Shown here piece after piece: positions 1 to 64,000 of a DNA stretch of 64,000 bases. The notes beneath the pieces are model-generated. The model saw only the letters and a program-made list of their open reading frames with translations, was not told the DNA's origin and ran no database searches. Source of the DNA: Brachyhypopomus gauderio (lineage: Eukaryota; Chordata; Actinopteri; Gymnotiformes; Hypopomidae); the NCBI RefSeq assembly GCF_052324685.1, contig NC_135211.1:52014182-52078181 (forward strand), written 5' to 3'. Numbering within the stretch: the stretch's first letter is position 1; every line of letters begins with the position of its first letter. Made by a program: the position numbers and the translations under genes.

Positions 1-27
1 ATGAGGACCAAAGTGGACGACTGCCAG
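1..27 (+). CDS. rapgef2: rapgef2 exon (partial at window edge), end of cNBD
   Basis: Encodes MRTKVDDCQ, ending in CAG|GTGAGA. The same residues precede FVC-AQQDYC in vertebrate RAPGEF2, so the exon continues upstream of the window. The donor is followed at once by a GCGT/GT microsatellite. Confidence 0.9.
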
Positions 28-35
28 GTGAGAAA

Positions 36-122
<87 letters not shown>

Positions 123-2259
123 TGTGTGTGTGTGTTCGCGTCAGTAATACTTTCTTTGTGCTTTGGCAGTCTTACCACTGTGTTTTGCCTGTGCGTGCGT
201 GTGTGTGTGTGTGTGTAGTTTGTGTGTGTAGCCCAGCAGGACTACTGCTGCATCCTGAACCAGGTGGAGCAGAACACCCAGCGGGTGGAGGAGGAGGGAG
301 AGATCGTCATGGTGAAGGAGCACCGAGAGCTGGACCGCACGGGGACCCGCAAGGGCCACATCGTGGTCAAGGTGAGTACTGGGGGTTGTGTTTGGTGTTT
401 GTTTTGGTTGAGCTGCGAGGTCCTCCAGACGGGCGTCTCAGGTGGGGAAGGTCCTCAGTGAGCTCGTGTGGGTCATGGGTAACGTGTGTTGCAGGGCACA
501 TCTGAGAGGCTCATCCAGCATTTAGTGGAGGACCACACCGTGGTGGACCCCACGTACATCGAGGACTTCCTACTGACCTACCGCACCTTCCTCACCAGCC
601 CTCTCATTCTGGGCCAAAGACTGCTGGACTGGTTCAATGACCCTAGTTTACGTGATAAGGTATGCACGCAGTTGTGTGTGTATCCCATGTACACACACAC
701 ACACACACACACACAGGTAAAACCCCAGTTTTCCCCCCTAAAACGCTCTAATTCTCCCTCACCTCCCGTCCGTTTCAGGTGACGAGGGTCGTGTTGCTGT
801 GGGTCAATAATCACTTCAGTGACTTCGAGGGAGACCCTGGCATGACCACCTTCCTGGAGGAGTTCCAGAACTGTCTAGAAAGAGAAGTATGAAAAGCCCC
901 GCCCCTAAACACACCAGGCAGTGCTCATTGGAAGCTCCTCCCTGCTCATTCCTCCTGCCTCTCTTCCTCCTCTCGACGGCCGAGCAGAAGATGATTGGCC
1001 AGCTGCGTCTGCTGAACATCGCATGTGCCGCCAAGGCCAAACCGCGATTGGTCTCCATTATGAGGGCTTCCCGGGAGACGGCCCTCCCTTTCACTCTGAT
1101 TGGTGGTGCCGAGCGTGGGACACGCCTCTTCATTAACAGTGTAGAAGCGGGCAGCAAAGCAGAGGAGGCGGGGCTTAAGCGTGGCGATCAGGTTAGACTA
1201 CTTCATTGTGGAAGATTCTTAAATGTTTACTTTACAGATGATTTTCAACCAAATATTTGTCTCTCTGTGTGTTTCTAGATATTAGAGGTGAATGGACAGA
1301 CGTTTGAGAATGTACAATTGGCCAAAGCCATTGACATCCTCAAGAACAACTTGCATCTTTCCATGAATGTCAAAACCAACCTTCTAGGTCAGTCTATTTA
1401 CAAGTCCACACGCATCCACTATCTTATACCGGCACCCACATGTAGCATATAATATTTGATGTTCATTGTTCTTTTTACCACAAAAGTATTATATACAGAT
1501 CTTCTAAAACACCTCTCTCTCACTCTCTCTCTGTCTCTCCCTTCCCTTTCTCTATCAGTCTTTAAGGAGTTGGTGGCCCGGGTTGCAGAGGAGAGGAAGA
1601 ATGGGGTTCCTCACCTTCCTAAGATCGGTGATGGGAAGAAAAGTTCCCGCCACTCTGTCCCTGAGCTTGGGGTCACCACCGGGCTCATGGGTCAAGAGAA
1701 GATCAGCAAGAAAGTTAAAGCGCACACAGTGGGTGGCCGCAATAAGCTGATGAAGATCTTGGACAAAACTCGCATCACCATCCTACCTCAGAAACCGTAC
1801 AGGTACCACACACACACATGGATCAGCACACATACATCTACAAATACGCATGCCCACTCGTTCACAGCTGCAGAGAAACCAGACTTGAGTTGTCAGCACT
1901 GTGTGGTCGTTGCTTCATGAGAGCCGATGTTTCTTGGGCACAGTGACCTCGGGTTGGGCCAGACGCAGGACGACAGCATTCTGGGCCTGAGGCAGACCAA
2001 GCAGGCTCCGCCCACCATACCCGTCGGCAGCAACCTGTCATCCAGCAACCCCGATTTGGCCCAAGGCCAACAGCGCATCATCGACTACAGCACGCAGCCA
2101 CCTGGTAACCACCATCCTCGTATACAAATGAAACCCACTGAGCTGTTAACAGCACATGCACAGCAATATCTAAACGCCACTGGCCATTCACCCAGACCAC
2201 CCAGCTTTTCTGTTCTCAGTCCCCCTCTTGCCTTACTGTCTGTTGCAGAGCTAACTACA

Positions 2260-2336
<77 letters not shown>

Positions 2337-2568
2337 TGTTGGTGTACGAGTGCCCTGCTGTATTACTTACATGATATTTTAACTTTTTCCGGAACCTTTT
2401 TTCACTCACAGCACCAGGATTTACTCGTGAGTACTTGCACACTGCTGGGTTTCTTACCACTGCCTCTCTAGAGATGCCTGTCTCACGTCACTACCCACTT
2501 CCCCAGAGACACCTGTCTTATACCTCTACCCCTCCTCCACCACCTGATGTCTGTCATATCCCTCTATT

Positions 2569-2665
<97 letters not shown>

Positions 2666-3328
2666 ACCCAGACCTGCCAACCTATACTCGTTTTACGTAG
2701 CATTTTGACCTCACGGTACGCGGAAACAATTTTCCTAAAGTAGGCAAAACACCGTGTGATGCCCGCGGTTGTACAGAGTACAGAGGAGCAAGCTTATTTC
2801 CTCCAATAAATCAGATAAGCTAATTGAGAGGTTAATCTGAAATGACTTTAGTAGTTCTGAAGTCTGTTGTGAGTTCACACTCATTGCATGGTTCCCATTC
2901 CCTTTTGCGTGGTCTTGGTCAGCGACCGTTCTCAGATCATCATCTCCTTTACGGACAGGAACTATGGTTGAAGCATACGGGGGAGTTCTTTATGATTTGT
3001 GGATCCTGAACCGTGAGCCTCTAGCAGTTTCAAGTTGAACTTGGTGTTAAAACCGCTGTCAACGCTGATGACTCTGCACGTCTGCTGGATCAAACCGGCT
3101 TTGAGTGTGTTAGGACTGGAAGGTTCTTTAGCCCCTTGCTGAGCCCCAGTGCAACCAAAACCCGTCTGTCTGGCCCGTTGTCTTTACGAGCTTGGTGAGC
3201 AAATCCCAAAGCAAGAGACCGGAGTCAGCTGTAGTCAGCGAAGCTCTAGTTTATTAGCAGCAGAGGGAAAGGTATTTGTACGGCTGCGGTGTGTGTGAGG
3301 AAGAGGGGAGTGGTGCAGAGAGGGTAGC

Positions 3329-3398
<70 letters not shown>

Positions 3399-6300
3399 GG
3401 GGGGGGGGGTCTGAGGGGTGATGAAGAGTAGAGCTGGTTGGGAGAAGTTGCAGATTTAGCCAAATCTAGCTATGTTCTTCATGAAGTACTCCTTGGGGTC
3501 AGAGAGAGCAGATAGAACATGGAGTGCTTAATCATCTCAGTCAGCACTCCATCCCTAAAGCAAACTTGATTCATTCAAACTTTATTCTAGACTAACTGGG
3601 TGATTTTATGTTCCCAACAAGAAAATTATTCTTACAAGGGCACAGTTCCAAGAGATGATGATGTGCTGCAAATATGGAGACAAACGTCATCTCTTTGAGA
3701 TGTTTATCCATGGCCATTGAAGCTGTGTTAATATGAGAAACAGCTGAAATGTCATTTTCTTTCTTCTTTTGTGTCTGCTTTGTCGTAGACCCTTCAGCCT
3801 CTGACATTTGGATTCTTCCCTCTTTCTGCTCTTGAATATGAGGACTTGGGTTTGTTTGAACAGCGGTACTCCCCTTTATGGTCCATGTGAGTCTTGGCAC
3901 AATACGTGGATGTACTAGTATTCCTGTGTAACGTTCTAGCCTCTCAACAGGCCTCCATGTTCATGGGGTCTTACTTGTAGCAGAAGGACAGACAAGAGCA
4001 TGTATTTCTTTGCTGGATCAGCCAGTGAAATACAAGGAGGCTCTCGATGCTTAATCCCAGCAGCCGCTGATGAATTGCTTCAGTAATTATGCATTAGCAT
4101 TTACCTTTGTAAAGCTGCCATAGTCCACGACATTGTGCAAAATGTAATGGAGCTGGCGGAGATGATCATAAGCTTTCTCTCTATTGTTCTGGTGGGTCTC
4201 CAGGAACAGAACACGCAGATCCTGGTTGCGTTAGCACAGACGCACTCCAGCTCCTGAAGGCTTGGGGAGTCACAAGCTCACCTACACACAGAGCAGGGAA
4301 AAGCAAATAATGCTGCCTAGTTTGATGCTGGCGACTTTCAGAAAGAGGAAAGCATGTGAACTCGTCTGGCATGTGAACGACGTTGTGGAGGTCCACCTCA
4401 GCGGGAGGTTTGGAGCAGACGGAGCTCCTTCATCTGAAGCTCCACCATCACGTTCATCTCAGATGGATGTGGGAGTTCAGAGTCATAGGGCAGTTCACTC
4501 TCAGGCATCCGCACCTCCAAACATTGACTCTGAAGCTGGCAGGTGTAGAGGATGCTGGGCTTAATTGGTTACCCCCACTAAACTAACTGACTGCACGCAG
4601 ATTCAGAACTCCTGGACTGACCTCAGGAAGTTTAGCCAGCTCAGCTGTCTGTTCTCTGAAGTAAATGATTGTCATCAATTGCTCACACTAAAGCGTTATG
4701 TCAGATGACAGTTCCAGACTATAATCATCGATCTGAATCACCTGCCAAAGGATAACTGCTCTTTATCCAAAACCATAAAAGTGTGTCCTCAAACTGGTGT
4801 AAAACGCTGTCTGAATGTACATGCTATATTTTTACTGCTGTGGCCTGAGGAGTAAAAGCTTTCCACACCTCAGTTATGGTGAGGTCTTTACCCGCTCTCT
4901 GTACCTCAGTTATGGTGAGGTCTTTACCCGCTCTCTGTACCTCAGTTATGGTGAGGTCTTTACCCGCTCTCTGTACCTCAGTTATGGTGAGGTCTTTACC
5001 CGCTCTCTGTACCTCAGTTATGGTGAGGTCTTTACCCGCTCTCTGTACCTCAGTTATGGTGAGGTCTTTACCCGCTCTCTGTACCTCAGTTATGGTGAGG
5101 TCTTTACCCGCTCTCTGTACCTCAGTTATGGTGAGGTCTTTACCCACTCTGTGTACCTCAGTTATGGTTAGGTCTTTACCCACTCTGTGTACCTCAGTTA
5201 TGGTTAGGTCTTTACCCACTCTGTGTACCTCAGTTATGGTGAGGTCTTTACCCACTCTGTGTACCTCAGTTATGGTTAGGTCTTTACCCACTCTGTGTAC
5301 CTCAGTTATGGTTAGGTCTTTACCCACTCTGTGTACCTCAGTTATGGTTAGGTCTTTACCCACTCTGTGTACCTCAGTTATGGTTAGGTCTTTACCCACT
5401 CTGTGTACCTCAGTTATGGTGAGGTCTTTACCCGCTCTGTGTACCTCAGTTATGGTGAGGTCTTTACCCGCTCTGTGTACCTCAGTTATGGTGAGGTCTT
5501 TACCCGCTCTCTGTACCTCAGTTATGGTGAGGTCTTTACCCACTCTGTGTACCTCAGTTATGGTGAGGTCTTTACCCACTCTGTGTACCTCAGTTATGGT
5601 GAGGTCTTTACCCACTCTGTGTACCTCAGTTATGGTTAGGTCTTTACCCACTCTGTGTACCTCAGTTATGGTGAGGTCTTTACCCACTCTGTGTACCTCA
5701 GTTATGGTTAGGTCTTTACCCACTCTGTGTACCTCAGTTATGGTGAGGTCTTTACCCACTCTTCAGGATGTGGATCTGTTTAAGTGATTTATGTGCAAAA
5801 AAATAAAATAGAGAAAAATTATTTAATAAATAGCTGCCTAAAAATATTTTTTGTGGAGTGTGATGATGCCAGTAGCTCTGGCCCATCACCAAAAGACTCT
5901 ATAGACATTCAAGTAATGGACAAAATGTAGTACTGACCTCTATGTGCGATTCTCAGGGGGACTGGCGGCCCAGCCAGCTCCTTCTCTTATAGTGGCCGAA
6001 GGGCCCTCGGCCTACTAAAGGAGGGGAGGGGGGGTTACAGGTCCTGGGAATACCTGAGGACAGATGTACACAATGGATGGACATATTAATCATCATTGTT
6101 GTTATGGTGCACTGAATGTGAAATGTCATGTATATATTGTTACTGCAGTAATGTTATGTAATGTATGTATGGTATGTTTGTGTTTATAGATAACCCCTGC
6201 AAGTGGTAATGGTATGCCCCAGCTTAATTAAGGGGAGGGGCTACCAGTATAAGAGGGCTTCCTCTCAGAGGCTAGAAAAAGGTAGATGGTGGAGAGGTTG

Positions 6301-9300
6301 ATGTTGGTTGGTTATTGGTTGGTGGATATTGTATGTGTTGCGTTAAGCCCAAGGAAGTTAGGGGCTAGACTGGCTGCTGTTGCCAGTGCTTGTTTAAAAG
6401 TACTGCTTACAAGCCTTTGCGGGCTTGAGTACATTGTACATATTAGTTTTCCTTTATACAGTTTTCCTTTACGTTTATTCGTCAGTTATTTATTTATTCA
6501 TTGGATTTCAACATTAAAACACCTGGAACTGGAACTTTTGTGCGTGCATGTCCATCTCACTCTCTGTAGTGGACCCACCTCCATATTCACCCACTCGTAC
6601 CACGTTCACAAATGGTGGCAGCGAACAAGGACTTGCAAGAGTGACGCCGAAAGAGGTTGGCTTCAGTGAAACGGCCACGGAGGGTCACCTGCGGAAGAGA
6701 AACAGGTTGGCAAACTCTTCTAATGCAAGACAAGCTACAAGACTGGGAGAATGCCGCCAAAAAGAGTTCCACCAGCAATGAGTCAACCACAGCAAAGAGA
6801 AGATGACCCGCTTCTAAGCTCTAGCACCGAAGCTGCGTCTGGCGACCCACCCGCAGACGTAGAACAGCTGTGTGCAATGCTCCAGAGCTTTATGACAGAG
6901 CAAAAAGGAAGGGACGACTACTTCCAAAAAGAAGTCGCAAAACAAGAGCAAAGATGGCGCTCAATGCAGCACCAGTTCGGTTTACTGCAGGAAGAAGTCC
7001 ACAAGGACCGGGCTGCAGGAAGACGCGAACAAGAGCAGAGCGAAGACACAACCGAATTCGCTCATTCTCGGATTATACGACGCACTCAAACAGAATGCGC
7101 AGACCAAGCGTATGAAAGTGAAACTCGGCAAGCTACATCGCAAGTTTCATCACACACAGCGTGGCCGACACCAAGACTGCCAACGTTAAAAGAGTCAGAT
7201 GATATCGAACACTTCCTCACAATGTTTGAACGCATAGCGCAAACGGCGAACTGGCCAAGTGGAAGTTGGGCGCTACATCTGGCCCCGCTTCTGGAAGGAA
7301 AAGCCAGGGCGGCTTACGTAGCTATGGATGGTACGGACATCGGCGACTACCACAAGGTAAAAGACGCTATCCTGAGAAAATACGAAATAAACAAAGACAC
7401 TTACCGTCAGAGGTTCCGGATGAACAACATACTCGAGGCAGAGACACCACGGGAACTCTACACTAGACTGAAAGGACTCTACGAGAAGTGGATGACACCA
7501 CAGGAGAAGACCAAGGAAGAGATTGGCAACGCGATCGTGCTGGAACAGTACCTGCGCATGGTCAAGCCAGAGCTCAGGAGGTGGATTATCGAGCGTAGTC
7601 CCGGTTCAACTCTCCAAGCGGTAGAGATGTCCGAGGCATTCGTGGCAGCGCGACAGACAGAAGGCAACTTCCGCTTAGACGAAATCAACAAACCGCGTCA
7701 GCACGCCGAGTTGGGTAAGTTTGCTGGGGGACGGGGTAGTCCGATGCCACAATATAGCAGACCACCTACACACGGGCGCCCGAGTGCGATTAACGTGAGA
7801 GCAGCTAGCGATAGACGCCCCGCAGATAAAACACTACGGTGCTTTAACTGTAACCAAACCGGCCACAAAATCAGTGCTTGTCCTAATTTATCGAGTAGCT
7901 CCAGTCGTTTGTCGTACAGCCCAAGGAAAGAGTTTAGCTTTGAAACTGTTGATGACACTAAAAACAGCACAATTACTGTAAAAATAGGCAGTAGAAAATT
8001 CAAAGCGCTCATAGATACGGGAGCTAGTCAGACGCTGGTATCTGCTAAATGTTTTCCCAACGATGAAGTCGTACACACCGGGAAATTACGGGTAAAATGC
8101 ATACACGGGGACGAGCAGGTATATCCCACAGCAGAAGTGAGCATAGAGATCCAGGGACAGGCTTATCTACTAAACGTGGGAATAATTCAGCAATCACCCT
8201 ACTCCGTGATTTTAGGCAGAGATGTACCCGTTTTAATAGACCTCTTAGCAGATAGGCAGAATACAGCTGATGTAATGGTTGTAACCAGGCTGCAGGCTAA
8301 GCAAGAAAGTGTAGCAGGGGAAAATCAAACTCTCTTGAAGGAGCTACCCTATAATGAGACTCCTAAAATTAAAAAGTCTAAAAGTCAGAAAAGACAAGAT
8401 AAAATCAGAGGCACTGCTATTGAGGAACAAGTAGAATGTCCTGATATAGAGGTAGATGCACTGCCTGGTAACATAGCGCAGTTACAACGTCAGGACAAAA
8501 CACTTGAGCCATTATTCCTAAAGGCAGAGAACCCGAGCACAGAGAAGGGCGAGATCCGGTTCACAATAATTAGGGACATTCTTTTCAGAGTAAAAGGTGA
8601 AATAGAACAACTCGTGGTACCTGTAGGTTTGAGGCAGGAAGTACTTAAATTAGGTCATTCTGACCCATGGGCAGGTCACCTCGGGCACGCTAAAACTCAG
8701 AGCAGAGTAGCGAACCGATTCTACTGGCCACGTCAGCAGTTAGATATAATAGAGTTCTGCAAAGCATGCCCAGAGTGCCAGCTAACAGCACCAAAAAGAA
8801 AATCAGACAGAGTACCCATGATAAGCTTACCTGTTATTGACGTCCCGTTTTCACGGATCGCCATGGACGTAGTAGGTCCCCTACCCAAGAGTCAGAGTGG
8901 CAAACGCTATATTTTAGTAATTGCCGATTATGCAACACGCTATCCAGAAGCATTTGCACTGAGTAAAGTGAAAACACGCCAGCTGGTTAATGCACTCCTA
9001 CAGTTAATATCTAGAGTAGGCATACCACGTGAAATACTCACAGATCAGGGAACAAACTTTATGTCCAAGCAGCTTAAAGACGTCTTTGCGTTAATGGGTA
9101 TAAAAGGCATCAGGACGACCCCCTTTCACCCACAAACTGACGGCTTGGTTGAGCGCTTCAATAAGACCCTGAAGTGCATGCTTCGCAAGTTTGTGTCAGA
9201 GACTGGCTCTGACTGGGACAAGTGGCTCCCATACGTGTTGTTCGCCTACCGAGAAGTGCCACAGGCGTCAACTGGGTTCTCACCGTTCCAGCTCCTCTAT

Positions 9301-12300
9301 GGAAGAGAAGTGAGAGGCCCATTGGATGTACTCAAGGAGGCATGGGAAGGACCTAATCCAACAAAGAGACTGAACATTCTGTCACACGTCCTGAAAATGA
9401 GAGAAAAAATGACAACACTGACTGAGTTGGTCAGAGAGAACATGAGGAAAGCCCAACAACAACAGAAGGAATGGTACGACAAGGCTTCAAGAGACAGAGA
9501 GCTGAGGCCAGGGGAGAAAGTACTGGTCTTATTGCCCACCTCAGACACAAGCCTGCTTGCAAAATGGCAGGGGCCGTACGAGGTTGTACGACGAGTGGGG
9601 CAAACCTCATATGAACTGTTGCTTCCTGATAGAAAGAAGAAGCACCAGATACTACACATCAACATGCTCAGACCATGGAACGAAGCCAAAGTAAGCAACA
9701 CGGAACAGCTATGGGTTCGGGCCGTGGATGAAGAAGAGGAGAGTAAAGAGCAGTACTTTCCTGGAGGAAACGGACCAGCTGCACCTCTTAGTCTCTCACA
9801 CCTGGGATTTCAGCAACAGCTACAGCTGAGGAAACACATTCCTACGGACGTCTTCAGTGAGGACCCAGGGAGGACTAATGTCACCGAGCACAAAATACGG
9901 CTACTGAAACAAGAGCCCATCAGGCAGACCAATTGCAGAGTTCCTGCACGCCTGATCCCGAACCTCAAGATGGAGGTGGAAAAGATGATGGAGCTAGGGG
10001 TGATTGAGCCATCCACAAGTGAATGGTGCAGCCCAGTGGTCCTAGTCCCTAAGAAGGATGGAGAGCTTCGCTTTTGCGTTGACTTCTCAAAATTGAATTC
10101 AGTTTCTGCATTTGACCCTTACCCGATGCCGCGAGCAGATGAGCTGATCGAGCGGCTGGGGAAGGCAAGGTACCTGACGACACTGGACCTATGCAAAGGT
10201 TACTGGCAAGTGCCATTGTGCCCAGAAGCAAGGGAGCTGACAGCGTTCCGGGTACCGAGCGGACTGTATCATTTCCTGGTCATGCCGTTTGGTCTCCATG
10301 GAGCTGCTGCAACGTTCCAGAGACTAATGGATGCTGTACTGAAAGACACAGGGGACTTCGCAGCAGCATACATTGACGATGTCGTAATATTCAGCGCGAC
10401 GTGGGAGGAGCACGTCCAACACGTGGGCATAGTTCTCCAACGCATCGCAGACGCTGGATTAACGGCGAACCCGGCGAAGTGTAACCTAGCAAGGGACACG
10501 GTGTCATACCTGGGCTACGTCCTGGGAGGAGGGCTTATCCGCCCACAAGTTGACAAAGTGGAAGCGGTCAAGGGGTGTCCAGCACCAACGACAAAGAGAA
10601 GGGTGAGGTCCTTCTTGGGTCTCGTCGGCTGGTATCGGCGGTTTATCCCCAATTTCTCCAGCAGGGCGGCAGCATTAACGGACTTGATTAAAAAGGACAA
10701 ACCTCAAAGGGTGAAATGGACTGAAGAGTGTGAGACCGCATTCAAGGATCTCAAGGAGTGCTTGTGCGCAGACCCTGTATTGCGCAGTCCAGACTTCAAC
10801 AGACCATTCATAGTGCAAACGGACGCTTCAGGCAGCGGCCTAGGGGCAGTTCTGCTGCAGGGTGAGGGCGAGGACCAGAGACCAGTCCTCTACATCAGCA
10901 GAAAGATGTTTCCTAGGGAGCTGAACTATTCAACAATTGAAAAGGAGGCACTAGCAGTTAAGTGGGCGCTGGATTCATTGAGGTATTACCTCACCGGTGC
11001 TGACTTTGTGCTAGAAACGGACCATAGGGCGTTGCAGTGGATGCATCGCATGCGTGACAGCAATGCCAGGATTACGCGGTGGTACCTGTCACTGCAGTCG
11101 TTTAAGTTCCAGGTGCGCTACCGGAAAGGCACCCAGAACGTCACAGCGGACTTCCTCTCTCGTCATTCTAGCGAGTGACTGCGGTAAGGGGGGGGGGGGT
11201 GTGTGATGATGCCAGTAGCTCTGGCCCATCACCAAAAGACTCTATAGACATTCAAGTAATGGACAAAATGTAGTACTGACCTCTATGTGCGATTCTCAGG
11301 GGGACTGGCGGCCCAGCCAGCTCCTTCTCTTATAGTGGCCGAAGGGCCCTCGGCCTACTAAAGGAGGGGAGGGGGGGTTACAGGTCCTGGGAATACCTGA
11401 GGACAGATGTACACAATGGATGGACATATTAATCATCATTGTTGTTATGGTGCACTGAATGTGAAATGTCATGTATTAGGGATGCAAATTATCGATTAAT
11501 TCATTAATCGTTAGTTGACTGATCTTATCGATCGACTTTCGATTAATCGATAAGCGGCGTTTTTCACCTGAATTTCAGTGTTTCAATAGGGCTTTTAAAA
11601 ATATCAGCTAAATATACTGCTCAAAAAAAATTAAGGGAACACTAAAATAACACATCCTAGATCTCAATTAATAAAAATCTTTGAAATCAGTTGAAAATCT
11701 CTCATTTCTACCTGTTGTCTGTTCCATTTGCACAAGAGCAGTTGAAATTGATTCACAATCAGTGTTGCTTCCTATCTGAACACGAAGTGTGGATGACTTG
11801 GAGTTACATTGTGTTGTTTAAGTGTTCCCTTTATTTTTTTGAGCAGTGTAGTTAAAACACTTTGTTCAAAAAGTATATATTATATTATGATAATTATATT
11901 GTATTATATTATATATTGCTCAAGTAATTATGCATGAGGAAATTTTTATGGTATAACAAAATACATTCTTTCATTTTAAAAAAGGAATAAATTAAGGACT
12001 GGCTCAGTTCAATTTGAAACATTAGACATTTAAAAAAATGTTTAAAAAAAAGAAGAAATTAAATAGAGAGCCAAACAGAATATTATTGAGCCCATGTTTG
12101 GACAATGTTTCTAGCTTTGTAGTGAACACATGCTGTAACGCGACCGGAGAGTGCTTAAGTTTCCACAACATCATTGAGCTTGTCAGTTAAACTGTCAGCG
12201 GTGTGTCTATCCGACATGTTCGTCGTAATCAGCACTGCAGATTTTAGCTGCCAGTTCTCGTCAGTGTAGTGGCACGTCACAGTAATGTAACTTTCTGTTG

Positions 12301-15300
12301 TTAGAGCCGTCCAACAATCTGTTGTAAGGGCTACAGTAGTAGCAGTAGATAGCTTTGTTTTTAGCTTACTCGTATTTTTTTGTAGCGAGCTTCGAAAACG
12401 CTCGCCTTCCCAGTGTAGCTGTGATTTTAGGTTGACCAGGTGCACTGGTGATATGCAGGACAGCTGCATGCATGGTGTTCAAATGATAATTGAGTGAGCT
12501 AGTAGAACTGTTGTACTTCAATACCGCATTACACACAGAACATTTGACTTCTTTGCCTAAATTAACAATGTTGAAATTGTAGCGACTACTACTCCTCGCA
12601 GCGAATTCCCTAACAGACAGGCACTTGGCCCTTTAAGTGACACTGGGAGAGCGGCGCCTGCGCGCGCCAGGGGAGGGGAAGTGAACAGTGCTATTGTTTG
12701 AGTTGCGTGGAAAATAAAGTTTCCCTCCTTGGGATTTTCTGGATTACGCAGTTTCTGCCTCGTTTCCCGAACACGCTTCAAAATGGTCCCACACCGCACG
12801 TCTTTTCGCCCGCTTCATTTTGTTTTCCACTCTGGTCTTTCGCGACACGTGTTCACCTCTCGTTCTTACGCTCTGTTCAAGTTAATACAGGAGCGCTCTC
12901 TAATGATTAATCGTGATTAATACATTTTGATCGAGTAACGTCTTAATCGACAATTAATCGAAAGTCGATTAATCATTTGCATCCCTATCATGTATATATT
13001 GTTACTGCAGTAATGTTATGTAATGTATGTATGGTATGTTTGTGTTTATAGATAACCCCTGCAAGTGGTAATGGTATGCCCCAGCTTAATTAAGGGGAGG
13101 GGCTACCAGTATAAGAGGGCTTCCTCTCAGAGGCTAGAAAAAGGTAGATGGTGGAGAGGTTGATGTTGGTTGGTTATTGGTTGGTGGATATTGTATGTGT
13201 TGCGTTAAGCCCAAGGAAGTTAGGGGCTAGACTGGCTGCTGTTGCCAGTGCTTGTTTAAAAGTACTGCTTACAAGCCTTTGCGGGCTTGAGTACATTGTA
13301 CATATTAGTTTTCCTTTATACAGTTTTCCTTTACGTTTATTCGTCAGTTATTTATTTATTCATTGGATTTCAACATTAAAACACCTGGAACTGGAACTTT
13401 TGTGCGTGCATGTCCATCTCACTCTCTGTAGTGGACCCACCTCCATATTCACCCACTCGTACCACGTTCACATGGAGTATTCACTCATCGTGTGTGTGTG
13501 TTTGTACACAAACTGATATTTATTTATTGATTTATCTTTCTTGAAAATAAGACACCAGCAGACACGCAGGGTGTGGAGATCCAACACATTGGCCACTACT
13601 CTTTGTGCACTCAGCACATTTCTCAGTCCAGCTCAGCACCTGTCACAATGAGAGGAATTAGTCACAGTCATGAGACAAAACAGGCCTTCTCTACAACTGT
13701 GAGCACTAATGGCTGACTACAGATGGGGCAGGTCCTACCGTGCTGATTGTATTTTGACTGTCCTGCACACTCATGCTAATAATGAGCCGTTGCATCTGAC
13801 TAGCGATGTTTCTCTAATGACAGAGTTCTCTTAAAGTGACAGGCTCTTATTAGAAATTCACATGATATAATAGAAAGGAGGTATGTTGATCTATGGGTTA
13901 CATTGTCGGAGTAAAGAGAGGTCAGCATTGCTGTTCCTGTCTGACTCTTAACAGGTTCAAAGGTCATTGTTATTTATGATTGACAGGTAATTTTGTAAAA
14001 CTTTTTTTTATGAGGTTAGCAGGTCTGGACACCTGTCTTCTACCTCTCTCCCTTCCTCTCTCTCTCTCTCTCTGCTCCCTCTCCAACCTCCTCAGATCCT
14101 GTCTTCTCCCTCAAAATATCTGTATTAGGCTTCCTTTCATCTCCCCTCCACACGGCCGGACTTGTGGTTCTAGGTGTAGACTCTCCAACTTCTGTAGAAG
14201 GTCGTCTCTTCTCTCTGGATGTCTTCTTTCTGCCAGCTGCCTGTTGTAGATTTAACGTCACTAGCACGTGCTGTCACTGACCTCCATGAGCAGAGATTTG
14301 CCAATGTCCGGATCTTTTGGCTGTATCCTTGTAATGCTTCCTTGCATAGTTCTGACTTCTCTTCAGAATCTGCCTTTAATCTTCTCTTCATAATCTGCCT
14401 TTAATCTTGGGTAGCGATAATCTCCTTTTATTTCTCGTTTGGATGCATTCCCTTTTTTCACTTCTCCAGCGCCCTGTCTTTACTCCCACATAGACCGTTC
14501 TGTGGTGCCAGGAACAACTTTCTGCTCGTCTATAGTAGCCCCAGTAGTCTTCTTTCTTTCCTCAGGCCTCTAGAAGCTGCCTTTTTAATAGCATTTTTCT
14601 CATCTCTAGAGATTTGGATTTCAGACCGCGCCTCGCCCCGCGGGTTGATTTCCTACCTACCTTGGCCATCACTGGCCCTCGTGCATGCGATGGGTGTTAT
14701 GACACGGGGACCCTGCTGCTGGCTCCAAGGCCTGGCATGATGACCCTTGACCTTGTAGGCTTTCATTCCACTCCGCTGCCGCCTTTCAGTCTGGCGCCCC
14801 AAACCTCTGTCGGCTATTGTAGATTCGCAGCGATTGGCCGGCTGCGCTGTGTTCTTTTGAGGTCAACCTTCTTCCTCTCGGACCGGATCCCACGCTGCAG
14901 TTTACCTTCGAACGGGCGTTAGCGTGATTTGCAAATGCCAGACTGAAACTGCCGACTTGGAGTGGAGTGAAAGCTTTCTGAACGGCAGGGTGGGGTTTTA
15001 CAGGACCTGTACAAGTGTGGTTTTGGTTTGTCTTCTCCCTGTTTGTTGCGCTGCAGAGTTACAGGATCAGGTGCTGCGGGTTTTTAAGGCGGACCAGCAA
15101 AGTCGCTACCTGCTGATCAACAGGGATACCACAGCCAGAGAGGCGGCTAACCTCGCCATCCGAGAGTTCGGCCTGACGGCTGCCCCAGAAGCCTATTCGC
15201 TATGTGAGGTGTCTGTCACACCGGAGGGCGTCATAAAACAGAGGAGACTTCCAGACCAGCTCTCCAAACTGGCCGACAGGATCCAGCTGTCTGCCAGGTG

Positions 15301-16995
15301 GGCTGCCTTAAACACACTCACAGTTTTTATTCCAGATTTAAGCGTGACTGTTGAACAATGGTCTGTACAAATAGTAGACTAAGACAACTGTTTGTGTGTG
15401 TGCGCGTGTATGTGTGCGAATTTCTCAGGTACTACCTGAAGAGTAACATGGAGACGGAGACACTGTGTTCAGACGTGGAAGCTCAAGAGATGCAGCGGGA
15501 GTCCCAGGTGTGCCTGTTGTCTCTGAGCTCTGCCGAAATAGCCAATCAACTCTCAGCACGCAACTACCTGCTCTTTGCCGGCATCGAGCCCACGGAATAC
15601 ATCATAGACCTCTTCAAACTCCGCCCACACAACCCCCCCGCCAGCCTACGTAGCTTCGAGGAACTCGTGAACCAAGAGACCTTCTGGGTTGCCACAGAGA
15701 TTGTACGGGAGCCTAACCAGGCCAAACGGATGAAGATCATCAAACACTTCATAAAAGTTGCCCTCCACTGCAGGGATTGCAAAAACTTCAACTCCATGTT
15801 TGCGATTATCAGGTGAGTCTTTAGTGATTCTGAGTCAGGACTTTCACTGCGATGCTGAATTGGTGATTAAATGAACAGTGAATTTCCATTAGCATTAGAT
15901 GGCTAATGCCAGATTTGCATAGTGTGTGTCCCACTGAGGCTACGAATTAAGTATTCACGCAGAGAATCTTTATGCAATCGTGAAGATTCTCACGCTGACG
16001 TGCCCTCTTCCACCTCACCCCTCTCCCTCTCCACCCTCATTCCCTCTCCCACCTCCACCCTCACCCCTCTCCACCCTCTCCCTCTCCACCCTCACCCCTC
16101 TCCCTCCTCCACCCTCATTCCCTCTCCCTCTCCACCCTCATTCCCTCTCCCACCTCCACCCTCACCCCTCTCCACCCTCTCCCTCTCCACCCTCACCCCT
16201 CTCCCTCCTCCACCCTCACTCCCTCTCCCTCTCCACCCTCACTCCCTCTCCCTCTCCACCCTCACTCCCTCTCCCTCCTCCACCCTCACTCCCTCTCCCT
16301 CCTCCACCCTCACTCCCTCTCCCTCTCCACCCTCACTCCCTCTCCCTCTCCACCCTCACTCCCTCTCCCTCCTCCACCCTCACTCCCTCTCCCTCCTCCA
16401 CCCTCACTCCCTCTCCCTCCTCCACCCTCACTCCCTCTCCCTCTCCACCCTCACTCCCTCTCCCTCCTCCACCCTCACCCCTCACTCCCTCTCCCTCCTC
16501 CACCCTCACTCCCTCTCCCTCCTCCACCCTCACTTCCTCCCCTGCAGCGGGCTCAATCTGGCACCAGTGTCCCGTCTGCGGGCCACATGGGAGCGCCTGC
16601 CAAGCAAGTACGAGAAGCTGCTCTCCGAGCTGCAGGATGTGTTCGACCCGTCGCGCAACATGGCCAAATACCGCAACCTGCTGAACAAGCACAACCTCCA
16701 GCCGCCGGTCATCCCCCTGTTCCCCGTCATTAAGAAAGACCTCACCTTCCTCCACGAGGGTGAGCGCCATGACACACCGCTCACGCTTCACCTCCTCATC
16801 TGGGTTCAAATTAGTCTGTGTCTCTATGTAATTGTGTGTGTGTATCTATGTGGGTCTTGTACATGTATAGGTAATGACTCTAAGGTGGATGGGCTTGTAA
16901 ATTTCGAGAAGTTGCGGATGATCGCACGTGAGATCAGACATGTGGTTCGAATGGCATGTGTCAGCACAGATCCAGCGATGCTCTTTAGGACCAGG

Positions 16996-17036
<41 letters not shown>

Positions 17037-17749
17037 ACACACACTCTCTCTTATGGATAGTTACAAATGGAATGCCTACCCAGTTCAACCCTGTCTGTGG
17101 AAACACAGTGACCAGCTCTGTGTAGAAGCTTCTCACACAGCTCATGCCTGCGCCCACAGCTGGGCTGAGTGTTGGCGTCACGTCTCTGCCAGCCGGTTGT
17201 CTTGCTGCCGGGACGTGTGACTGGGCTCTCCCTCTGGTCCGTGGTCTGTGTTCTGTGGGCTTCACTGTCTAAGCGCCTGTCTGTCTCTCTGTCTCTCTCT
17301 CTCTGCTCCGTGAATGTCTTCCTCTCTCTCTGGTGTCCTCACGGCTCGGTGCTTTAGGAAGAAAAAGTGGAGGAGTCTTGGGTAAGTGGGACTCTAGCTC
17401 ATGCTCCCTCTCTGTCTGTGTGTGTCTCTGTCCCTCTCACAGTGTCTCACTTCTTTTATAACTTTGCTGTGTGCTGTGCTATTAACCTAACGCAGAGGGG
17501 CTGTTAAGTAATTTAACCAGTTTTGGATAAACCACTAGCTTTCTACACTGCCCTTCGCTGTCTTCTTCTCCCACTCTCTCCCCTCCTTCCCTCCCTCCTT
17601 CCCTCCCCTCTTCATAACCTCTCAACAACTCCCCCCCTTCTCTCCTCTCCTCTACTGGAAAGGCATGGGCCTGAGCAAAAACCTCCTCTCTTTCTACCGC
17701 CCCGTTCTCGCATCCTCCCTCTGCATGTCGTGCCAGGCTGTTGACCCCG

Positions 17750-17784
<35 letters not shown>

Positions 17785-20081
17785 CCACGTACGCGCAGGT
17801 CACTGAGCCAGGCGAGCGGCTCCTCGCTGCCAGACGTGGGCACGACGGTCGGACGCCGCAGGGGCCGCCGTAGCTCCTTCCTCAGTGCCAAGAAGCTGTA
17901 CGAGTCTGAGCTGATGAGCAGGTGCGTGCGGCAGTACCTCGACACGCTGGCGCCCGACAGCGACGAGGAGGCCTTGCACGTGCTCTCGCTGCAGTGGGAG
18001 CCCGCCACAAACACGGGTCAGTGCCACACATACACGCTGTCTGGTCCATACACATGCATGTGGTATGACGTACGTTAGTGTGTTGTTTTTGTAGGAACAT
18101 GCTGTGCAGGTGTGTGTTCATCCATCTGTGTGGTTTTTGTTTGTTTGTCTGTCTGTCGGTGGGCGTTTGCATGGTTTCCTTAGTTTACAAGACTTTGGCA
18201 GAGAAAAAACGAGTTGATGCATCTCCAGTCAGTGAGAGAAGCCCCACCCCAAAGCATCCCACTCGCAAGAAAGCACCTGGCAAAGAATTGCCACCATTTG
18301 GTAACGCAGACAGACCCACACCACTCACTTACTCACACACACTCAGAAGTTGATTCAAATTAAACAATTGGAATGTTTTGTTTTGTTTTGTTTTGTTCTT
18401 TTTTTTTTGCAGGTGTCCATTCCCCCAGCTCCAGACAGAAGATTCTTTCTCTGTCAGAAGAAGCACACGATAGACAAAAAAGACAGCCAGAAGTGAGCCA
18501 GTCAAACGCTGGCCCTACCCCACCCACTTCTCCTAACGGCACGCTCCGAAAAGGTGTGACCAGCGTAGCGTGATGTGGTAATGGTGTTACCGATGGGTGT
18601 TACTAAACAGAGGACGGGTGTCCGGTTTTACCTGCGAGGTTATATCACACGCGCAGGTACACGTTAGAAACTGTGTGATTACCTACTGTGTGATCAGCTG
18701 GCGCCGCCATTTGGTCAGACCGAATACCTGTGGCGACACTGGTCCTTTCGCAGGTAGAATCAGAAACCTTTGGGCCCAAGCGTCCATGTAGAAAAGACGC
18801 TGATAAGTAAGGGTAACTGGATCTGTTCGTATATCTCAAACTATATATGAGCGTGTTATAAATGCGGTTTGTGTGTTCACTAGGGCCGTACCTGGCTGGG
18901 AGTGTTCAGCTCGCTGTCCTGAGCTCCTCCCACTCCGAGATGCCTGGGAGAGAAGAGCACACGCCCACCCACACGCGGACCCTCTCTCACCCACACCCCC
19001 TTGCGCACACGCCAGGCGCACACCAGACCGAGCTTGATCAGATCAGCCTCGGGTAGGACGACACCCCTCACACAAGTGGATATGACTGTGGTAAAAAAAA
19101 CGTGCCAAATTAGTTTCAGACTGCAGCAGCTTCAAAAGCCCAGAATAGATTCCATAGCGTTCTGACTGAACCTCATCCATATGAGTTGGAATGTAGCCAA
19201 GATTGTGCCTCCATGCACATCATCTCTGCGTGGGGCTAATTGTTGTAGCTTTTGTCTTCTTGTAATTTTTTTAGGCTAGCTGAGAGTTAGATTACAAGAA
19301 TCCTGGGGCCCTGACACTTGGTGTTAATTTAAATAATGATTTTTCAGGATTTTTATCAGTTTAGTTCCTTGATTCATTCATCGGTTCACCCTTTGCTCCT
19401 CTCAGCTCTTACTCCTTGACCCAGGATCAGTGTGACCGCACCTCATTGGATGCTGCCGACAGTGGGCGGGGCAGCTGGACGTCCTGTTCTAGTGGCTCCC
19501 ACGACAACATCCAAAGCATTCCACAGCGTATTGGTTACTACGACAGCCGCAGCTGGGAGACTCTGTCAGAGGGGCCGGGGATTGGGCGGAGTCAGTCGGC
19601 CACACCCATTGGCTACTGGGGTGACGAATCCGAAGGTGACACGGGAACGATCAAGCGAAGAGGCGGAAAGGACGAGGTGACGAGCGTGCCGAAGAGTGTG
19701 CCGACGCGGCGGGAGGGGCGTTTCCGAGAGCCGCCTCCCACTCCTCCAGGATACACTGCCCTCTCCGTGGCAGAGGTGGAGGAGATCTCCCACGGCCATG
19801 CTCATGGACGACGCCCTCCTGACTACAGTGCGGCCCTACAGAGGTCCCGTCTTCTTAAGAGGTCGTGTGACTTGGCACCACCCCCACAGCCACGCCCGTC
19901 TAGTCACTTGCATGGATATACCCACTGTCCATCACCACAACGACCACCGCGCGATGGTGAGGCTGTTTAGTTTGTTCGGTTTAATGGTCCGTCTTAGGAT
20001 GTGCAGGCCTTCAAGTCAAAATAACGTTTCCTCTCTTTCCATCATCGTCTCTTAGAAAATGAGCAGGTGTCGGCGGTATGA
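1..20081 (+). CDS. rapgef2: Rap guanine nucleotide exchange factor 2 (PDZ-GEF1), 3' part, 19 coding exons
   Basis: Encodes a GEF that loads GTP on Rap1/Rap2 at membranes and junctions. Exons read from the sequence: 1-27, 219-371, 495-659, 779-886, 988-1191, 1279-1387, 1559-1802, 1944-2104, 15057-15297, 15429-15812, 16548-16759, 16871-16994, 17358-17381, 17799-18016, 18184-18300, 18413-18553, 18884-19052, 19406-19956, 20056-20081. All introns are GT-AG, the phases match, and the sum is 3378 nt (1125 codons plus TGA). Domain order is end of cNBD, RasGEF-N, PDZ, RA, CDC25 GEF, tail. Diagnostic strings match vertebrate RAPGEF2 as I recall it ([52 protein letters not shown]-terminal QVSAV); RAPGEF6 is the less likely paralog. 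The ATG at base 1 is an internal Met, because exon 1 is cut by the window edge. Which teleost duplicate (a or b) this is cannot be decided. Confidence 0.95.
36..135 (+). repeat. (GCGT)n/(GT)n microsatellite
   Basis: About 22 tandem GCGT units grading into GT, lying 9 bp inside the rapgef2 intron after the first exon. Open frames across it are low-complexity artefacts. Confidence 0.97.
219..371 (+). CDS. rapgef2: rapgef2 exon, cNBD to RasGEF-N linker
   Basis: 51 codons in phase 0, starting [10 protein letters not shown] and including [20 protein letters not shown]. The acceptor is a GT run ending in TAG at 216-218, with almost no polypyrimidine tract. The donor is AAG|GTGAGT. Confidence 0.95.
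495..659 (+). CDS. rapgef2: rapgef2 exon, RasGEF-N domain, first part
   Basis: 55 codons starting [14 protein letters not shown] and containing DFLLTYRTF, the hallmark of the N-terminal RasGEF (REM) domain that stabilises the catalytic domain. Flanked by GCAG and AAG|GTATGC. The next intron contains a (CA)n run at about 691-714. Confidence 0.95.
779..886 (+). CDS. rapgef2: rapgef2 exon, RasGEF-N domain, second part
   Basis: 36 codons, [18 protein letters not shown] and onwards to CLERE; phase 0 at both ends; acceptor TTTCAG, donor GAA|GTATGA. Confidence 0.94.
988..1191 (+). CDS. rapgef2: rapgef2 exon, start of PDZ domain
   Basis: 68 codons, [20 protein letters not shown] onwards, ending [11 protein letters not shown]. 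The [14 protein letters not shown] motif characteristic of PDZ domains spans the junction with the next exon. The PDZ domain helps place the GEF at scaffolded membrane sites. Confidence 0.95.
1279..1387 (+). CDS. rapgef2: rapgef2 exon, end of PDZ domain
   Basis: Starts [18 protein letters not shown] and ends in phase 1 (cttcta g|gtcagt). It completes the PDZ fold with SMNVKTNLL. Confidence 0.95.
1559..1802 (+). CDS. rapgef2: rapgef2 exon, PDZ-RA linker, first part
   Basis: Phase 1 start (g|tc = Val, [15 protein letters not shown]) and phase 2 end after ILPQKPY. Contains [18 protein letters not shown], a highly conserved linker block. The acceptor lies behind a CT-rich tract. Confidence 0.95.
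1944..2104 (+). CDS. rapgef2: rapgef2 exon, PDZ-RA linker, second part
   Basis: Continues [20 protein letters not shown], then [18 protein letters not shown], to QPP with a split Glu/Ala codon (phase 1). The donor CTG|GTAACC opens the 12.95-kb intron. Confidence 0.94.
2262..2334 (+). repeat. (GT)n microsatellite
   Basis: About 36 uninterrupted GT dinucleotides in the large rapgef2 intron. Confidence 0.98.
2412..2426 (+). CDS. rapgef2: candidate 15-nt microexon of rapgef2
   Basis: A 15-nt block lies between a good acceptor (TTTTTTCACTCACAG) and a strong donor (GTGAGT). Spliced between the exons ending at 2104 and starting at 15057, it keeps phase 1 in and out and would insert five residues (A-P-G-F-T, with the following Glu codon becoming Gln). 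No conservation or transcript evidence is available here, so it may be a chance pair of splice signals. Confidence 0.35.
2571..2662 (+). repeat. (CT)n microsatellite
   Basis: About 45 CT dinucleotides without interruption; a long homopyrimidine strand in the rapgef2 intron. Confidence 0.98.
3332..3409 (+). repeat. (GT)n microsatellite with terminal poly-G
   Basis: GT repeat with one TATA interruption, ending in a run of about 12 G. Confidence 0.97.
4868..5763 (+). repeat. 36-bp minisatellite, about 25 units
   Basis: Tandem copies of a 36-bp unit (reading CCTCAGTTATGGTGAGGTCT then TTACCC-CTCT-TGTA). Two main variant sites, GTGAGG/GTTAGG and CGCTCTC/CACTCTG, occur in blocks, as expected from unequal exchange. 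Since 36 is divisible by 3, both strands stay open for over 300 codons, but the peptide is just the unit repeated and there is no sign of coding use. It ends 90 bp before the Gmr1-like element. Confidence 0.97.
5854..5858. repeat. target-site duplication TGGAG (left)
   Basis: The same five bases follow the right LTR at 13473-13477, marking the insertion site of the LTR element. Confidence 0.9.
5859..6610 (+). repeat. 5' LTR of the Gmr1-like element
   Basis: 752 bp starting TGTGATG and ending TTCACA; matches the right LTR along its length once the hAT insertion is set aside. A TATA-like ATAAGAG and a late AACATTAAAAC lie in the second half. Confidence 0.93.
6751..11178 (+). CDS. gag-pol polyprotein of the Gmr1-like element (fossil)
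   Basis: A 1475-codon open frame about 140 bp after the 5' LTR. Approximate parts by residue: gag 1-350; CCHC zinc knuckle near 364-377 ([14 protein letters not shown]); aspartic protease near 422 (DTGAS); integrase HHCC zinc region about 630-675 and DDE core about 705-800; reverse transcriptase about 1070-1250 with YIDD near 1207; RNase H from about 1355 to the end. Gag and pol share one frame. Family assignment rests on gypsy-type RT and chromodomain-less integrase plus the integrase-first order. Confidence 0.93.
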   Translation: MPPKRVPPAMSQPQQREDDPLLSSSTEAASGDPPADVEQLCAMLQSFMTEQKGRDDYFQKEVAKQEQRWRSMQHQFGLLQEEVHKDRAAGRREQEQSEDTTEFAHSRIIRRTQTECADQAYESETRQATSQVSSHTAWPTPRLPTLKESDDIEHFLTMFERIAQTANWPSGSWALHLAPLLEGKARAAYVAMDGTDIGDYHKVKDAILRKYEINKDTYRQRFRMNNILEAETPRELYTRLKGLYEKWMTPQEKTKEEIGNAIVLEQYLRMVKPELRRWIIERSPGSTLQAVEMSEAFVAARQTEGNFRLDEINKPRQHAELGKFAGGRGSPMPQYSRPPTHGRPSAINVRAASDRRPADKTLRCFNCNQTGHKISACPNLSSSSSRLSYSPRKEFSFETVDDTKNSTITVKIGSRKFKALIDTGASQTLVSAKCFPNDEVVHTGKLRVKCIHGDEQVYPTAEVSIEIQGQAYLLNVGIIQQSPYSVILGRDVPVLIDLLADRQNTADVMVVTRLQAKQESVAGENQTLLKELPYNETPKIKKSKSQKRQDKIRGTAIEEQVECPDIEVDALPGNIAQLQRQDKTLEPLFLKAENPSTEKGEIRFTIIRDILFRVKGEIEQLVVPVGLRQEVLKLGHSDPWAGHLGHAKTQSRVANRFYWPRQQLDIIEFCKACPECQLTAPKRKSDRVPMISLPVIDVPFSRIAMDVVGPLPKSQSGKRYILVIADYATRYPEAFALSKVKTRQLVNALLQLISRVGIPREILTDQGTNFMSKQLKDVFALMGIKGIRTTPFHPQTDGLVERFNKTLKCMLRKFVSETGSDWDKWLPYVLFAYREVPQASTGFSPFQLLYGREVRGPLDVLKEAWEGPNPTKRLNILSHVLKMREKMTTLTELVRENMRKAQQQQKEWYDKASRDRELRPGEKVLVLLPTSDTSLLAKWQGPYEVVRRVGQTSYELLLPDRKKKHQILHINMLRPWNEAKVSNTEQLWVRAVDEEEESKEQYFPGGNGPAAPLSLSHLGFQQQLQLRKHIPTDVFSEDPGRTNVTEHKIRLLKQEPIRQTNCRVPARLIPNLKMEVEKMMELGVIEPSTSEWCSPVVLVPKKDGELRFCVDFSKLNSVSAFDPYPMPRADELIERLGKARYLTTLDLCKGYWQVPLCPEARELTAFRVPSGLYHFLVMPFGLHGAAATFQRLMDAVLKDTGDFAAAYIDDVVIFSATWEEHVQHVGIVLQRIADAGLTANPAKCNLARDTVSYLGYVLGGGLIRPQVDKVEAVKGCPAPTTKRRVRSFLGLVGWYRRFIPNFSSRAAALTDLIKKDKPQRVKWTEECETAFKDLKECLCADPVLRSPDFNRPFIVQTDASGSGLGAVLLQGEGEDQRPVLYISRKMFPRELNYSTIEKEALAVKWALDSLRYYLTGADFVLETDHRALQWMHRMRDSNARITRWYLSLQSFKFQVRYRKGTQNVTADFLSRHSSE
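11615..11848. mobile_element. Tc1/mariner-like MITE nested in the hAT
   Basis: 234 bp flanked by TA dinucleotides, with about 28-bp inverted ends (YACTGCTCAAAAAAA...AAGGGAACACT). There is no coding capacity. TA target and TIR form point to Tc1/mariner mobilisation; the exact family is not identified. Confidence 0.85.
12155..12469 (-). pseudogene. hAT transposase fragment (ZBED/Ac-type)
   Basis: 104-codon minus-strand frame containing [20 protein letters not shown] and later [13 protein letters not shown], which resemble the start of the RNase H-like catalytic core of hAT transposases. The BED finger and the C-terminal dimerisation region are not present in frame, so it is a deletion relic. 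Confidence 0.75.
13478..15056. other. intronic DNA, no gene seen
   Basis: Right-hand end of the large rapgef2 intron. A short CT tract lies at about 14043-14073. A 102-codon open frame at 14614-14922 has no recognisable domain. Nothing else is supported. Confidence 0.65.
15057..15297 (+). CDS. rapgef2: rapgef2 exon, Ras-association (RA) domain
   Basis: Starts with a split Glu codon, then [20 protein letters not shown], the ubiquitin-like RA domain that binds Rap-GTP and gives positive feedback. Also contains [20 protein letters not shown]. Ends in phase 2 at SA(R). Confidence 0.96.
15429..15812 (+). CDS. rapgef2: rapgef2 exon, start of CDC25 catalytic domain
   Basis: Starts (R)[15 protein letters not shown]. 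Contains [27 protein letters not shown] and [20 protein letters not shown], core motifs of the Rap-specific CDC25 homology domain. Ends FNSMFAII in phase 2. Confidence 0.96.
16003..16545 (+). repeat. pyrimidine-rich minisatellite (CCCTCTCC-TCCACCCTCACT)n abutting a 3' splice site
   Basis: About 540 bp of C/T-rich tandem repeat, with 17-20-bp units such as CTCCACCCTCACTCCCTCTC, running up to the CCTGCAG acceptor of the next rapgef2 exon. It creates long open frames on both strands that are compositional artefacts. Confidence 0.95.
16548..16759 (+). CDS. rapgef2: rapgef2 exon, catalytic domain, middle
   Basis: (S)[20 protein letters not shown] onwards, with [11 protein letters not shown] and [20 protein letters not shown]; phase 2 in, phase 1 out (donor GAG g|GTGAGC). 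Confidence 0.96.
16871..16994 (+). CDS. rapgef2: rapgef2 exon, catalytic domain, end
   Basis: (G)[20 protein letters not shown] to DPAMLFRT, closing the CDC25 domain. Phase 2 end (ACC AG|GTATAC). A (CA)n microsatellite starts just inside the intron. Confidence 0.95.
16997..17043 (+). repeat. (CA)n microsatellite
   Basis: About 22 CA units immediately after a rapgef2 donor site. Confidence 0.96.
17358..17381 (+). CDS. rapgef2: rapgef2 24-nt exon
   Basis: A small exon encoding (R)KKKWRSL(G), between GCTTTAG and G|GTAAGT. It joins phase 2 to phase 2 and recreates [13 protein letters not shown], as in vertebrate RAPGEF2. Confidence 0.93.
17382..17798 (+). other. rapgef2 intron, no gene seen
   Basis: C/T-rich intron with a (GT)n run at about 17752-17783 just before the acceptor ACGCGCAG. 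No further feature seen. Confidence 0.8.
17799..18016 (+). CDS. rapgef2: rapgef2 exon, C-terminal tail 1
   Basis: (G)[15 protein letters not shown], then [20 protein letters not shown], ending [11 protein letters not shown] with phase 1. The basic RRSSFL stretch is a conserved possible phosphosite region. Confidence 0.93.
18184..18300 (+). CDS. rapgef2: rapgef2 exon, C-terminal tail 2
   Basis: Acceptor TTTCCTTAG. Encodes [18 protein letters not shown] to [13 protein letters not shown]. The end RKK-P-KELPPFG corresponds to the conserved tail block of RAPGEF2. Phase 1 at both ends. Confidence 0.88.
18413..18553 (+). CDS. rapgef2: rapgef2 exon, C-terminal tail 3
   Basis: Begins after a TTTTG-rich tract and TTTTGCAG. 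Encodes [20 protein letters not shown] to [12 protein letters not shown](G). KILSLSEE and PPTSP are conserved in RAPGEF2. Confidence 0.92.
18554..18883 (+). other. rapgef2 intron, no gene seen
   Basis: 330-bp intron between GTGTGA and TTCACTAG. No other feature recognised. Confidence 0.8.
18884..19052 (+). CDS. rapgef2: rapgef2 exon, C-terminal tail 4 (divergent)
   Basis: Phase 1 start (G)[19 protein letters not shown], ending ELDQISLG in phase 2. The middle is low-complexity His/Pro/Thr and differs much from mammals; only SHSE and DQ-SLGSY remain as anchors. Frame continuity through both junctions supports it. Confidence 0.82.
19053..19405 (+). other. rapgef2 intron, no gene seen
   Basis: 353-bp intron from GTAGGA to TCCTCTCAG; A/T-rich, no further feature. 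Confidence 0.8.
19406..19956 (+). CDS. rapgef2: rapgef2 exon, C-terminal tail 5
   Basis: Largest tail exon: (G)[66 protein letters not shown] and [21 protein letters not shown] is a proline-rich, PPxY-containing motif of the kind bound by WW domains. Ends in phase 1 (GAT G|GTGAGG). Confidence 0.95.
20056..20081 (+). CDS. rapgef2: rapgef2 last coding exon, PDZ ligand
   Basis: Acceptor TCTCTTAG, then (E)NEQVSAV and TGA. The C-terminal SAV is the PDZ-binding ligand of RAPGEF2 and fixes the end of the gene. Confidence 0.95.
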
Positions 20082-21300
20082 AGATGCTCCACGGCCTTCA
20101 GCACACAGCAGCCAAGCTGACCTTCACCCAGTACGCCATTTATGTTTTGCAGCGCCGTTAGAAGCTACTTGAAACCTGTGGCCAATCGGCAGGTGAACCC
20201 AGCGAGTCCCGTTCAGACCCCTTCTGCTGTCGTTTGATTGGAGACTGTCGCCGTCTGTCAAATCCACGAGTGAGAGGAGACGGATCATGTGGTGGAGGGT
20301 CTTACCATCACAAAGTACAATTGGGAGGGGCTTTAGACCTTTCTTGAGAATCACTGTGAGAAATAAGAGGAAGATCTTTTGGCACTTTGAAGGAAAGACA
20401 AAATGAATGAAGGAAAATGGCCAGCTTAAACATTTATTTATTTTTTTTTAACCATGAAAGGTGATTTTATCATGAAAACAGTGTTATTTTATATGTCTGA
20501 AGTCTGCGCAGTCTGTTGTATGTATGTGTTGAGTGTGTGCGTGTTTGTGTGTGTGTGTGTTGGAAGGTGCATGCAAAGGATACTTGAATCAGAGACTGCA
20601 TGTATTTGCGGGCAATATAAACCCTCTTCAGGCACATAGAGCAAAGGAAATTTGCCTGTAGTAGACCTCAGACACAACTTAGTTCAGTGTTACGACCAGT
20701 GTTCAGCTGAACATCAGTCATTGTGCTTTTAGTCCTGTCTTCTCTATTCATATTCCCACCTAATTCTGCAGATGCGCTCAGTAGCGCTTGTATTTTTTTA
20801 TTACTATTAATTTTAATTGTTGTCTACATTATTTTTATGTTGAATCTGTTTCATTCCCCTTTTTTGCCGATCATGTGACAAGGCGTACGTTGTAAACTAT
20901 TGCACAAACGGGGATAAAGGTGTAAAAATAGAATGTTTGCGTAGTTGCTACATGTCATAAGATAGTTATTGCATAGCTACTTTATTTTGACATAGATTAT
21001 AATGATACTGCTTATAATGAACGTCTCCATTTCCCAACCATGTCGTCTTCACTGCGCATGCGTTTGTATGTCTTTCACAAAGACAGCTGGCAATAGTTTC
21101 GATCTCATTTTGTATTTTTAATACAATAATTGTAAATATTGGTTATATTTTGTTTAAGAGTTGAGAGATATATATGTTTGAGGTAACATTAAGCTGCCAT
21201 AAGTTTGACCGACTGAGAATAAATACTGTAGCAATGCACCAGACTGAAGTCTCCTGGTTTTGACTCGAGCACTTAAAACTGGCAATAAATAATTATTTTA
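20082..21300 (+). other. rapgef2: rapgef2 3' UTR with poly(A) signals
   Basis: A/T-rich stretch after the stop, with an ATTTATTTATT AU-rich element near 20430, a short GT run near 20550, and AATAAA hexamers at 21218-21223 and 21284-21289. The transcript probably ends soon after one of these; the exact cleavage site is not determinable here. Confidence 0.6.
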
Positions 21301-21671
21301 TACTACATAAATAACTGAACCACACCACCAAGCGTTAATTATTTAAAAATGCTTAAGCATTGGGACTATGCTGGATGCCTTCCTGAGCAAAGGAACATCA
21401 TGCTGGATGATTCTTCTTCACGCTGCTGTGTGACAAAAAGCTTAATACAAATAAAATGAATTTTAATCTAATGGTAGATGTACACTGCAAAACATTTTTT
21501 GTCTGCCTATATTTCTCTACAATTATCTTTAAGCCTGATAATGGCGTCAAACACTGAAACACAGTTAAGCCCTGTGTCTGACCTCCTACACGTCAATGTG
21601 GACTGCTGCTCGTAGAGGTGTCTGTTGGGTTAGGTTAGTTTATTTGTACCCAAAGGTAAATTTGATTTACA
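21301..21671. other. intergenic DNA, nothing recognised
   Basis: A/T-rich, without a recognisable gene or repeat. Confidence 0.6.
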
Positions 21672-21903
21672 CAGGGTGGGTGCGGGTCCTTAAAAAATCT
21701 TAAATGGTATTAAATTTCATTTTTGTCAAATAAGGCCTTAGGGAGGAATAATTCCGTCAGCCATGTGTTGAACTTCGGGGGCGGAAATCGGTAGCCATAC
21801 AGTTCACAACCTTCGCAGTATTGCTCGCAAGTATTTCGGGCTTAACGAACACCCGTAGTTGTGGACTGGCGGGCTGTATGTACGTTAACGTCTGTTCGGA
21901 GAG

Positions 21904-22238
21904 ATGGGGAAATGCAAATTTAGCGAGAAATGGTTGGAAGATCCGAAATATTCTTGGTGGCTCAGAGCTGTCACAGATACCAACGAGGCTCGTCAGCAGC
22001 AGCCTGTAATATCAATGTTTTGGCCCGCTGCAGTACAACAAGAGAACCCATTCAGTCGAGCTCTGCTCAACGTCGCATTCACGCTGTATGCGGCTCTACC
22101 AATACTTTGAAGGCTGAGGTAATATGGGCGCTAAAAACAGTTACGAGTCACCAGGCATTGTTTAAAACCATGTCCCCTGATTCCGCGCGAACGGCGGAAG
22201 CGTTGCAGTGTTGTAAGAAACGATATGTGGTAGTATAA
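21904..22238 (+). pseudogene. hAT-like transposase remnant (BED-type N-terminus)
   Basis: One frame reads MGKCKFSEKWLEDPKYSWWL, the usual start of a group of fish ZBED/hAT-like transposases. A second frame further on reads TLKAEVIWALKTVTSHQ and MSPDSARTAEALQC, family-like segments. The two lie in different frames and most of the protein, including the catalytic core, is missing. Confidence 0.55.
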
Positions 22239-22683
22239 AGAAACACCCCTCAAAAACAGGGGAAACAACATTTATGACGAATTTTAATATTTCTTTGTGT
22301 TTCAGGTTTGAAAAGTGATGGAATTTAGGCTAAAGTACATTAAAATGCTTGAAATTGTAACTACTTCGTTTCAGAACAAATATCTGTCTGACTGAACAGT
22401 TATCTTGTATTACGTTAACAAATACGAGCCTCTTGTAATTTCAGAAACATGAGAGAACGTGAAGACGATAAGACTGGGCGTTTTGAAAATAAACAACAAT
22501 TAAATAATGTGATAAAGCGAATTATTTCGAATCATTTCGAGTATATGTATAAATATTTAACTTAATTAAGTTTAACTTTCTCTGAAATATTGAAATGGAC
22601 CTGGAAAGTGACGTCCAAGCGCTTTAATTCCACCTTATGAAGGTGTATGAACCCTGCAAACATGACTTGGTTCATTGCGCTGA

Positions 22684-22830
22684 AGCGCGGCGCGCGCGAA
22701 GTTTTTACAAAATTCGAGAGGTGCACGACCTCGCGAATCGTCAGCGCGAGAGCTCCTCGCGCATGGGCGGAGCCACCGCGATTACGTCATTTTCGCCGCG
22801 CGGACCCTCGCGACGCGTCAAGTATAAACC
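22684..22830 (+). promoter_or_regulatory. CpG-rich promoter-like block
   Basis: In A/T-rich surroundings this stretch is dense in CG dinucleotides. It contains GGGCGGAGC (GC box), TTACGTCA (CRE/ATF-type site) and, about 25 bp on, a TATAAA. The order GC box, CRE, TATA followed by an ATG at 22885 looks like a compact Pol II promoter, perhaps of the transposon that carries it. Inference from motifs only. Confidence 0.35.
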
Positions 22831-22884
22831 AGTTATAATAATAATTTACTTGCTGAACAACCCGAAGGGAAAGCAGGAACCCTG

Positions 22885-23052
22885 ATGGCCCAGGTGATCA
22901 CAAAATCAAACATCCTTAGAAAGCGTTTCAGAGAAAAAGTAGCAGAACTGAAAGGGGTTGAGCATGAGCTGGAGTGTGAATCAGAAAAACTCGAAAATGG
23001 CCGTGGGTGTGTGCGCGCGCGCGTATTGTATTACGCTGTTGTCAGTGTTTGA
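22885..23052 (+). CDS. short open frame downstream of the promoter-like block, unrecognised
   Basis: 55 codons starting MAQVITKSNILRKRFREKVA and continuing with a charged, probably helical stretch (ELKGVEHELECESEKLE), then low-complexity GCGC-derived residues. There is an in-frame stop upstream. It could be a first exon captured by the transposon or chance; the function is unknown. Confidence 0.2.
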   Translation: MAQVITKSNILRKRFREKVAELKGVEHELECESEKLENGRGCVRARVLYYAVVSV

Positions 23053-23176
23053 ATTTTGTTTTGTATAAAGTTTCATTGTGTATACTGTACAGTGAAAAAA
23101 ATTTAATATTTGTGTCTCGTATTGTGCATTCCCATTTGAAGTTTTCAAGTGGCTAGGTTAAATAATGATTAAATAA

Positions 23177-23301
23177 AAATAAAATTAAGAACAAATCGCA
23201 AGATCATACACGTTAAAATAAAGCACAAAAACTAATAATCAGTTAGTTTTTGTGCTTTATTTTAACGTGTATGATCTTGCGAGTTGGTCTTAATTTTATT
23301 T
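23177..23301. repeat. 125-bp near-perfect palindrome
   Basis: Two arms of about 59 bp (left 23177-23235, right 23243-23301) are reverse complements apart from a few mismatches, around a 7-base loop TAATCAG. Inner arm: CAAGATCATACACGTTAAAA and so on. It could extrude as a cruciform or give a long RNA hairpin. Confidence 0.9.
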
Positions 23302-23366
23302 GAAAAACGGTATTAAAAAGTCTTAAAATGTCTTAATTTTCACTTGGTCAAACCTGTAGATACCCT

Positions 23367-23580
23367 TGTTGTGTTGCCTGCTTAATTAATCTATGAAACC
23401 ACGTCCAGACTCCGTGACCGATAACTCAACTCTCTTTTATTCTCTTCGCGCTCTTATCTCTTCCACACGCTCTACGTTCTGCTTAGTTAACAATGACATT
23501 CATTGCCCCCTAGTGGTCAATAAATCTTACTACATACTTTGCTTAGTAACACAGTTTGGAATATGTATTCAAACATTACA
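23367..23580 (-). repeat. 3' LTR of the minus-strand element
   Basis: 214 bp; on the minus strand it starts TGTAATGTTTGAATACATAT and ends in ACAACA. A purine-rich GTTAGAGGGAGA abuts it on the internal side (polypurine tract). Confidence 0.88.
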
Positions 23581-26320
23581 TCTCCCTCTAACAAAATAGG
23601 TGTTGTCTTATGCACAACTTGAAGCATACTGAATATACTGAAAAAATTTTACACCAGTAGTGAATTGTATATCTGAACATTACTAACAGTTAGTTGCTAA
23701 CATTGATACTCTCAGTATCAAATATGTACATATGTAAGTACATTTATTGTTCAATTTTCTACCCATTTATTTACTATTATAAATCAAGGATCTGCCTTGG
23801 TTTAATAATGCGACCAGATCTTGTTCTAAGTTCAGCATGGTCCAGTTCATATTCGTGGGTGTTTTGGGGTTTCTGTTCTGTTGGTGCTTCTCCGGCAATG
23901 GTCGAGGTGTTCCTGTCGATCTCGGGTTGCTGCATGGTGGGTGTAGGTGTTTTGCCGTGTGCTGGAAGAAGGTGTCGTCTGTTCCGTCTGAAGGTTTGTC
24001 CCTCGCTGGTTTTGATGTGGTAGCTGCGTGGGGTCTCTGCTGGTTGTATGACTATGGCTGGTTGCCACCGACCATCGTCCTGCTTAAAACGTATGGGTGC
24101 TCTGGATGGCAGCATGGATAGAGGTTTAGCAGCCTTGTTGTAGTGTCGTATTTGGCGGCGCTGGCATTCCTCTATTCTTGTTCGGAGAGTGCTTCGAGGG
24201 GTTGTCTGAGGTTGCAGCTGTTTTGTTTGCAAGACGGAACGCAGTCTTCGGCTCATGAGGATTTGTGCTGGTGATTTCAGTCCATCTATGGAAGTGTTTC
24301 TGTATTCTAGTAGGCCAAGGTAGGGATCTTTCTCCATCCTCCTTGGCTTTTGTGAAGATTCGCTTAACTGTCTGAACAGTCTTTTCGGCTAAGGCGTTGC
24401 TCTGGGGATAGCGTGGGCTTGAAGTGATGTGTTGGAAGCCCCAGGCATCTGCAAACTGGTGGAACTCTCTGGAGTTATAGCATGGCCCATTGTCACTTAT
24501 GACCTTCTCTGGGATGCCATGTCTGGCAAAGGCACCTTTTCATCTTGTGAATTACAGCAGCTGTAGTGATGTTCTGCAGTCGCTGAACTTCAAAATACCT
24601 GCTCAGGTAGTCACATATGATGATGTAGTTTTCAGAGTTCCAAGTAAACAAATCTGTTGCTACAGTCTGCCTTGGGTTCTCAGGGATGGTATGTGAGTAG
24701 GAACGACTCCTTACTGAGTTTAATTGCCCAATACCCTGATCTAGCATCTAATATGCTAAAGTATCTTGCTCCAGTCAGCTTGGATGTTATGTATTCAAGT
24801 GTTGGGAGCGGGTAGTATGGCCTCATTATTGCTTTGTTTAGTGTTCGGGGGTCCAGGCATACTCGTAGCTTATTTGTTTTTGGTTTCTCACATACTACCA
24901 GTGCGTTTACCCATCGAGTTGGCTCAGTTACCTTGCAAATTATGTTGTTTTTTTCCATGTCGTCTAGTTCTGTTTTAAGACGGTCCCTGAGAGCAAATGG
25001 TACTCTCCTTGGGGGACAGACTACAGGTGCTACACTGGGGTCTATTCTAAAACTACACTCACCCTGGAATGTACCGATTCCTTTAAAAACATCTGGGTAC
25101 TCACTCAGTATATCAGCTGACTGGTCAGTGTGCTCTTTGTTACTGGTGTTAGAAATTGCATAGATCACTTTTATGAGTCCGAGGGCTTTGCATGCTTTGT
25201 AGCCTAGGATGGGTGGGCTGTTGCAGTCTACAATGTGAAACGTCTCCGCTGTCGACTTGTTTTTGTATCTGCTTACAAGGTTGCAGGAACCTATCACTTT
25301 TATTGGATCCCCTCCGTAACCATACAGCTTGTGTGTGTCTTGGTTCAGTTGTATGGTGGGCATGAGTTTGTTAAAGCTTTTTGTGGGTATGATGTTTGTT
25401 CCAGCCTTCCTCTCCGGCTGCTGTAACAGTGTCTATGAACAGCTCAGGGGTGATGTCTTCTTGGGCCTCTCTTATAGAGTGTACCTCTTTGCGTTCTTTT
25501 CTGTATTGGGTATGGGACTTGGTTCTGCATACTTTTGCAAAATGATTATATTTTTTGCACTTTAAACACATTTTTCCTTTTGCTGGACATTCTTTCATTT
25601 TGCTATGTATGCCTCCACACGCACCACATTGTTCACTGGACGATTTCTGGCTCTCGTTAGGTTTGCCAAGTCGTTTAGTAGAGCTAGGCCTATAATGTTT
25701 TCGGTGTATTGCATCCACCTCGTGGCTGTCATTTGTCATGACCTTTAGCTGAAGCTGGGCTAGTTTGTGAGAATGGCCAATGTCGATCGCTTTGTCTAGT
25801 GTTAGCTCAGGCCCTTGGCTCAGTAGCTTTTCTCTTACTCTAGGAGAGTTTGTGGCAAAAACGATACGATCTCTGACCATTTCATCACTATTGCGTAATT
25901 ACAGTCTTTGACGAGTAGTCTCTGTGACAAATTGTTCAAATTACTCACCACTGCCTTGCATCTTCTCTTGGAACTTGTATCTGGCAAAGATAGGATTAGC
26001 TTTCGGCGTGATGTATGCTGTGAAGCCATCATAGAAGACGATGCCAAATTGTTAAAAACATACTGTCACGGTCCATGTGTTGCTTATGTCCCGTCCTTTA
26101 TCTCCGATCCACAACAGTAGAAAGCTGCACTTCTGTTCCTCTGTTTTTTGCTTTAGCGGGCCAGAGAACATTAGCTCAGCATGCTGCTTAAAACTGCGCC
26201 ATGCGTCCGGCAGGTTAGATGCTTGCCAGTCCATCTGTGGGGTCGGAACACCGAAAGCTTCCATTTTCTCCTTCTTTCCTTTTTTTCGTTTTGTGAGTTC
26301 GCAAATCACTCTGACACCAT

Positions 26321-26528
26321 GTTGTGTTGCCTGCTTAATCTAATGAAACCACGTCCAGACTCCATGACCGATAACTCAACTCTCTTTTATTCTCTTCGCG
26401 CTCTTATCTCTTCCACACGCTCTACGTTCTGCTTAGTTAACAATGACATTCATTGCCCCCTAGTGGTCAATAAATCTTACTACATACTTTGCTTAGTAAC
26501 AGTTTGGAATATGTATTCAAACATTACA
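26321..26528 (-). repeat. 5' LTR of the minus-strand element
   Basis: 208 bp, closely matching the other LTR. On the minus strand it is followed directly by TGGTGTCAGAGTG, a primer-binding-like sequence. Confidence 0.88.
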
Positions 26529-26534
26529 ACCCTG

Positions 26535-28060
26535 TTACAGTATGTGAAGCAGCAGAAACAATTAAAATACAATTAGAACAAACACAAACAAGCAGTGAAC
26601 CACATATACAATTTCTTAGTTCTCTATGTCCTATTCGTCCTATTTGCTTGAGTTATGGCTGTCGGAATAAAGCTCTCCTTATATCGTCTTGTTCTACATT
26701 TTGGTACTCTAAACCTTTGTCCAGATGAAAGATACCTGAATTCACTGTACAGGGGACGAGTACTATCCCTTAAAATTGCACCTGTTACCCGCTTTACCTG
26801 TGTTCCATACAAAGTCTCCAAGTTGGTTAATGGCTTACCAAAACTTGCCCATTTTACAATCTGATTCAGGCCATTCCTCTTTTTGAATGTCAAGTTACCA
26901 AACCATGCCACTAAGGAGAATACTAAAACTGATTATATAAAAGCCTGATAAAATAAAGTCATCATCGGTATATCAACGTGAAAGTAGTTCAATGTCCTCA
27001 AACAGTGCAAACGCTGCTGCCCCTTTTTACACACAGCCTCACTATTTGCCTCAAAGTTCAGTTTTGAGTATTATTGTACCCAGGTACTTATAGTGATGTA
27101 CACGTTCCATTATGTGACCCTTAATAACCATGGCCTCATGTGTGTGGTCATATAGTCTAAAATCAATTACCATATCTTTGGTCTTTGATACATTTAGTTG
27201 TAGATAGGACTCTTCACACCACTCTACAAAATCACTGACGACTGGACCATGGTTATGCTCCTCTCCCTGTAGCTGGCTAACAATGACTGTGTCATCTGCA
27301 TATTTCAGAATAGTCTTATTTTCCCACCTGCTCTGACATTCGTTTGTGTAAAGGATAAATAGTAGGGGTGAAAGCACACATCCCTTTGGGGAGCCGGTTG
27401 AGGAGCAGATATTATCAAAGTCCTGTTTACCCTCACTCTTTGTGTCCTATTAGTAAAAAAATTATATACCTTATATACTTGCTCCATATCTATCGAGAAG
27501 TGCTGATCATTTGCCAGTTTTCCTCTCAAACCCTGGACTTCATTTGCAAAATCAAATGCATCAAACCGATTGTAAAAATGATTAAAAGCATTAGCCAGCT
27601 CAGTATCTGAAGTGAAGCCTTCCAAAATGACCTTCTTACTGTTCCCTGAATCCTTAAGACCTGCTATAGTTTTCATGCTAGACCAGGCTAAACCAAGATT
27701 ATTTGCCACCATTTTATTCTCCAACTCATTTTTATAGTTCAATTTTCAACTCCTTATTAGCAACACTCAAATCAAAGGTGGTTCCTTGTCTAAAAGCAAG
27801 TCTCTTTTTCTGCAAACTAAGACTGACTGCTTTATTCATCCATGGTCGATTATTAGGATACATTTTCACCTGTCTGCAGGGGACAATCATATCTCTACGA
27901 AATAATATATAAGAGCATTTTACGTCAACCAATTCATCAAGATCATCTCCACAAGATTCTTTAAACACAGCCCACTCTGTACAGTTAAAACATTCATGCA
28001 AGCAGAGCATAGATTCATCAGTCCAGTGTTTCATGTCCTTTATCTGTGCTTTCTCCCTCT
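26535..28060 (-). mobile_element. decayed non-LTR retrotransposon (CR1/Rex1/L2-like LINE)
   Basis: Minus-strand frames, from 28.1 kb down to 26.6 kb, give an endonuclease-RT linker (RPWMNKAVSLSLQKKRLAFR), RT pieces (FFTNRTQRVRVN; SPLLFILYTNE; KYADDTVIVSQL) and a C-terminal end (MAWFGNLTF...GKPL). They lie in different frames, and the first half of the RT is missing between the linker and FFTNRTQRVRVN, so the copy is dead. The 5' end is truncated exactly where a fragment of the tRNA repeat begins. The clade is not certain. Confidence 0.8.
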
Positions 28061-28112
28061 TTAATGATGACAAAAAAAAAACACCAATTAAAGCCACTCA
28101 GCCTTTCCTTTC
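28061..28112 (+). repeat. fragment of the tRNA repeat unit at the array edge
   Basis: TTAATGATGACAAAAAA...CACCAATTAAAGCCACTCAG and onwards matches the Lys-Tyr spacer of the units, without the tRNA genes. It is cut on the left by the LINE and on the right jumps to the start of unit 1. The CACCAATT form is shared with units 23, 30, 34 and 35. Confidence 0.85.
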
Positions 28113-28285
28113 TGGCTGGGTTCTGGCTGGCCGTTATTCATGAGTGAAGAAAGACCAGAATGTGGGTTATTCGTGACCACACCAGAACATGTGGACCTTT
28201 TTGTGTCAAGACTGTCAAATGCTTCCCATGTCAGAGGTCAAGAATATCTGGACATGTTCTGAATCACAGAGCAAGGCTAAACATA

Positions 28286-28358
28286 GCCTGGATAGCTCAG
28301 TCGGTAGAGCATCAGACTTTTAATCTGAGGGTCCAGGGTTCAAGTCCCTGTTCAGGCG
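28286..28358 (+). tRNA. tRNA-Lys-TTT: tRNA-Lys (UUU), unit 1
   Basis: 73 nt. Acceptor GCCTGGA/TTCAGGC with discriminator G; D arm GCTC/GAGC; anticodon stem TCAGA/TCTGA with loop CTTTTAA (anticodon TTT); T arm CAGGG-TTCAAGT-CCCTG, which contains the B box. Matches the usual vertebrate tRNA-Lys-UUU. There is no T4 directly after the gene; the first lies at 28414-28417. Confidence 0.98.
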
Positions 28359-28830
28359 TTGAACTTTACATGACCGTCAGCTCTTGAGCACCGTTCACTC
28401 ATCGTCAGGCAGGCTTTTGGATTAAGCTGAACTTCCAGCTTTACGTCTGCCTACCTGTGACTTCCTTGTCATTAATTATTTTGTCTATGTCCTTGTTAAT
28501 GATGTCAAAAAAAACAACAATTAAAGCCACTCAGCCTTTCCTTTCTCTCTCTCTCTATGTGACATCACAATAGATTTTCTCAAAAAGCAATTCAAATTGT
28601 TCTAACCATTGGTGGGACCAACCCGTGGCCTTTTACCATCCACGTGTCCAAAATGCAGTACGCATGCCAATGTTGTTAACAGACATACGTGTTGGTAGCT
28701 CTACATGTCCAACTGGTACAGTGTGAGGTTTCCTCTTTGGTGGACCTTAAAGAGTTGAAAAAGCCACAACCGAACTGGTATCTTTGTCAACGTCCTTGTT
28801 TCTGGATCTATGCTGCATGTGCGTCAGAAT

Positions 28831-28917
28831 CCTTCGGTAGCTCAGATGGTAGAGCGGAGGACTGTAGAGGTTAAAGCAGCAATCCTTAGGCCACCGGTTC
28901 AAATCCGGTTCGAAGGA
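28831..28917 (+). tRNA. tRNA-Tyr-GTA: tRNA-Tyr (GUA) with 14-nt intron, unit 1
   Basis: 87 nt. Acceptor CCTTCGG/TCGAAGG, discriminator A; anticodon GTA at 28864-28866; intron AGGTTAAAGCAGCA at 28868-28881, after the base 3' of the anticodon as in all eukaryotic tRNA-Tyr; T arm CCGGT-TCAAATC-CGGTT. Mature length 73. A T7 Pol III terminator follows within 10 bp. Confidence 0.98.
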
Positions 28918-28979
28918 AGCTTCTTTTTTTCCAGGATATTACTGCCTTTAATGTCATGATGAGCAAAAAGTTTTCTGTT

Positions 28980-29051
28980 TTCCCTGACCGGGAATCGAAC
29001 CCGGGCCGCGGCGGTGAGAGCGCCGAATCCTAGCCACTAGACCATCAGGGA
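28980..29051 (-). tRNA. tRNA-Glu-CTC: tRNA-Glu (CUC), unit 1
   Basis: 72 nt on the minus strand: acceptor TCCCTGA/TCAGGGA, discriminator A; D arm GTCT/GGAT; anticodon stem CGGCG/CGCCG with loop CTCTCAC (anticodon CTC); T arm CCGGG-TTCGATT-CCCGG. It converges on tRNA-Tyr; a T5 terminator (plus-strand AAAAA) lies just downstream. Confidence 0.98.
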
Positions 29052-29255
29052 CAGCGATGGAATGCTAATGGATGAAGGCCTTTACATGAGTTCTGGCTGG
29101 CCGTTATTCATGAGTGAAGAAAGACCAGAATGTGGGTTATTCGTGACCACACCAGAACATGTGGACCTTTTTGTGTCAAGACTGTCAAATGCTTCCCATG
29201 TCAGAGGTCAAGAATATCTGGACATGTTCTGAATCACAGAGCAAGGTTAAACGTA

Positions 29256-29328
29256 GCCTGGATAGCTCAGTCGGTAGAGCATCAGACTTTTAATCTGAGG
29301 GTCCAGGGTTCAAGTCCCTGTTCAGGCG
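29256..29328 (+). tRNA. tRNA-Lys-TTT: tRNA-Lys (UUU), unit 2
   Basis: Body as unit 1. Unit markers: TTAAACG before the gene and CATTGTC after it, shared with units 13 and 18. Confidence 0.97.
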
Positions 29329-29800
29329 TTGAACTTTACATGACCGTCAGCTCTTGAGCACCGTTCACTCATTGTCAGGCAGGCTTTTGGATTAAGCTGA
29401 ACTTCCAGCTTTACGTCTGCCTACCTGTGACTTCCTTGTCATTAATTATTTTGTCTATGTCCTTGTTAATGATGACAAAAAAAACAACAATTAAAGCCAC
29501 TCAGCCTTTCCTTTCTCTCTCTCTCTATGTGACATCACAATAGATTTTCTCAAAAAGCAATTCAAATTGTTCTAACCATTGGTGGGACCAACCCGTGGCC
29601 TTTTACCATCCACGTGTCCAAAATGCAGTACGCATGCCAATGTTGTTAACAGACATACGTGTTGGTAGCTCTACATGTCCAACTGGTACAGTGTGAGGTT
29701 TCCTCTTTGGTGGACCTTAAAGAGTTGAAAAAGCCACAACCGAACTGGTATCTTTGTCAACGTCCTTGTTTCTGGATCTATGCTGCATGTGCGTCAGAAT

Positions 29801-29887
29801 CCTTCGGTAGCTCAGATGGTAGAGCGGAGGACTGTAGAGGTTAAAGCAGCAATCCTTAGGCCACCGGTTCAAATCCGGTTCGAAGGA
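29801..29887 (+). tRNA. tRNA-Tyr-GTA: tRNA-Tyr (GUA), unit 2
   Basis: Body as unit 1; T8 terminator. Confidence 0.97.
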
Positions 29888-29950
29888 AGCTTCTTTTTTT
29901 TCCAGGATATTACTGCCCTTAATGTCATGATGAGCAAAAAGTTTTCTGTT

Positions 29951-30022
29951 TTCCCTGACCGGGAATCGAACCCGGGCCGCGGCAGTGAGAGCGCCGAATC
30001 CTAGCCACTAGACCATCAGGGA
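29951..30022 (-). tRNA. tRNA-Glu-CTC: tRNA-Glu (CUC), unit 2
   Basis: Variant C39>T, giving a G31-U39 wobble pair next to the anticodon loop. Confidence 0.96.
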
Positions 30023-30226
30023 CAGCGATGTTATGCTAATGGATGAAGGCTTTTACATGAGTTCTGGCTGGCCGTTATTCATGAGTGAAGAAAGACCAGA
30101 ATGTGGGTTATTCGTGACCACACCAGAACATGTGGACCTTTTTGTGTCAAGACTGTCAAATGCTTCCCATGTCAGAGGTCAAGAATATCTGGACATGTTC
30201 TGAATCACAGAGCAAGGCTAAACGTA

Positions 30227-30299
30227 GCCTGGATAGCTCAGTCGGTAGAGCATCAGACTTTTAATCTGAGGGTCCAGGGTTCAAGTCCCTGTTCAGGCG
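30227..30299 (+). tRNA. tRNA-Lys-TTT: tRNA-Lys (UUU), unit 3
   Basis: Body as unit 1; upstream marker CTAAACG. Confidence 0.97.
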
Positions 30300-30771
30300 T
30301 TGAACTTTACATGACCGTCAGCTCTTGAGCACCGTTCACTCATCGTCAGGCAGGCTTTTGGATTAAGCTGAACTTCCAGCTTTACGTCTGCCTACCTGTG
30401 ACTTCCTTGTCATTAATTATTTTGTCTATGTCCTTGTTAATGATGACAAAAAAAACAACAATTAAAGCCACTCAGCCTTTCCTTTCTCTCTCTCTCTATG
30501 TGACATCACAATAGATTTTCTCAAAAAGCAATTCAAATTGTTCTAACCATTGGTGGGACCAACCCGTGGCCTTTTACCATCCACGTGTCCAAAATGCAGT
30601 ACGCATGCCAATGTTGTTAACAGACATACGTGTTGGTAGCTCTACATGTCCAACTGGTACAGTGTGAGGTTTCCTCTTTGGTGGACCTTAAAGAGTTGAA
30701 AAAGCCACAACCGAACTGGTATCTTTGTCAACGTCCTTGTTTCTGGATCTATGCTGCATGTGCGTCAGAAT

Positions 30772-30858
30772 CCTTCGGTAGCTCAGATGGTAGAGCGGAG
30801 GACTGTAGAGGTTAAAGCAGCAATCCTTAGGCCACCGGTTCAAATCCGGTTCGAAGGA
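30772..30858 (+). tRNA. tRNA-Tyr-GTA: tRNA-Tyr (GUA), unit 3
   Basis: Body as unit 1; T7 terminator, flank AAGTTTC instead of AAGCTTC. Confidence 0.97.
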
Positions 30859-30920
30859 AGTTTCTTTTTTTCCAGGATATTACTGCCTTTAATGTCATGA
30901 TGAGCAAAAAGTTTTCTGTT

Positions 30921-30992
30921 TTCCCTGACCGGGAATCGAACCCGGGCCGCGGCGGTGAGAGCGCCGAATCCTAGCCACTAGACCATCAGGGA
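30921..30992 (-). tRNA. tRNA-Glu-CTC: tRNA-Glu (CUC), unit 3
   Basis: Body as unit 1. Confidence 0.97.
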
Positions 30993-31196
30993 CAGCGATG
31001 GAATGCTAATGGATGAAGGCCTTTACATGAGTTCTGGCTGGCCGTTATTCATGAGTGAAGAAAGACCAGAATGTGGGTTATTCGTGACCACACCAGAACA
31101 TGTGGACCTTTTTGTGTCAAGACTGTCAAATGCTTCCCATGTCAGAGGTCAAGAATATCTGGACATGTTCTAAATCACAGAGCAAGGTTAAATGTA

Positions 31197-31269
31197 GCCT
31201 GGATAGCTCAGTCGGTAGAGCATCAGACTTTTAATCTGAGGGTCCAGGGTTCAAGTCCCTGTTCAGGCG
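31197..31269 (+). tRNA. tRNA-Lys-TTT: tRNA-Lys (UUU), unit 4
   Basis: Body as unit 1; upstream markers CTAAATCAC and TTAAATG, shared with units 5, 21 and 25. Confidence 0.97.
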
Positions 31270-31741
31270 TTGAACTTTACATGACCGTCAGCTCTTGAGC
31301 ACCGTTCACTCATCGTCAGGCAGGCTTTTGGATTAAGCTGAACTTCCAGCTTTACGTCTGCCTACCTGTGACTTCCTTGTCATTAATTATTTTGTCTATG
31401 TCCTTGTTAATGATGACAAAAAAAACAACAATTAAAGCCACTCAGCCTTTCCTTTCTCTCTCTCTCTATGTGACATCACAATAGATTTTCTCAAAAAGCA
31501 ATTCAAATTGTTCTAACCATTGGTGGGACCAACCCGTGGCCTTTTACCATCCACGTGTCCAAAATGCAGTACGCATGCCAATGTTGTTAACAGACATACG
31601 TGTTGGTAGCTCTACATGTCCAACTGGTACAGTGTGAGGTTTCCTCTTTGGTGGACCTTAAAGAGTTGAAAAAGCCACAACCGAACTGGTATCTTTGTCA
31701 ACGTCCTTGTTTCTGGATCTATGCTGCATGTGCGTCAGAAT

Positions 31742-31828
31742 CCTTCGGTAGCTCAGATGGTAGAGCGGAGGACTGTAGAGGTTAAAGCAGCAATCCTTAG
31801 GCCACCGGTTCAAATCCGGTTCGAAGGA
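31742..31828 (+). tRNA. tRNA-Tyr-GTA: tRNA-Tyr (GUA), unit 4
   Basis: Body as unit 1; T7 terminator. Confidence 0.97.
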
Positions 31829-31890
31829 AGCTTCTTTTTTTCCAGGATATTACTGCCTTTAATGTCATGATGAGCAAAAAGTTTTCTGTT

Positions 31891-31962
31891 TTCCCTGACC
31901 GGGAATCGAACCCGGGCCGCGGCGGTGAGAGCGCCGAATCCTAGCCACTAGACCATCAGGGA
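31891..31962 (-). tRNA. tRNA-Glu-CTC: tRNA-Glu (CUC), unit 4
   Basis: Body as unit 1. Confidence 0.97.
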
Positions 31963-32166
31963 CAGCGATGGAATGCTAATGGATGAAGGCCTTTACATGA
32001 GTTCTGGCTGGCCGTTATTCATGAGTGAAGAAAGACCAGAATGTGGGTTATTCGTGACCACACCAGAACATGTGGACCTTTTTGTGTCAAGACTGTCAAA
32101 TGCTTCCCATGTCAGAGGTCAAGAATATCTGGACATGTTCTAAATCACAGGGCAAGGTTAAATGTA

Positions 32167-32239
32167 GCCTGGATAGCTCAGTCGGTAGAGCATCAGACTT
32201 TTAATCTGAGGGTCCAGGGTTCAAGTCCCTGTTCAGGCG
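32167..32239 (+). tRNA. tRNA-Lys-TTT: tRNA-Lys (UUU), unit 5
   Basis: Body as unit 1; CTAAATCAC marker plus a private CAGGGCAAGG upstream. Confidence 0.97.
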
Positions 32240-32711
32240 TTGAACTTTACATGACCGTCAGCTCTTGAGCACCGTTCACTCATCGTCAGGCAGGCTTTTG
32301 GATTAAGCTGAACTTCCAGCTTTACGTCTGCCTACCTGTGACTTCCTTGTCATTAATTATTTTGTCTATGTCCTTGTTAATGATGACAAAAAAAACAACA
32401 ATTAAAGCCACTCAGCCTTTCCTTTCTCTCTCTCTCTATGTGACATCACAATAGATTTTCTCAAAAAGCAATTCAAATTGTTCTAACCATTGGTGGGACC
32501 AACCCGTGGCCTTTTACCATCCACGTGTCCAAAATGCAGTACGCATGCCAATGTTGTTAACAGACATACGTGTTGGTAGCTCTACATGTCCAACTGGTAC
32601 AGTGTGAGGTTTCCTCTTTGGTGGACCTTAAAGAGTTGAAAAAGCCACAACCGAACTGGTATCTTTGTCAACGTCCTTGTTTCTGGATCTATGCTGCATG
32701 TGCATCAGAAT

Positions 32712-32798
32712 CCTTCGGTAGCTCAGATGGTAGAGCGGAGGACTGTAGAGGTTAAAGCAGCAATCCTTAGGCCACCGGTTCAAATCCGGTTCGAAGGA
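32712..32798 (+). tRNA. tRNA-Tyr-GTA: tRNA-Tyr (GUA), unit 5
   Basis: Body as unit 1; flank TGTGCATCAG (also in units 21 and 25); T8 terminator. Confidence 0.97.
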
Positions 32799-32861
32799 AG
32801 CTTCTTTTTTTTCCAGGATATTACTGCCCTTAATGTCATGATGAGCAAAAAGTTTTCTGTT

Positions 32862-32933
32862 TTCCCTGACCGGGAATCGAACCCGGGCCGCGGCGGTGAG
32901 AGCGCCGAATCCTAGCCACTAGACCATCAGGGA
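32862..32933 (-). tRNA. tRNA-Glu-CTC: tRNA-Glu (CUC), unit 5
   Basis: Body as unit 1. Confidence 0.97.
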
Positions 32934-33137
32934 CAGCGATGTTATGCTAATGGATGAAGGCTTTTACATGAGTTCTGGCTGGCCGTTATTCATGAGTGAA
33001 GAAAGACCAGAATGTGGGTTATTCGTGACCACACCAGAACATATGGACCTTTTTGTGTCAAGACTGTCAAATGCTTCCCATGTCAGAGGTCAAGAATATC
33101 TGGACATGTTCTGAATCACAGAGCAAGGCTAAACGTA

Positions 33138-33210
33138 GCCTGGATAGCTCAGTCGGTAGAGCATCAGACTTTTAATCTGAGGGTCCAGGGTTCAAGTCCC
33201 TGTTCAGGCG
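33138..33210 (+). tRNA. tRNA-Lys-TTT: tRNA-Lys (UUU), unit 6
   Basis: Body as unit 1; private upstream change CATATGG. Confidence 0.97.
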
Positions 33211-33682
33211 TTGAACTTTACATGACCGTCAGCTCTTGAGCACCGTTCACTCATCGTCAGGCAGGCTTTTGGATTAAGCTGAACTTCCAGCTTTACGTCT
33301 GCCTACCTGTGACTTCCTTGTCATTAATTATTTTGTCTATGTCCTTGTTAATGATGACAAAAAAAACAACAATTAAAGCCACTCAGCCTTTCCTTTCTCT
33401 CTCTCTCTATGTGACATCACAATAGATTTTCTCAAAAAGCAATTCAAATTGTTCTAACCATTGGTGGGACCAACCCGTGGCCTTTTACCATCCACGTGTC
33501 CAAAATGCAGTACGCATGCCAATGTTGTTAACAGACATACGTGTTGGTAGCTCTACATGTCCAACTGGTACAGTGTGAGGTTTCCTCTTTGGTGGACCTT
33601 AAAGAGTTGAAAAAGCCACAACCGAACTGGTATCTTTGTCAACGTCCTTGTTTCTGGATCTATGCTGCATGTGCGTCAGAAT

Positions 33683-33769
33683 CCTTCGGTAGCTCAGATG
33701 GTAGAGTGGAGGACTGTAGAGGTTAAAGCAGCAATCCTTAGGCCACCGGTTCAAATCCGGTTCGAAGGA
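33683..33769 (+). tRNA. tRNA-Tyr-GTA: tRNA-Tyr (GUA), unit 6
   Basis: Variant C25>T in the D stem (G10-U25 wobble), shared with units 8 and 9; T8 terminator. Confidence 0.96.
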
Positions 33770-33832
33770 AGCTTCTTTTTTTTCCAGGATATTACTGCCC
33801 TTAATGTCATGATGAGCAAAAAGTTTTCTGTT

Positions 33833-33904
33833 TTCCCTGACCGGGAATCGAACCCGGGCCGCGGCGGTGAGAGCGCCGAATCCTAGCCACTAGACCATCA
33901 GGGA
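33833..33904 (-). tRNA. tRNA-Glu-CTC: tRNA-Glu (CUC), unit 6
   Basis: Body as unit 1. Confidence 0.97.
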
Positions 33905-34108
33905 CAGCGATGTTATGCTAATGGATGAAGGCTTTTACATGAGTTCTGGCTGGCCGTTATTCATGAGTGAAGAAAGACCAGAATGTGGGTTATTCGTGAC
34001 CACACCAGAACATGTGGACCTTTTTGTGTCAAGACTGTCAAATGCTTCCCATGTCAGAGGTCAAGAATATCTGGACATGTTCTGAATCACAGAGCAAGGG
34101 TAAATGTA

Positions 34109-34181
34109 ACCTGGATAGCTCAGTCGGTAGAGCATCAGACTTTTAATCTGAGGGTCCAGGGTTCAAGTCCCTGTTCAGGCG
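34109..34181 (+). tRNA. tRNA-Lys-TTT: tRNA-Lys (UUU), unit 7, acceptor variant
   Basis: First base G>A, leaving an A1-C72 mismatch at the acceptor end, which may reduce 5' processing or charging. Upstream marker GGGTAAATG, shared with units 9 and 10. Confidence 0.92.
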
Positions 34182-34653
34182 TTGAACTTTACATGACCGT
34201 CAGCTCTTGAGCACCGTTCACTCATCGTCAGGCAGGCTTTTGGATTAAGCTGAACTTCCAGCTTTACGTCTGCCTACCTGTGACTTCCTTGTCATTAATT
34301 ATTTTGTCTATGTCCTTGTTAATGATGACAAAAAAAACAACAATTAAAGCCACTCAGCCTTTCCTTTCTCTCTCTCTCTATGTGACATCACAATAGATTT
34401 TCTCAAAAAGCAATTCAAATTGTTCTAACCATTGGTGGGACCAACCCGTGGCCTTTTACCATCCACGTGTCCAAAATGCAGTACGCATGCCAATGTTGTT
34501 AACAGACATACGTGTTGGTAGCTCTACATGTCCAACTGGTACAGTGTGAGGTTTCCTCTTTGGTGGACCTTAAAGAGTTGAAAAAGCCACAACCGAACTG
34601 GTATCTTTGTCAACGTCCTTGTTTCTGGATCTATGCTGCATGTGCGTCAGAAT

Positions 34654-34740
34654 CCTTCGGTAGCTCAGATGGTAGAGCGGAGGACTGTAGAGGTTAAAGC
34701 AGCAATCCTTAGGCCACCGGTTCAAATCCGGTTCGAAGGA
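34654..34740 (+). tRNA. tRNA-Tyr-GTA: tRNA-Tyr (GUA), unit 7
   Basis: Body as unit 1; T7 terminator. Confidence 0.97.
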
Positions 34741-34802
34741 AGCTTCTTTTTTTCCAGGATATTACTGCCTTTAATGTCATGATGAGCAAAAAGTTTTCTG
34801 TT

Positions 34803-34874
34803 TTCCCTGACCGGGAATCGAACCCGGGCCGCGGCGGTGAGAGCGCCGAATCCTAGCCACTAGACCATCAGGGA
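34803..34874 (-). tRNA. tRNA-Glu-CTC: tRNA-Glu (CUC), unit 7
   Basis: Body as unit 1. Confidence 0.97.
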
Positions 34875-35078
34875 CAGCGATGTTATGCTAATGGATGAAG
34901 GCTTTTACATGAGTTCTGGCTGGCCGTTATTCATGAGTGAAGAAAGACCAGAATGTGGGTTATTCGTGACCACACCAGAACATGTGGACCTTTTTGTGTC
35001 AAGACTGTCAAATGCTTCCCATGTCAGAGGTCAAGAATATCTGGACATGTTCTGAATCACAGAGCAAGGCTAAACGTA

Positions 35079-35151
35079 GCCTGGATAGCTCAGTCGGTAG
35101 AGCATCAGACTTTTAATCTGAGGGTCCAGGGTTCAAGTCCCTGTTCAGGCG
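35079..35151 (+). tRNA. tRNA-Lys-TTT: tRNA-Lys (UUU), unit 8
   Basis: Body as unit 1; upstream CTAAACG. Confidence 0.97.
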
Positions 35152-35623
35152 TTGAACTTTACATGACCGTCAGCTCTTGAGCACCGTTCACTCATCGTCA
35201 GGCAGGCTTTTGGATTAAGCTGAACTTCCAGCTTTACGTCTGCCTACCTGTGACTTCCTTGTCATTAATTATTTTGTCTATGTCCTTGTTAATGATGACA
35301 AAAAAAACAACAATTAAAGCCACTCAGCCTTTCCTTTCTCTCTCTCTCTATGTGACATCACAATAGATTTTCTCAAAAAGCAATTCAAATTGTTCTAACC
35401 ATTGGTGGGACCAACCCGTGGCCTTTTACCATCCACGTGTCCAAAATGCAGTACGCATGCCAATGTTGTTAACAGACATACGTGTTGGTAGCTCTACATG
35501 TCCAACTGGTACAGTGTGAGGTTTCCTCTTTGGTGGACCTTAAAGAGTTGAAAAAGCCACAACCGAACTGGTATCTTTGTCAACGTCCTTGTTTCTGGAT
35601 CTATGCTGCATGTGCGTCAGAAT

Positions 35624-35710
35624 CCTTCGGTAGCTCAGATGGTAGAGTGGAGGACTGTAGAGGTTAAAGCAGCAATCCTTAGGCCACCGGTTCAAATCCG
35701 GTTCGAAGGA
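35624..35710 (+). tRNA. tRNA-Tyr-GTA: tRNA-Tyr (GUA), unit 8
   Basis: Variant C25>T; T8 terminator. Confidence 0.96.
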
Positions 35711-35773
35711 AGCTTCTTTTTTTTCCAGGATATTACTGCCCTTAATGTCATGATGAGCAAAAAGTTTTCTGTT

Positions 35774-35845
35774 TTCCCTGACCGGGAATCGAACCCGGGC
35801 CGCGGCGGTGAGAGCGCCGAATCCTAGCCACTAGACCATCAGGGA
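35774..35845 (-). tRNA. tRNA-Glu-CTC: tRNA-Glu (CUC), unit 8
   Basis: Body as unit 1. Confidence 0.97.
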
Positions 35846-36049
35846 CAGCGATGTTATGCTAATGGATGAAGGCTTTTACATGAGTTCTGGCTGGCCGTTA
35901 TTCATGAGTGAAGAAAGACCAGAATGTGGGTTATTCGTGACCACACCAGAACATGTGGACCTTTTTGTGTCAAGACTGTCAAATGCTTCCCATGTCAGAG
36001 GTCAAGAATATCTGGACATGTTCTGAATCACAGAGCAAGGGTAAATGTA

Positions 36050-36122
36050 GCCTGGATAGCTCAGTCGGTAGAGCATCAGACTTTTAATCTGAGGGTCCAG
36101 GGTTCAAGTCCCTGTTCAGGCG
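36050..36122 (+). tRNA. tRNA-Lys-TTT: tRNA-Lys (UUU), unit 9
   Basis: Body as unit 1; upstream GGGTAAATG. Confidence 0.97.
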
Positions 36123-36594
36123 TTGAACTTTACATGACCGTCAGCTCTTGAGCACCGTTCACTCATCGTCAGGCAGGCTTTTGGATTAAGCTGAACTTCC
36201 AGCTTTACGTCTGCCTACCTGTGACTTCCTTGTCATTAATTATTTTGTCTATGTCCTTGTTAATGATGACAAAAAAAACAACAATTAAAGCCACTCAGCC
36301 TTTCCTTTCTCTCTCTCTCTATGTGACATCACAATAGATTTTCTCAAAAAGCAATTCAAATTGTTCTAACCATTGGTGGGACCAACCCGTGGCCTTTTAC
36401 CATCCACGTGTCCAAAATGCAGTACGCATGCCAATGTTGTTAACAGACATACGTGTTGGTAGCTCTACATGTCCAACTGGTACAGTGTGAGGTTTCCTCT
36501 TTGGTGGACCTTAAAGAGTTGAAAAAGCCACAACCGAACTGGTATCTTTGTCAACGTCCTTGTTTCTGGATCTATGCTGCATGTGCGTCAGAAT

Positions 36595-36681
36595 CCTTCG
36601 GTAGCTCAGATGGTAGAGTGGAGGACTGTAGAGGTTAAAGCAGCAATCCTTAGGCCACCGGTTCAAATCCGGTTCGAAGGA
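36595..36681 (+). tRNA. tRNA-Tyr-GTA: tRNA-Tyr (GUA), unit 9
   Basis: Variant C25>T; T8 terminator. Confidence 0.96.
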
Positions 36682-36744
36682 AGCTTCTTTTTTTTCCAGG
36701 ATATTACTGCCCTTAATGTCATGATGAGCAAAAAGTTTTCTGTT

Positions 36745-36816
36745 TTCCCTGACCGGGAATCGAACCCGGGCCGCGGCGGTGAGAGCGCCGAATCCTAGCC
36801 ACTAGACCATCAGGGA
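36745..36816 (-). tRNA. tRNA-Glu-CTC: tRNA-Glu (CUC), unit 9
   Basis: Body as unit 1. Confidence 0.97.
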
Positions 36817-37020
36817 CAGCGATGTTATGCTAATGGATGAAGGCTTTTACATGAGTTCTGGCTGGCCGTTATTCATGAGTGAAGAAAGACCAGAATGTGG
36901 GTTATTCGTGACCACACCAGAACATGTGGACCTTTTTGTGTCAAGACTGTCAAATGCTTCCCATGTCAGAGGTCAAGAATATCTGGACATGTTCTGAATC
37001 ACAGAGCAAGGGTAAATGTA

Positions 37021-37093
37021 GCCTGGATAGCTCAGTCGGTAGAGCATCAGACTTTTAATCTGAGGGTCCAGGGTTCAAGTCCCTGTTCAGGCG
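37021..37093 (+). tRNA. tRNA-Lys-TTT: tRNA-Lys (UUU), unit 10
   Basis: Body as unit 1; upstream GGGTAAATG. Confidence 0.97.
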
Positions 37094-37565
37094 TTGAACT
37101 TTACATGACCGTCAGCTCTTGAGCACCGTTCACTCATCGTCAGGCAGGCTTTTGGATTAAGCTGAACTTCCAGCTTTACGTCTGCCTACCTGTGACTTCC
37201 TTGTCATTAATTATTTTGTCTATGTCCTTGTTAATGATGACAAAAAAAACAACAATTAAAGCCACTCAGCCTTTCCTTTCTCTCTCTCTCTATGTGACAT
37301 CACAATAGATTTTCTCAAAAAGCAATTCAAATTGTTCTAACCATTGGTGGGACCAACCCGTGGCCTTTTACCATCCACGTGTCCAAAATGCAGTACGCAT
37401 GCCAATGTTGTTAACAGACATACGTGTTGGTAGCTCTACATGTCCAACTGGTACAGTGTGAGGTTTCCTCTTTGGTGGACCTTAAAGAGTTGAAAAAGCC
37501 ACAACCGAACTGGTATCTTTGTCAACGTCCTTGTTTCTGGATCTATGCTGCATGTGCGTCAGAAT

Positions 37566-37652
37566 CCTTCGGTAGCTCAGATGGTAGAGCGGAGGACTGT
37601 AGAGGTTAAAGCAGCAATCCTTAGGCCACCGGTTCAAATCCGGTTCGAAGGA
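37566..37652 (+). tRNA. tRNA-Tyr-GTA: tRNA-Tyr (GUA), unit 10
   Basis: Body as unit 1; T7 terminator. Confidence 0.97.
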
Positions 37653-37714
37653 AGCTTCTTTTTTTCCAGGATATTACTGCCTTTAATGTCATGATGAGCA
37701 AAAAGTTTTCTGTT

Positions 37715-37786
37715 TTCCCTGACCGGGAATCGAACCCGGGCCGCGGCGGTGAGAGCGCCGAATCCTAGCCACTAGACCATCAGGGA
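37715..37786 (-). tRNA. tRNA-Glu-CTC: tRNA-Glu (CUC), unit 10
   Basis: Body as unit 1. Confidence 0.97.
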
Positions 37787-37990
37787 CAGCGATGTTATGC
37801 TAATGGATGAAGGCTTTTACATGAGTTCTGGCTGGCCGTTATTCATGAGTGAAGAAAGACCAGAATGTGGGTTATTCGTGACCACACCAGAACATGTGGA
37901 CCTTTTTGTGTCAAGACTGTCAAATGCTTCCCATGTCAGAGGTCAAGAATATCTGGACATGTTCTGAATCACAGAGCAAGGCTAAACGTA

Positions 37991-38063
37991 GCCTGGATAG
38001 CTCAGTCGGTAGAGCATCAGACTTTTAATCTGAGGGTCCAGGGTTCAAGTCCCTGTTCAGGCG
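37991..38063 (+). tRNA. tRNA-Lys-TTT: tRNA-Lys (UUU), unit 11
   Basis: Body as unit 1; upstream CTAAACG (unit 16, its counterpart, has TTAAACG). Confidence 0.97.
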
Positions 38064-38535
38064 TTGAACTTTACATGACCGTCAGCTCTTGAGCACCGTT
38101 CACTCATCGTCAGGCAGGCTTTTGGATTAAGCTGAACTTCCAGCTTTACGTCTGCCTACCTGTGACTTCCTTGTCATTAATTATTTTGTCTATGTCCTTG
38201 TTAATGATGACAAAAAAAACAACAATTAAAGCCACTCAGCCTTTCCTTTCTCTCTCTCTCTATGTGACATCACAATAGATTTTCTCAAAAAGCAATTCAA
38301 ATTGTTCTAACCATTGGTGGGACCAACCCGTGGCCTTTTACCATCCACGTGTCCAAAATGCAGTACGCATGCCAATGTTGTTAACAGACATACGTGTTGG
38401 TAGCTCTACATGTCCAACTGGTACAGTGTGAGGTTTCCTCTTTGGTGGACCTTAAAGAGTTGAAAAAGCCACAACCGAACTGGTATCTTTGTCAACGTCC
38501 TTGTTTCTGGATCTATGCTGCATGTGCGTCAGAAT

Positions 38536-38622
38536 CCTTCGGTAGCTCAGATGGTAGAGCGGAGGACTGTAGAGGTTAAAGCAGCAATCCTTAGGCCACC
38601 GGTTCAAATCCGGTTCGAAGGA
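38536..38622 (+). tRNA. tRNA-Tyr-GTA: tRNA-Tyr (GUA), unit 11
   Basis: Body as unit 1; T8 terminator. Confidence 0.97.
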
Positions 38623-38685
38623 AGCTTCTTTTTTTTCCAGGATATTACTGCCCTTAATGTCATGATGAGCAAAAAGTTTTCTGTT

Positions 38686-38757
38686 TTCCCTGACCGGGAA
38701 TCGAACCCGGGCCGCGGCAGTGAGAGCGCCGAATCCTAGCCACTAGACCATCAGGGA
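38686..38757 (-). tRNA. tRNA-Glu-CTC: tRNA-Glu (CUC), unit 11
   Basis: Variant C39>T. Confidence 0.96.
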
Positions 38758-38961
38758 CAGCGATGTTATGCTAATGGATGAAGGCTTTTACATGAGTTCT
38801 GGCTGGCCGTTATTCATGAGTGAAGAAAGACCAGAATGTGGGTTATTCGTGACCACACCAGAACATGTGGACCTTTTTGTGTCAAGACTGTCAAATGCTT
38901 CCCATGTCAGAGGTCAAGAATATCTGGACATGTTCTGAATCACAGAGCAAGGCTAAACGTA

Positions 38962-39034
38962 GCCTGGATAGCTCAGTCGGTAGAGCATCAGACTTTTAAT
39001 CTGAGGGTCCAGGGTTCAAGTCCCTGTTCAGGCG
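38962..39034 (+). tRNA. tRNA-Lys-TTT: tRNA-Lys (UUU), unit 12
   Basis: Body as unit 1. Confidence 0.97.
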
Positions 39035-39506
39035 TTGAACTTTACATGACCGTCAGCTCTTGAGCACCGTTCACTCATCGTCAGGCAGGCTTTTGGATTA
39101 AGCTGAACTTCCAGCTTTACGTCTGCCTACCTGTGACTTCCTTGTCATTAATTATTTTGTCTATGTCCTTGTTAATGATGACAAAAAAAACAACAATTAA
39201 AGCCACTCAGCCTTTCCTTTCTCTCTCTCTCTATGTGACATCACAATAGATTTTCTCAAAAAGCAATTCAAATTGTTCTAACCATTGGTGGGACCAACCC
39301 GTGGCCTTTTACCATCCACGTGTCCAAAATGCAGTACGCATGCCAATGTTGTTAACAGACATACGTGTTGGTAGCTCTACATGTCCAACTGGTACAGTGT
39401 GAGGTTTCCTCTTTGGTGGACCTTAAAGAGTTGAAAAAGCCACAACCGAACTGGTATCTTTGTCAACGTCCTTGTTTCTGGATCTATGCTGCATGTGCGT
39501 CAGAAT

Positions 39507-39593
39507 CCTTCGGTAGCTCAGATGGTAGAGCGGAGGACTGTAGAGGTTAAAGCAGCAATCCTTAGGCCACCGGTTCAAATCCGGTTCGAAGGA
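39507..39593 (+). tRNA. tRNA-Tyr-GTA: tRNA-Tyr (GUA), unit 12
   Basis: Body as unit 1; T7 terminator. Confidence 0.97.
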
Positions 39594-39655
39594 AGCTTCT
39601 TTTTTTCCAGGATATTACTGCCTTTAATGTCATGATGAGCAAAAAGTTTTCTGTT

Positions 39656-39727
39656 TTCCCTGACCGGGAATCGAACCCGGGCCGCGGCGGTGAGAGCGCC
39701 GAATCCTAGCCACTAGACCATCAGGGA
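39656..39727 (-). tRNA. tRNA-Glu-CTC: tRNA-Glu (CUC), unit 12
   Basis: Body as unit 1. Confidence 0.97.
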
Positions 39728-39931
39728 CAGCGATGGAATGCTAATGGATGAAGGCCTTTACATGAGTTCTGGCTGGCCGTTATTCATGAGTGAAGAAAGA
39801 CCAGAATGTGGGTTATTCGTGACCACACCAGAACATGTGGACCTTTTTGTGTCAAGACTGTCAAATGCTTCCCATGTCAGAGGTCAAGAATATCTGGACA
39901 TGTTCTGAATCACAGAGCAAGGTTAAACGTA

Positions 39932-40004
39932 GCCTGGATAGCTCAGTCGGTAGAGCATCAGACTTTTAATCTGAGGGTCCAGGGTTCAAGTCCCTGTTCA
40001 GGCG
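39932..40004 (+). tRNA. tRNA-Lys-TTT: tRNA-Lys (UUU), unit 13
   Basis: Body as unit 1; TTAAACG and CATTGTC markers. Confidence 0.97.
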
Positions 40005-40476
40005 TTGAACTTTACATGACCGTCAGCTCTTGAGCACCGTTCACTCATTGTCAGGCAGGCTTTTGGATTAAGCTGAACTTCCAGCTTTACGTCTGCCTAC
40101 CTGTGACTTCCTTGTCATTAATTATTTTGTCTATGTCCTTGTTAATGATGACAAAAAAAACAACAATTAAAGCCACTCAGCCTTTCCTTTCTCTCTCTCT
40201 CTATGTGACATCACAATAGATTTTCTCAAAAAGCAATTCAAATTGTTCTAACCATTGGTGGGACCAACCCGTGGCCTTTTACCATCCACGTGTCCAAAAT
40301 GCAGTACGCATGCCAATGTTGTTAACAGACATACGTGTTGGTAGCTCTACATGTCCAACTGGTACAGTGTGAGGTTTCCTCTTTGGTGGACCTTAAAGAG
40401 TTGAAAAAGCCACAACCGAACTGGTATCTTTGTCAACGTCCTTGTTTCTGGATCTATGCTGCATGTGCGTCAGAAT

Positions 40477-40563
40477 CCTTCGGTAGCTCAGATGGTAGAG
40501 CGGAGGACTGTAGAGGTTAAAGCAGCAATCCTTAGGCCACCGGTTCAAATCCGGTTCGAAGGA
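40477..40563 (+). tRNA. tRNA-Tyr-GTA: tRNA-Tyr (GUA), unit 13
   Basis: Body as unit 1; T8 terminator. Confidence 0.97.
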
Positions 40564-40626
40564 AGCTTCTTTTTTTTCCAGGATATTACTGCCCTTAATG
40601 TCATGATGAGCAAAAAGTTTTCTGTT

Positions 40627-40698
40627 TTCCCTGACCGGGAATCGAACCCGGGCCGCGGCAGTGAGAGCGCCGAATCCTAGCCACTAGACCATCAGGGA
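40627..40698 (-). tRNA. tRNA-Glu-CTC: tRNA-Glu (CUC), unit 13
   Basis: Variant C39>T. Confidence 0.96.
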
Positions 40699-40902
40699 CA
40701 GCGATGTTATGCTAATGGATGAAGGCTTTTACATGAGTTCTGGCTGGCCGTTATTCATGAGTGAAGAAAGACCAGAATGTGGGTTATTCGTGACCACACC
40801 AGAACATGTGGACCTTTTTGTGTCAAGACTGTCAAATGCTTCCCATGTCAGAGGTCAAGAATATCTGGACATGTTCTGAATCACAGAGCAAGGCTAAACG
40901 TA

Positions 40903-40975
40903 GCCTGGATAGCTCAGTCGGTAGAGCATCAGACTTTTAATCTGAGGGTCCAGGGTTCAAGTCCCTGTTCAGGCG
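40903..40975 (+). tRNA. tRNA-Lys-TTT: tRNA-Lys (UUU), unit 14
   Basis: Body as unit 1. Confidence 0.97.
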
Positions 40976-41447
40976 TTGAACTTTACATGACCGTCAGCTC
41001 TTGAGCACCGTTCACTCATCGTCAGGCAGGCTTTTGGATTAAGCTGAACTTCCAGCTTTACGTCTGCCTACCTGTGACTTCCTTGTCATTAATTATTTTG
41101 TCTATGTCCTTGTTAATGATGACAAAAAAAACAACAATTAAAGCCACTCAGCCTTTCCTTTCTCTCTCTCTCTATGTGACATCACAATAGATTTTCTCAA
41201 AAAGCAATTCAAATTGTTCTAACCATTGGTGGGACCAACCCGTGGCCTTTTACCATCCACGTGTCCAAAATGCAGTACGCATGCCAATGTTGTTAACAGA
41301 CATACGTGTTGGTAGCTCTACATGTCCAACTGGTACAGTGTGAGGTTTCCTCTTTGGTGGACCTTAAAGAGTTGAAAAAGCCACAACCGAACTGGTATCT
41401 TTGTCAACGTCCTTGTTTCTGGATCTATGCTGCATGTGCGTCAGAAT

Positions 41448-41534
41448 CCTTCGGTAGCTCAGATGGTAGAGCGGAGGACTGTAGAGGTTAAAGCAGCAAT
41501 CCTTAGGCCACCGGTTCAAATCCGGTTCGAAGGA
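41448..41534 (+). tRNA. tRNA-Tyr-GTA: tRNA-Tyr (GUA), unit 14
   Basis: Body as unit 1; T8 terminator. Confidence 0.97.
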
Positions 41535-41597
41535 AGCTTCTTTTTTTTCCAGGATATTACTGCCCTTAATGTCATGATGAGCAAAAAGTTTTCTGTT

Positions 41598-41669
41598 TTC
41601 CCTGACCGGGAATCGAACCCGGGCCGCGGCAGTGAGAGCGCCGAATCCTAGCCACTAGACCATCAGGGA
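41598..41669 (-). tRNA. tRNA-Glu-CTC: tRNA-Glu (CUC), unit 14
   Basis: Variant C39>T. Confidence 0.96.
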
Positions 41670-41873
41670 CAGCGATGTTATGCTAATGGATGAAGGCTTT
41701 TACATGAGTTCTGGCTGGCCGTTATTCATGAGTGAAGAAAGACCAGAATGTGGGTTATTCGTGACCACACCAGAACATGTGGACCTTTTTGTGTCAAGAC
41801 TGTCAAATGCTTCCCATGTCAGAGGTCAAGAATATCTGGACATGTTCTGAATCACAGAGCAAGGCTAAACGTA

Positions 41874-41946
41874 GCCTGGATAGCTCAGTCGGTAGAGCAT
41901 CAGACTTTTAATCTGAGGGTCCAGGGTTCAAGTCCCTGTTCAGGCG
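41874..41946 (+). tRNA. tRNA-Lys-TTT: tRNA-Lys (UUU), unit 15
   Basis: Body as unit 1. Confidence 0.97.
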
Positions 41947-42418
41947 TTGAACTTTACATGACCGTCAGCTCTTGAGCACCGTTCACTCATCGTCAGGCAG
42001 GCTTTTGGATTAAGCTGAACTTCCAGCTTTACGTCTGCCTACCTGTGACTTCCTTGTCATTAATTATTTTGTCTATGTCCTTGTTAATGATGACAAAAAA
42101 AACAACAATTAAAGCCACTCAGCCTTTCCTTTCTCTCTCTCTCTATGTGACATCACAATAGATTTTCTCAAAAAGCAATTCAAATTGTTCTAACCATTGG
42201 TGGGACCAACCCGTGGCCTTTTACCATCCACGTGTCCAAAATGCAGTACGCATGCCAATGTTGTTAACAGACATACGTGTTGGTAGCTCTACATGTCCAA
42301 CTGGTACAGTGTGAGGTTTCCTCTTTGGTGGACCTTAAAGAGTTGAAAAAGCCACAACCGAACTGGTATCTTTGTCAACGTCCTTGTTTCTGGATCTATG
42401 CTGCATGTGCGTCAGAAT

Positions 42419-42505
42419 CCTTCGGTAGCTCAGATGGTAGAGCGGAGGACTGTAGAGGTTAAAGCAGCAATCCTTAGGCCACCGGTTCAAATCCGGTTCG
42501 AAGGA
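42419..42505 (+). tRNA. tRNA-Tyr-GTA: tRNA-Tyr (GUA), unit 15
   Basis: Body as unit 1; T7 terminator. Confidence 0.97.
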
Positions 42506-42567
42506 AGCTTCTTTTTTTCCAGGATATTACTGCCTTTAATGTCATGATGAGCAAAAAGTTTTCTGTT

Positions 42568-42639
42568 TTCCCTGACCGGGAATCGAACCCGGGCCGCGGC
42601 GGTGAGAGCGCCGAATCCTAGCCACTAGACCATCAGGGA
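42568..42639 (-). tRNA. tRNA-Glu-CTC: tRNA-Glu (CUC), unit 15
   Basis: Body as unit 1. Confidence 0.97.
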
Positions 42640-42843
42640 CAGCGATGGAATGCTAATGGATGAAGGCCTTTACATGAGTTCTGGCTGGCCGTTATTCATG
42701 AGTGAAGAAAGACCAGAATGTGGGTTATTCGTGACCACACCAGAACATGTGGACCTTTTTGTGTCAAGACTGTCAAATGCTTCCCATGTCAGAGGTCAAG
42801 AATATCTGGACATGTTCTGAATCACAGAGCAAGGTTAAACGTA

Positions 42844-42916
42844 GCCTGGATAGCTCAGTCGGTAGAGCATCAGACTTTTAATCTGAGGGTCCAGGGTTCA
42901 AGTCCCTGTTCAGGCG
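42844..42916 (+). tRNA. tRNA-Lys-TTT: tRNA-Lys (UUU), unit 16
   Basis: Body as unit 1; upstream TTAAACG. Confidence 0.97.
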
Positions 42917-43388
42917 TTGAACTTTACATGACCGTCAGCTCTTGAGCACCGTTCACTCATCGTCAGGCAGGCTTTTGGATTAAGCTGAACTTCCAGCTTT
43001 ACGTCTGCCTACCTGTGACTTCCTTGTCATTAATTATTTTGTCTATGTCCTTGTTAATGATGACAAAAAAAACAACAATTAAAGCCACTCAGCCTTTCCT
43101 TTCTCTCTCTCTCTATGTGACATCACAATAGATTTTCTCAAAAAGCAATTCAAATTGTTCTAACCATTGGTGGGACCAACCCGTGGCCTTTTACCATCCA
43201 CGTGTCCAAAATGCAGTACGCATGCCAATGTTGTTAACAGACATACGTGTTGGTAGCTCTACATGTCCAACTGGTACAGTGTGAGGTTTCCTCTTTGGTG
43301 GACCTTAAAGAGTTGAAAAAGCCACAACCGAACTGGTATCTTTGTCAACGTCCTTGTTTCTGGATCTATGCTGCATGTGCGTCAGAAT

Positions 43389-43475
43389 CCTTCGGTAGCT
43401 CAGATGGTAGAGCGGAGGACTGTAGAGGTTAAAGCAGCAATCCTTAGGCCACCGGTTCAAATCCGGTTCGAAGGA
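43389..43475 (+). tRNA. tRNA-Tyr-GTA: tRNA-Tyr (GUA), unit 16
   Basis: Body as unit 1; T8 terminator. Confidence 0.97.
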
Positions 43476-43538
43476 AGCTTCTTTTTTTTCCAGGATATTA
43501 CTGCCCTTAATGTCATGATGAGCAAAAAGTTTTCTGTT

Positions 43539-43610
43539 TTCCCTGACCGGGAATCGAACCCGGGCCGCGGCAGTGAGAGCGCCGAATCCTAGCCACTAGA
43601 CCATCAGGGA
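43539..43610 (-). tRNA. tRNA-Glu-CTC: tRNA-Glu (CUC), unit 16
   Basis: Variant C39>T. Confidence 0.96.
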
Positions 43611-43814
43611 CAGCGATGTTATGCTAATGGATGAAGGCTTTTACATGAGTTCTGGCTGGCCGTTATTCATGAGTGAAGAAAGACCAGAATGTGGGTTATT
43701 CGTGACCACACCAGAACATGTGGACCTTTTTGTGTCAAGACTGTCAAATGCTTCCCATGTCAGAGGTCAAGAATATCTGGACATGTTCTGAATCACAGAG
43801 CAAGGCTAAACGTA

Positions 43815-43887
43815 GCCTGGATAGCTCAGTCGGTAGAGCATCAGACTTTTAATCTGAGGGTCCAGGGTTCAAGTCCCTGTTCAGGCG
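43815..43887 (+). tRNA. tRNA-Lys-TTT: tRNA-Lys (UUU), unit 17
   Basis: Body as unit 1. Confidence 0.97.
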
Positions 43888-44359
43888 TTGAACTTTACAT
43901 GACCGTCAGCTCTTGAGCACCGTTCACTCATCGTCAGGCAGGCTTTTGGATTAAGCTGAACTTCCAGCTTTACGTCTGCCTACCTGTGACTTCCTTGTCA
44001 TTAATTATTTTGTCTATGTCCTTGTTAATGATGACAAAAAAAACAACAATTAAAGCCACTCAGCCTTTCCTTTCTCTCTCTCTCTATGTGACATCACAAT
44101 AGATTTTCTCAAAAAGCAATTCAAATTGTTCTAACCATTGGTGGGACCAACCCGTGGCCTTTTACCATCCACGTGTCCAAAATGCAGTACGCATGCCAAT
44201 GTTGTTAACAGACATACGTGTTGGTAGCTCTACATGTCCAACTGGTACAGTGTGAGGTTTCCTCTTTGGTGGACCTTAAAGAGTTGAAAAAGCCACAACC
44301 GAACTGGTATCTTTGTCAACGTCCTTGTTTCTGGATCTATGCTGCATGTGCGTCAGAAT

Positions 44360-44446
44360 CCTTCGGTAGCTCAGATGGTAGAGCGGAGGACTGTAGAGGT
44401 TAAAGCAGCAATCCTTAGGCCACCGGTTCAAATCCGGTTCGAAGGA
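44360..44446 (+). tRNA. tRNA-Tyr-GTA: tRNA-Tyr (GUA), unit 17
   Basis: Body as unit 1; T7 terminator. Confidence 0.97.
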
Positions 44447-44508
44447 AGCTTCTTTTTTTCCAGGATATTACTGCCTTTAATGTCATGATGAGCAAAAAGT
44501 TTTCTGTT

Positions 44509-44580
44509 TTCCCTGACCGGGAATCGAACCCGGGCCGCGGCGGTGAGAGCGCCGAATCCTAGCCACTAGACCATCAGGGA
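44509..44580 (-). tRNA. tRNA-Glu-CTC: tRNA-Glu (CUC), unit 17
   Basis: Body as unit 1. Confidence 0.97.
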
Positions 44581-44784
44581 CAGCGATGGAATGCTAATGG
44601 ATGAAGGCCTTTACATGAGTTCTGGCTGGCCGTTATTCATGAGTGAAGAAAGACCAGAATGTGGGTTATTCGTGACCACACCAGAACATGTGGACCTTTT
44701 TGTGTCAAGACTGTCAAATGCTTCCCATGTCAGAGGTCAAGAATATCTGGACATGTTCTGAATCACAGAGCAAGGTTAAACGTA

Positions 44785-44857
44785 GCCTGGATAGCTCAGT
44801 CGGTAGAGCATCAGACTTTTAATCTGAGGGTCCAGGGTTCAAGTCCCTGTTCAGGCG
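44785..44857 (+). tRNA. tRNA-Lys-TTT: tRNA-Lys (UUU), unit 18
   Basis: Body as unit 1; TTAAACG and CATTGTC markers. Confidence 0.97.
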
Positions 44858-45329
44858 TTGAACTTTACATGACCGTCAGCTCTTGAGCACCGTTCACTCA
44901 TTGTCAGGCAGGCTTTTGGATTAAGCTGAACTTCCAGCTTTACGTCTGCCTACCTGTGACTTCCTTGTCATTAATTATTTTGTCTATGTCCTTGTTAATG
45001 ATGACAAAAAAAACAACAATTAAAGCCACTCAGCCTTTCCTTTCTCTCTCTCTCTATGTGACATCACAATAGATTTTCTCAAAAAGCAATTCAAATTGTT
45101 CTAACCATTGGTGGGACCAACCCGTGGCCTTTTACCATCCACGTGTCCAAAATGCAGTACGCATGCCAATGTTGTTAACAGACATACGTGTTGGTAGCTC
45201 TACATGTCCAACTGGTACAGTGTGAGGTTTCCTCTTTGGTGGACCTTAAAGAGTTGAAAAAGCCACAACCGAACTGGTATCTTTGTCAACGTCCTTGTTT
45301 CTGGATCTATGCTGCATGTGCGTCAGAAT

Positions 45330-45416
45330 CCTTCGGTAGCTCAGATGGTAGAGCGGAGGACTGTAGAGGTTAAAGCAGCAATCCTTAGGCCACCGGTTCA
45401 AATCCGGTTCGAAGGA
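45330..45416 (+). tRNA. tRNA-Tyr-GTA: tRNA-Tyr (GUA), unit 18
   Basis: Body as unit 1; T8 terminator. Confidence 0.97.
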
Positions 45417-45479
45417 AGCTTCTTTTTTTTCCAGGATATTACTGCCCTTAATGTCATGATGAGCAAAAAGTTTTCTGTT

Positions 45480-45551
45480 TTCCCTGACCGGGAATCGAAC
45501 CCGGGCCGCGGCAGTGAGAGCGCCGAATCCTAGCCACTAGACCATCAGGGA
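45480..45551 (-). tRNA. tRNA-Glu-CTC: tRNA-Glu (CUC), unit 18
   Basis: Variant C39>T. Confidence 0.96.
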
Positions 45552-45755
45552 CAGCGATGTTATGCTAATGGATGAAGGCTTTTACATGAGTTCTGGCTGG
45601 CCGTTATTCATGAGTGAAGAAAGACCAGAATGTGGGTTATTCGTGACCACACCAGAACATGTGGACCTTTTTGTGTCAAGACTGTCAAATGCTTCCCATG
45701 TCAGAGGTCAAGAATATCTGGACATGTTCTGAATCACAGAGCAAGGCTAAACGTA

Positions 45756-45828
45756 GCCTGGATAGCTCAGTCGGTAGAGCATCAGACTTTTAATCTGAGG
45801 GTCCAGGGTTCAAGTCCCTGTTCAGGCG
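45756..45828 (+). tRNA. tRNA-Lys-TTT: tRNA-Lys (UUU), unit 19
   Basis: Body as unit 1. Confidence 0.97.
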
Positions 45829-46300
45829 TTGAACTTTACATGACCGTCAGCTCTTGAGCACCGTTCACTCATCGTCAGGCAGGCTTTTGGATTAAGCTGA
45901 ACTTCCAGCTTTACGTCTGCCTACCTGTGACTTCCTTGTCATTAATTATTTTGTCTATGTCCTTGTTAATGATGACAAAAAAAACAACAATTAAAGCCAC
46001 TCAGCCTTTCCTTTCTCTCTCTCTCTATGTGACATCACAATAGATTTTCTCAAAAAGCAATTCAAATTGTTCTAACCATTGGTGGGACCAACCCGTGGCC
46101 TTTTACCATCCACGTGTCCAAAATGCAGTACGCATGCCAATGTTGTTAACAGACATACGTGTTGGTAGCTCTACATGTCCAACTGGTACAGTGTGAGGTT
46201 TCCTCTTTGGTGGACCTTAAAGAGTTGAAAAAGCCACAACCGAACTGGTATCTTTGTCAACGTCCTTGTTTCTGGATCTATGCTGCATGTGCGTCAGAAT

Positions 46301-46387
46301 CCTTCGGTAGCTCAGATGGTAGAGCGGAGGACTGTAGAGGTTAAAGCAGCAATCCTTAGGCCACCGGTTCAAATCCGGTTCGAAGGA
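46301..46387 (+). tRNA. tRNA-Tyr-GTA: tRNA-Tyr (GUA), unit 19
   Basis: Body as unit 1; T8 terminator. Confidence 0.97.
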
Positions 46388-46450
46388 AGCTTCTTTTTTT
46401 TCCAGGATATTACTGCCCTTAATGTCATGATGAGCAAAAAGTTTTCTGTT

Positions 46451-46522
46451 TTCCCTGACCGGGAATCGAACCCGGGCCGCGGCAGTGAGAGCGCCGAATC
46501 CTAGCCACTAGACCATCAGGGA
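46451..46522 (-). tRNA. tRNA-Glu-CTC: tRNA-Glu (CUC), unit 19
   Basis: Variant C39>T. Confidence 0.96.
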
Positions 46523-46726
46523 CAGCGATGTTATGCTAATGGATGAAGGCTTTTACATGAGTTCTGGCTGGCCGTTATTCATGAGTGAAGAAAGACCAGA
46601 ATGTGGGTTATTCGTGACCACACCAGAACATGTGGACCTTTTTGTGTCAAGACTGTCAAATGCTTCCCATGTCAGAGGTCAAGAATATCTGGACATGTTC
46701 TGAATCACAGAGCAAGGCTAAACGTA

Positions 46727-46799
46727 GCCTGGATAGCTCAGTCGGTAGAGCATCAGACTTTTAATCTGAGGGTCCAGGGTTCAAGTCCCTGTTCAGGCG
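46727..46799 (+). tRNA. tRNA-Lys-TTT: tRNA-Lys (UUU), unit 20
   Basis: Body as unit 1. Confidence 0.97.
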
Positions 46800-47271
46800 T
46801 TGAACTTTACATGACCGTCAGCTCTTGAGCACCGTTCACTCATCGTCAGGCAGGCTTTTGGATTAAGCTGAACTTCCAGCTTTACGTCTGCCTACCTGTG
46901 ACTTCCTTGTCATTAATTATTTTGTCTATGTCCTTGTTAATGATGACAAAAAAAACAACAATTAAAGCCACTCAGCCTTTCCTTTCTCTCTCTCTCTATG
47001 TGACATCACAATAGATTTTCTCAAAAAGCAATTCAAATTGTTCTAACCATTGGTGGGACCAACCCGTGGCCTTTTACCATCCACGTGTCCAAAATGCAGT
47101 ACGCATGCCAATGTTGTTAACAGACATACGTGTTGGTAGCTCTACATGTCCAACTGGTACAGTGTGAGGTTTCCTCTTTGGTGGACCTTAAAGAGTTGAA
47201 AAAGCCACAACCGAACTGGTATCTTTGTCAACGTCCTTGTTTCTGGATCTATGCTGCATGTGCGTCAGAAT

Positions 47272-47358
47272 CCTTCGGTAGCTCAGATGGTAGAGCGGAG
47301 GACTGTAGAGGTTAAAGCAGCAATCCTTAGGCCACCGGTTCAAATCCGGTTCGAAGGA
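47272..47358 (+). tRNA. tRNA-Tyr-GTA: tRNA-Tyr (GUA), unit 20
   Basis: Body as unit 1; T7 terminator. Confidence 0.97.
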
Positions 47359-47420
47359 AGCTTCTTTTTTTCCAGGATATTACTGCCTTTAATGTCATGA
47401 TGAGCAAAAAGTTTTCTGTT

Positions 47421-47492
47421 TTCCCTGACCGGGAATCGAACCCGGGCCGCGGCGGTGAGAGCGCCGAATCCTAGCCACTAGACCATCAGGGA
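47421..47492 (-). tRNA. tRNA-Glu-CTC: tRNA-Glu (CUC), unit 20
   Basis: Body as unit 1. Confidence 0.97.
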
Positions 47493-47696
47493 CAGCGATG
47501 GAATGCTAATGGATGAAGGCCTTTACATGAGTTCTGGCTGGCCGTTATTCATGAGTGAAGAAAGACCAGAATGTGGGTTATTCGTGACCACACCAGAACA
47601 TGTGGACCTTTTTGTGTCAAGACTGTCAAATGCTTCCCATGTCAGAGGTCAAGAATATCTGGACATGTTCTAAATCACAGAGCAAGGTTAAATGTA

Positions 47697-47769
47697 GCCT
47701 GGATAGCTCAGTCGGTAGAGCATCAGACTTTTAATCTGAGGGTCCAGGGTTCAAGTCCCTGTTCAGGCG
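47697..47769 (+). tRNA. tRNA-Lys-TTT: tRNA-Lys (UUU), unit 21
   Basis: Body as unit 1; CTAAATCAC/TTAAATG markers. Confidence 0.97.
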
Positions 47770-48241
47770 TTGAACTTTACATGACCGTCAGCTCTTGAGC
47801 ACCGTTCACTCATCGTCAGGCAGGCTTTTGGATTAAGCTGAACTTCCAGCTTTACGTCTGCCTACCTGTGACTTCCTTGTCATTAATTATTTTGTCTATG
47901 TCCTTGTTAATGATGACAAAAAAAACAACAATTAAAGCCACTCAGCCTTTCCTTTCTCTCTCTCTCTATGTGACATCACAATAGATTTTCTCAAAAAGCA
48001 ATTCAAATTGTTCTAACCATTGGTGGGACCAACCCGTGGCCTTTTACCATCCACGTGTCCAAAATGCAGTACGCATGCCAATGTTGTTAACAGACATACG
48101 TGTTGGTAGCTCTACATGTCCAACTGGTACAGTGTGAGGTTTCCTCTTTGGTGGACCTTAAAGAGTTGAAAAAGCCACAACCGAACTGGTATCTTTGTCA
48201 ACGTCCTTGTTTCTGGATCTATGCTGCATGTGCATCAGAAT

Positions 48242-48328
48242 CCTTCGGTAGCTCAGATGGTAGAGCGGAGGACTGTAGAGGTTAAAGCAGCAATCCTTAG
48301 GCCACCGGTTCAAATCCGGTTCGAAGGA
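48242..48328 (+). tRNA. tRNA-Tyr-GTA: tRNA-Tyr (GUA), unit 21
   Basis: Body as unit 1; flank TGTGCATCAG; T8 terminator. Confidence 0.97.
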
Positions 48329-48391
48329 AGCTTCTTTTTTTTCCAGGATATTACTGCCCTTAATGTCATGATGAGCAAAAAGTTTTCTGTT

Positions 48392-48463
48392 TTCCCTGAC
48401 CGGGAATCGAACCCGGGCCGCGGCGGTGAGAGCGCCGAATCCTAGCCACTAGACCATCAGGGA
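48392..48463 (-). tRNA. tRNA-Glu-CTC: tRNA-Glu (CUC), unit 21
   Basis: Body as unit 1; 5' flank changed (AGCTATG instead of AGCGATG). Confidence 0.97.
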
Positions 48464-48665
48464 CAGCTATGTTATGCTAATGAATGAAGGCTTTTTCATG
48501 AGTTCTGGCTGGCCGTTATTCATGAGTGAAGAAAGACCAGAATGTGGGTTATTCGTGACCACACCAGAACATGTGGACCTTTTTGTCAAGACTGTCAAAT
48601 GCTTCCCATGTCAGAGGTCAAGAATATCTGGACATGTTCTGAATCACAGAGCAAGGCTAAACGTA

Positions 48666-48738
48666 GCCTGGATAGCTCAGTCGGTAGAGCATCAGACTTT
48701 TAATCTGAGGGTCCAGGGTTCAAGTCCCTGTTCAGGCG
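48666..48738 (+). tRNA. tRNA-Lys-TTT: tRNA-Lys (UUU), unit 22
   Basis: Body as unit 1. The unit is 969 bp because TTTTGTGTCAAG upstream has lost GT. Confidence 0.97.
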
Positions 48739-49210
48739 TTGAACTTTACATGACCGTCAGCTCTTGAGCACCGTTCAGTCATCGTCAGGCAGGCTATTGG
48801 ATTAGGCTGAACTTCCAGCTTTACGTCTGCCTACCTGTGACTTCCTTGTCATTAATTATTTTGTCTATGTCCTTGTTAATGATGACAAAAAAAACAACAA
48901 TTAAAGCCACTCAGCCTTTCCTTTCTCTCTCTCTCTATGTGACATCACAATAGATTTTCTCAAAAAGCAATTCAAATTGTTCTAACCATTGGTGGGACCA
49001 ACCCGTGGCCTTTTACCATCCACGTGTCCAAAATGCAGTACACATGCCAATGTTGTTAACAGACATACGTGTTGGTAGCTCTACATGTCCAACTGGTACA
49101 GTGTGAGGTTTCCTCTTTGGTGGACCTTAAAGAGTTGAAAAAGCCACAACCGAACTGGTATCTTTGTCAACGTCCTTGTTTCTGGATCTATGCTGCATGT
49201 GCGTCAGAAT

Positions 49211-49297
49211 CCTTCGGTAGCTCAGATGGTAGAGCGGAGGACTGTAGAGGTTAAAGCAGCAATCCTTAGGCCACCGGTTCAAATCCGGTTCGAAGGA
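49211..49297 (+). tRNA. tRNA-Tyr-GTA: tRNA-Tyr (GUA), unit 22
   Basis: Body as unit 1; T8 terminator. Several private spacer changes before it. Confidence 0.97.
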
Positions 49298-49360
49298 AGC
49301 TTCTTTTTTTTCCAGGATATTACTGCCCTTAATGTCAAGATGAGCAAAAAGTTTTCTGTT

Positions 49361-49432
49361 TTCCCTGACCGGGAATCGAACCCGGGCCGCGGCGGTGAGA
49401 GCGCCGAATCCTAGCCACTAGACCATCAGGGA
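49361..49432 (-). tRNA. tRNA-Glu-CTC: tRNA-Glu (CUC), unit 22
   Basis: Body as unit 1. Confidence 0.97.
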
Positions 49433-49636
49433 CAGCGATGGAATGCTAATGAATGAAGGCTTTTACATGAGTTCTGGCTGGCCGTTATTCATGAGTGAAG
49501 AAAGACCAGAATGTGGGTTATTCGTGACCACACCAGAACATGTGGACCTTTTTGTGTCAAGACTGTCAAATGCTTCCCATGTCAGAGGTTAAGAATATCT
49601 GGACATGTTCTGAATCACAGAGCAAGGTTAAACGTA

Positions 49637-49709
49637 GCCTGGATAGCTCAGTCGGTAGAGCATCAGACTTTTATTCTGAGGGTCCAGGGTTCAAGTCCCT
49701 GTTCAGGCG
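49637..49709 (+). tRNA. tRNA-Lys-TTT: tRNA-Lys (UUU), unit 23, anticodon-loop variant
   Basis: Loop CTTTTAT instead of CTTTTAA (A38>T); anticodon unchanged. The only anticodon-loop change among the Lys copies, in the most divergent unit of the array. Confidence 0.93.
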
Positions 49710-50181
49710 TTGAACTTTACATGACCGTCAGCTCTTGAGCACCGTTCAGTCATCGTCAGGCAGACTTTTGGATTAAGCTGAACTTCCAGCTTTACGTCTG
49801 CCTACCTGTGACTTCCTTGTCATTAATTATTTTGTCTATGTCCTTGTTAATGATGACAAAAAAAACACCAATTAAAGCCACTCAGCCTTTCCTTTCTCTC
49901 TCTCTCTATGTGACATCACAATAGATTTTCTCAAAAAGCAATTCAAATTGTTCTAACCATTGGTGGGACCAACCCGTGGCCTTTTACCATCCACGTGTCC
50001 AAAATGCAGTACGCATGCCAATGTTGTTAACAGACATACGTGTTGGTAGCTCTACATGTCCAACTGGTACAGTGTGAGGTTTCCTCTTTGGTGGACCTTA
50101 AAGAGTTGAAAAAGCCACAACCGAACTGGTATCTTTGTCAACGTCCTTGTTTCTGGATCTATGCTGCATGTGAGTCAGGAT

Positions 50182-50268
50182 CCTTCGGTAGCTCAGATGG
50201 TAGAGCGGAGGACTGTAGAGGTTAAAGCAGCAATCCTTAGGCCACCGGTTCAAATCCGGTTCGAAGGA
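50182..50268 (+). tRNA. tRNA-Tyr-GTA: tRNA-Tyr (GUA), unit 23
   Basis: Body as unit 1; flank TGAGTCAGGA is private; T8 terminator. Confidence 0.97.
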
Positions 50269-50331
50269 AGCTTCTTTTTTTTCCAGGATATTACTGCCCT
50301 TAATGTCATGATGAGCAAAAAGTTTTCTGTT

Positions 50332-50403
50332 TTCCCTGACCGGGAATCGAACCCGGGCCGCGGCGGTGAGAGCACCGAATCCTAGCCACTAGACCATCAG
50401 GGA
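50332..50403 (-). tRNA. tRNA-Glu-CTC: tRNA-Glu (CUC), unit 23
   Basis: Variant C30>T (U30-G40 wobble in the anticodon stem), shared with unit 26. Confidence 0.95.
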
Positions 50404-50607
50404 CAGCGATGTTATGCTAATGGATGAAGGCTTTTACATGAGTTCTGGCTGGCCGTTATTCATGAGTGAAGAAAGACCAGAATGTGGGTTATTCGTGACC
50501 ACACCAGAACATGTGGACCTTTTTGTGTCAAGACTGTCAAATGCTTCCCATGTCAGAGGTCAAGAATATCTGGACATGTTCTGAATCACAGAGCAAGGCT
50601 AAACGTA

Positions 50608-50680
50608 GCCTGGATAGCTCAGTCGGTAGAGCATCAGACTTTTAATCTGAGGGTCCAGGGTTCAAGTCCCTGTTCAGGCG
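50608..50680 (+). tRNA. tRNA-Lys-TTT: tRNA-Lys (UUU), unit 24
   Basis: Body as unit 1. Confidence 0.97.
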
Positions 50681-51152
50681 TTGAACTTTACATGACCGTC
50701 AGCTCTTGAGCACCGTTCACTCATCGTCAGGCAGGCTTTTGGATTAAGCTGAACTTCCAGCTTTACGTCTGCCTACCTGTGACTTCCTTGTCATTAATTA
50801 TTTTGTCTATGTCCTTGTTAATGATGACAAAAAAAACAACAATTAAAGCCACTCAGCCTTTCCTTTCTCTCTCTCTCTATGTGACATCACAATAGATTTT
50901 CTCAAAAAGCAATTCAAATTGTTCTAACCATTGGTGGGACCAACCCGTGGCCTTTTACCATCCACGTGTCCAAAATGCAGTACGCATGCCAATGTTGTTA
51001 ACAGACATACGTGTTGGTAGCTCTACATGTCCAACTGGTACAGTGTGAGGTTTCCTCTTTGGTGGACCTTAAAGAGTTGAAAAAGCCACAACCGAACTGG
51101 TATCTTTGTCAACGTCCTTGTTTCTGGATCTATGCTGCATGTGCGTCAGAAT

Positions 51153-51239
51153 CCTTCGGTAGCTCAGATGGTAGAGCGGAGGACTGTAGAGGTTAAAGCA
51201 GCAATCCTTAGGCCACCGGTTCAAATCCGGTTCGAAGGA
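51153..51239 (+). tRNA. tRNA-Tyr-GTA: tRNA-Tyr (GUA), unit 24
   Basis: Body as unit 1; T7 terminator. Confidence 0.97.
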
Positions 51240-51301
51240 AGCTTCTTTTTTTCCAGGATATTACTGCCTTTAATGTCATGATGAGCAAAAAGTTTTCTGT
51301 T

Positions 51302-51373
51302 TTCCCTGACCGGGAATCGAACCCGGGCCGCGGCGGTGAGAGCGCCGAATCCTAGCCACTAGACCATCAGGGA
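51302..51373 (-). tRNA. tRNA-Glu-CTC: tRNA-Glu (CUC), unit 24
   Basis: Body as unit 1. Confidence 0.97.
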
Positions 51374-51577
51374 CAGCGATGGAATGCTAATGGATGAAGG
51401 CCTTTACATGAGTTCTGGCTGGCCGTTATTCATGAGTGAAGAAAGACCAGAATGTGGGTTATTCGTGACCACACCAGAACATGTGGACCTTTTTGTGTCA
51501 AGACTGTCAAATGCTTCCCATGTCAGAGGTCAAGAATATCTGGACATGTTCTAAATCACAGAGCAAGGTTAAATGTA

Positions 51578-51650
51578 GCCTGGATAGCTCAGTCGGTAGA
51601 GCATCAGACTTTTAATCTGAGGGTCCAGGGTTCAAGTCCCTGTTCAGGCG
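51578..51650 (+). tRNA. tRNA-Lys-TTT: tRNA-Lys (UUU), unit 25
   Basis: Body as unit 1; CTAAATCAC marker and a private CACTGTTC downstream. Confidence 0.97.
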
Positions 51651-52122
51651 TTGAACTTTACATGACCGTCAGCTCTTGAGCACTGTTCACTCATCGTCAG
51701 GCAGGCTTTTGGATTAAGCTGAACTTCCAGCTTTACGTCTGCCTACCTGTGACTTCCTTGTCATTAATTATTTTGTCTATGTCCTTGTTAATGATGACAA
51801 AAAAAACAACAATTAAAGCCACTCAGCCTTTCCTTTCTCTCTCTCTCTATGTGACATCACAATAGATTTTCTCAAAAAGCAATTCAAATTGTTCTAACCA
51901 TTGGTGGGACCAACCCGTGGCCTTTTACCATCCACGTGTCCAAAATGCAGTACGCATGCCAATGTTGTTAACAGACATACGTGTTGGTAGCTCTACATGT
52001 CCAACTGGTACAGTGTGAGGTTTCCTCTTTGGTGGACCTTAAAGAGTTGAAAAAGCCACAACCGAACTGGTATCTTTGTCAACGTCCTTGTTTCTGGATC
52101 TATGCTGCATGTGCATCAGAAT

Positions 52123-52209
52123 CCTTCGGTAGCTCAGATGGTAGAGCGGAGGACTGTAGAGGTTAAAGCAGCAATCCTTAGGCCACCGGTTCAAATCCGG
52201 TTCGAAGGA
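52123..52209 (+). tRNA. tRNA-Tyr-GTA: tRNA-Tyr (GUA), unit 25
   Basis: Body as unit 1; flank TGTGCATCAG; T8 terminator. Confidence 0.97.
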
Positions 52210-52272
52210 AGCTTCTTTTTTTTCCAGGATATTACTGCCCTTAATGTCATGATGAGCAAAAAGTTTTCTGTT

Positions 52273-52344
52273 TTCCCTGACCGGGAATCGAACCCGGGCC
52301 GCGGCGGTGAGAGCGCCGAATCCTAGCCACTAGACCATCAGGGA
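52273..52344 (-). tRNA. tRNA-Glu-CTC: tRNA-Glu (CUC), unit 25
   Basis: Body as unit 1. Confidence 0.97.
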
Positions 52345-52548
52345 CAGCGATGTTATGCTAATGGATGAAGGCTTTTACATGAGTTCTGGCTGGCCGTTAT
52401 TCATGAGTGAAGAAAGACCAGAATGTGGGTTATTCGTGACCACACCAGAACATGTGGACCTTTTTGTGTCAAGACTGTCAAATGCTTCCCATGTCAGAGG
52501 TCAAGAATATCTGGACATGTTCTGAATCACAGAGCAAGGCTAAACGTA

Positions 52549-52621
52549 GCCTGGATAGCTCAGTCGGTAGAGCATCAGACTTTTAATCTGAGGGTCCAGG
52601 GTTCAAGTCCCTGTTCAGGCG
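52549..52621 (+). tRNA. tRNA-Lys-TTT: tRNA-Lys (UUU), unit 26
   Basis: Body as unit 1. Confidence 0.97.
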
Positions 52622-53093
52622 TTGAACTTTACATGACCGTCAGCTCTTGAGCACCGTTCACTCATCGTCAGGCAGGCTTTTGGATTAAGCTGAACTTCCA
52701 GCTTTACGTCTGCCTACCTGTGACTTCCTTGTCATTAATTATTTTGTCTATGTCCTTGTTAATGATGACAAAAAAAACAACAATTAAAGCCACTCAGCCT
52801 TTCCTTTCTCTCTCTCTCTATGTGACATCACAATAGATTTTCTCAAAAAGCAATTCAAATTGTTCTAACCATTGGTGGGACCAACCCGTGGCCTTTTACC
52901 ATCCACGTGTCCAAAATGCAGTACGCATGCCAATGTTGTTAACAGACATACGTGTTGGTAGCTCTACATGTCCAACTGGTACAGTGTGAGGTTTCCTCTT
53001 TGGTGGACCTTAAAGAGTTGAAAAAGCCACAACCGAACTGGTATCTTTGTCAACGTCCTTGTTTCTGGATCTATGCTGCATGTGCGTCAGAAT

Positions 53094-53180
53094 CCTTCGG
53101 TAGCTCAGATGGTAGAGCGGAGGACTGTAGAGGTTAAAGCAGCAATCCTTAGGCCACCGGTTCAAATCCGGTTCGAAGGA
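53094..53180 (+). tRNA. tRNA-Tyr-GTA: tRNA-Tyr (GUA), unit 26
   Basis: Body as unit 1; T8 terminator. Confidence 0.97.
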
Positions 53181-53243
53181 AGCTTCTTTTTTTTCCAGGA
53201 TATTACTGCCCTTAATGTCATGATGAGCAAAAAGTTTTCTGTT

Positions 53244-53315
53244 TTCCCTGACCGGGAATCGAACCCGGGCCGCGGCGGTGAGAGCACCGAATCCTAGCCA
53301 CTAGACCATCAGGGA
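53244..53315 (-). tRNA. tRNA-Glu-CTC: tRNA-Glu (CUC), unit 26
   Basis: Variant C30>T, as in unit 23. Confidence 0.95.
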
Positions 53316-53519
53316 CAGCGATGTTATGCTAATGGATGAAGGCTTTTACATGAGTTCTGGCTGGCCGTTATTCATGAGTGAAGAAAGACCAGAATGTGGG
53401 TTATTCGTGACCACACCAGAACATGTGGACCTTTTTGTGTCAAGACTGTCAAATGCTTCCCATGTCAGAGGTCAAGAATATCTGGACATGTTCTGAATCA
53501 CAGAGCAAGGCTAAACGTA

Positions 53520-53592
53520 GCCTGGATAGCTCAGTCGGTAGAGCATCAGACTTTTAATCTGAGGGTCCAGGGTTCAAGTCCCTGTTCAGGCG
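53520..53592 (+). tRNA. tRNA-Lys-TTT: tRNA-Lys (UUU), unit 27
   Basis: Body as unit 1. Confidence 0.97.
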
Positions 53593-54064
53593 TTGAACTT
53601 TACATGACCGTCAGCTCTTGAGCACCGTTCACTCATCGTCAGGCAGGCTTTTGGATTAAGCTGAACTTCCAGCTTTACGTCTGCCTACCTGTGACTTCCT
53701 TGTCATTAATTATTTTGTCTATGTCCTTGTTAATGATGACAAAAAAAACAACAATTAAAGCCACTCAGCCTTTCCTTTCTCTCTCTCTCTATGTGACATC
53801 ACAATAGATTTTCTCAAAAAGCAATTCAAATTGTTCTAACCATTGGTGGGACCAACCCGTGGCCTTTTACCATCCACGTGTCCAAAATGCAGTACGCATG
53901 CCAATGTTGTTAACAGACATACGTGTTGGTAGCTCTACATGTCCAACTGGTACAGTGTGAGGTTTCCTCTTTGGTGGACCTTAAAGAGTTGAAAAAGCCA
54001 CAACCGAACTGGTATCTTTGTCAACGTCCTTGTTTCTGGATCTATGCTGCATGTGCGTCAGAAT

Positions 54065-54151
54065 CCTTCGGTAGCTCAGATGGTAGAGCGGAGGACTGTA
54101 GAGGTTAAAGCAGCAATCCTTAGGCCACCGGTTCAAATCCGGTTCGAAGGA
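54065..54151 (+). tRNA. tRNA-Tyr-GTA: tRNA-Tyr (GUA), unit 27
   Basis: Body as unit 1; T8 terminator. Confidence 0.97.
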
Positions 54152-54214
54152 AGCTTCTTTTTTTTCCAGGATATTACTGCCCTTAATGTCATGATGAGCA
54201 AAAAGTTTTCTGTT

Positions 54215-54286
54215 TTCCCTGACCGGGAATCGAACCCGGGCCGCGGCGGTGAGAGCGCCGAATCCTAGCCACTAGACCATCAGGGA
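54215..54286 (-). tRNA. tRNA-Glu-CTC: tRNA-Glu (CUC), unit 27
   Basis: Body as unit 1. Confidence 0.97.
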
Positions 54287-54490
54287 CAGCGATGTTATGC
54301 TAATGGATGAAGGCTTTTACATGAGTTCTGGCTGGCCGTTATTCATGAGTGAAGAAAGACCAGAATGTGGGTTATTCGTGACCACACCAGAACATGTGGA
54401 CCTTTTTGTGTCAAGACTGTCAAATGCTTCCCATGTCAGAGGTCAAGAATATCTGGACATGTTCTGAATCACAGAGCAAGGCTAAACGTA

Positions 54491-54563
54491 GCCTGGATAG
54501 CTCAGTCGGTAGAGCATCAGACTTTTAATCTGAGGGTCCAGGGTTCAAGTCCCTGTTCAGGCG
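54491..54563 (+). tRNA. tRNA-Lys-TTT: tRNA-Lys (UUU), unit 28
   Basis: Body as unit 1. Confidence 0.97.
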
Positions 54564-55035
54564 TTGAACTTTACATGACCGTCAGCTCTTGAGCACCGTT
54601 CACTCATCGTCAGGCAGGCTTTTGGATTAAGCTGAACTTCCAGCTTTACGTCTGCCTACCTGTGACTTCCTTGTCATTAATTATTTTGTCTATGTCCTTG
54701 TTAATGATGACAAAAAAAACAACAATTAAAGCCACTCAGCCTTTCCTTTCTCTCTCTCTCTATGTGACATCACAATAGATTTTCTCAAAAAGCAATTCAA
54801 ATTGTTCTAACCATTGGTGGGACCAACCCGTGGCCTTTTACCATCCACGTGTCCAAAATGCAGTACGCATGCCAATGTTGTTAACAGACATACGTGTTGG
54901 TAGCTCTACATGTCCAACTGGTACAGTGTGAGGTTTCCTCTTTGGTGGACCTTAAAGAGTTGAAAAAGCCACAACCGAACTGGTATCTTTGTCAACGTCC
55001 TTGTTTCTGGATCTATGCTGCATGTGCGTCAGAAT

Positions 55036-55122
55036 CCTTCGGTAGCTCAGATGGTAGAGCGGAGGACTGTAGAGGTTAAAGCAGCAATCCTTAGGCCACC
55101 GGTTCAAATCCGGTTCGAAGGA
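55036..55122 (+). tRNA. tRNA-Tyr-GTA: tRNA-Tyr (GUA), unit 28
   Basis: Body as unit 1; T8 terminator. Confidence 0.97.
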
Positions 55123-55185
55123 AGCTTCTTTTTTTTCCAGGATATTACTGCCCTTAATGTCATGATGAGCAAAAAGTTTTCTGTT

Positions 55186-55257
55186 TTCCCTGACCGGGAA
55201 TCGAACCCGGGCCGCGGCGGTGAGAGCGCCGAATCCTAGCCACTAGACCATCAGGGA
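55186..55257 (-). tRNA. tRNA-Glu-CTC: tRNA-Glu (CUC), unit 28
   Basis: Body as unit 1. Confidence 0.97.
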
Positions 55258-55461
55258 CAGCGATGTTATGCTAATGGATGAAGGCTTTTACATGAGTTCT
55301 GGCTGGCCGTTATTCATGAGTGAAGAAAGACCAGAATGTGGGTTATTCGTGACCACACCAGAACATGTGGACCTTTTTGTGTCAAGACTGTCAAATGCTT
55401 CCCATGTCAGAGGTCAAGAATATCTGGACATGTTCTGAATCACAGAGCAAGGCTAAACGTA

Positions 55462-55534
55462 GCCTGGATAGCTCAGTCGGTAGAGCATCAGACTTTTAAT
55501 CTGAGGGTCCAGGGTTCAAGTCCCTGTTCAGGCG
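55462..55534 (+). tRNA. tRNA-Lys-TTT: tRNA-Lys (UUU), unit 29
   Basis: Body as unit 1; the LINE lies 130 bp downstream. Confidence 0.97.
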
Positions 55535-55664
55535 TTGAACTTTACATGACCGTCAGCTCTTGAGCACCGTTCACTCATCGTCAGGCAGGCTTTTGGATTA
55601 AGCTGAACTTCCAGCTTTACGTCTGCCTACCTGTGACTTCCTTGTCATTAATTATTTTGTCTAT

Positions 55665-56797
55665 ATATGCTTCCATTACCACACATCATTAATAAACATG
55701 GTATTAGTTATCATCAATATGCAGATGACACTCAACTTTATATCTCGCTAGAACCTAAAGCCCTAAAATCAATTTGCTCACTGTTTGACTGCATAGATGA
55801 TATACAGACATGGATGTCTGACAATTTTCTGCAGTTAAATAAACAGAAGACAGAGGTTCTTGTTCTTGGCAGTGATTCACAAAGGAATGATGTCCAGACT
55901 TATTTAAATCAAATGAATCTGAAAGCCAGACAATGTGTTAAGAACCTGGGCGTCACCTTTGATAATGAGCTCAGCTTCAAATCACACATCATGACTACAT
56001 GCAAGACAGCTTACTTTCATCTTCGAAACATCGCTAAGGTCCGAGATATGCTCTCTCCTGCTGACAGTGAAAAACTTGTCCATGCATTTATCACATCAAG
56101 GCTAGATTATTGTAACGCTGTTCTATCTGCTCTTCCAAAGAGCTCTATTTCGCACCTACAGCGAGTTCAGAACGCGGCTGCAAGGGTTCTGACCCGCAGG
56201 AGAAAGAGAGATCATATTACACCTGCACTCCACTCACTGCACTGGTTACCTGTCAGCTTTAGAATAGATTTTAAGGTTCTAGTCATGGTTTTTAAATGTC
56301 TTCATGGTCTTGCCCCTCTTTACCTAAGTGAAATGATGGTTAGATATGTTCCAGTCAGGTCTCTCAGGTCTTCAAACAGTAATCTACTGGTGATTCCTAA
56401 AAGCCGATTAAAGATTGGCGAGGGTGCTTTTAGCCACTATGGCCCAAAGCTCTGGAATTCTCTTCCTGAAGAGCTCAGAGGCATTTCATCCCTGCATAGT
56501 TTTAAGAGCAGTCTCAAAACATTCCTGTTTAGATCCGCTTTTAGTTAAAACTATTAAGATAGAGTTTCTTATCTTATTTACTTTACTTTTTATTATCTTA
56601 CTTACTTCACTTTTTACTTTTTATGTTATTTTAATATTTTTATCTTTAATTTCTTTTAAAATTTTCTTCTGTCTTTTTGTCTTTGTCTTATCTCCTTTTA
56701 ATGTTTCTTTTATTTATACTGTAAAGCACTTTGAGTTACATGTATGTATGAAAGGTGCTATACAAATAAAGATTATTATTATTATTATTATTATTAT
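55665..56797 (+). mobile_element. 5'-truncated L2-type LINE inserted between tRNA-Lys and tRNA-Tyr (unit 29)
   Basis: 1133 bp inserted after GTCTAT in the Lys-Tyr spacer. It carries the C-terminal part of an L2-clade reverse transcriptase, an A/T-rich 3' UTR with the typical AAAGCACTTTGAGT...GGTGCTATACAAATAAAG end, and an (ATT)n tail. Only a TAT is shared at the junctions, so no clear TSD is seen. A second copy lies 5015 bp downstream at the equivalent position. Confidence 0.93.
55667..56548 (+). pseudogene. L2-type LINE ORF2, C-terminal part
   Basis: 293 codons open to the stop. Contains the RT catalytic motif QYADDTQLYIS near the start, LNKQKTEVLVLG and HLQRVQNAAARVLTRRRKRD, and ends YGPKLWNSLPEELRG...FLFRSAFS, the usual C-terminus of the L2 group. 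The endonuclease and the first half of RT are missing (5' truncation), so it cannot move by itself. Confidence 0.9.
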
Positions 56798-57139
56798 GTC
56801 CTTGTTAATGATGACAAAAAAAACAACAATTAAAGCCACTCAGCCTTTCCTTTCTCTCTCTCTCTATGTGACATCACAATAGATTTTCTCAAAAAGCAAT
56901 TCAAATTGTTCTAACCATTGGTGGGACCAACCCGTGGCCTTTTACCATCCACGTGTCCAAAATGCAGTACGCATGCCAATGTTGTTAACAGACATACGTG
57001 TTGGTAGCTCTACATGTCCAACTGGTACAGTGTGAGGTTTCCTCTTTGGTGGACCTTAAAGAGTTGAAAAAGCCACAACCGAACTGGTATCTTTGTCAAC
57101 GTCCTTGTTTCTGGATCTATGCTGCATGTGCGTCAGAAT

Positions 57140-57226
57140 CCTTCGGTAGCTCAGATGGTAGAGCGGAGGACTGTAGAGGTTAAAGCAGCAATCCTTAGGC
57201 CACCGGTTCAAATCCGGTTCGAAGGA
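57140..57226 (+). tRNA. tRNA-Tyr-GTA: tRNA-Tyr (GUA), unit 29
   Basis: Body as unit 1; T7 terminator. Confidence 0.97.
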
Positions 57227-57288
57227 AGCTTCTTTTTTTCCAGGATATTACTGCCTTTAATGTCATGATGGGCAAAAAGTTTTCTGTT

Positions 57289-57360
57289 TTCCCTGACCGG
57301 GAATCGAACCCGGGCCGCGGCGGTGAGAGCGCCGAATCCTAGCCACTAGACCATCAGGGA
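57289..57360 (-). tRNA. tRNA-Glu-CTC: tRNA-Glu (CUC), unit 29
   Basis: Body as unit 1; 3' flank ATGGGCAAAAAG instead of ATGAGCAAAAAG, shared with unit 33. Confidence 0.97.
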
Positions 57361-57564
57361 CAGCGATGTTATGCTAATGAATGAAGGCTTTTACATGAGT
57401 TCTGGCTGGCCGTTATTCATGAGTGAAGAAAGACCAGAATGTGGGTTATTCGTGACCACACCAGAACATGTGGACCTTTTTGTGTCAAGACTGTCAAATG
57501 CTTCCCATGTCAGAGGTCAAGAATATCTGGACATGTTCTGAATCACAGAGCAAGGCTAAACGTA

Positions 57565-57637
57565 GCCTGGATAGCTCAGTCGGTAGAGCATCAGACTTTT
57601 AATCTGAGGGTCCAGGGTTCAAGTCCCTGTTCAGGCG
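57565..57637 (+). tRNA. tRNA-Lys-TTT: tRNA-Lys (UUU), unit 30
   Basis: Body as unit 1; downstream markers CAGACTTTTGG, TTTACATCTG and CACCAATT, shared with units 34 and 35. Confidence 0.97.
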
Positions 57638-58109
57638 TTGAACTTTACATGACCGTCAGCTCTTGAGCACCGTTCACTCATCGTCAGGCAGACTTTTGGA
57701 TTAAGCTGAACTTCCAGCTTTACATCTGCCTACCTGTGACTTCCTTGTCATTAATTATTTTGTCTATGTCCTTGTTAATGATGAAAAAAAAAACACCAAT
57801 TAAAGCCACTCAGCCTTTCCTTTCTCTCTCTCTCTATGTGACATCACAATAGATTTTCTCAAAAAGCAATTCAAATTGTTCTAACCATTGGTGGGACCAA
57901 CCCGTGGCCTTTTACCATCCACGTGTCCAAAATGCAGTACGCATGCCAATGTTGTTAACAGACATACGTGTTGGTAGCTCTACATGTCCAACTGGTACAG
58001 TGTGAGGTTTCCTCTTTGGTGGACCTTAAAGAGTTGAAAAAGCCACAACCGAACTGGTATCTTTGTCAACGTCCTTGTTTCTGGATCTATGCTGCATGTG
58101 CGTCAGAAT

Positions 58110-58196
58110 CCTTCGGTAGCTCAGATGGTAGAGCGGAGGACTGTAGAGGTTAAAGCAGCAATCCTTAGGCCACCGGTTCAAATCCGGTTCGAAGGA
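58110..58196 (+). tRNA. tRNA-Tyr-GTA: tRNA-Tyr (GUA), unit 30
   Basis: Body as unit 1; T7 terminator. Confidence 0.97.
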
Positions 58197-58258
58197 AGCT
58201 TCTTTTTTTCCAGGATATTACTGCCTTTAATGTCATGATGAGCAAAAAGTTTTCTGTT

Positions 58259-58330
58259 TTCCCTGACCGGGAATCGAACCCGGGCCGCGGCGGTGAGAGC
58301 GCCGAATCCTAGCCACTAGACCATCAGGGA
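58259..58330 (-). tRNA. tRNA-Glu-CTC: tRNA-Glu (CUC), unit 30
   Basis: Body as unit 1. Confidence 0.97.
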
Positions 58331-58534
58331 CAGCGATGTTATGCTAATGGATGAAGGCTTTTACATGAGTTCTGGCTGGCCGTTATTCATGAGTGAAGAA
58401 AGACCAGAATGTGGGTTATTCGTGACCACACCAGAACATGTGGACCTTTTTGTGTCAAGACTGTCAAATGCTTCCCATGTCAGAGGTCAAGAATATCTGG
58501 ACATGTTCTGAATCACAGAGCAAGGCTAAACGTA

Positions 58535-58607
58535 GCCTGGATAGCTCAGTCGGTAGAGCATCAGACTTTTAATCTGAGGGTCCAGGGTTCAAGTCCCTGT
58601 TCAGGCG
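58535..58607 (+). tRNA. tRNA-Lys-TTT: tRNA-Lys (UUU), unit 31
   Basis: Body as unit 1. Confidence 0.97.
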
Positions 58608-59079
58608 TTGAACTTTACATGACCGTCAGCTCTTGAGCACCGTTCACTCATCGTCAGGCAGGCTTTTGGATTAAGCTGAACTTCCAGCTTTACGTCTGCC
58701 TACCTGTGACTTCCTTGTCATTAATTATTTTGTCTATGTCCTTGTTAATGATGACAAAAAAAACAACAATTAAAGCCACTCAGCCTTTCCTTTCTCTCTC
58801 TCTCTATGTGACATCACAATAGATTTTCTCAAAAAGCAATTCAAATTGTTCTAACCATTGGTGGGACCAACCCGTGGCCTTTTACCATCCACGTGTCCAA
58901 AATGCAGTACGCATGCCAATGTTGTTAACAGACATACGTGTTGGTAGCTCTACATGTCCAACTGGTACAGTGTGAGGTTTCCTCTTTGGTGGACCTTAAA
59001 GAGTTGAAAAAGCCACAACCGAACTGGTATCTTTGTCAACGTCCTTGTTTCTGGATCTATGCTGCATGTGCGTCAGAAT

Positions 59080-59166
59080 CCTTCGGTAGCTCAGATGGTA
59101 GAGCGGAGGACTGTAGAGGTTAAAGCAGCAATCCTTAGGCCACCGGTTCAAATCCGGTTCGAAGGA
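59080..59166 (+). tRNA. tRNA-Tyr-GTA: tRNA-Tyr (GUA), unit 31
   Basis: Body as unit 1; T8 terminator. Confidence 0.97.
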
Positions 59167-59229
59167 AGCTTCTTTTTTTTCCAGGATATTACTGCCCTTA
59201 ATGTCATGATGAGCAAAAAGTTTTCTGTT

Positions 59230-59301
59230 TTCCCTGACCGGGAATCGAACCCGGGCCGCGGCGGTGAGAGCGCCGAATCCTAGCCACTAGACCATCAGGG
59301 A
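59230..59301 (-). tRNA. tRNA-Glu-CTC: tRNA-Glu (CUC), unit 31
   Basis: Body as unit 1. Confidence 0.97.
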
Positions 59302-59505
59302 CAGCGATGTTATGCTAATGGATGAAGGCTTTTACATGAGTTCTGGCTGGCCGTTATTCATGAGTGAAGAAAGACCAGAATGTGGGTTATTCGTGACCAC
59401 ACCAGAACATGTGGACCTTTTTGTGTCAAGACTGTCAAATGCTTCCCATGTCAGAGGTCAAGAATATCTGGACATGTTCTGAATCACAGAGCAAGGCTAA
59501 ATGTA

Positions 59506-59578
59506 GCCTGGATAGCTCAGTCGGTAGAGCATCAGACTTTTAATCTGAGGGTCCAGGGTTCAAGTCCCTGTTCAGGCG
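59506..59578 (+). tRNA. tRNA-Lys-TTT: tRNA-Lys (UUU), unit 32
   Basis: Body as unit 1; upstream CTAAATG (private combination). Confidence 0.97.
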
Positions 59579-60050
59579 TTGAACTTTACATGACCGTCAG
59601 CTCTTGAGCACCGTTCACTCATCGTCAGGCAGGCTTTTGGATTAAGCTGAACTTCCAGCTTTACGTCTGCCTACCTGTGACTTCCTTGTCATTAATTATT
59701 TTGTCTATGTCCTTGTTAATGATGACAAAAAAAACAACAATTAAAGCCACTCAGCCTTTCCTTTCTCTCTCTCTCTATGTGACATCACAATAGATTTTCT
59801 CAAAAAGCAATTCAAATTGTTCTAACCATTGGTGGGACCAACCCGTGGCCTTTTACCATCCACGTGTCCAAAATGCAGTACGCATGCCAATGTTGTTAAC
59901 AGACATACGTGTTGGTAGCTCTACATGTCCAACTGGTACAGTGTGAGGTTTCCTCTTTGGTGGACCTTAAAGAGTTGAAAAAGCCACAACCGAACTGGTA
60001 TCTTTGTCAACGTCCTTGTTTCTGGATCTATGCTGCATGTGCGTCAGAAT

Positions 60051-60137
60051 CCTTCGGTAGCTCAGATGGTAGAGCGGAGGACTGTAGAGGTTAAAGCAGC
60101 AATCCTTAGGCCACCGGTTCAAATCCGGTTCGAAGGA
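60051..60137 (+). tRNA. tRNA-Tyr-GTA: tRNA-Tyr (GUA), unit 32
   Basis: Body as unit 1; T8 terminator. Confidence 0.97.
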
Positions 60138-60200
60138 AGCTTCTTTTTTTTCCAGGATATTACTGCCCTTAATGTCATGATGAGCAAAAAGTTTTCTGTT

Positions 60201-60272
60201 TTCCCTGACCGGGAATCGAACCCGGGCCGCGGCGGTGAGAGCGCCGAATCCTAGCCACTAGACCATCAGGGA
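60201..60272 (-). tRNA. tRNA-Glu-CTC: tRNA-Glu (CUC), unit 32
   Basis: Body as unit 1. Confidence 0.97.
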
Positions 60273-60476
60273 CAGCGATGTTATGCTAATGGATGAAGGC
60301 TTTTACATGAGTTCTGGCTGGCCGTTATTCATGAGTGAAGAAAGACCAGAATGTGGGTTATTCGTGACCACACCAGAACATGTGGACCTTTTTGTGTCAA
60401 GACTGTCAAATGCTTCCCATGTCAGAGGTCAAGAATATCTGGACATGTTCTGAATCACAGAGCAAGGCTAAACGTA

Positions 60477-60549
60477 GCCTGGATAGCTCAGTCGGTAGAG
60501 CATCAGACTTTTAATCTGAGGGTCCAGGGTTCAAGTCCCTGTTCAGGCG
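60477..60549 (+). tRNA. tRNA-Lys-TTT: tRNA-Lys (UUU), unit 33
   Basis: Body as unit 1; second LINE-bearing unit. Confidence 0.97.
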
Positions 60550-60679
60550 TTGAACTTTACATGACCGTCAGCTCTTGAGCACCGTTCACTCATCGTCAGG
60601 CAGGCTTTTGGATTAAGCTGAACTTCCAGCTTTACGTCTGCCTACCTGTGACTTCCTTGTCATTAATTATTTTGTCTAT

Positions 60680-61812
60680 ATATGCTTCCATTACCACACA
60701 TCATTAATAAACATGGTATTAGTTATCATCAATATGCAGATGACACTCAACTTTATATCTCGCTAGAACCTAAAGCCCTAAAATCAATTTGCTCACTGTT
60801 TGACTGCATAGATGATATACAGACATGGATGTCTGACAATTTTCTGCAGTTAAATAAACAGAAGACAGAGGTTCTTGTTCTTGGCAGTGATTCACAAAGG
60901 AATGATGTCCAGACTTATTTAAATCAAATGAATCTGAAAGCCAGACAATGTGTTAAGAACCTGGGCGTCACCTTTGATAATGAGCTCAGCTTCAAATCAC
61001 ACATCATGACTACATGCAAGACAGCTTACTTTCATCTTCGAAACATCGCTAAGGTCCGAGATATGCTCTCTCCTGCTGACAGTGAAAAACTTGTCCATGC
61101 ATTTATCACATCAAGGCTAGATTATTGTAACGCTGTTCTATCTGCTCTTCCAAAGAGCTCTATTTCGCACCTACAGCGAGTTCAGAACGCGGCTGCAAGG
61201 GTTCTGACCCGCAGGAGAAAGAGAGATCATATTACACCTGCACTCCACTCACTGCACTGGTTACCTGTCAGCTTTAGAATAGATTTTAAGGTTCTAGTCA
61301 TGGTTTTTAAATGTCTTCATGGTCTTGCCCCTCTTTACCTAAGTGAAATGATGGTTAGATATGTTCCAGTCAGGTCTCTCAGGTCTTCAAACAGTAATCT
61401 ACTGGTGATTCCTAAAAGCCGATTAAAGATTGGCGAGGGTGCTTTTAGCCACTATGGCCCAAAGCTCTGGAATTCTCTTCCTGAAGAGCTCAGAGGCATT
61501 TCATCCCTGCATAGTTTTAAGAGCAGTCTCAAAACATTCCTGTTTAGATCCGCTTTTAGTTAAAACTATTAAGATAGAGTTTCTTATCTTATTTACTTTA
61601 CTTTTTATTATCTTACTTACTTCACTTTTTACTTTTTATGTTATTTTAATATTTTTATCTTTAATTTCTTTTAAAATTTTCTTCTGTCTTTTTGTCTTTG
61701 TCTTATCTCCTTTTAATGTTTCTTTTATTTATACTGTAAAGCACTTTGAGTTACATGTATGTATGAAAGGTGCTATACAAATAAAGATTATTATTATTAT
61801 TATTATTATTAT
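60680..61812 (+). mobile_element. second copy of the L2-type LINE (unit 33)
   Basis: Same 1133-bp insert, same junctions and same spacer position as at 55665. The coding part translates identically. This indicates duplication of the whole tRNA unit, not a second retrotransposition. Confidence 0.93.
60682..61563 (+). pseudogene. L2-type LINE ORF2, C-terminal part (second copy)
   Basis: Same 293-codon C-terminal frame as the copy at 55667, with no amino-acid difference noticed. Confidence 0.9.
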
Positions 61813-62154
61813 GTCCTTGTTAATGATGACAAAAAAAACAACAATTAAAGCCACTCAGCCTTTCCTTTCTCTCTCTCTCTATGTGACATCACAATAGATT
61901 TTCTCAAAAAGCAATTCAAATTGTTCTAACCATTGGTGGGACCAACCCGTGGCCTTTTACCATCCACGTGTCCAAAATGCAGTACGCATGCCAATGTTGT
62001 TAACAGACATACGTGTTGGTAGCTCTACATGTCCAACTGGTACAGTGTGAGGTTTCCTCTTTGGTGGACCTTAAAGAGTTGAAAAAGCCACAACCGAACT
62101 GGTATCTTTGTCAACGTCCTTGTTTCTGGATCTATGCTGCATGTGCGTCAGAAT

Positions 62155-62241
62155 CCTTCGGTAGCTCAGATGGTAGAGCGGAGGACTGTAGAGGTTAAAG
62201 CAGCAATCCTTAGGCCACCGGTTCAAATCCGGTTCGAAGGA
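62155..62241 (+). tRNA. tRNA-Tyr-GTA: tRNA-Tyr (GUA), unit 33
   Basis: Body as unit 1; T7 terminator. Confidence 0.97.
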
Positions 62242-62303
62242 AGCTTCTTTTTTTCCAGGATATTACTGCCTTTAATGTCATGATGGGCAAAAAGTTTTCT
62301 GTT

Positions 62304-62375
62304 TTCCCTGACCGGGAATCGAACCCGGGCCGCGGCGGTGAGAGCGCCGAATCCTAGCCACTAGACCATCAGGGA
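62304..62375 (-). tRNA. tRNA-Glu-CTC: tRNA-Glu (CUC), unit 33
   Basis: Body as unit 1; flank ATGTCATGC differs by one base from unit 29 (ATGTTATGC). Confidence 0.97.
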
Positions 62376-62579
62376 CAGCGATGTCATGCTAATGAATGAA
62401 GGCTTTTACATGAGTTCTGGCTGGCCGTTATTCATGAGTGAAGAAAGACCAGAATGTGGGTTATTCGTGACCACACCAGAACATGTGGACCTTTTTGTGT
62501 CAAGACTGTCAAATGCTTCCCATGTCAGAGGTCAAGAATATCTGGACATGTTCTGAATCACAGAGCAAGGCTAAACGTA

Positions 62580-62652
62580 GCCTGGATAGCTCAGTCGGTA
62601 GAGCATCAGACTTTTAATCTGAGGGTCCAGGGTTCAAGTCCCTGTTCAGGCG
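62580..62652 (+). tRNA. tRNA-Lys-TTT: tRNA-Lys (UUU), unit 34
   Basis: Body as unit 1; same downstream markers as unit 30. Confidence 0.97.
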
Positions 62653-63124
62653 TTGAACTTTACATGACCGTCAGCTCTTGAGCACCGTTCACTCATCGTC
62701 AGGCAGACTTTTGGATTAAGCTGAACTTCCAGCTTTACATCTGCCTACCTGTGACTTCCTTGTCATTAATTATTTTGTCTATGTCCTTGTTAATGATGAA
62801 AAAAAAAACACCAATTAAAGCCACTCAGCCTTTCCTTTCTCTCTCTCTCTATGTGACATCACAATAGATTTTCTCAAAAAGCAATTCAAATTGTTCTAAC
62901 CATTGGTGGGACCAACCCGTGGCCTTTTACCATCCACGTGTCCAAAATGCAGTACGCATGCCAATGTTGTTAACAGACATACGTGTTGGTAGCTCTACAT
63001 GTCCAACTGGTACAGTGTGAGGTTTCCTCTTTGGTGGACCTTAAAGAGTTGAAAAAGCCACAACCGAACTGGTATCTTTGTCAACGTCCTTGTTTCTGGA
63101 TCTATGCTGCATGTGTGTCAGAAT

Positions 63125-63211
63125 CCTTCGGTAGCTCAGATGGTAGAGCGGAGGACTGTAGAGGTTAAAGCAGCAATCCTTAGGCCACCGGTTCAAATCC
63201 GGTTCGAAGGA
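63125..63211 (+). tRNA. tRNA-Tyr-GTA: tRNA-Tyr (GUA), unit 34
   Basis: Body as unit 1; flank TGTGTGTCAG is private; T7 terminator. Confidence 0.97.
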
Positions 63212-63273
63212 AGCTTCTTTTTTTCCAGGATATTACTGCCTTTAATGTCATGATGAGCAAAAACTTTTCTGTT

Positions 63274-63345
63274 TTCCCTGACCGGGAATCGAACCCGGGC
63301 CGCGGCGGTGAGAGCGCCGAATCCTAGCCACTAGACCATCAGGGA
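63274..63345 (-). tRNA. tRNA-Glu-CTC: tRNA-Glu (CUC), unit 34
   Basis: Body as unit 1; 3' flank AAAAACTTTTC instead of AAAAAGTTTTC. Confidence 0.97.
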
Positions 63346-63549
63346 CAGCGATGTTATGCTAATGAATGAAGGCTTTTACATGAGTTCTGGCTGGCCGTTA
63401 TTCATGAGTGAAGAAAGACCAGAATGTGGGTTATTCGTGACCACACCAGAACATGTGGACCTTTTTGTGTCAAGACTGTCAAATGCTTCCCATGTCAGAG
63501 GTCAAGAATATCTGGACATGTTCTGAATCACAGAGCAAGGCTAAACGTA

Positions 63550-63622
63550 GCCTGGATAGCTCAGTCGGTAGAGCATCAGACTTTTAATCTGAGGGTCCAG
63601 GGTTCAAGTCCCTGTTCAGGCG
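63550..63622 (+). tRNA. tRNA-Lys-TTT: tRNA-Lys (UUU), unit 35
   Basis: Body as unit 1. The window ends before the tRNA-Tyr of this unit. Confidence 0.97.
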
Positions 63623-64000
63623 TTGAACTTTACATGACCGTCAGCTCTTGAGCACCGTTCACTCATCGTCAGGCAGACTTTTGGATTAAGCTGAACTTCC
63701 AGCTTTACATCTGCCTACCTGTGACTTCCTTGTCATTAATTATTTTGTCTATGTCCTTGTTAATGATGAAAAAAAAAACACCAATTAAAGCCACTCAGCC
63801 TTTCCTTTCTCTCTCTCTCTATGTGACATCACAATAGATTTTCTCAAAAAGCAATTCAAATTGTTCTAACCATTGGTGGGACCAACCCGTGGCCTTTTAC
63901 CATCCACGTGTCCAAAATGCAGTACGCATGCCAATGTTGTTAACAGACATACGTGTTGGTAGCTCTACATGTCCAACTGGTACAGTGTGAGGTTTCCTCT

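Follow-up and report, generated by a model that had tools for sequence, protein, structure and literature searches.

The window, a 64,000-nt stretch of Brachyhypopomus gauderio DNA, is best interpreted as containing part of one very long tandem array, in which a 970-bp RNA polymerase III cassette carries tRNA-Lys-UUU, tRNA-Tyr-GUA and tRNA-Glu-CUC genes in equal dose. By analogy with the repetitive tRNA loci of the zebrafish early embryo, we assign a probability of about one half to the array supplying tRNAs under developmental restriction, probably maternally. The question at stake is whether the big tRNA arrays of vertebrates function in provisioning the egg or are silent satellites.

ARAGORN and Rfam (RF00005) searches each identified 103 tRNA genes at positions 28286-63622, comprising 35 Lys-TTT genes and 34 intron-bearing Tyr genes on the forward strand and 34 Glu-CTC genes on the reverse strand, and all 103 reached the Rfam gathering score. 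A scan with a 20-base spacer anchor (allowing up to 3 mismatches) located 35 unit starts, from position 28120 on. The three analyses hence agree with the earlier note on this DNA, which had described 35 units, each with three Pol III genes in +,+,- order, and 103 tRNA genes. The unit length of 970-971 bp that it gave applies to 31 of the 34 anchor-to-anchor intervals; one interval spans 969 bp, and two reach 2103 bp because they hold a 1,133-bp insert. These two units, the only ones in the window with such an insert, carry identical copies of a LINE whose 5'-truncated reverse-transcriptase frame corresponds to the C-terminal part of RVT_1. With the insert set aside, the 34 full units in the window present a mean pairwise identity of 99.33%. 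Units follow one another head to tail with their tRNA genes intact, and the locus thus has the defining make-up of a tandem tRNA array (Table 1).

Table 1. Coordinates of the array and of selected features within the window.
Feature	Position	Strand	Description	Basis
Tandem array	28120..64000	+	35 unit starts, 34 units complete and one truncated; extends past the window	anchor scan, genome count
Truncated unit piece	28061..28113	+	unit positions 377-427, at the left array edge before the first full unit	blastn of left flank against unit: 94.3% over 53 bp
tRNA-Lys-UUU, unit 1	28286..28358	+	35 copies in window; A and B boxes present; nearest TTTT lies 56 nt past the gene	
tRNA-Tyr-GUA, unit 1	28831..28917	+	34 copies in window; 14-nt intron; T-run begins 6 nt downstream; array-type isodecoder	
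tRNA-Glu-CUC, unit 1	28980..29051	-	34 window copies; convergent with Tyr; T5 lies 10 nt past the gene	
Unit 22	48502..49470	+	969-bp unit; spacer ahead of Lys lacks two bases	start summed from anchor intervals; deletion from unit alignment table
LINE insert, unit 29	55665..56797	+	1,133-bp 5'-truncated non-LTR retrotransposon in the Lys-Tyr spacer; ATT-repeat tail; ends uncertain by a few bases	
LINE insert, unit 33	60680..61812	+	identical copy, four units on, at the same unit position	

The suggestion that the array leaves the window was borne out by the presence of 93 unit starts on chromosome C1 and of 477 occurrences of the unit marker genome-wide, all in the forward orientation, so the 36 kb visible here fall far short of the extent of the array; these counts give a floor for its size. 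Among the anchor matches listed in contig order, C1 is directly followed by C71, a separate 1.03-Mb contig that opens with units repeating the last C1 units in the same order. From this arrangement we infer that C71 continues the C1 array, the predicted overlap pairing C1 units 84-92 with C71 units 2-10.

All three genes of the cassette contain A and B boxes, and T-runs lie close downstream of Tyr and Glu, the sole downstream T-run noted for Lys being a T4 located 56 nt away. Together with the cloverleaf folds, these features are those of Pol III tRNA genes. The identity of the middle gene was the object of conflicting program calls. ARAGORN reported it as Leu-TAG in its bacterial setting and as Asp-GTC with a 14-nt intron in its eukaryotic intron setting, and in the Rfam alignment the anticodon loop begins with C-U-G-U. 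Two dispersed Tyr genes, which match the array gene on both sides of the intron but contain differing introns of 14 and 13 nt, fix the intron after position 37 and thereby define the anticodon as GUA, ruling out both ARAGORN assignments and upholding the initial Tyr-GUA label. The intron itself, which the earlier note marked for comparison, is not distinctive, as both fully read dispersed Tyr genes also bear introns.

The arrangement of unit variants along the array points to a history of exchange. The 92 units compared present 54 distinct haplotypes arranged in blocks, and multi-unit blocks recur along the array. These recurring blocks, and the copying of one LINE insertion along the array, indicate that units spread by unequal exchange. 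No trend between similarity and distance was detected among units in the window, with mean differences of 5.4-7.4 at separations of 1-25 units. Variable columns in the window amounted to 5/232 in genes and 35/739 in spacers. A larger alignment, of 127 units, leaves out unit 93, and its variable columns were counted after removal of A01, C01 and u37, which lie at contig ends or carry deletions; 124 units remained. In these, 19/145 columns of the Tyr exons and Glu were variable, as were 66/738 spacer columns (p 0.12), and the proportions at non-CpG sites alone were 11/133 in genes and 51/708 in spacers. Genes are hence no better conserved than spacers between the 124 units, in keeping with the earlier view that spacers are homogenised along with genes. 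The 99.33% identity and the repeated blocks are those of concerted evolution acting on whole units, spacers included. In 21 of the 124 Glu copies, the anticodon stem contains a C30-A40 mismatch.

Variation across the 124 units is concentrated at CpG dinucleotides. Transitions were observed at 22/60 CpG positions, versus 22/380 C/G positions outside CpG (odds ratio 9.4, p ~5e-10), and 9/26 CpG sites vary within the Tyr and Glu genes. This excess implies that the array is probably methylated in the germ line. The CpG observed/expected ratio of the unit (0.60) equals that of the left flank, and is lower (0.47) in the spacers alone.

A search with a pattern for the 5' half of Tyr returned 439 matches, of which, among those listed, seven lie outside the array on C1-C70. 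All seven are of another Tyr type in their 5' half, and none is of the array type. Three of them were read, revealing two intact genes and one broken relic. The two intact genes differ from array Tyr at 7 of 73 positions; four of these changes affect stem positions without loss of standard pairing, among them a double change from G49-C65 to A49-U65, and all stem pairs of array Tyr are preserved across the seven differences. Array Tyr is recognisable by G7 and A16 as well as by the A49-U65 pair. These compensated changes may be older than the amplification. Within the array, Tyr is unchanged in 112/124 units. The array isodecoder of Tyr, the one gene of the three covered by this comparison, is thus distinct from the dispersed genes, as in a dual maternal and somatic tRNA system. 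Judged from these sequences, the distinct array Tyr suggests a separate tRNA supply, perhaps an egg-specific one.

Among published systems, those closest to the array include the large repetitive tRNA loci of zebrafish, on the long arm of chromosome 4 and in other clusters, and both the Lys-UUU/Tyr-GUA/Glu-CUC composition and the parallel with teleost tRNA arrays proposed in the earlier note hold. In zebrafish, isodecoders from repetitive regions occur in the egg and early embryo and scattered ones late (PMC11417395), large tRNA clusters are methylated in embryos (PMC11574265), and a maternal role of clustered tRNA genes was put forward as a hypothesis in 2024 (PMC11075544). Frequent neighbour pairs in Danio are K-N, K-S and R-T, nearly all of them parallel (PMC2888827), whereas here a single uniform Lys-Tyr-Glu unit carries Glu in reverse. 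In Xenopus, 5S genes form a large and a small family that differ in expression, and tRNA genes reportedly follow a comparable dual oocyte/somatic scheme, for which a 1989 paper with tyrosine tRNA genes in its title is cited (PMC3565088), a precedent in favor of a restricted supply here. The Arabidopsis SYY (Ser-Tyr-Tyr) cassettes are likewise tandem, and their clustered Tyr genes are unlike the dispersed genes in both body and intron, being silenced in most tissues and active in root cap cells (PMC12308677), but they belong to a plant, comprise 54 clustered Tyr genes versus hundreds here and involve another partner tRNA. Entamoeba also keeps tRNA genes in tandem arrays (PMC2888827), although it is a protist. 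No description of a Lys-Tyr-Glu cassette was recognised in the literature on fish and vertebrate tRNA arrays and on the Xenopus repeat, as judged by titles and abstract openings and with subscription literature mostly outside the search.

In the favored scenario, unequal exchange between sister chromatids or homologues would keep the cassette uniform and the array would act as a bulk source of Lys, Tyr and Glu tRNAs under developmental restriction, above all in the oocyte, with somatic cells served by the small dispersed Tyr gene set. The array would accordingly be silent in most tissues and transcribed in the oocyte, where its tRNAs would be used. Speaking for this scenario are the size and single orientation of the array, its own Tyr type, the Pol III elements of its genes, the near-uniform Tyr sequence and the CpG transitions, which fit methylation. 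Several observations run against such a restricted supply: genes are not more constrained than spacers, Glu copies carry stem mismatches, the CpG observed/expected ratio of the unit matches that of the flank, and zebrafish copy number is no guide to tRNA abundance (PMC11574265). An inert, satellite-like array is the chief rival. In this case, a functional cassette would have been amplified by unequal exchange and would drift, mostly methylated and silent, without a selected role. The absence of constraint on the genes, the strong CpG decay that reaches into them, the Glu mismatch copies, the copying of blocks and LINE along the array, and the poor prediction of zebrafish tRNA levels by copy number (PMC11574265) all fit this explanation, which we nonetheless regard as somewhat unlikely. 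Every gene in the window still attains the Rfam gathering score and Tyr is nearly uniform, features that could stem from a young array age alone, and array Tyr has kept its stem pairs through seven changes.

The other role ascribed to the tRNA genes themselves is a constitutive dosage device, boosting Lys, Tyr and Glu tRNAs in all cells. Three intact genes per unit, in equal dose in the window, and hundreds of units would suit it, but the germ-line methylation implied by CpG decay, the weak relation between copy number and abundance in zebrafish (PMC11574265) and the existence of a separate dispersed Tyr set make it improbable; restricted supply is favored over always-on dosage because of the array-type Tyr isodecoder and the CpG decay. 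Of the roles offered in the earlier note, the dosage device and the satellite retain some probability, and a boundary role found no support. A boundary or heterochromatin element, acting via TFIIIC or CTCF, would share its general plan with the human 1q23.3 tRNA repeat, a VNTR of 9-43 units per allele with 98% identity between units and mixed gene orientation (PMC4041453), and each unit here offers three B boxes. The human unit, however, spans 7.3 kb, with five genes and CTCF binding, whereas the 970-bp unit has three genes and far more copies. It yielded no CTCF-like site, where 200 shuffled versions averaged 1.25, in a weak test that matched a core consensus, allowing 2 mismatches at most, and used no position matrix. 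Hundreds of units would also be unnecessary for this role, which we deem very unlikely. A false expansion of a small cluster during assembly is hardly credible: the C1 array end does reappear at the start of C71 and contig-end units bear indels, but the haplotypes are numerous and block-ordered, and complete units from farther into C71 show 4-12 differences from any C1 unit.

A more specific version of the maternal supply reading, which we advance tentatively and with less confidence than the general one, likens this single tRNA locus to the oocyte 5S rDNA. The fixed Lys:Tyr:Glu cassette, in hundreds of copies, would load the egg with structurally distinct array-type tRNAs at 1:1:1 and would then be shut down by CpG methylation, so that the soma would depend on a handful of dispersed genes. 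If true, the tRNAs of the egg could be matched to the codons that a few abundant oocyte proteins use. Since seven positions separate array Tyr from the two dispersed genes, ordinary tRNA sequencing could read the output of the array directly.

Within the window, ARAGORN and Rfam agree on 103 tRNA genes, comprising 35 Lys-TTT genes and 34 copies of an intron-bearing gene on the forward strand, and 34 Glu-CTC genes on the reverse strand. A 20-base spacer marker present once per unit (the anchor) occurs 35 times from 28120 onward, with 31 of the 34 anchor-to-anchor intervals spanning 970-971 bp, one 969 bp and two 2103 bp. The 34 full units share a mean pairwise identity of 99.33%, and the alignment of the 35 units in the window presents 40 variable columns, 5 of 232 in genes and 35 of 739 in spacers. 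Both long units carry the same 1,133-bp sequence at the same site. The presence in this insert of the C-terminal part of a reverse transcriptase and of an ATT-repeat tail identifies it as a 5'-truncated LINE. A second reverse-transcriptase fragment was detected near the left edge of the array.

Positions of the array and of neighbouring features (window coordinates unless a contig is named)
Feature	Position	Strand	Remarks
RasGEF-type gene, exons	483-15816		RasGEF_N, RA and RasGEF above cut-offs; PDZ below cut-off
Minisatellite	4867-5762		36-bp unit, 24.9 copies, 98% match
LTR element	6286-13516		single open frame
Repeated stretch flanking LTR element	6286 and 13148		
Reverse-transcriptase fragment (RVT_1)	27051-27446	-	
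Partial array unit			53 bp, at left edge, ahead of first full unit
tRNA genes of array	28286-63622	+,+,-	
Tyr-Lys fusion relic	C1:51717340-51717460		about 300 kb left of array

The intron-bearing middle gene was labelled by prediction programs as Leu-TAG or as Asp-GTC with a 14-nt intron. In the Rfam alignment, its anticodon loop opens with C-U-G-U, followed by 17 bases versus 3 in the model. Two dispersed genes, located outside the array, share the sequence around the anticodon on either side of introns that differ; the intron must therefore follow position 37, and the anticodon is GUA. This intron placement rules out both Leu-TAG and Asp-GTC, and the middle gene is assigned to tRNA-Tyr-GUA. 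A and B boxes were found in all three genes. In the unit consensus, a T7 run (T8 in some units) starts 6 nt past Tyr and a T5 run 10 nt past Glu, and nothing beyond a T4, at 56 nt, was found downstream of Lys. Tyr and Glu are convergent, with a gap of 62 bp in the first unit.

The extent of the array was analyzed in the 796.5-Mb assembly (840 contigs) and in the 200-kb stretch following the window; counts outside the window are floors, because parts of the sequence there read N. The chromosome contig (C1), on which the window occupies 52014182-52078181, holds 93 anchors in all, continuing past the window, and no units were found after anchor 93 in the readable part of the 200-kb continuation. 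Genome-wide, the anchor occurs 477 times with up to 2 mismatches, always in forward orientation; among the 100 matches listed, in contig order, 93 are on C1 and the next 7 on a separate contig, C71 (1,025,562 bp), whose first base falls inside a unit. Sampling of C71 at 12 places returned array sequence at five (0-20, 300, 365, 400 and 500 kb) and non-array sequence at four (600, 800, 900 and 1020 kb), the other three being unreadable. Together, anchors and samples indicate that the array spans about 94 kb of C1 and persists at 503 kb of C71.

Compared in order, C71 units 2-10 and C1 units 84-92 differ by a mean of 1.0 change per unit and five of the nine are identical, versus at least 3.5 differences per unit at each of 26 alternative offsets. 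Sequence comparison thus makes it most likely that C71 continues the C1 array; the simplest interpretation is that an overlap of about ten units went unrecognised in the assembly. The assembly appears to split the array, the units at the end of C1 and the start of C71 being seemingly identical DNA; units at both places have indels. If the unlisted anchors are on C71, the distinct units counted in the array would number at least about 465 and, at three genes each, its tRNA genes about 1,400.

Over 911 columns, 92 units comprise 54 haplotypes. Their longest repeated haplotype run is 5 units and seven triplets are repeated, compared with maxima of 4 and 2 after shuffling unit order 1,000 times; units 12-15 recur as units 17-20, and units 78-82 as units 83-87. 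The LINE insert is present in C1 units 29, 33, 39 and 50 (three identical copies, one with 3 differences). Two C71 units carry it too, without any difference from the three matching copies; a single insertion was thus duplicated along the array. No decay of similarity with distance between units was detected within the window. Full C71 units sampled at 300 kb or beyond present 4-12 differences from any C1 unit (one unit with a deletion falls outside this range), which suggests that, on a scale of hundreds of kilobases, exchange is local. Taken together, these patterns are those usual for unequal exchange.

Array structure by itself is compatible with a functional source of tRNA as well as with a passive satellite. 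The comparison with Tyr genes outside the array bears on this choice. The Tyr 5'-half pattern returned 439 genomic matches and, among those listed, seven on C1-C70 are not part of the array (one on C1, two on C5, three on C7 and one on C15). All seven present A7 and T16, versus G7 and A16 in the listed array copies. Three of the seven (C1, C5 and C7) were examined in sequence, and those on C5 and C7 are intact genes. The array Tyr differs from these two by seven changes (A7G, T16A, T47C, G49A, T51C, G57A and C65T), four of them in stems; all pairs remain standard, with G49-C65 replaced by A49-U65 in a coupled change. The Tyr-Lys fusion relic joins a dispersed-type Tyr 5' half, with an array-like intron end, to Lys from about the D arm; the sequence examined stops inside the relic. 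This relic may have survived from an ancestral version of the cassette. For Glu, the pattern returned 426 matches in one orientation only, and every listed match is in the C1 array or on C71; since any Glu genes elsewhere may be unreadable, Tyr is the sole gene for which array and dispersed forms are shown to differ.

Variation was analyzed in 124 units (C1 units 1-92 without unit 37, and 33 of the 35 C71 units). Tyr is unchanged in 112 and Glu in 85. Variable columns amount to 19/145 in Tyr exons and Glu versus 66/738 spacer columns (odds ratio 1.5, p 0.12), and non-CpG variable sites to 11/133 in Tyr and Glu versus 51/708 in spacers, which gives no indication of selection on individual copies. 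In 21 units, the anticodon stem of Glu carries a C30-A40 mismatch, as the sole change in 19 and together with a further change in 2; these units occur from unit 65 onward on C1 and from the unit designated A02 onward on C71. Transitions affect 22/60 CpG positions versus 22/380 other C/G positions (odds ratio 9.4, p about 5e-10), and within Tyr and Glu variation reaches 9 of 26 CpG sites. Excess CpG transitions are usually caused by germ-line methylation. The CpG observed/expected ratio (0.60 in the unit, 0.60 in the left flank, 0.47 in spacers) is less informative than the transitions.

These data, together with precedents in other systems, suggest that the array is probably a restricted, and probably maternal, tRNA supply. 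Its Tyr isodecoder differs from dispersed Tyr with the fold kept, and the CpG signature, presumably left by germ-line methylation, suits a locus that is quiet in many cells better than one that is active at all times. In zebrafish, highly repetitive regions are reported to be the source of egg and early-embryo isodecoders, and scattered genes that of late ones (PMC11417395); near-complete methylation of the clusters on chromosomes 4, 8 and 3 is reported at 3 and 5.7 hpf (PMC11574265). Xenopus tRNA genes reportedly form a dual system (PMC3565088). In Arabidopsis, the Tyr genes of the Ser-Tyr-Tyr cluster have distinct bodies and introns, and the cluster is described as silent in most tissues and active in root-cap cells (PMC12308677). 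Against a restricted supply count the lack of constraint within the array and the report that, in zebrafish, gene copy number is no predictor of tRNA levels (PMC11574265).

Large teleost tRNA clusters are already known, and the present array belongs with them: clustered genes reportedly account for 65% of tRNA genes and pseudogenes in zebrafish and 87% in stickleback (PMC2888827). In human, the 1q23.3 repeat is reported to comprise 9-43 copies of a 7.3-kb unit with five tRNA genes and CTCF binding (PMC4041453). No description of a Lys-Tyr-Glu cassette was recognised in the titles and abstract openings of the literature searched on fish and vertebrate tRNA arrays and the Xenopus repeat. What sets the array apart is a short, uniform unit of three genes, together with its size and a Tyr type of its own.

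The left part of the window contains a RasGEF-type gene whose best solved relatives are Rap GEF 4, and which we take from its domain order to be RapGEF2/6-like. This gene and the transposons would both fit a teleost genome. An LTR element sits between exons of this gene; its integrase domains precede the reverse transcriptase, an order that is presumably Gmr1-like. A minisatellite was also identified in this region.
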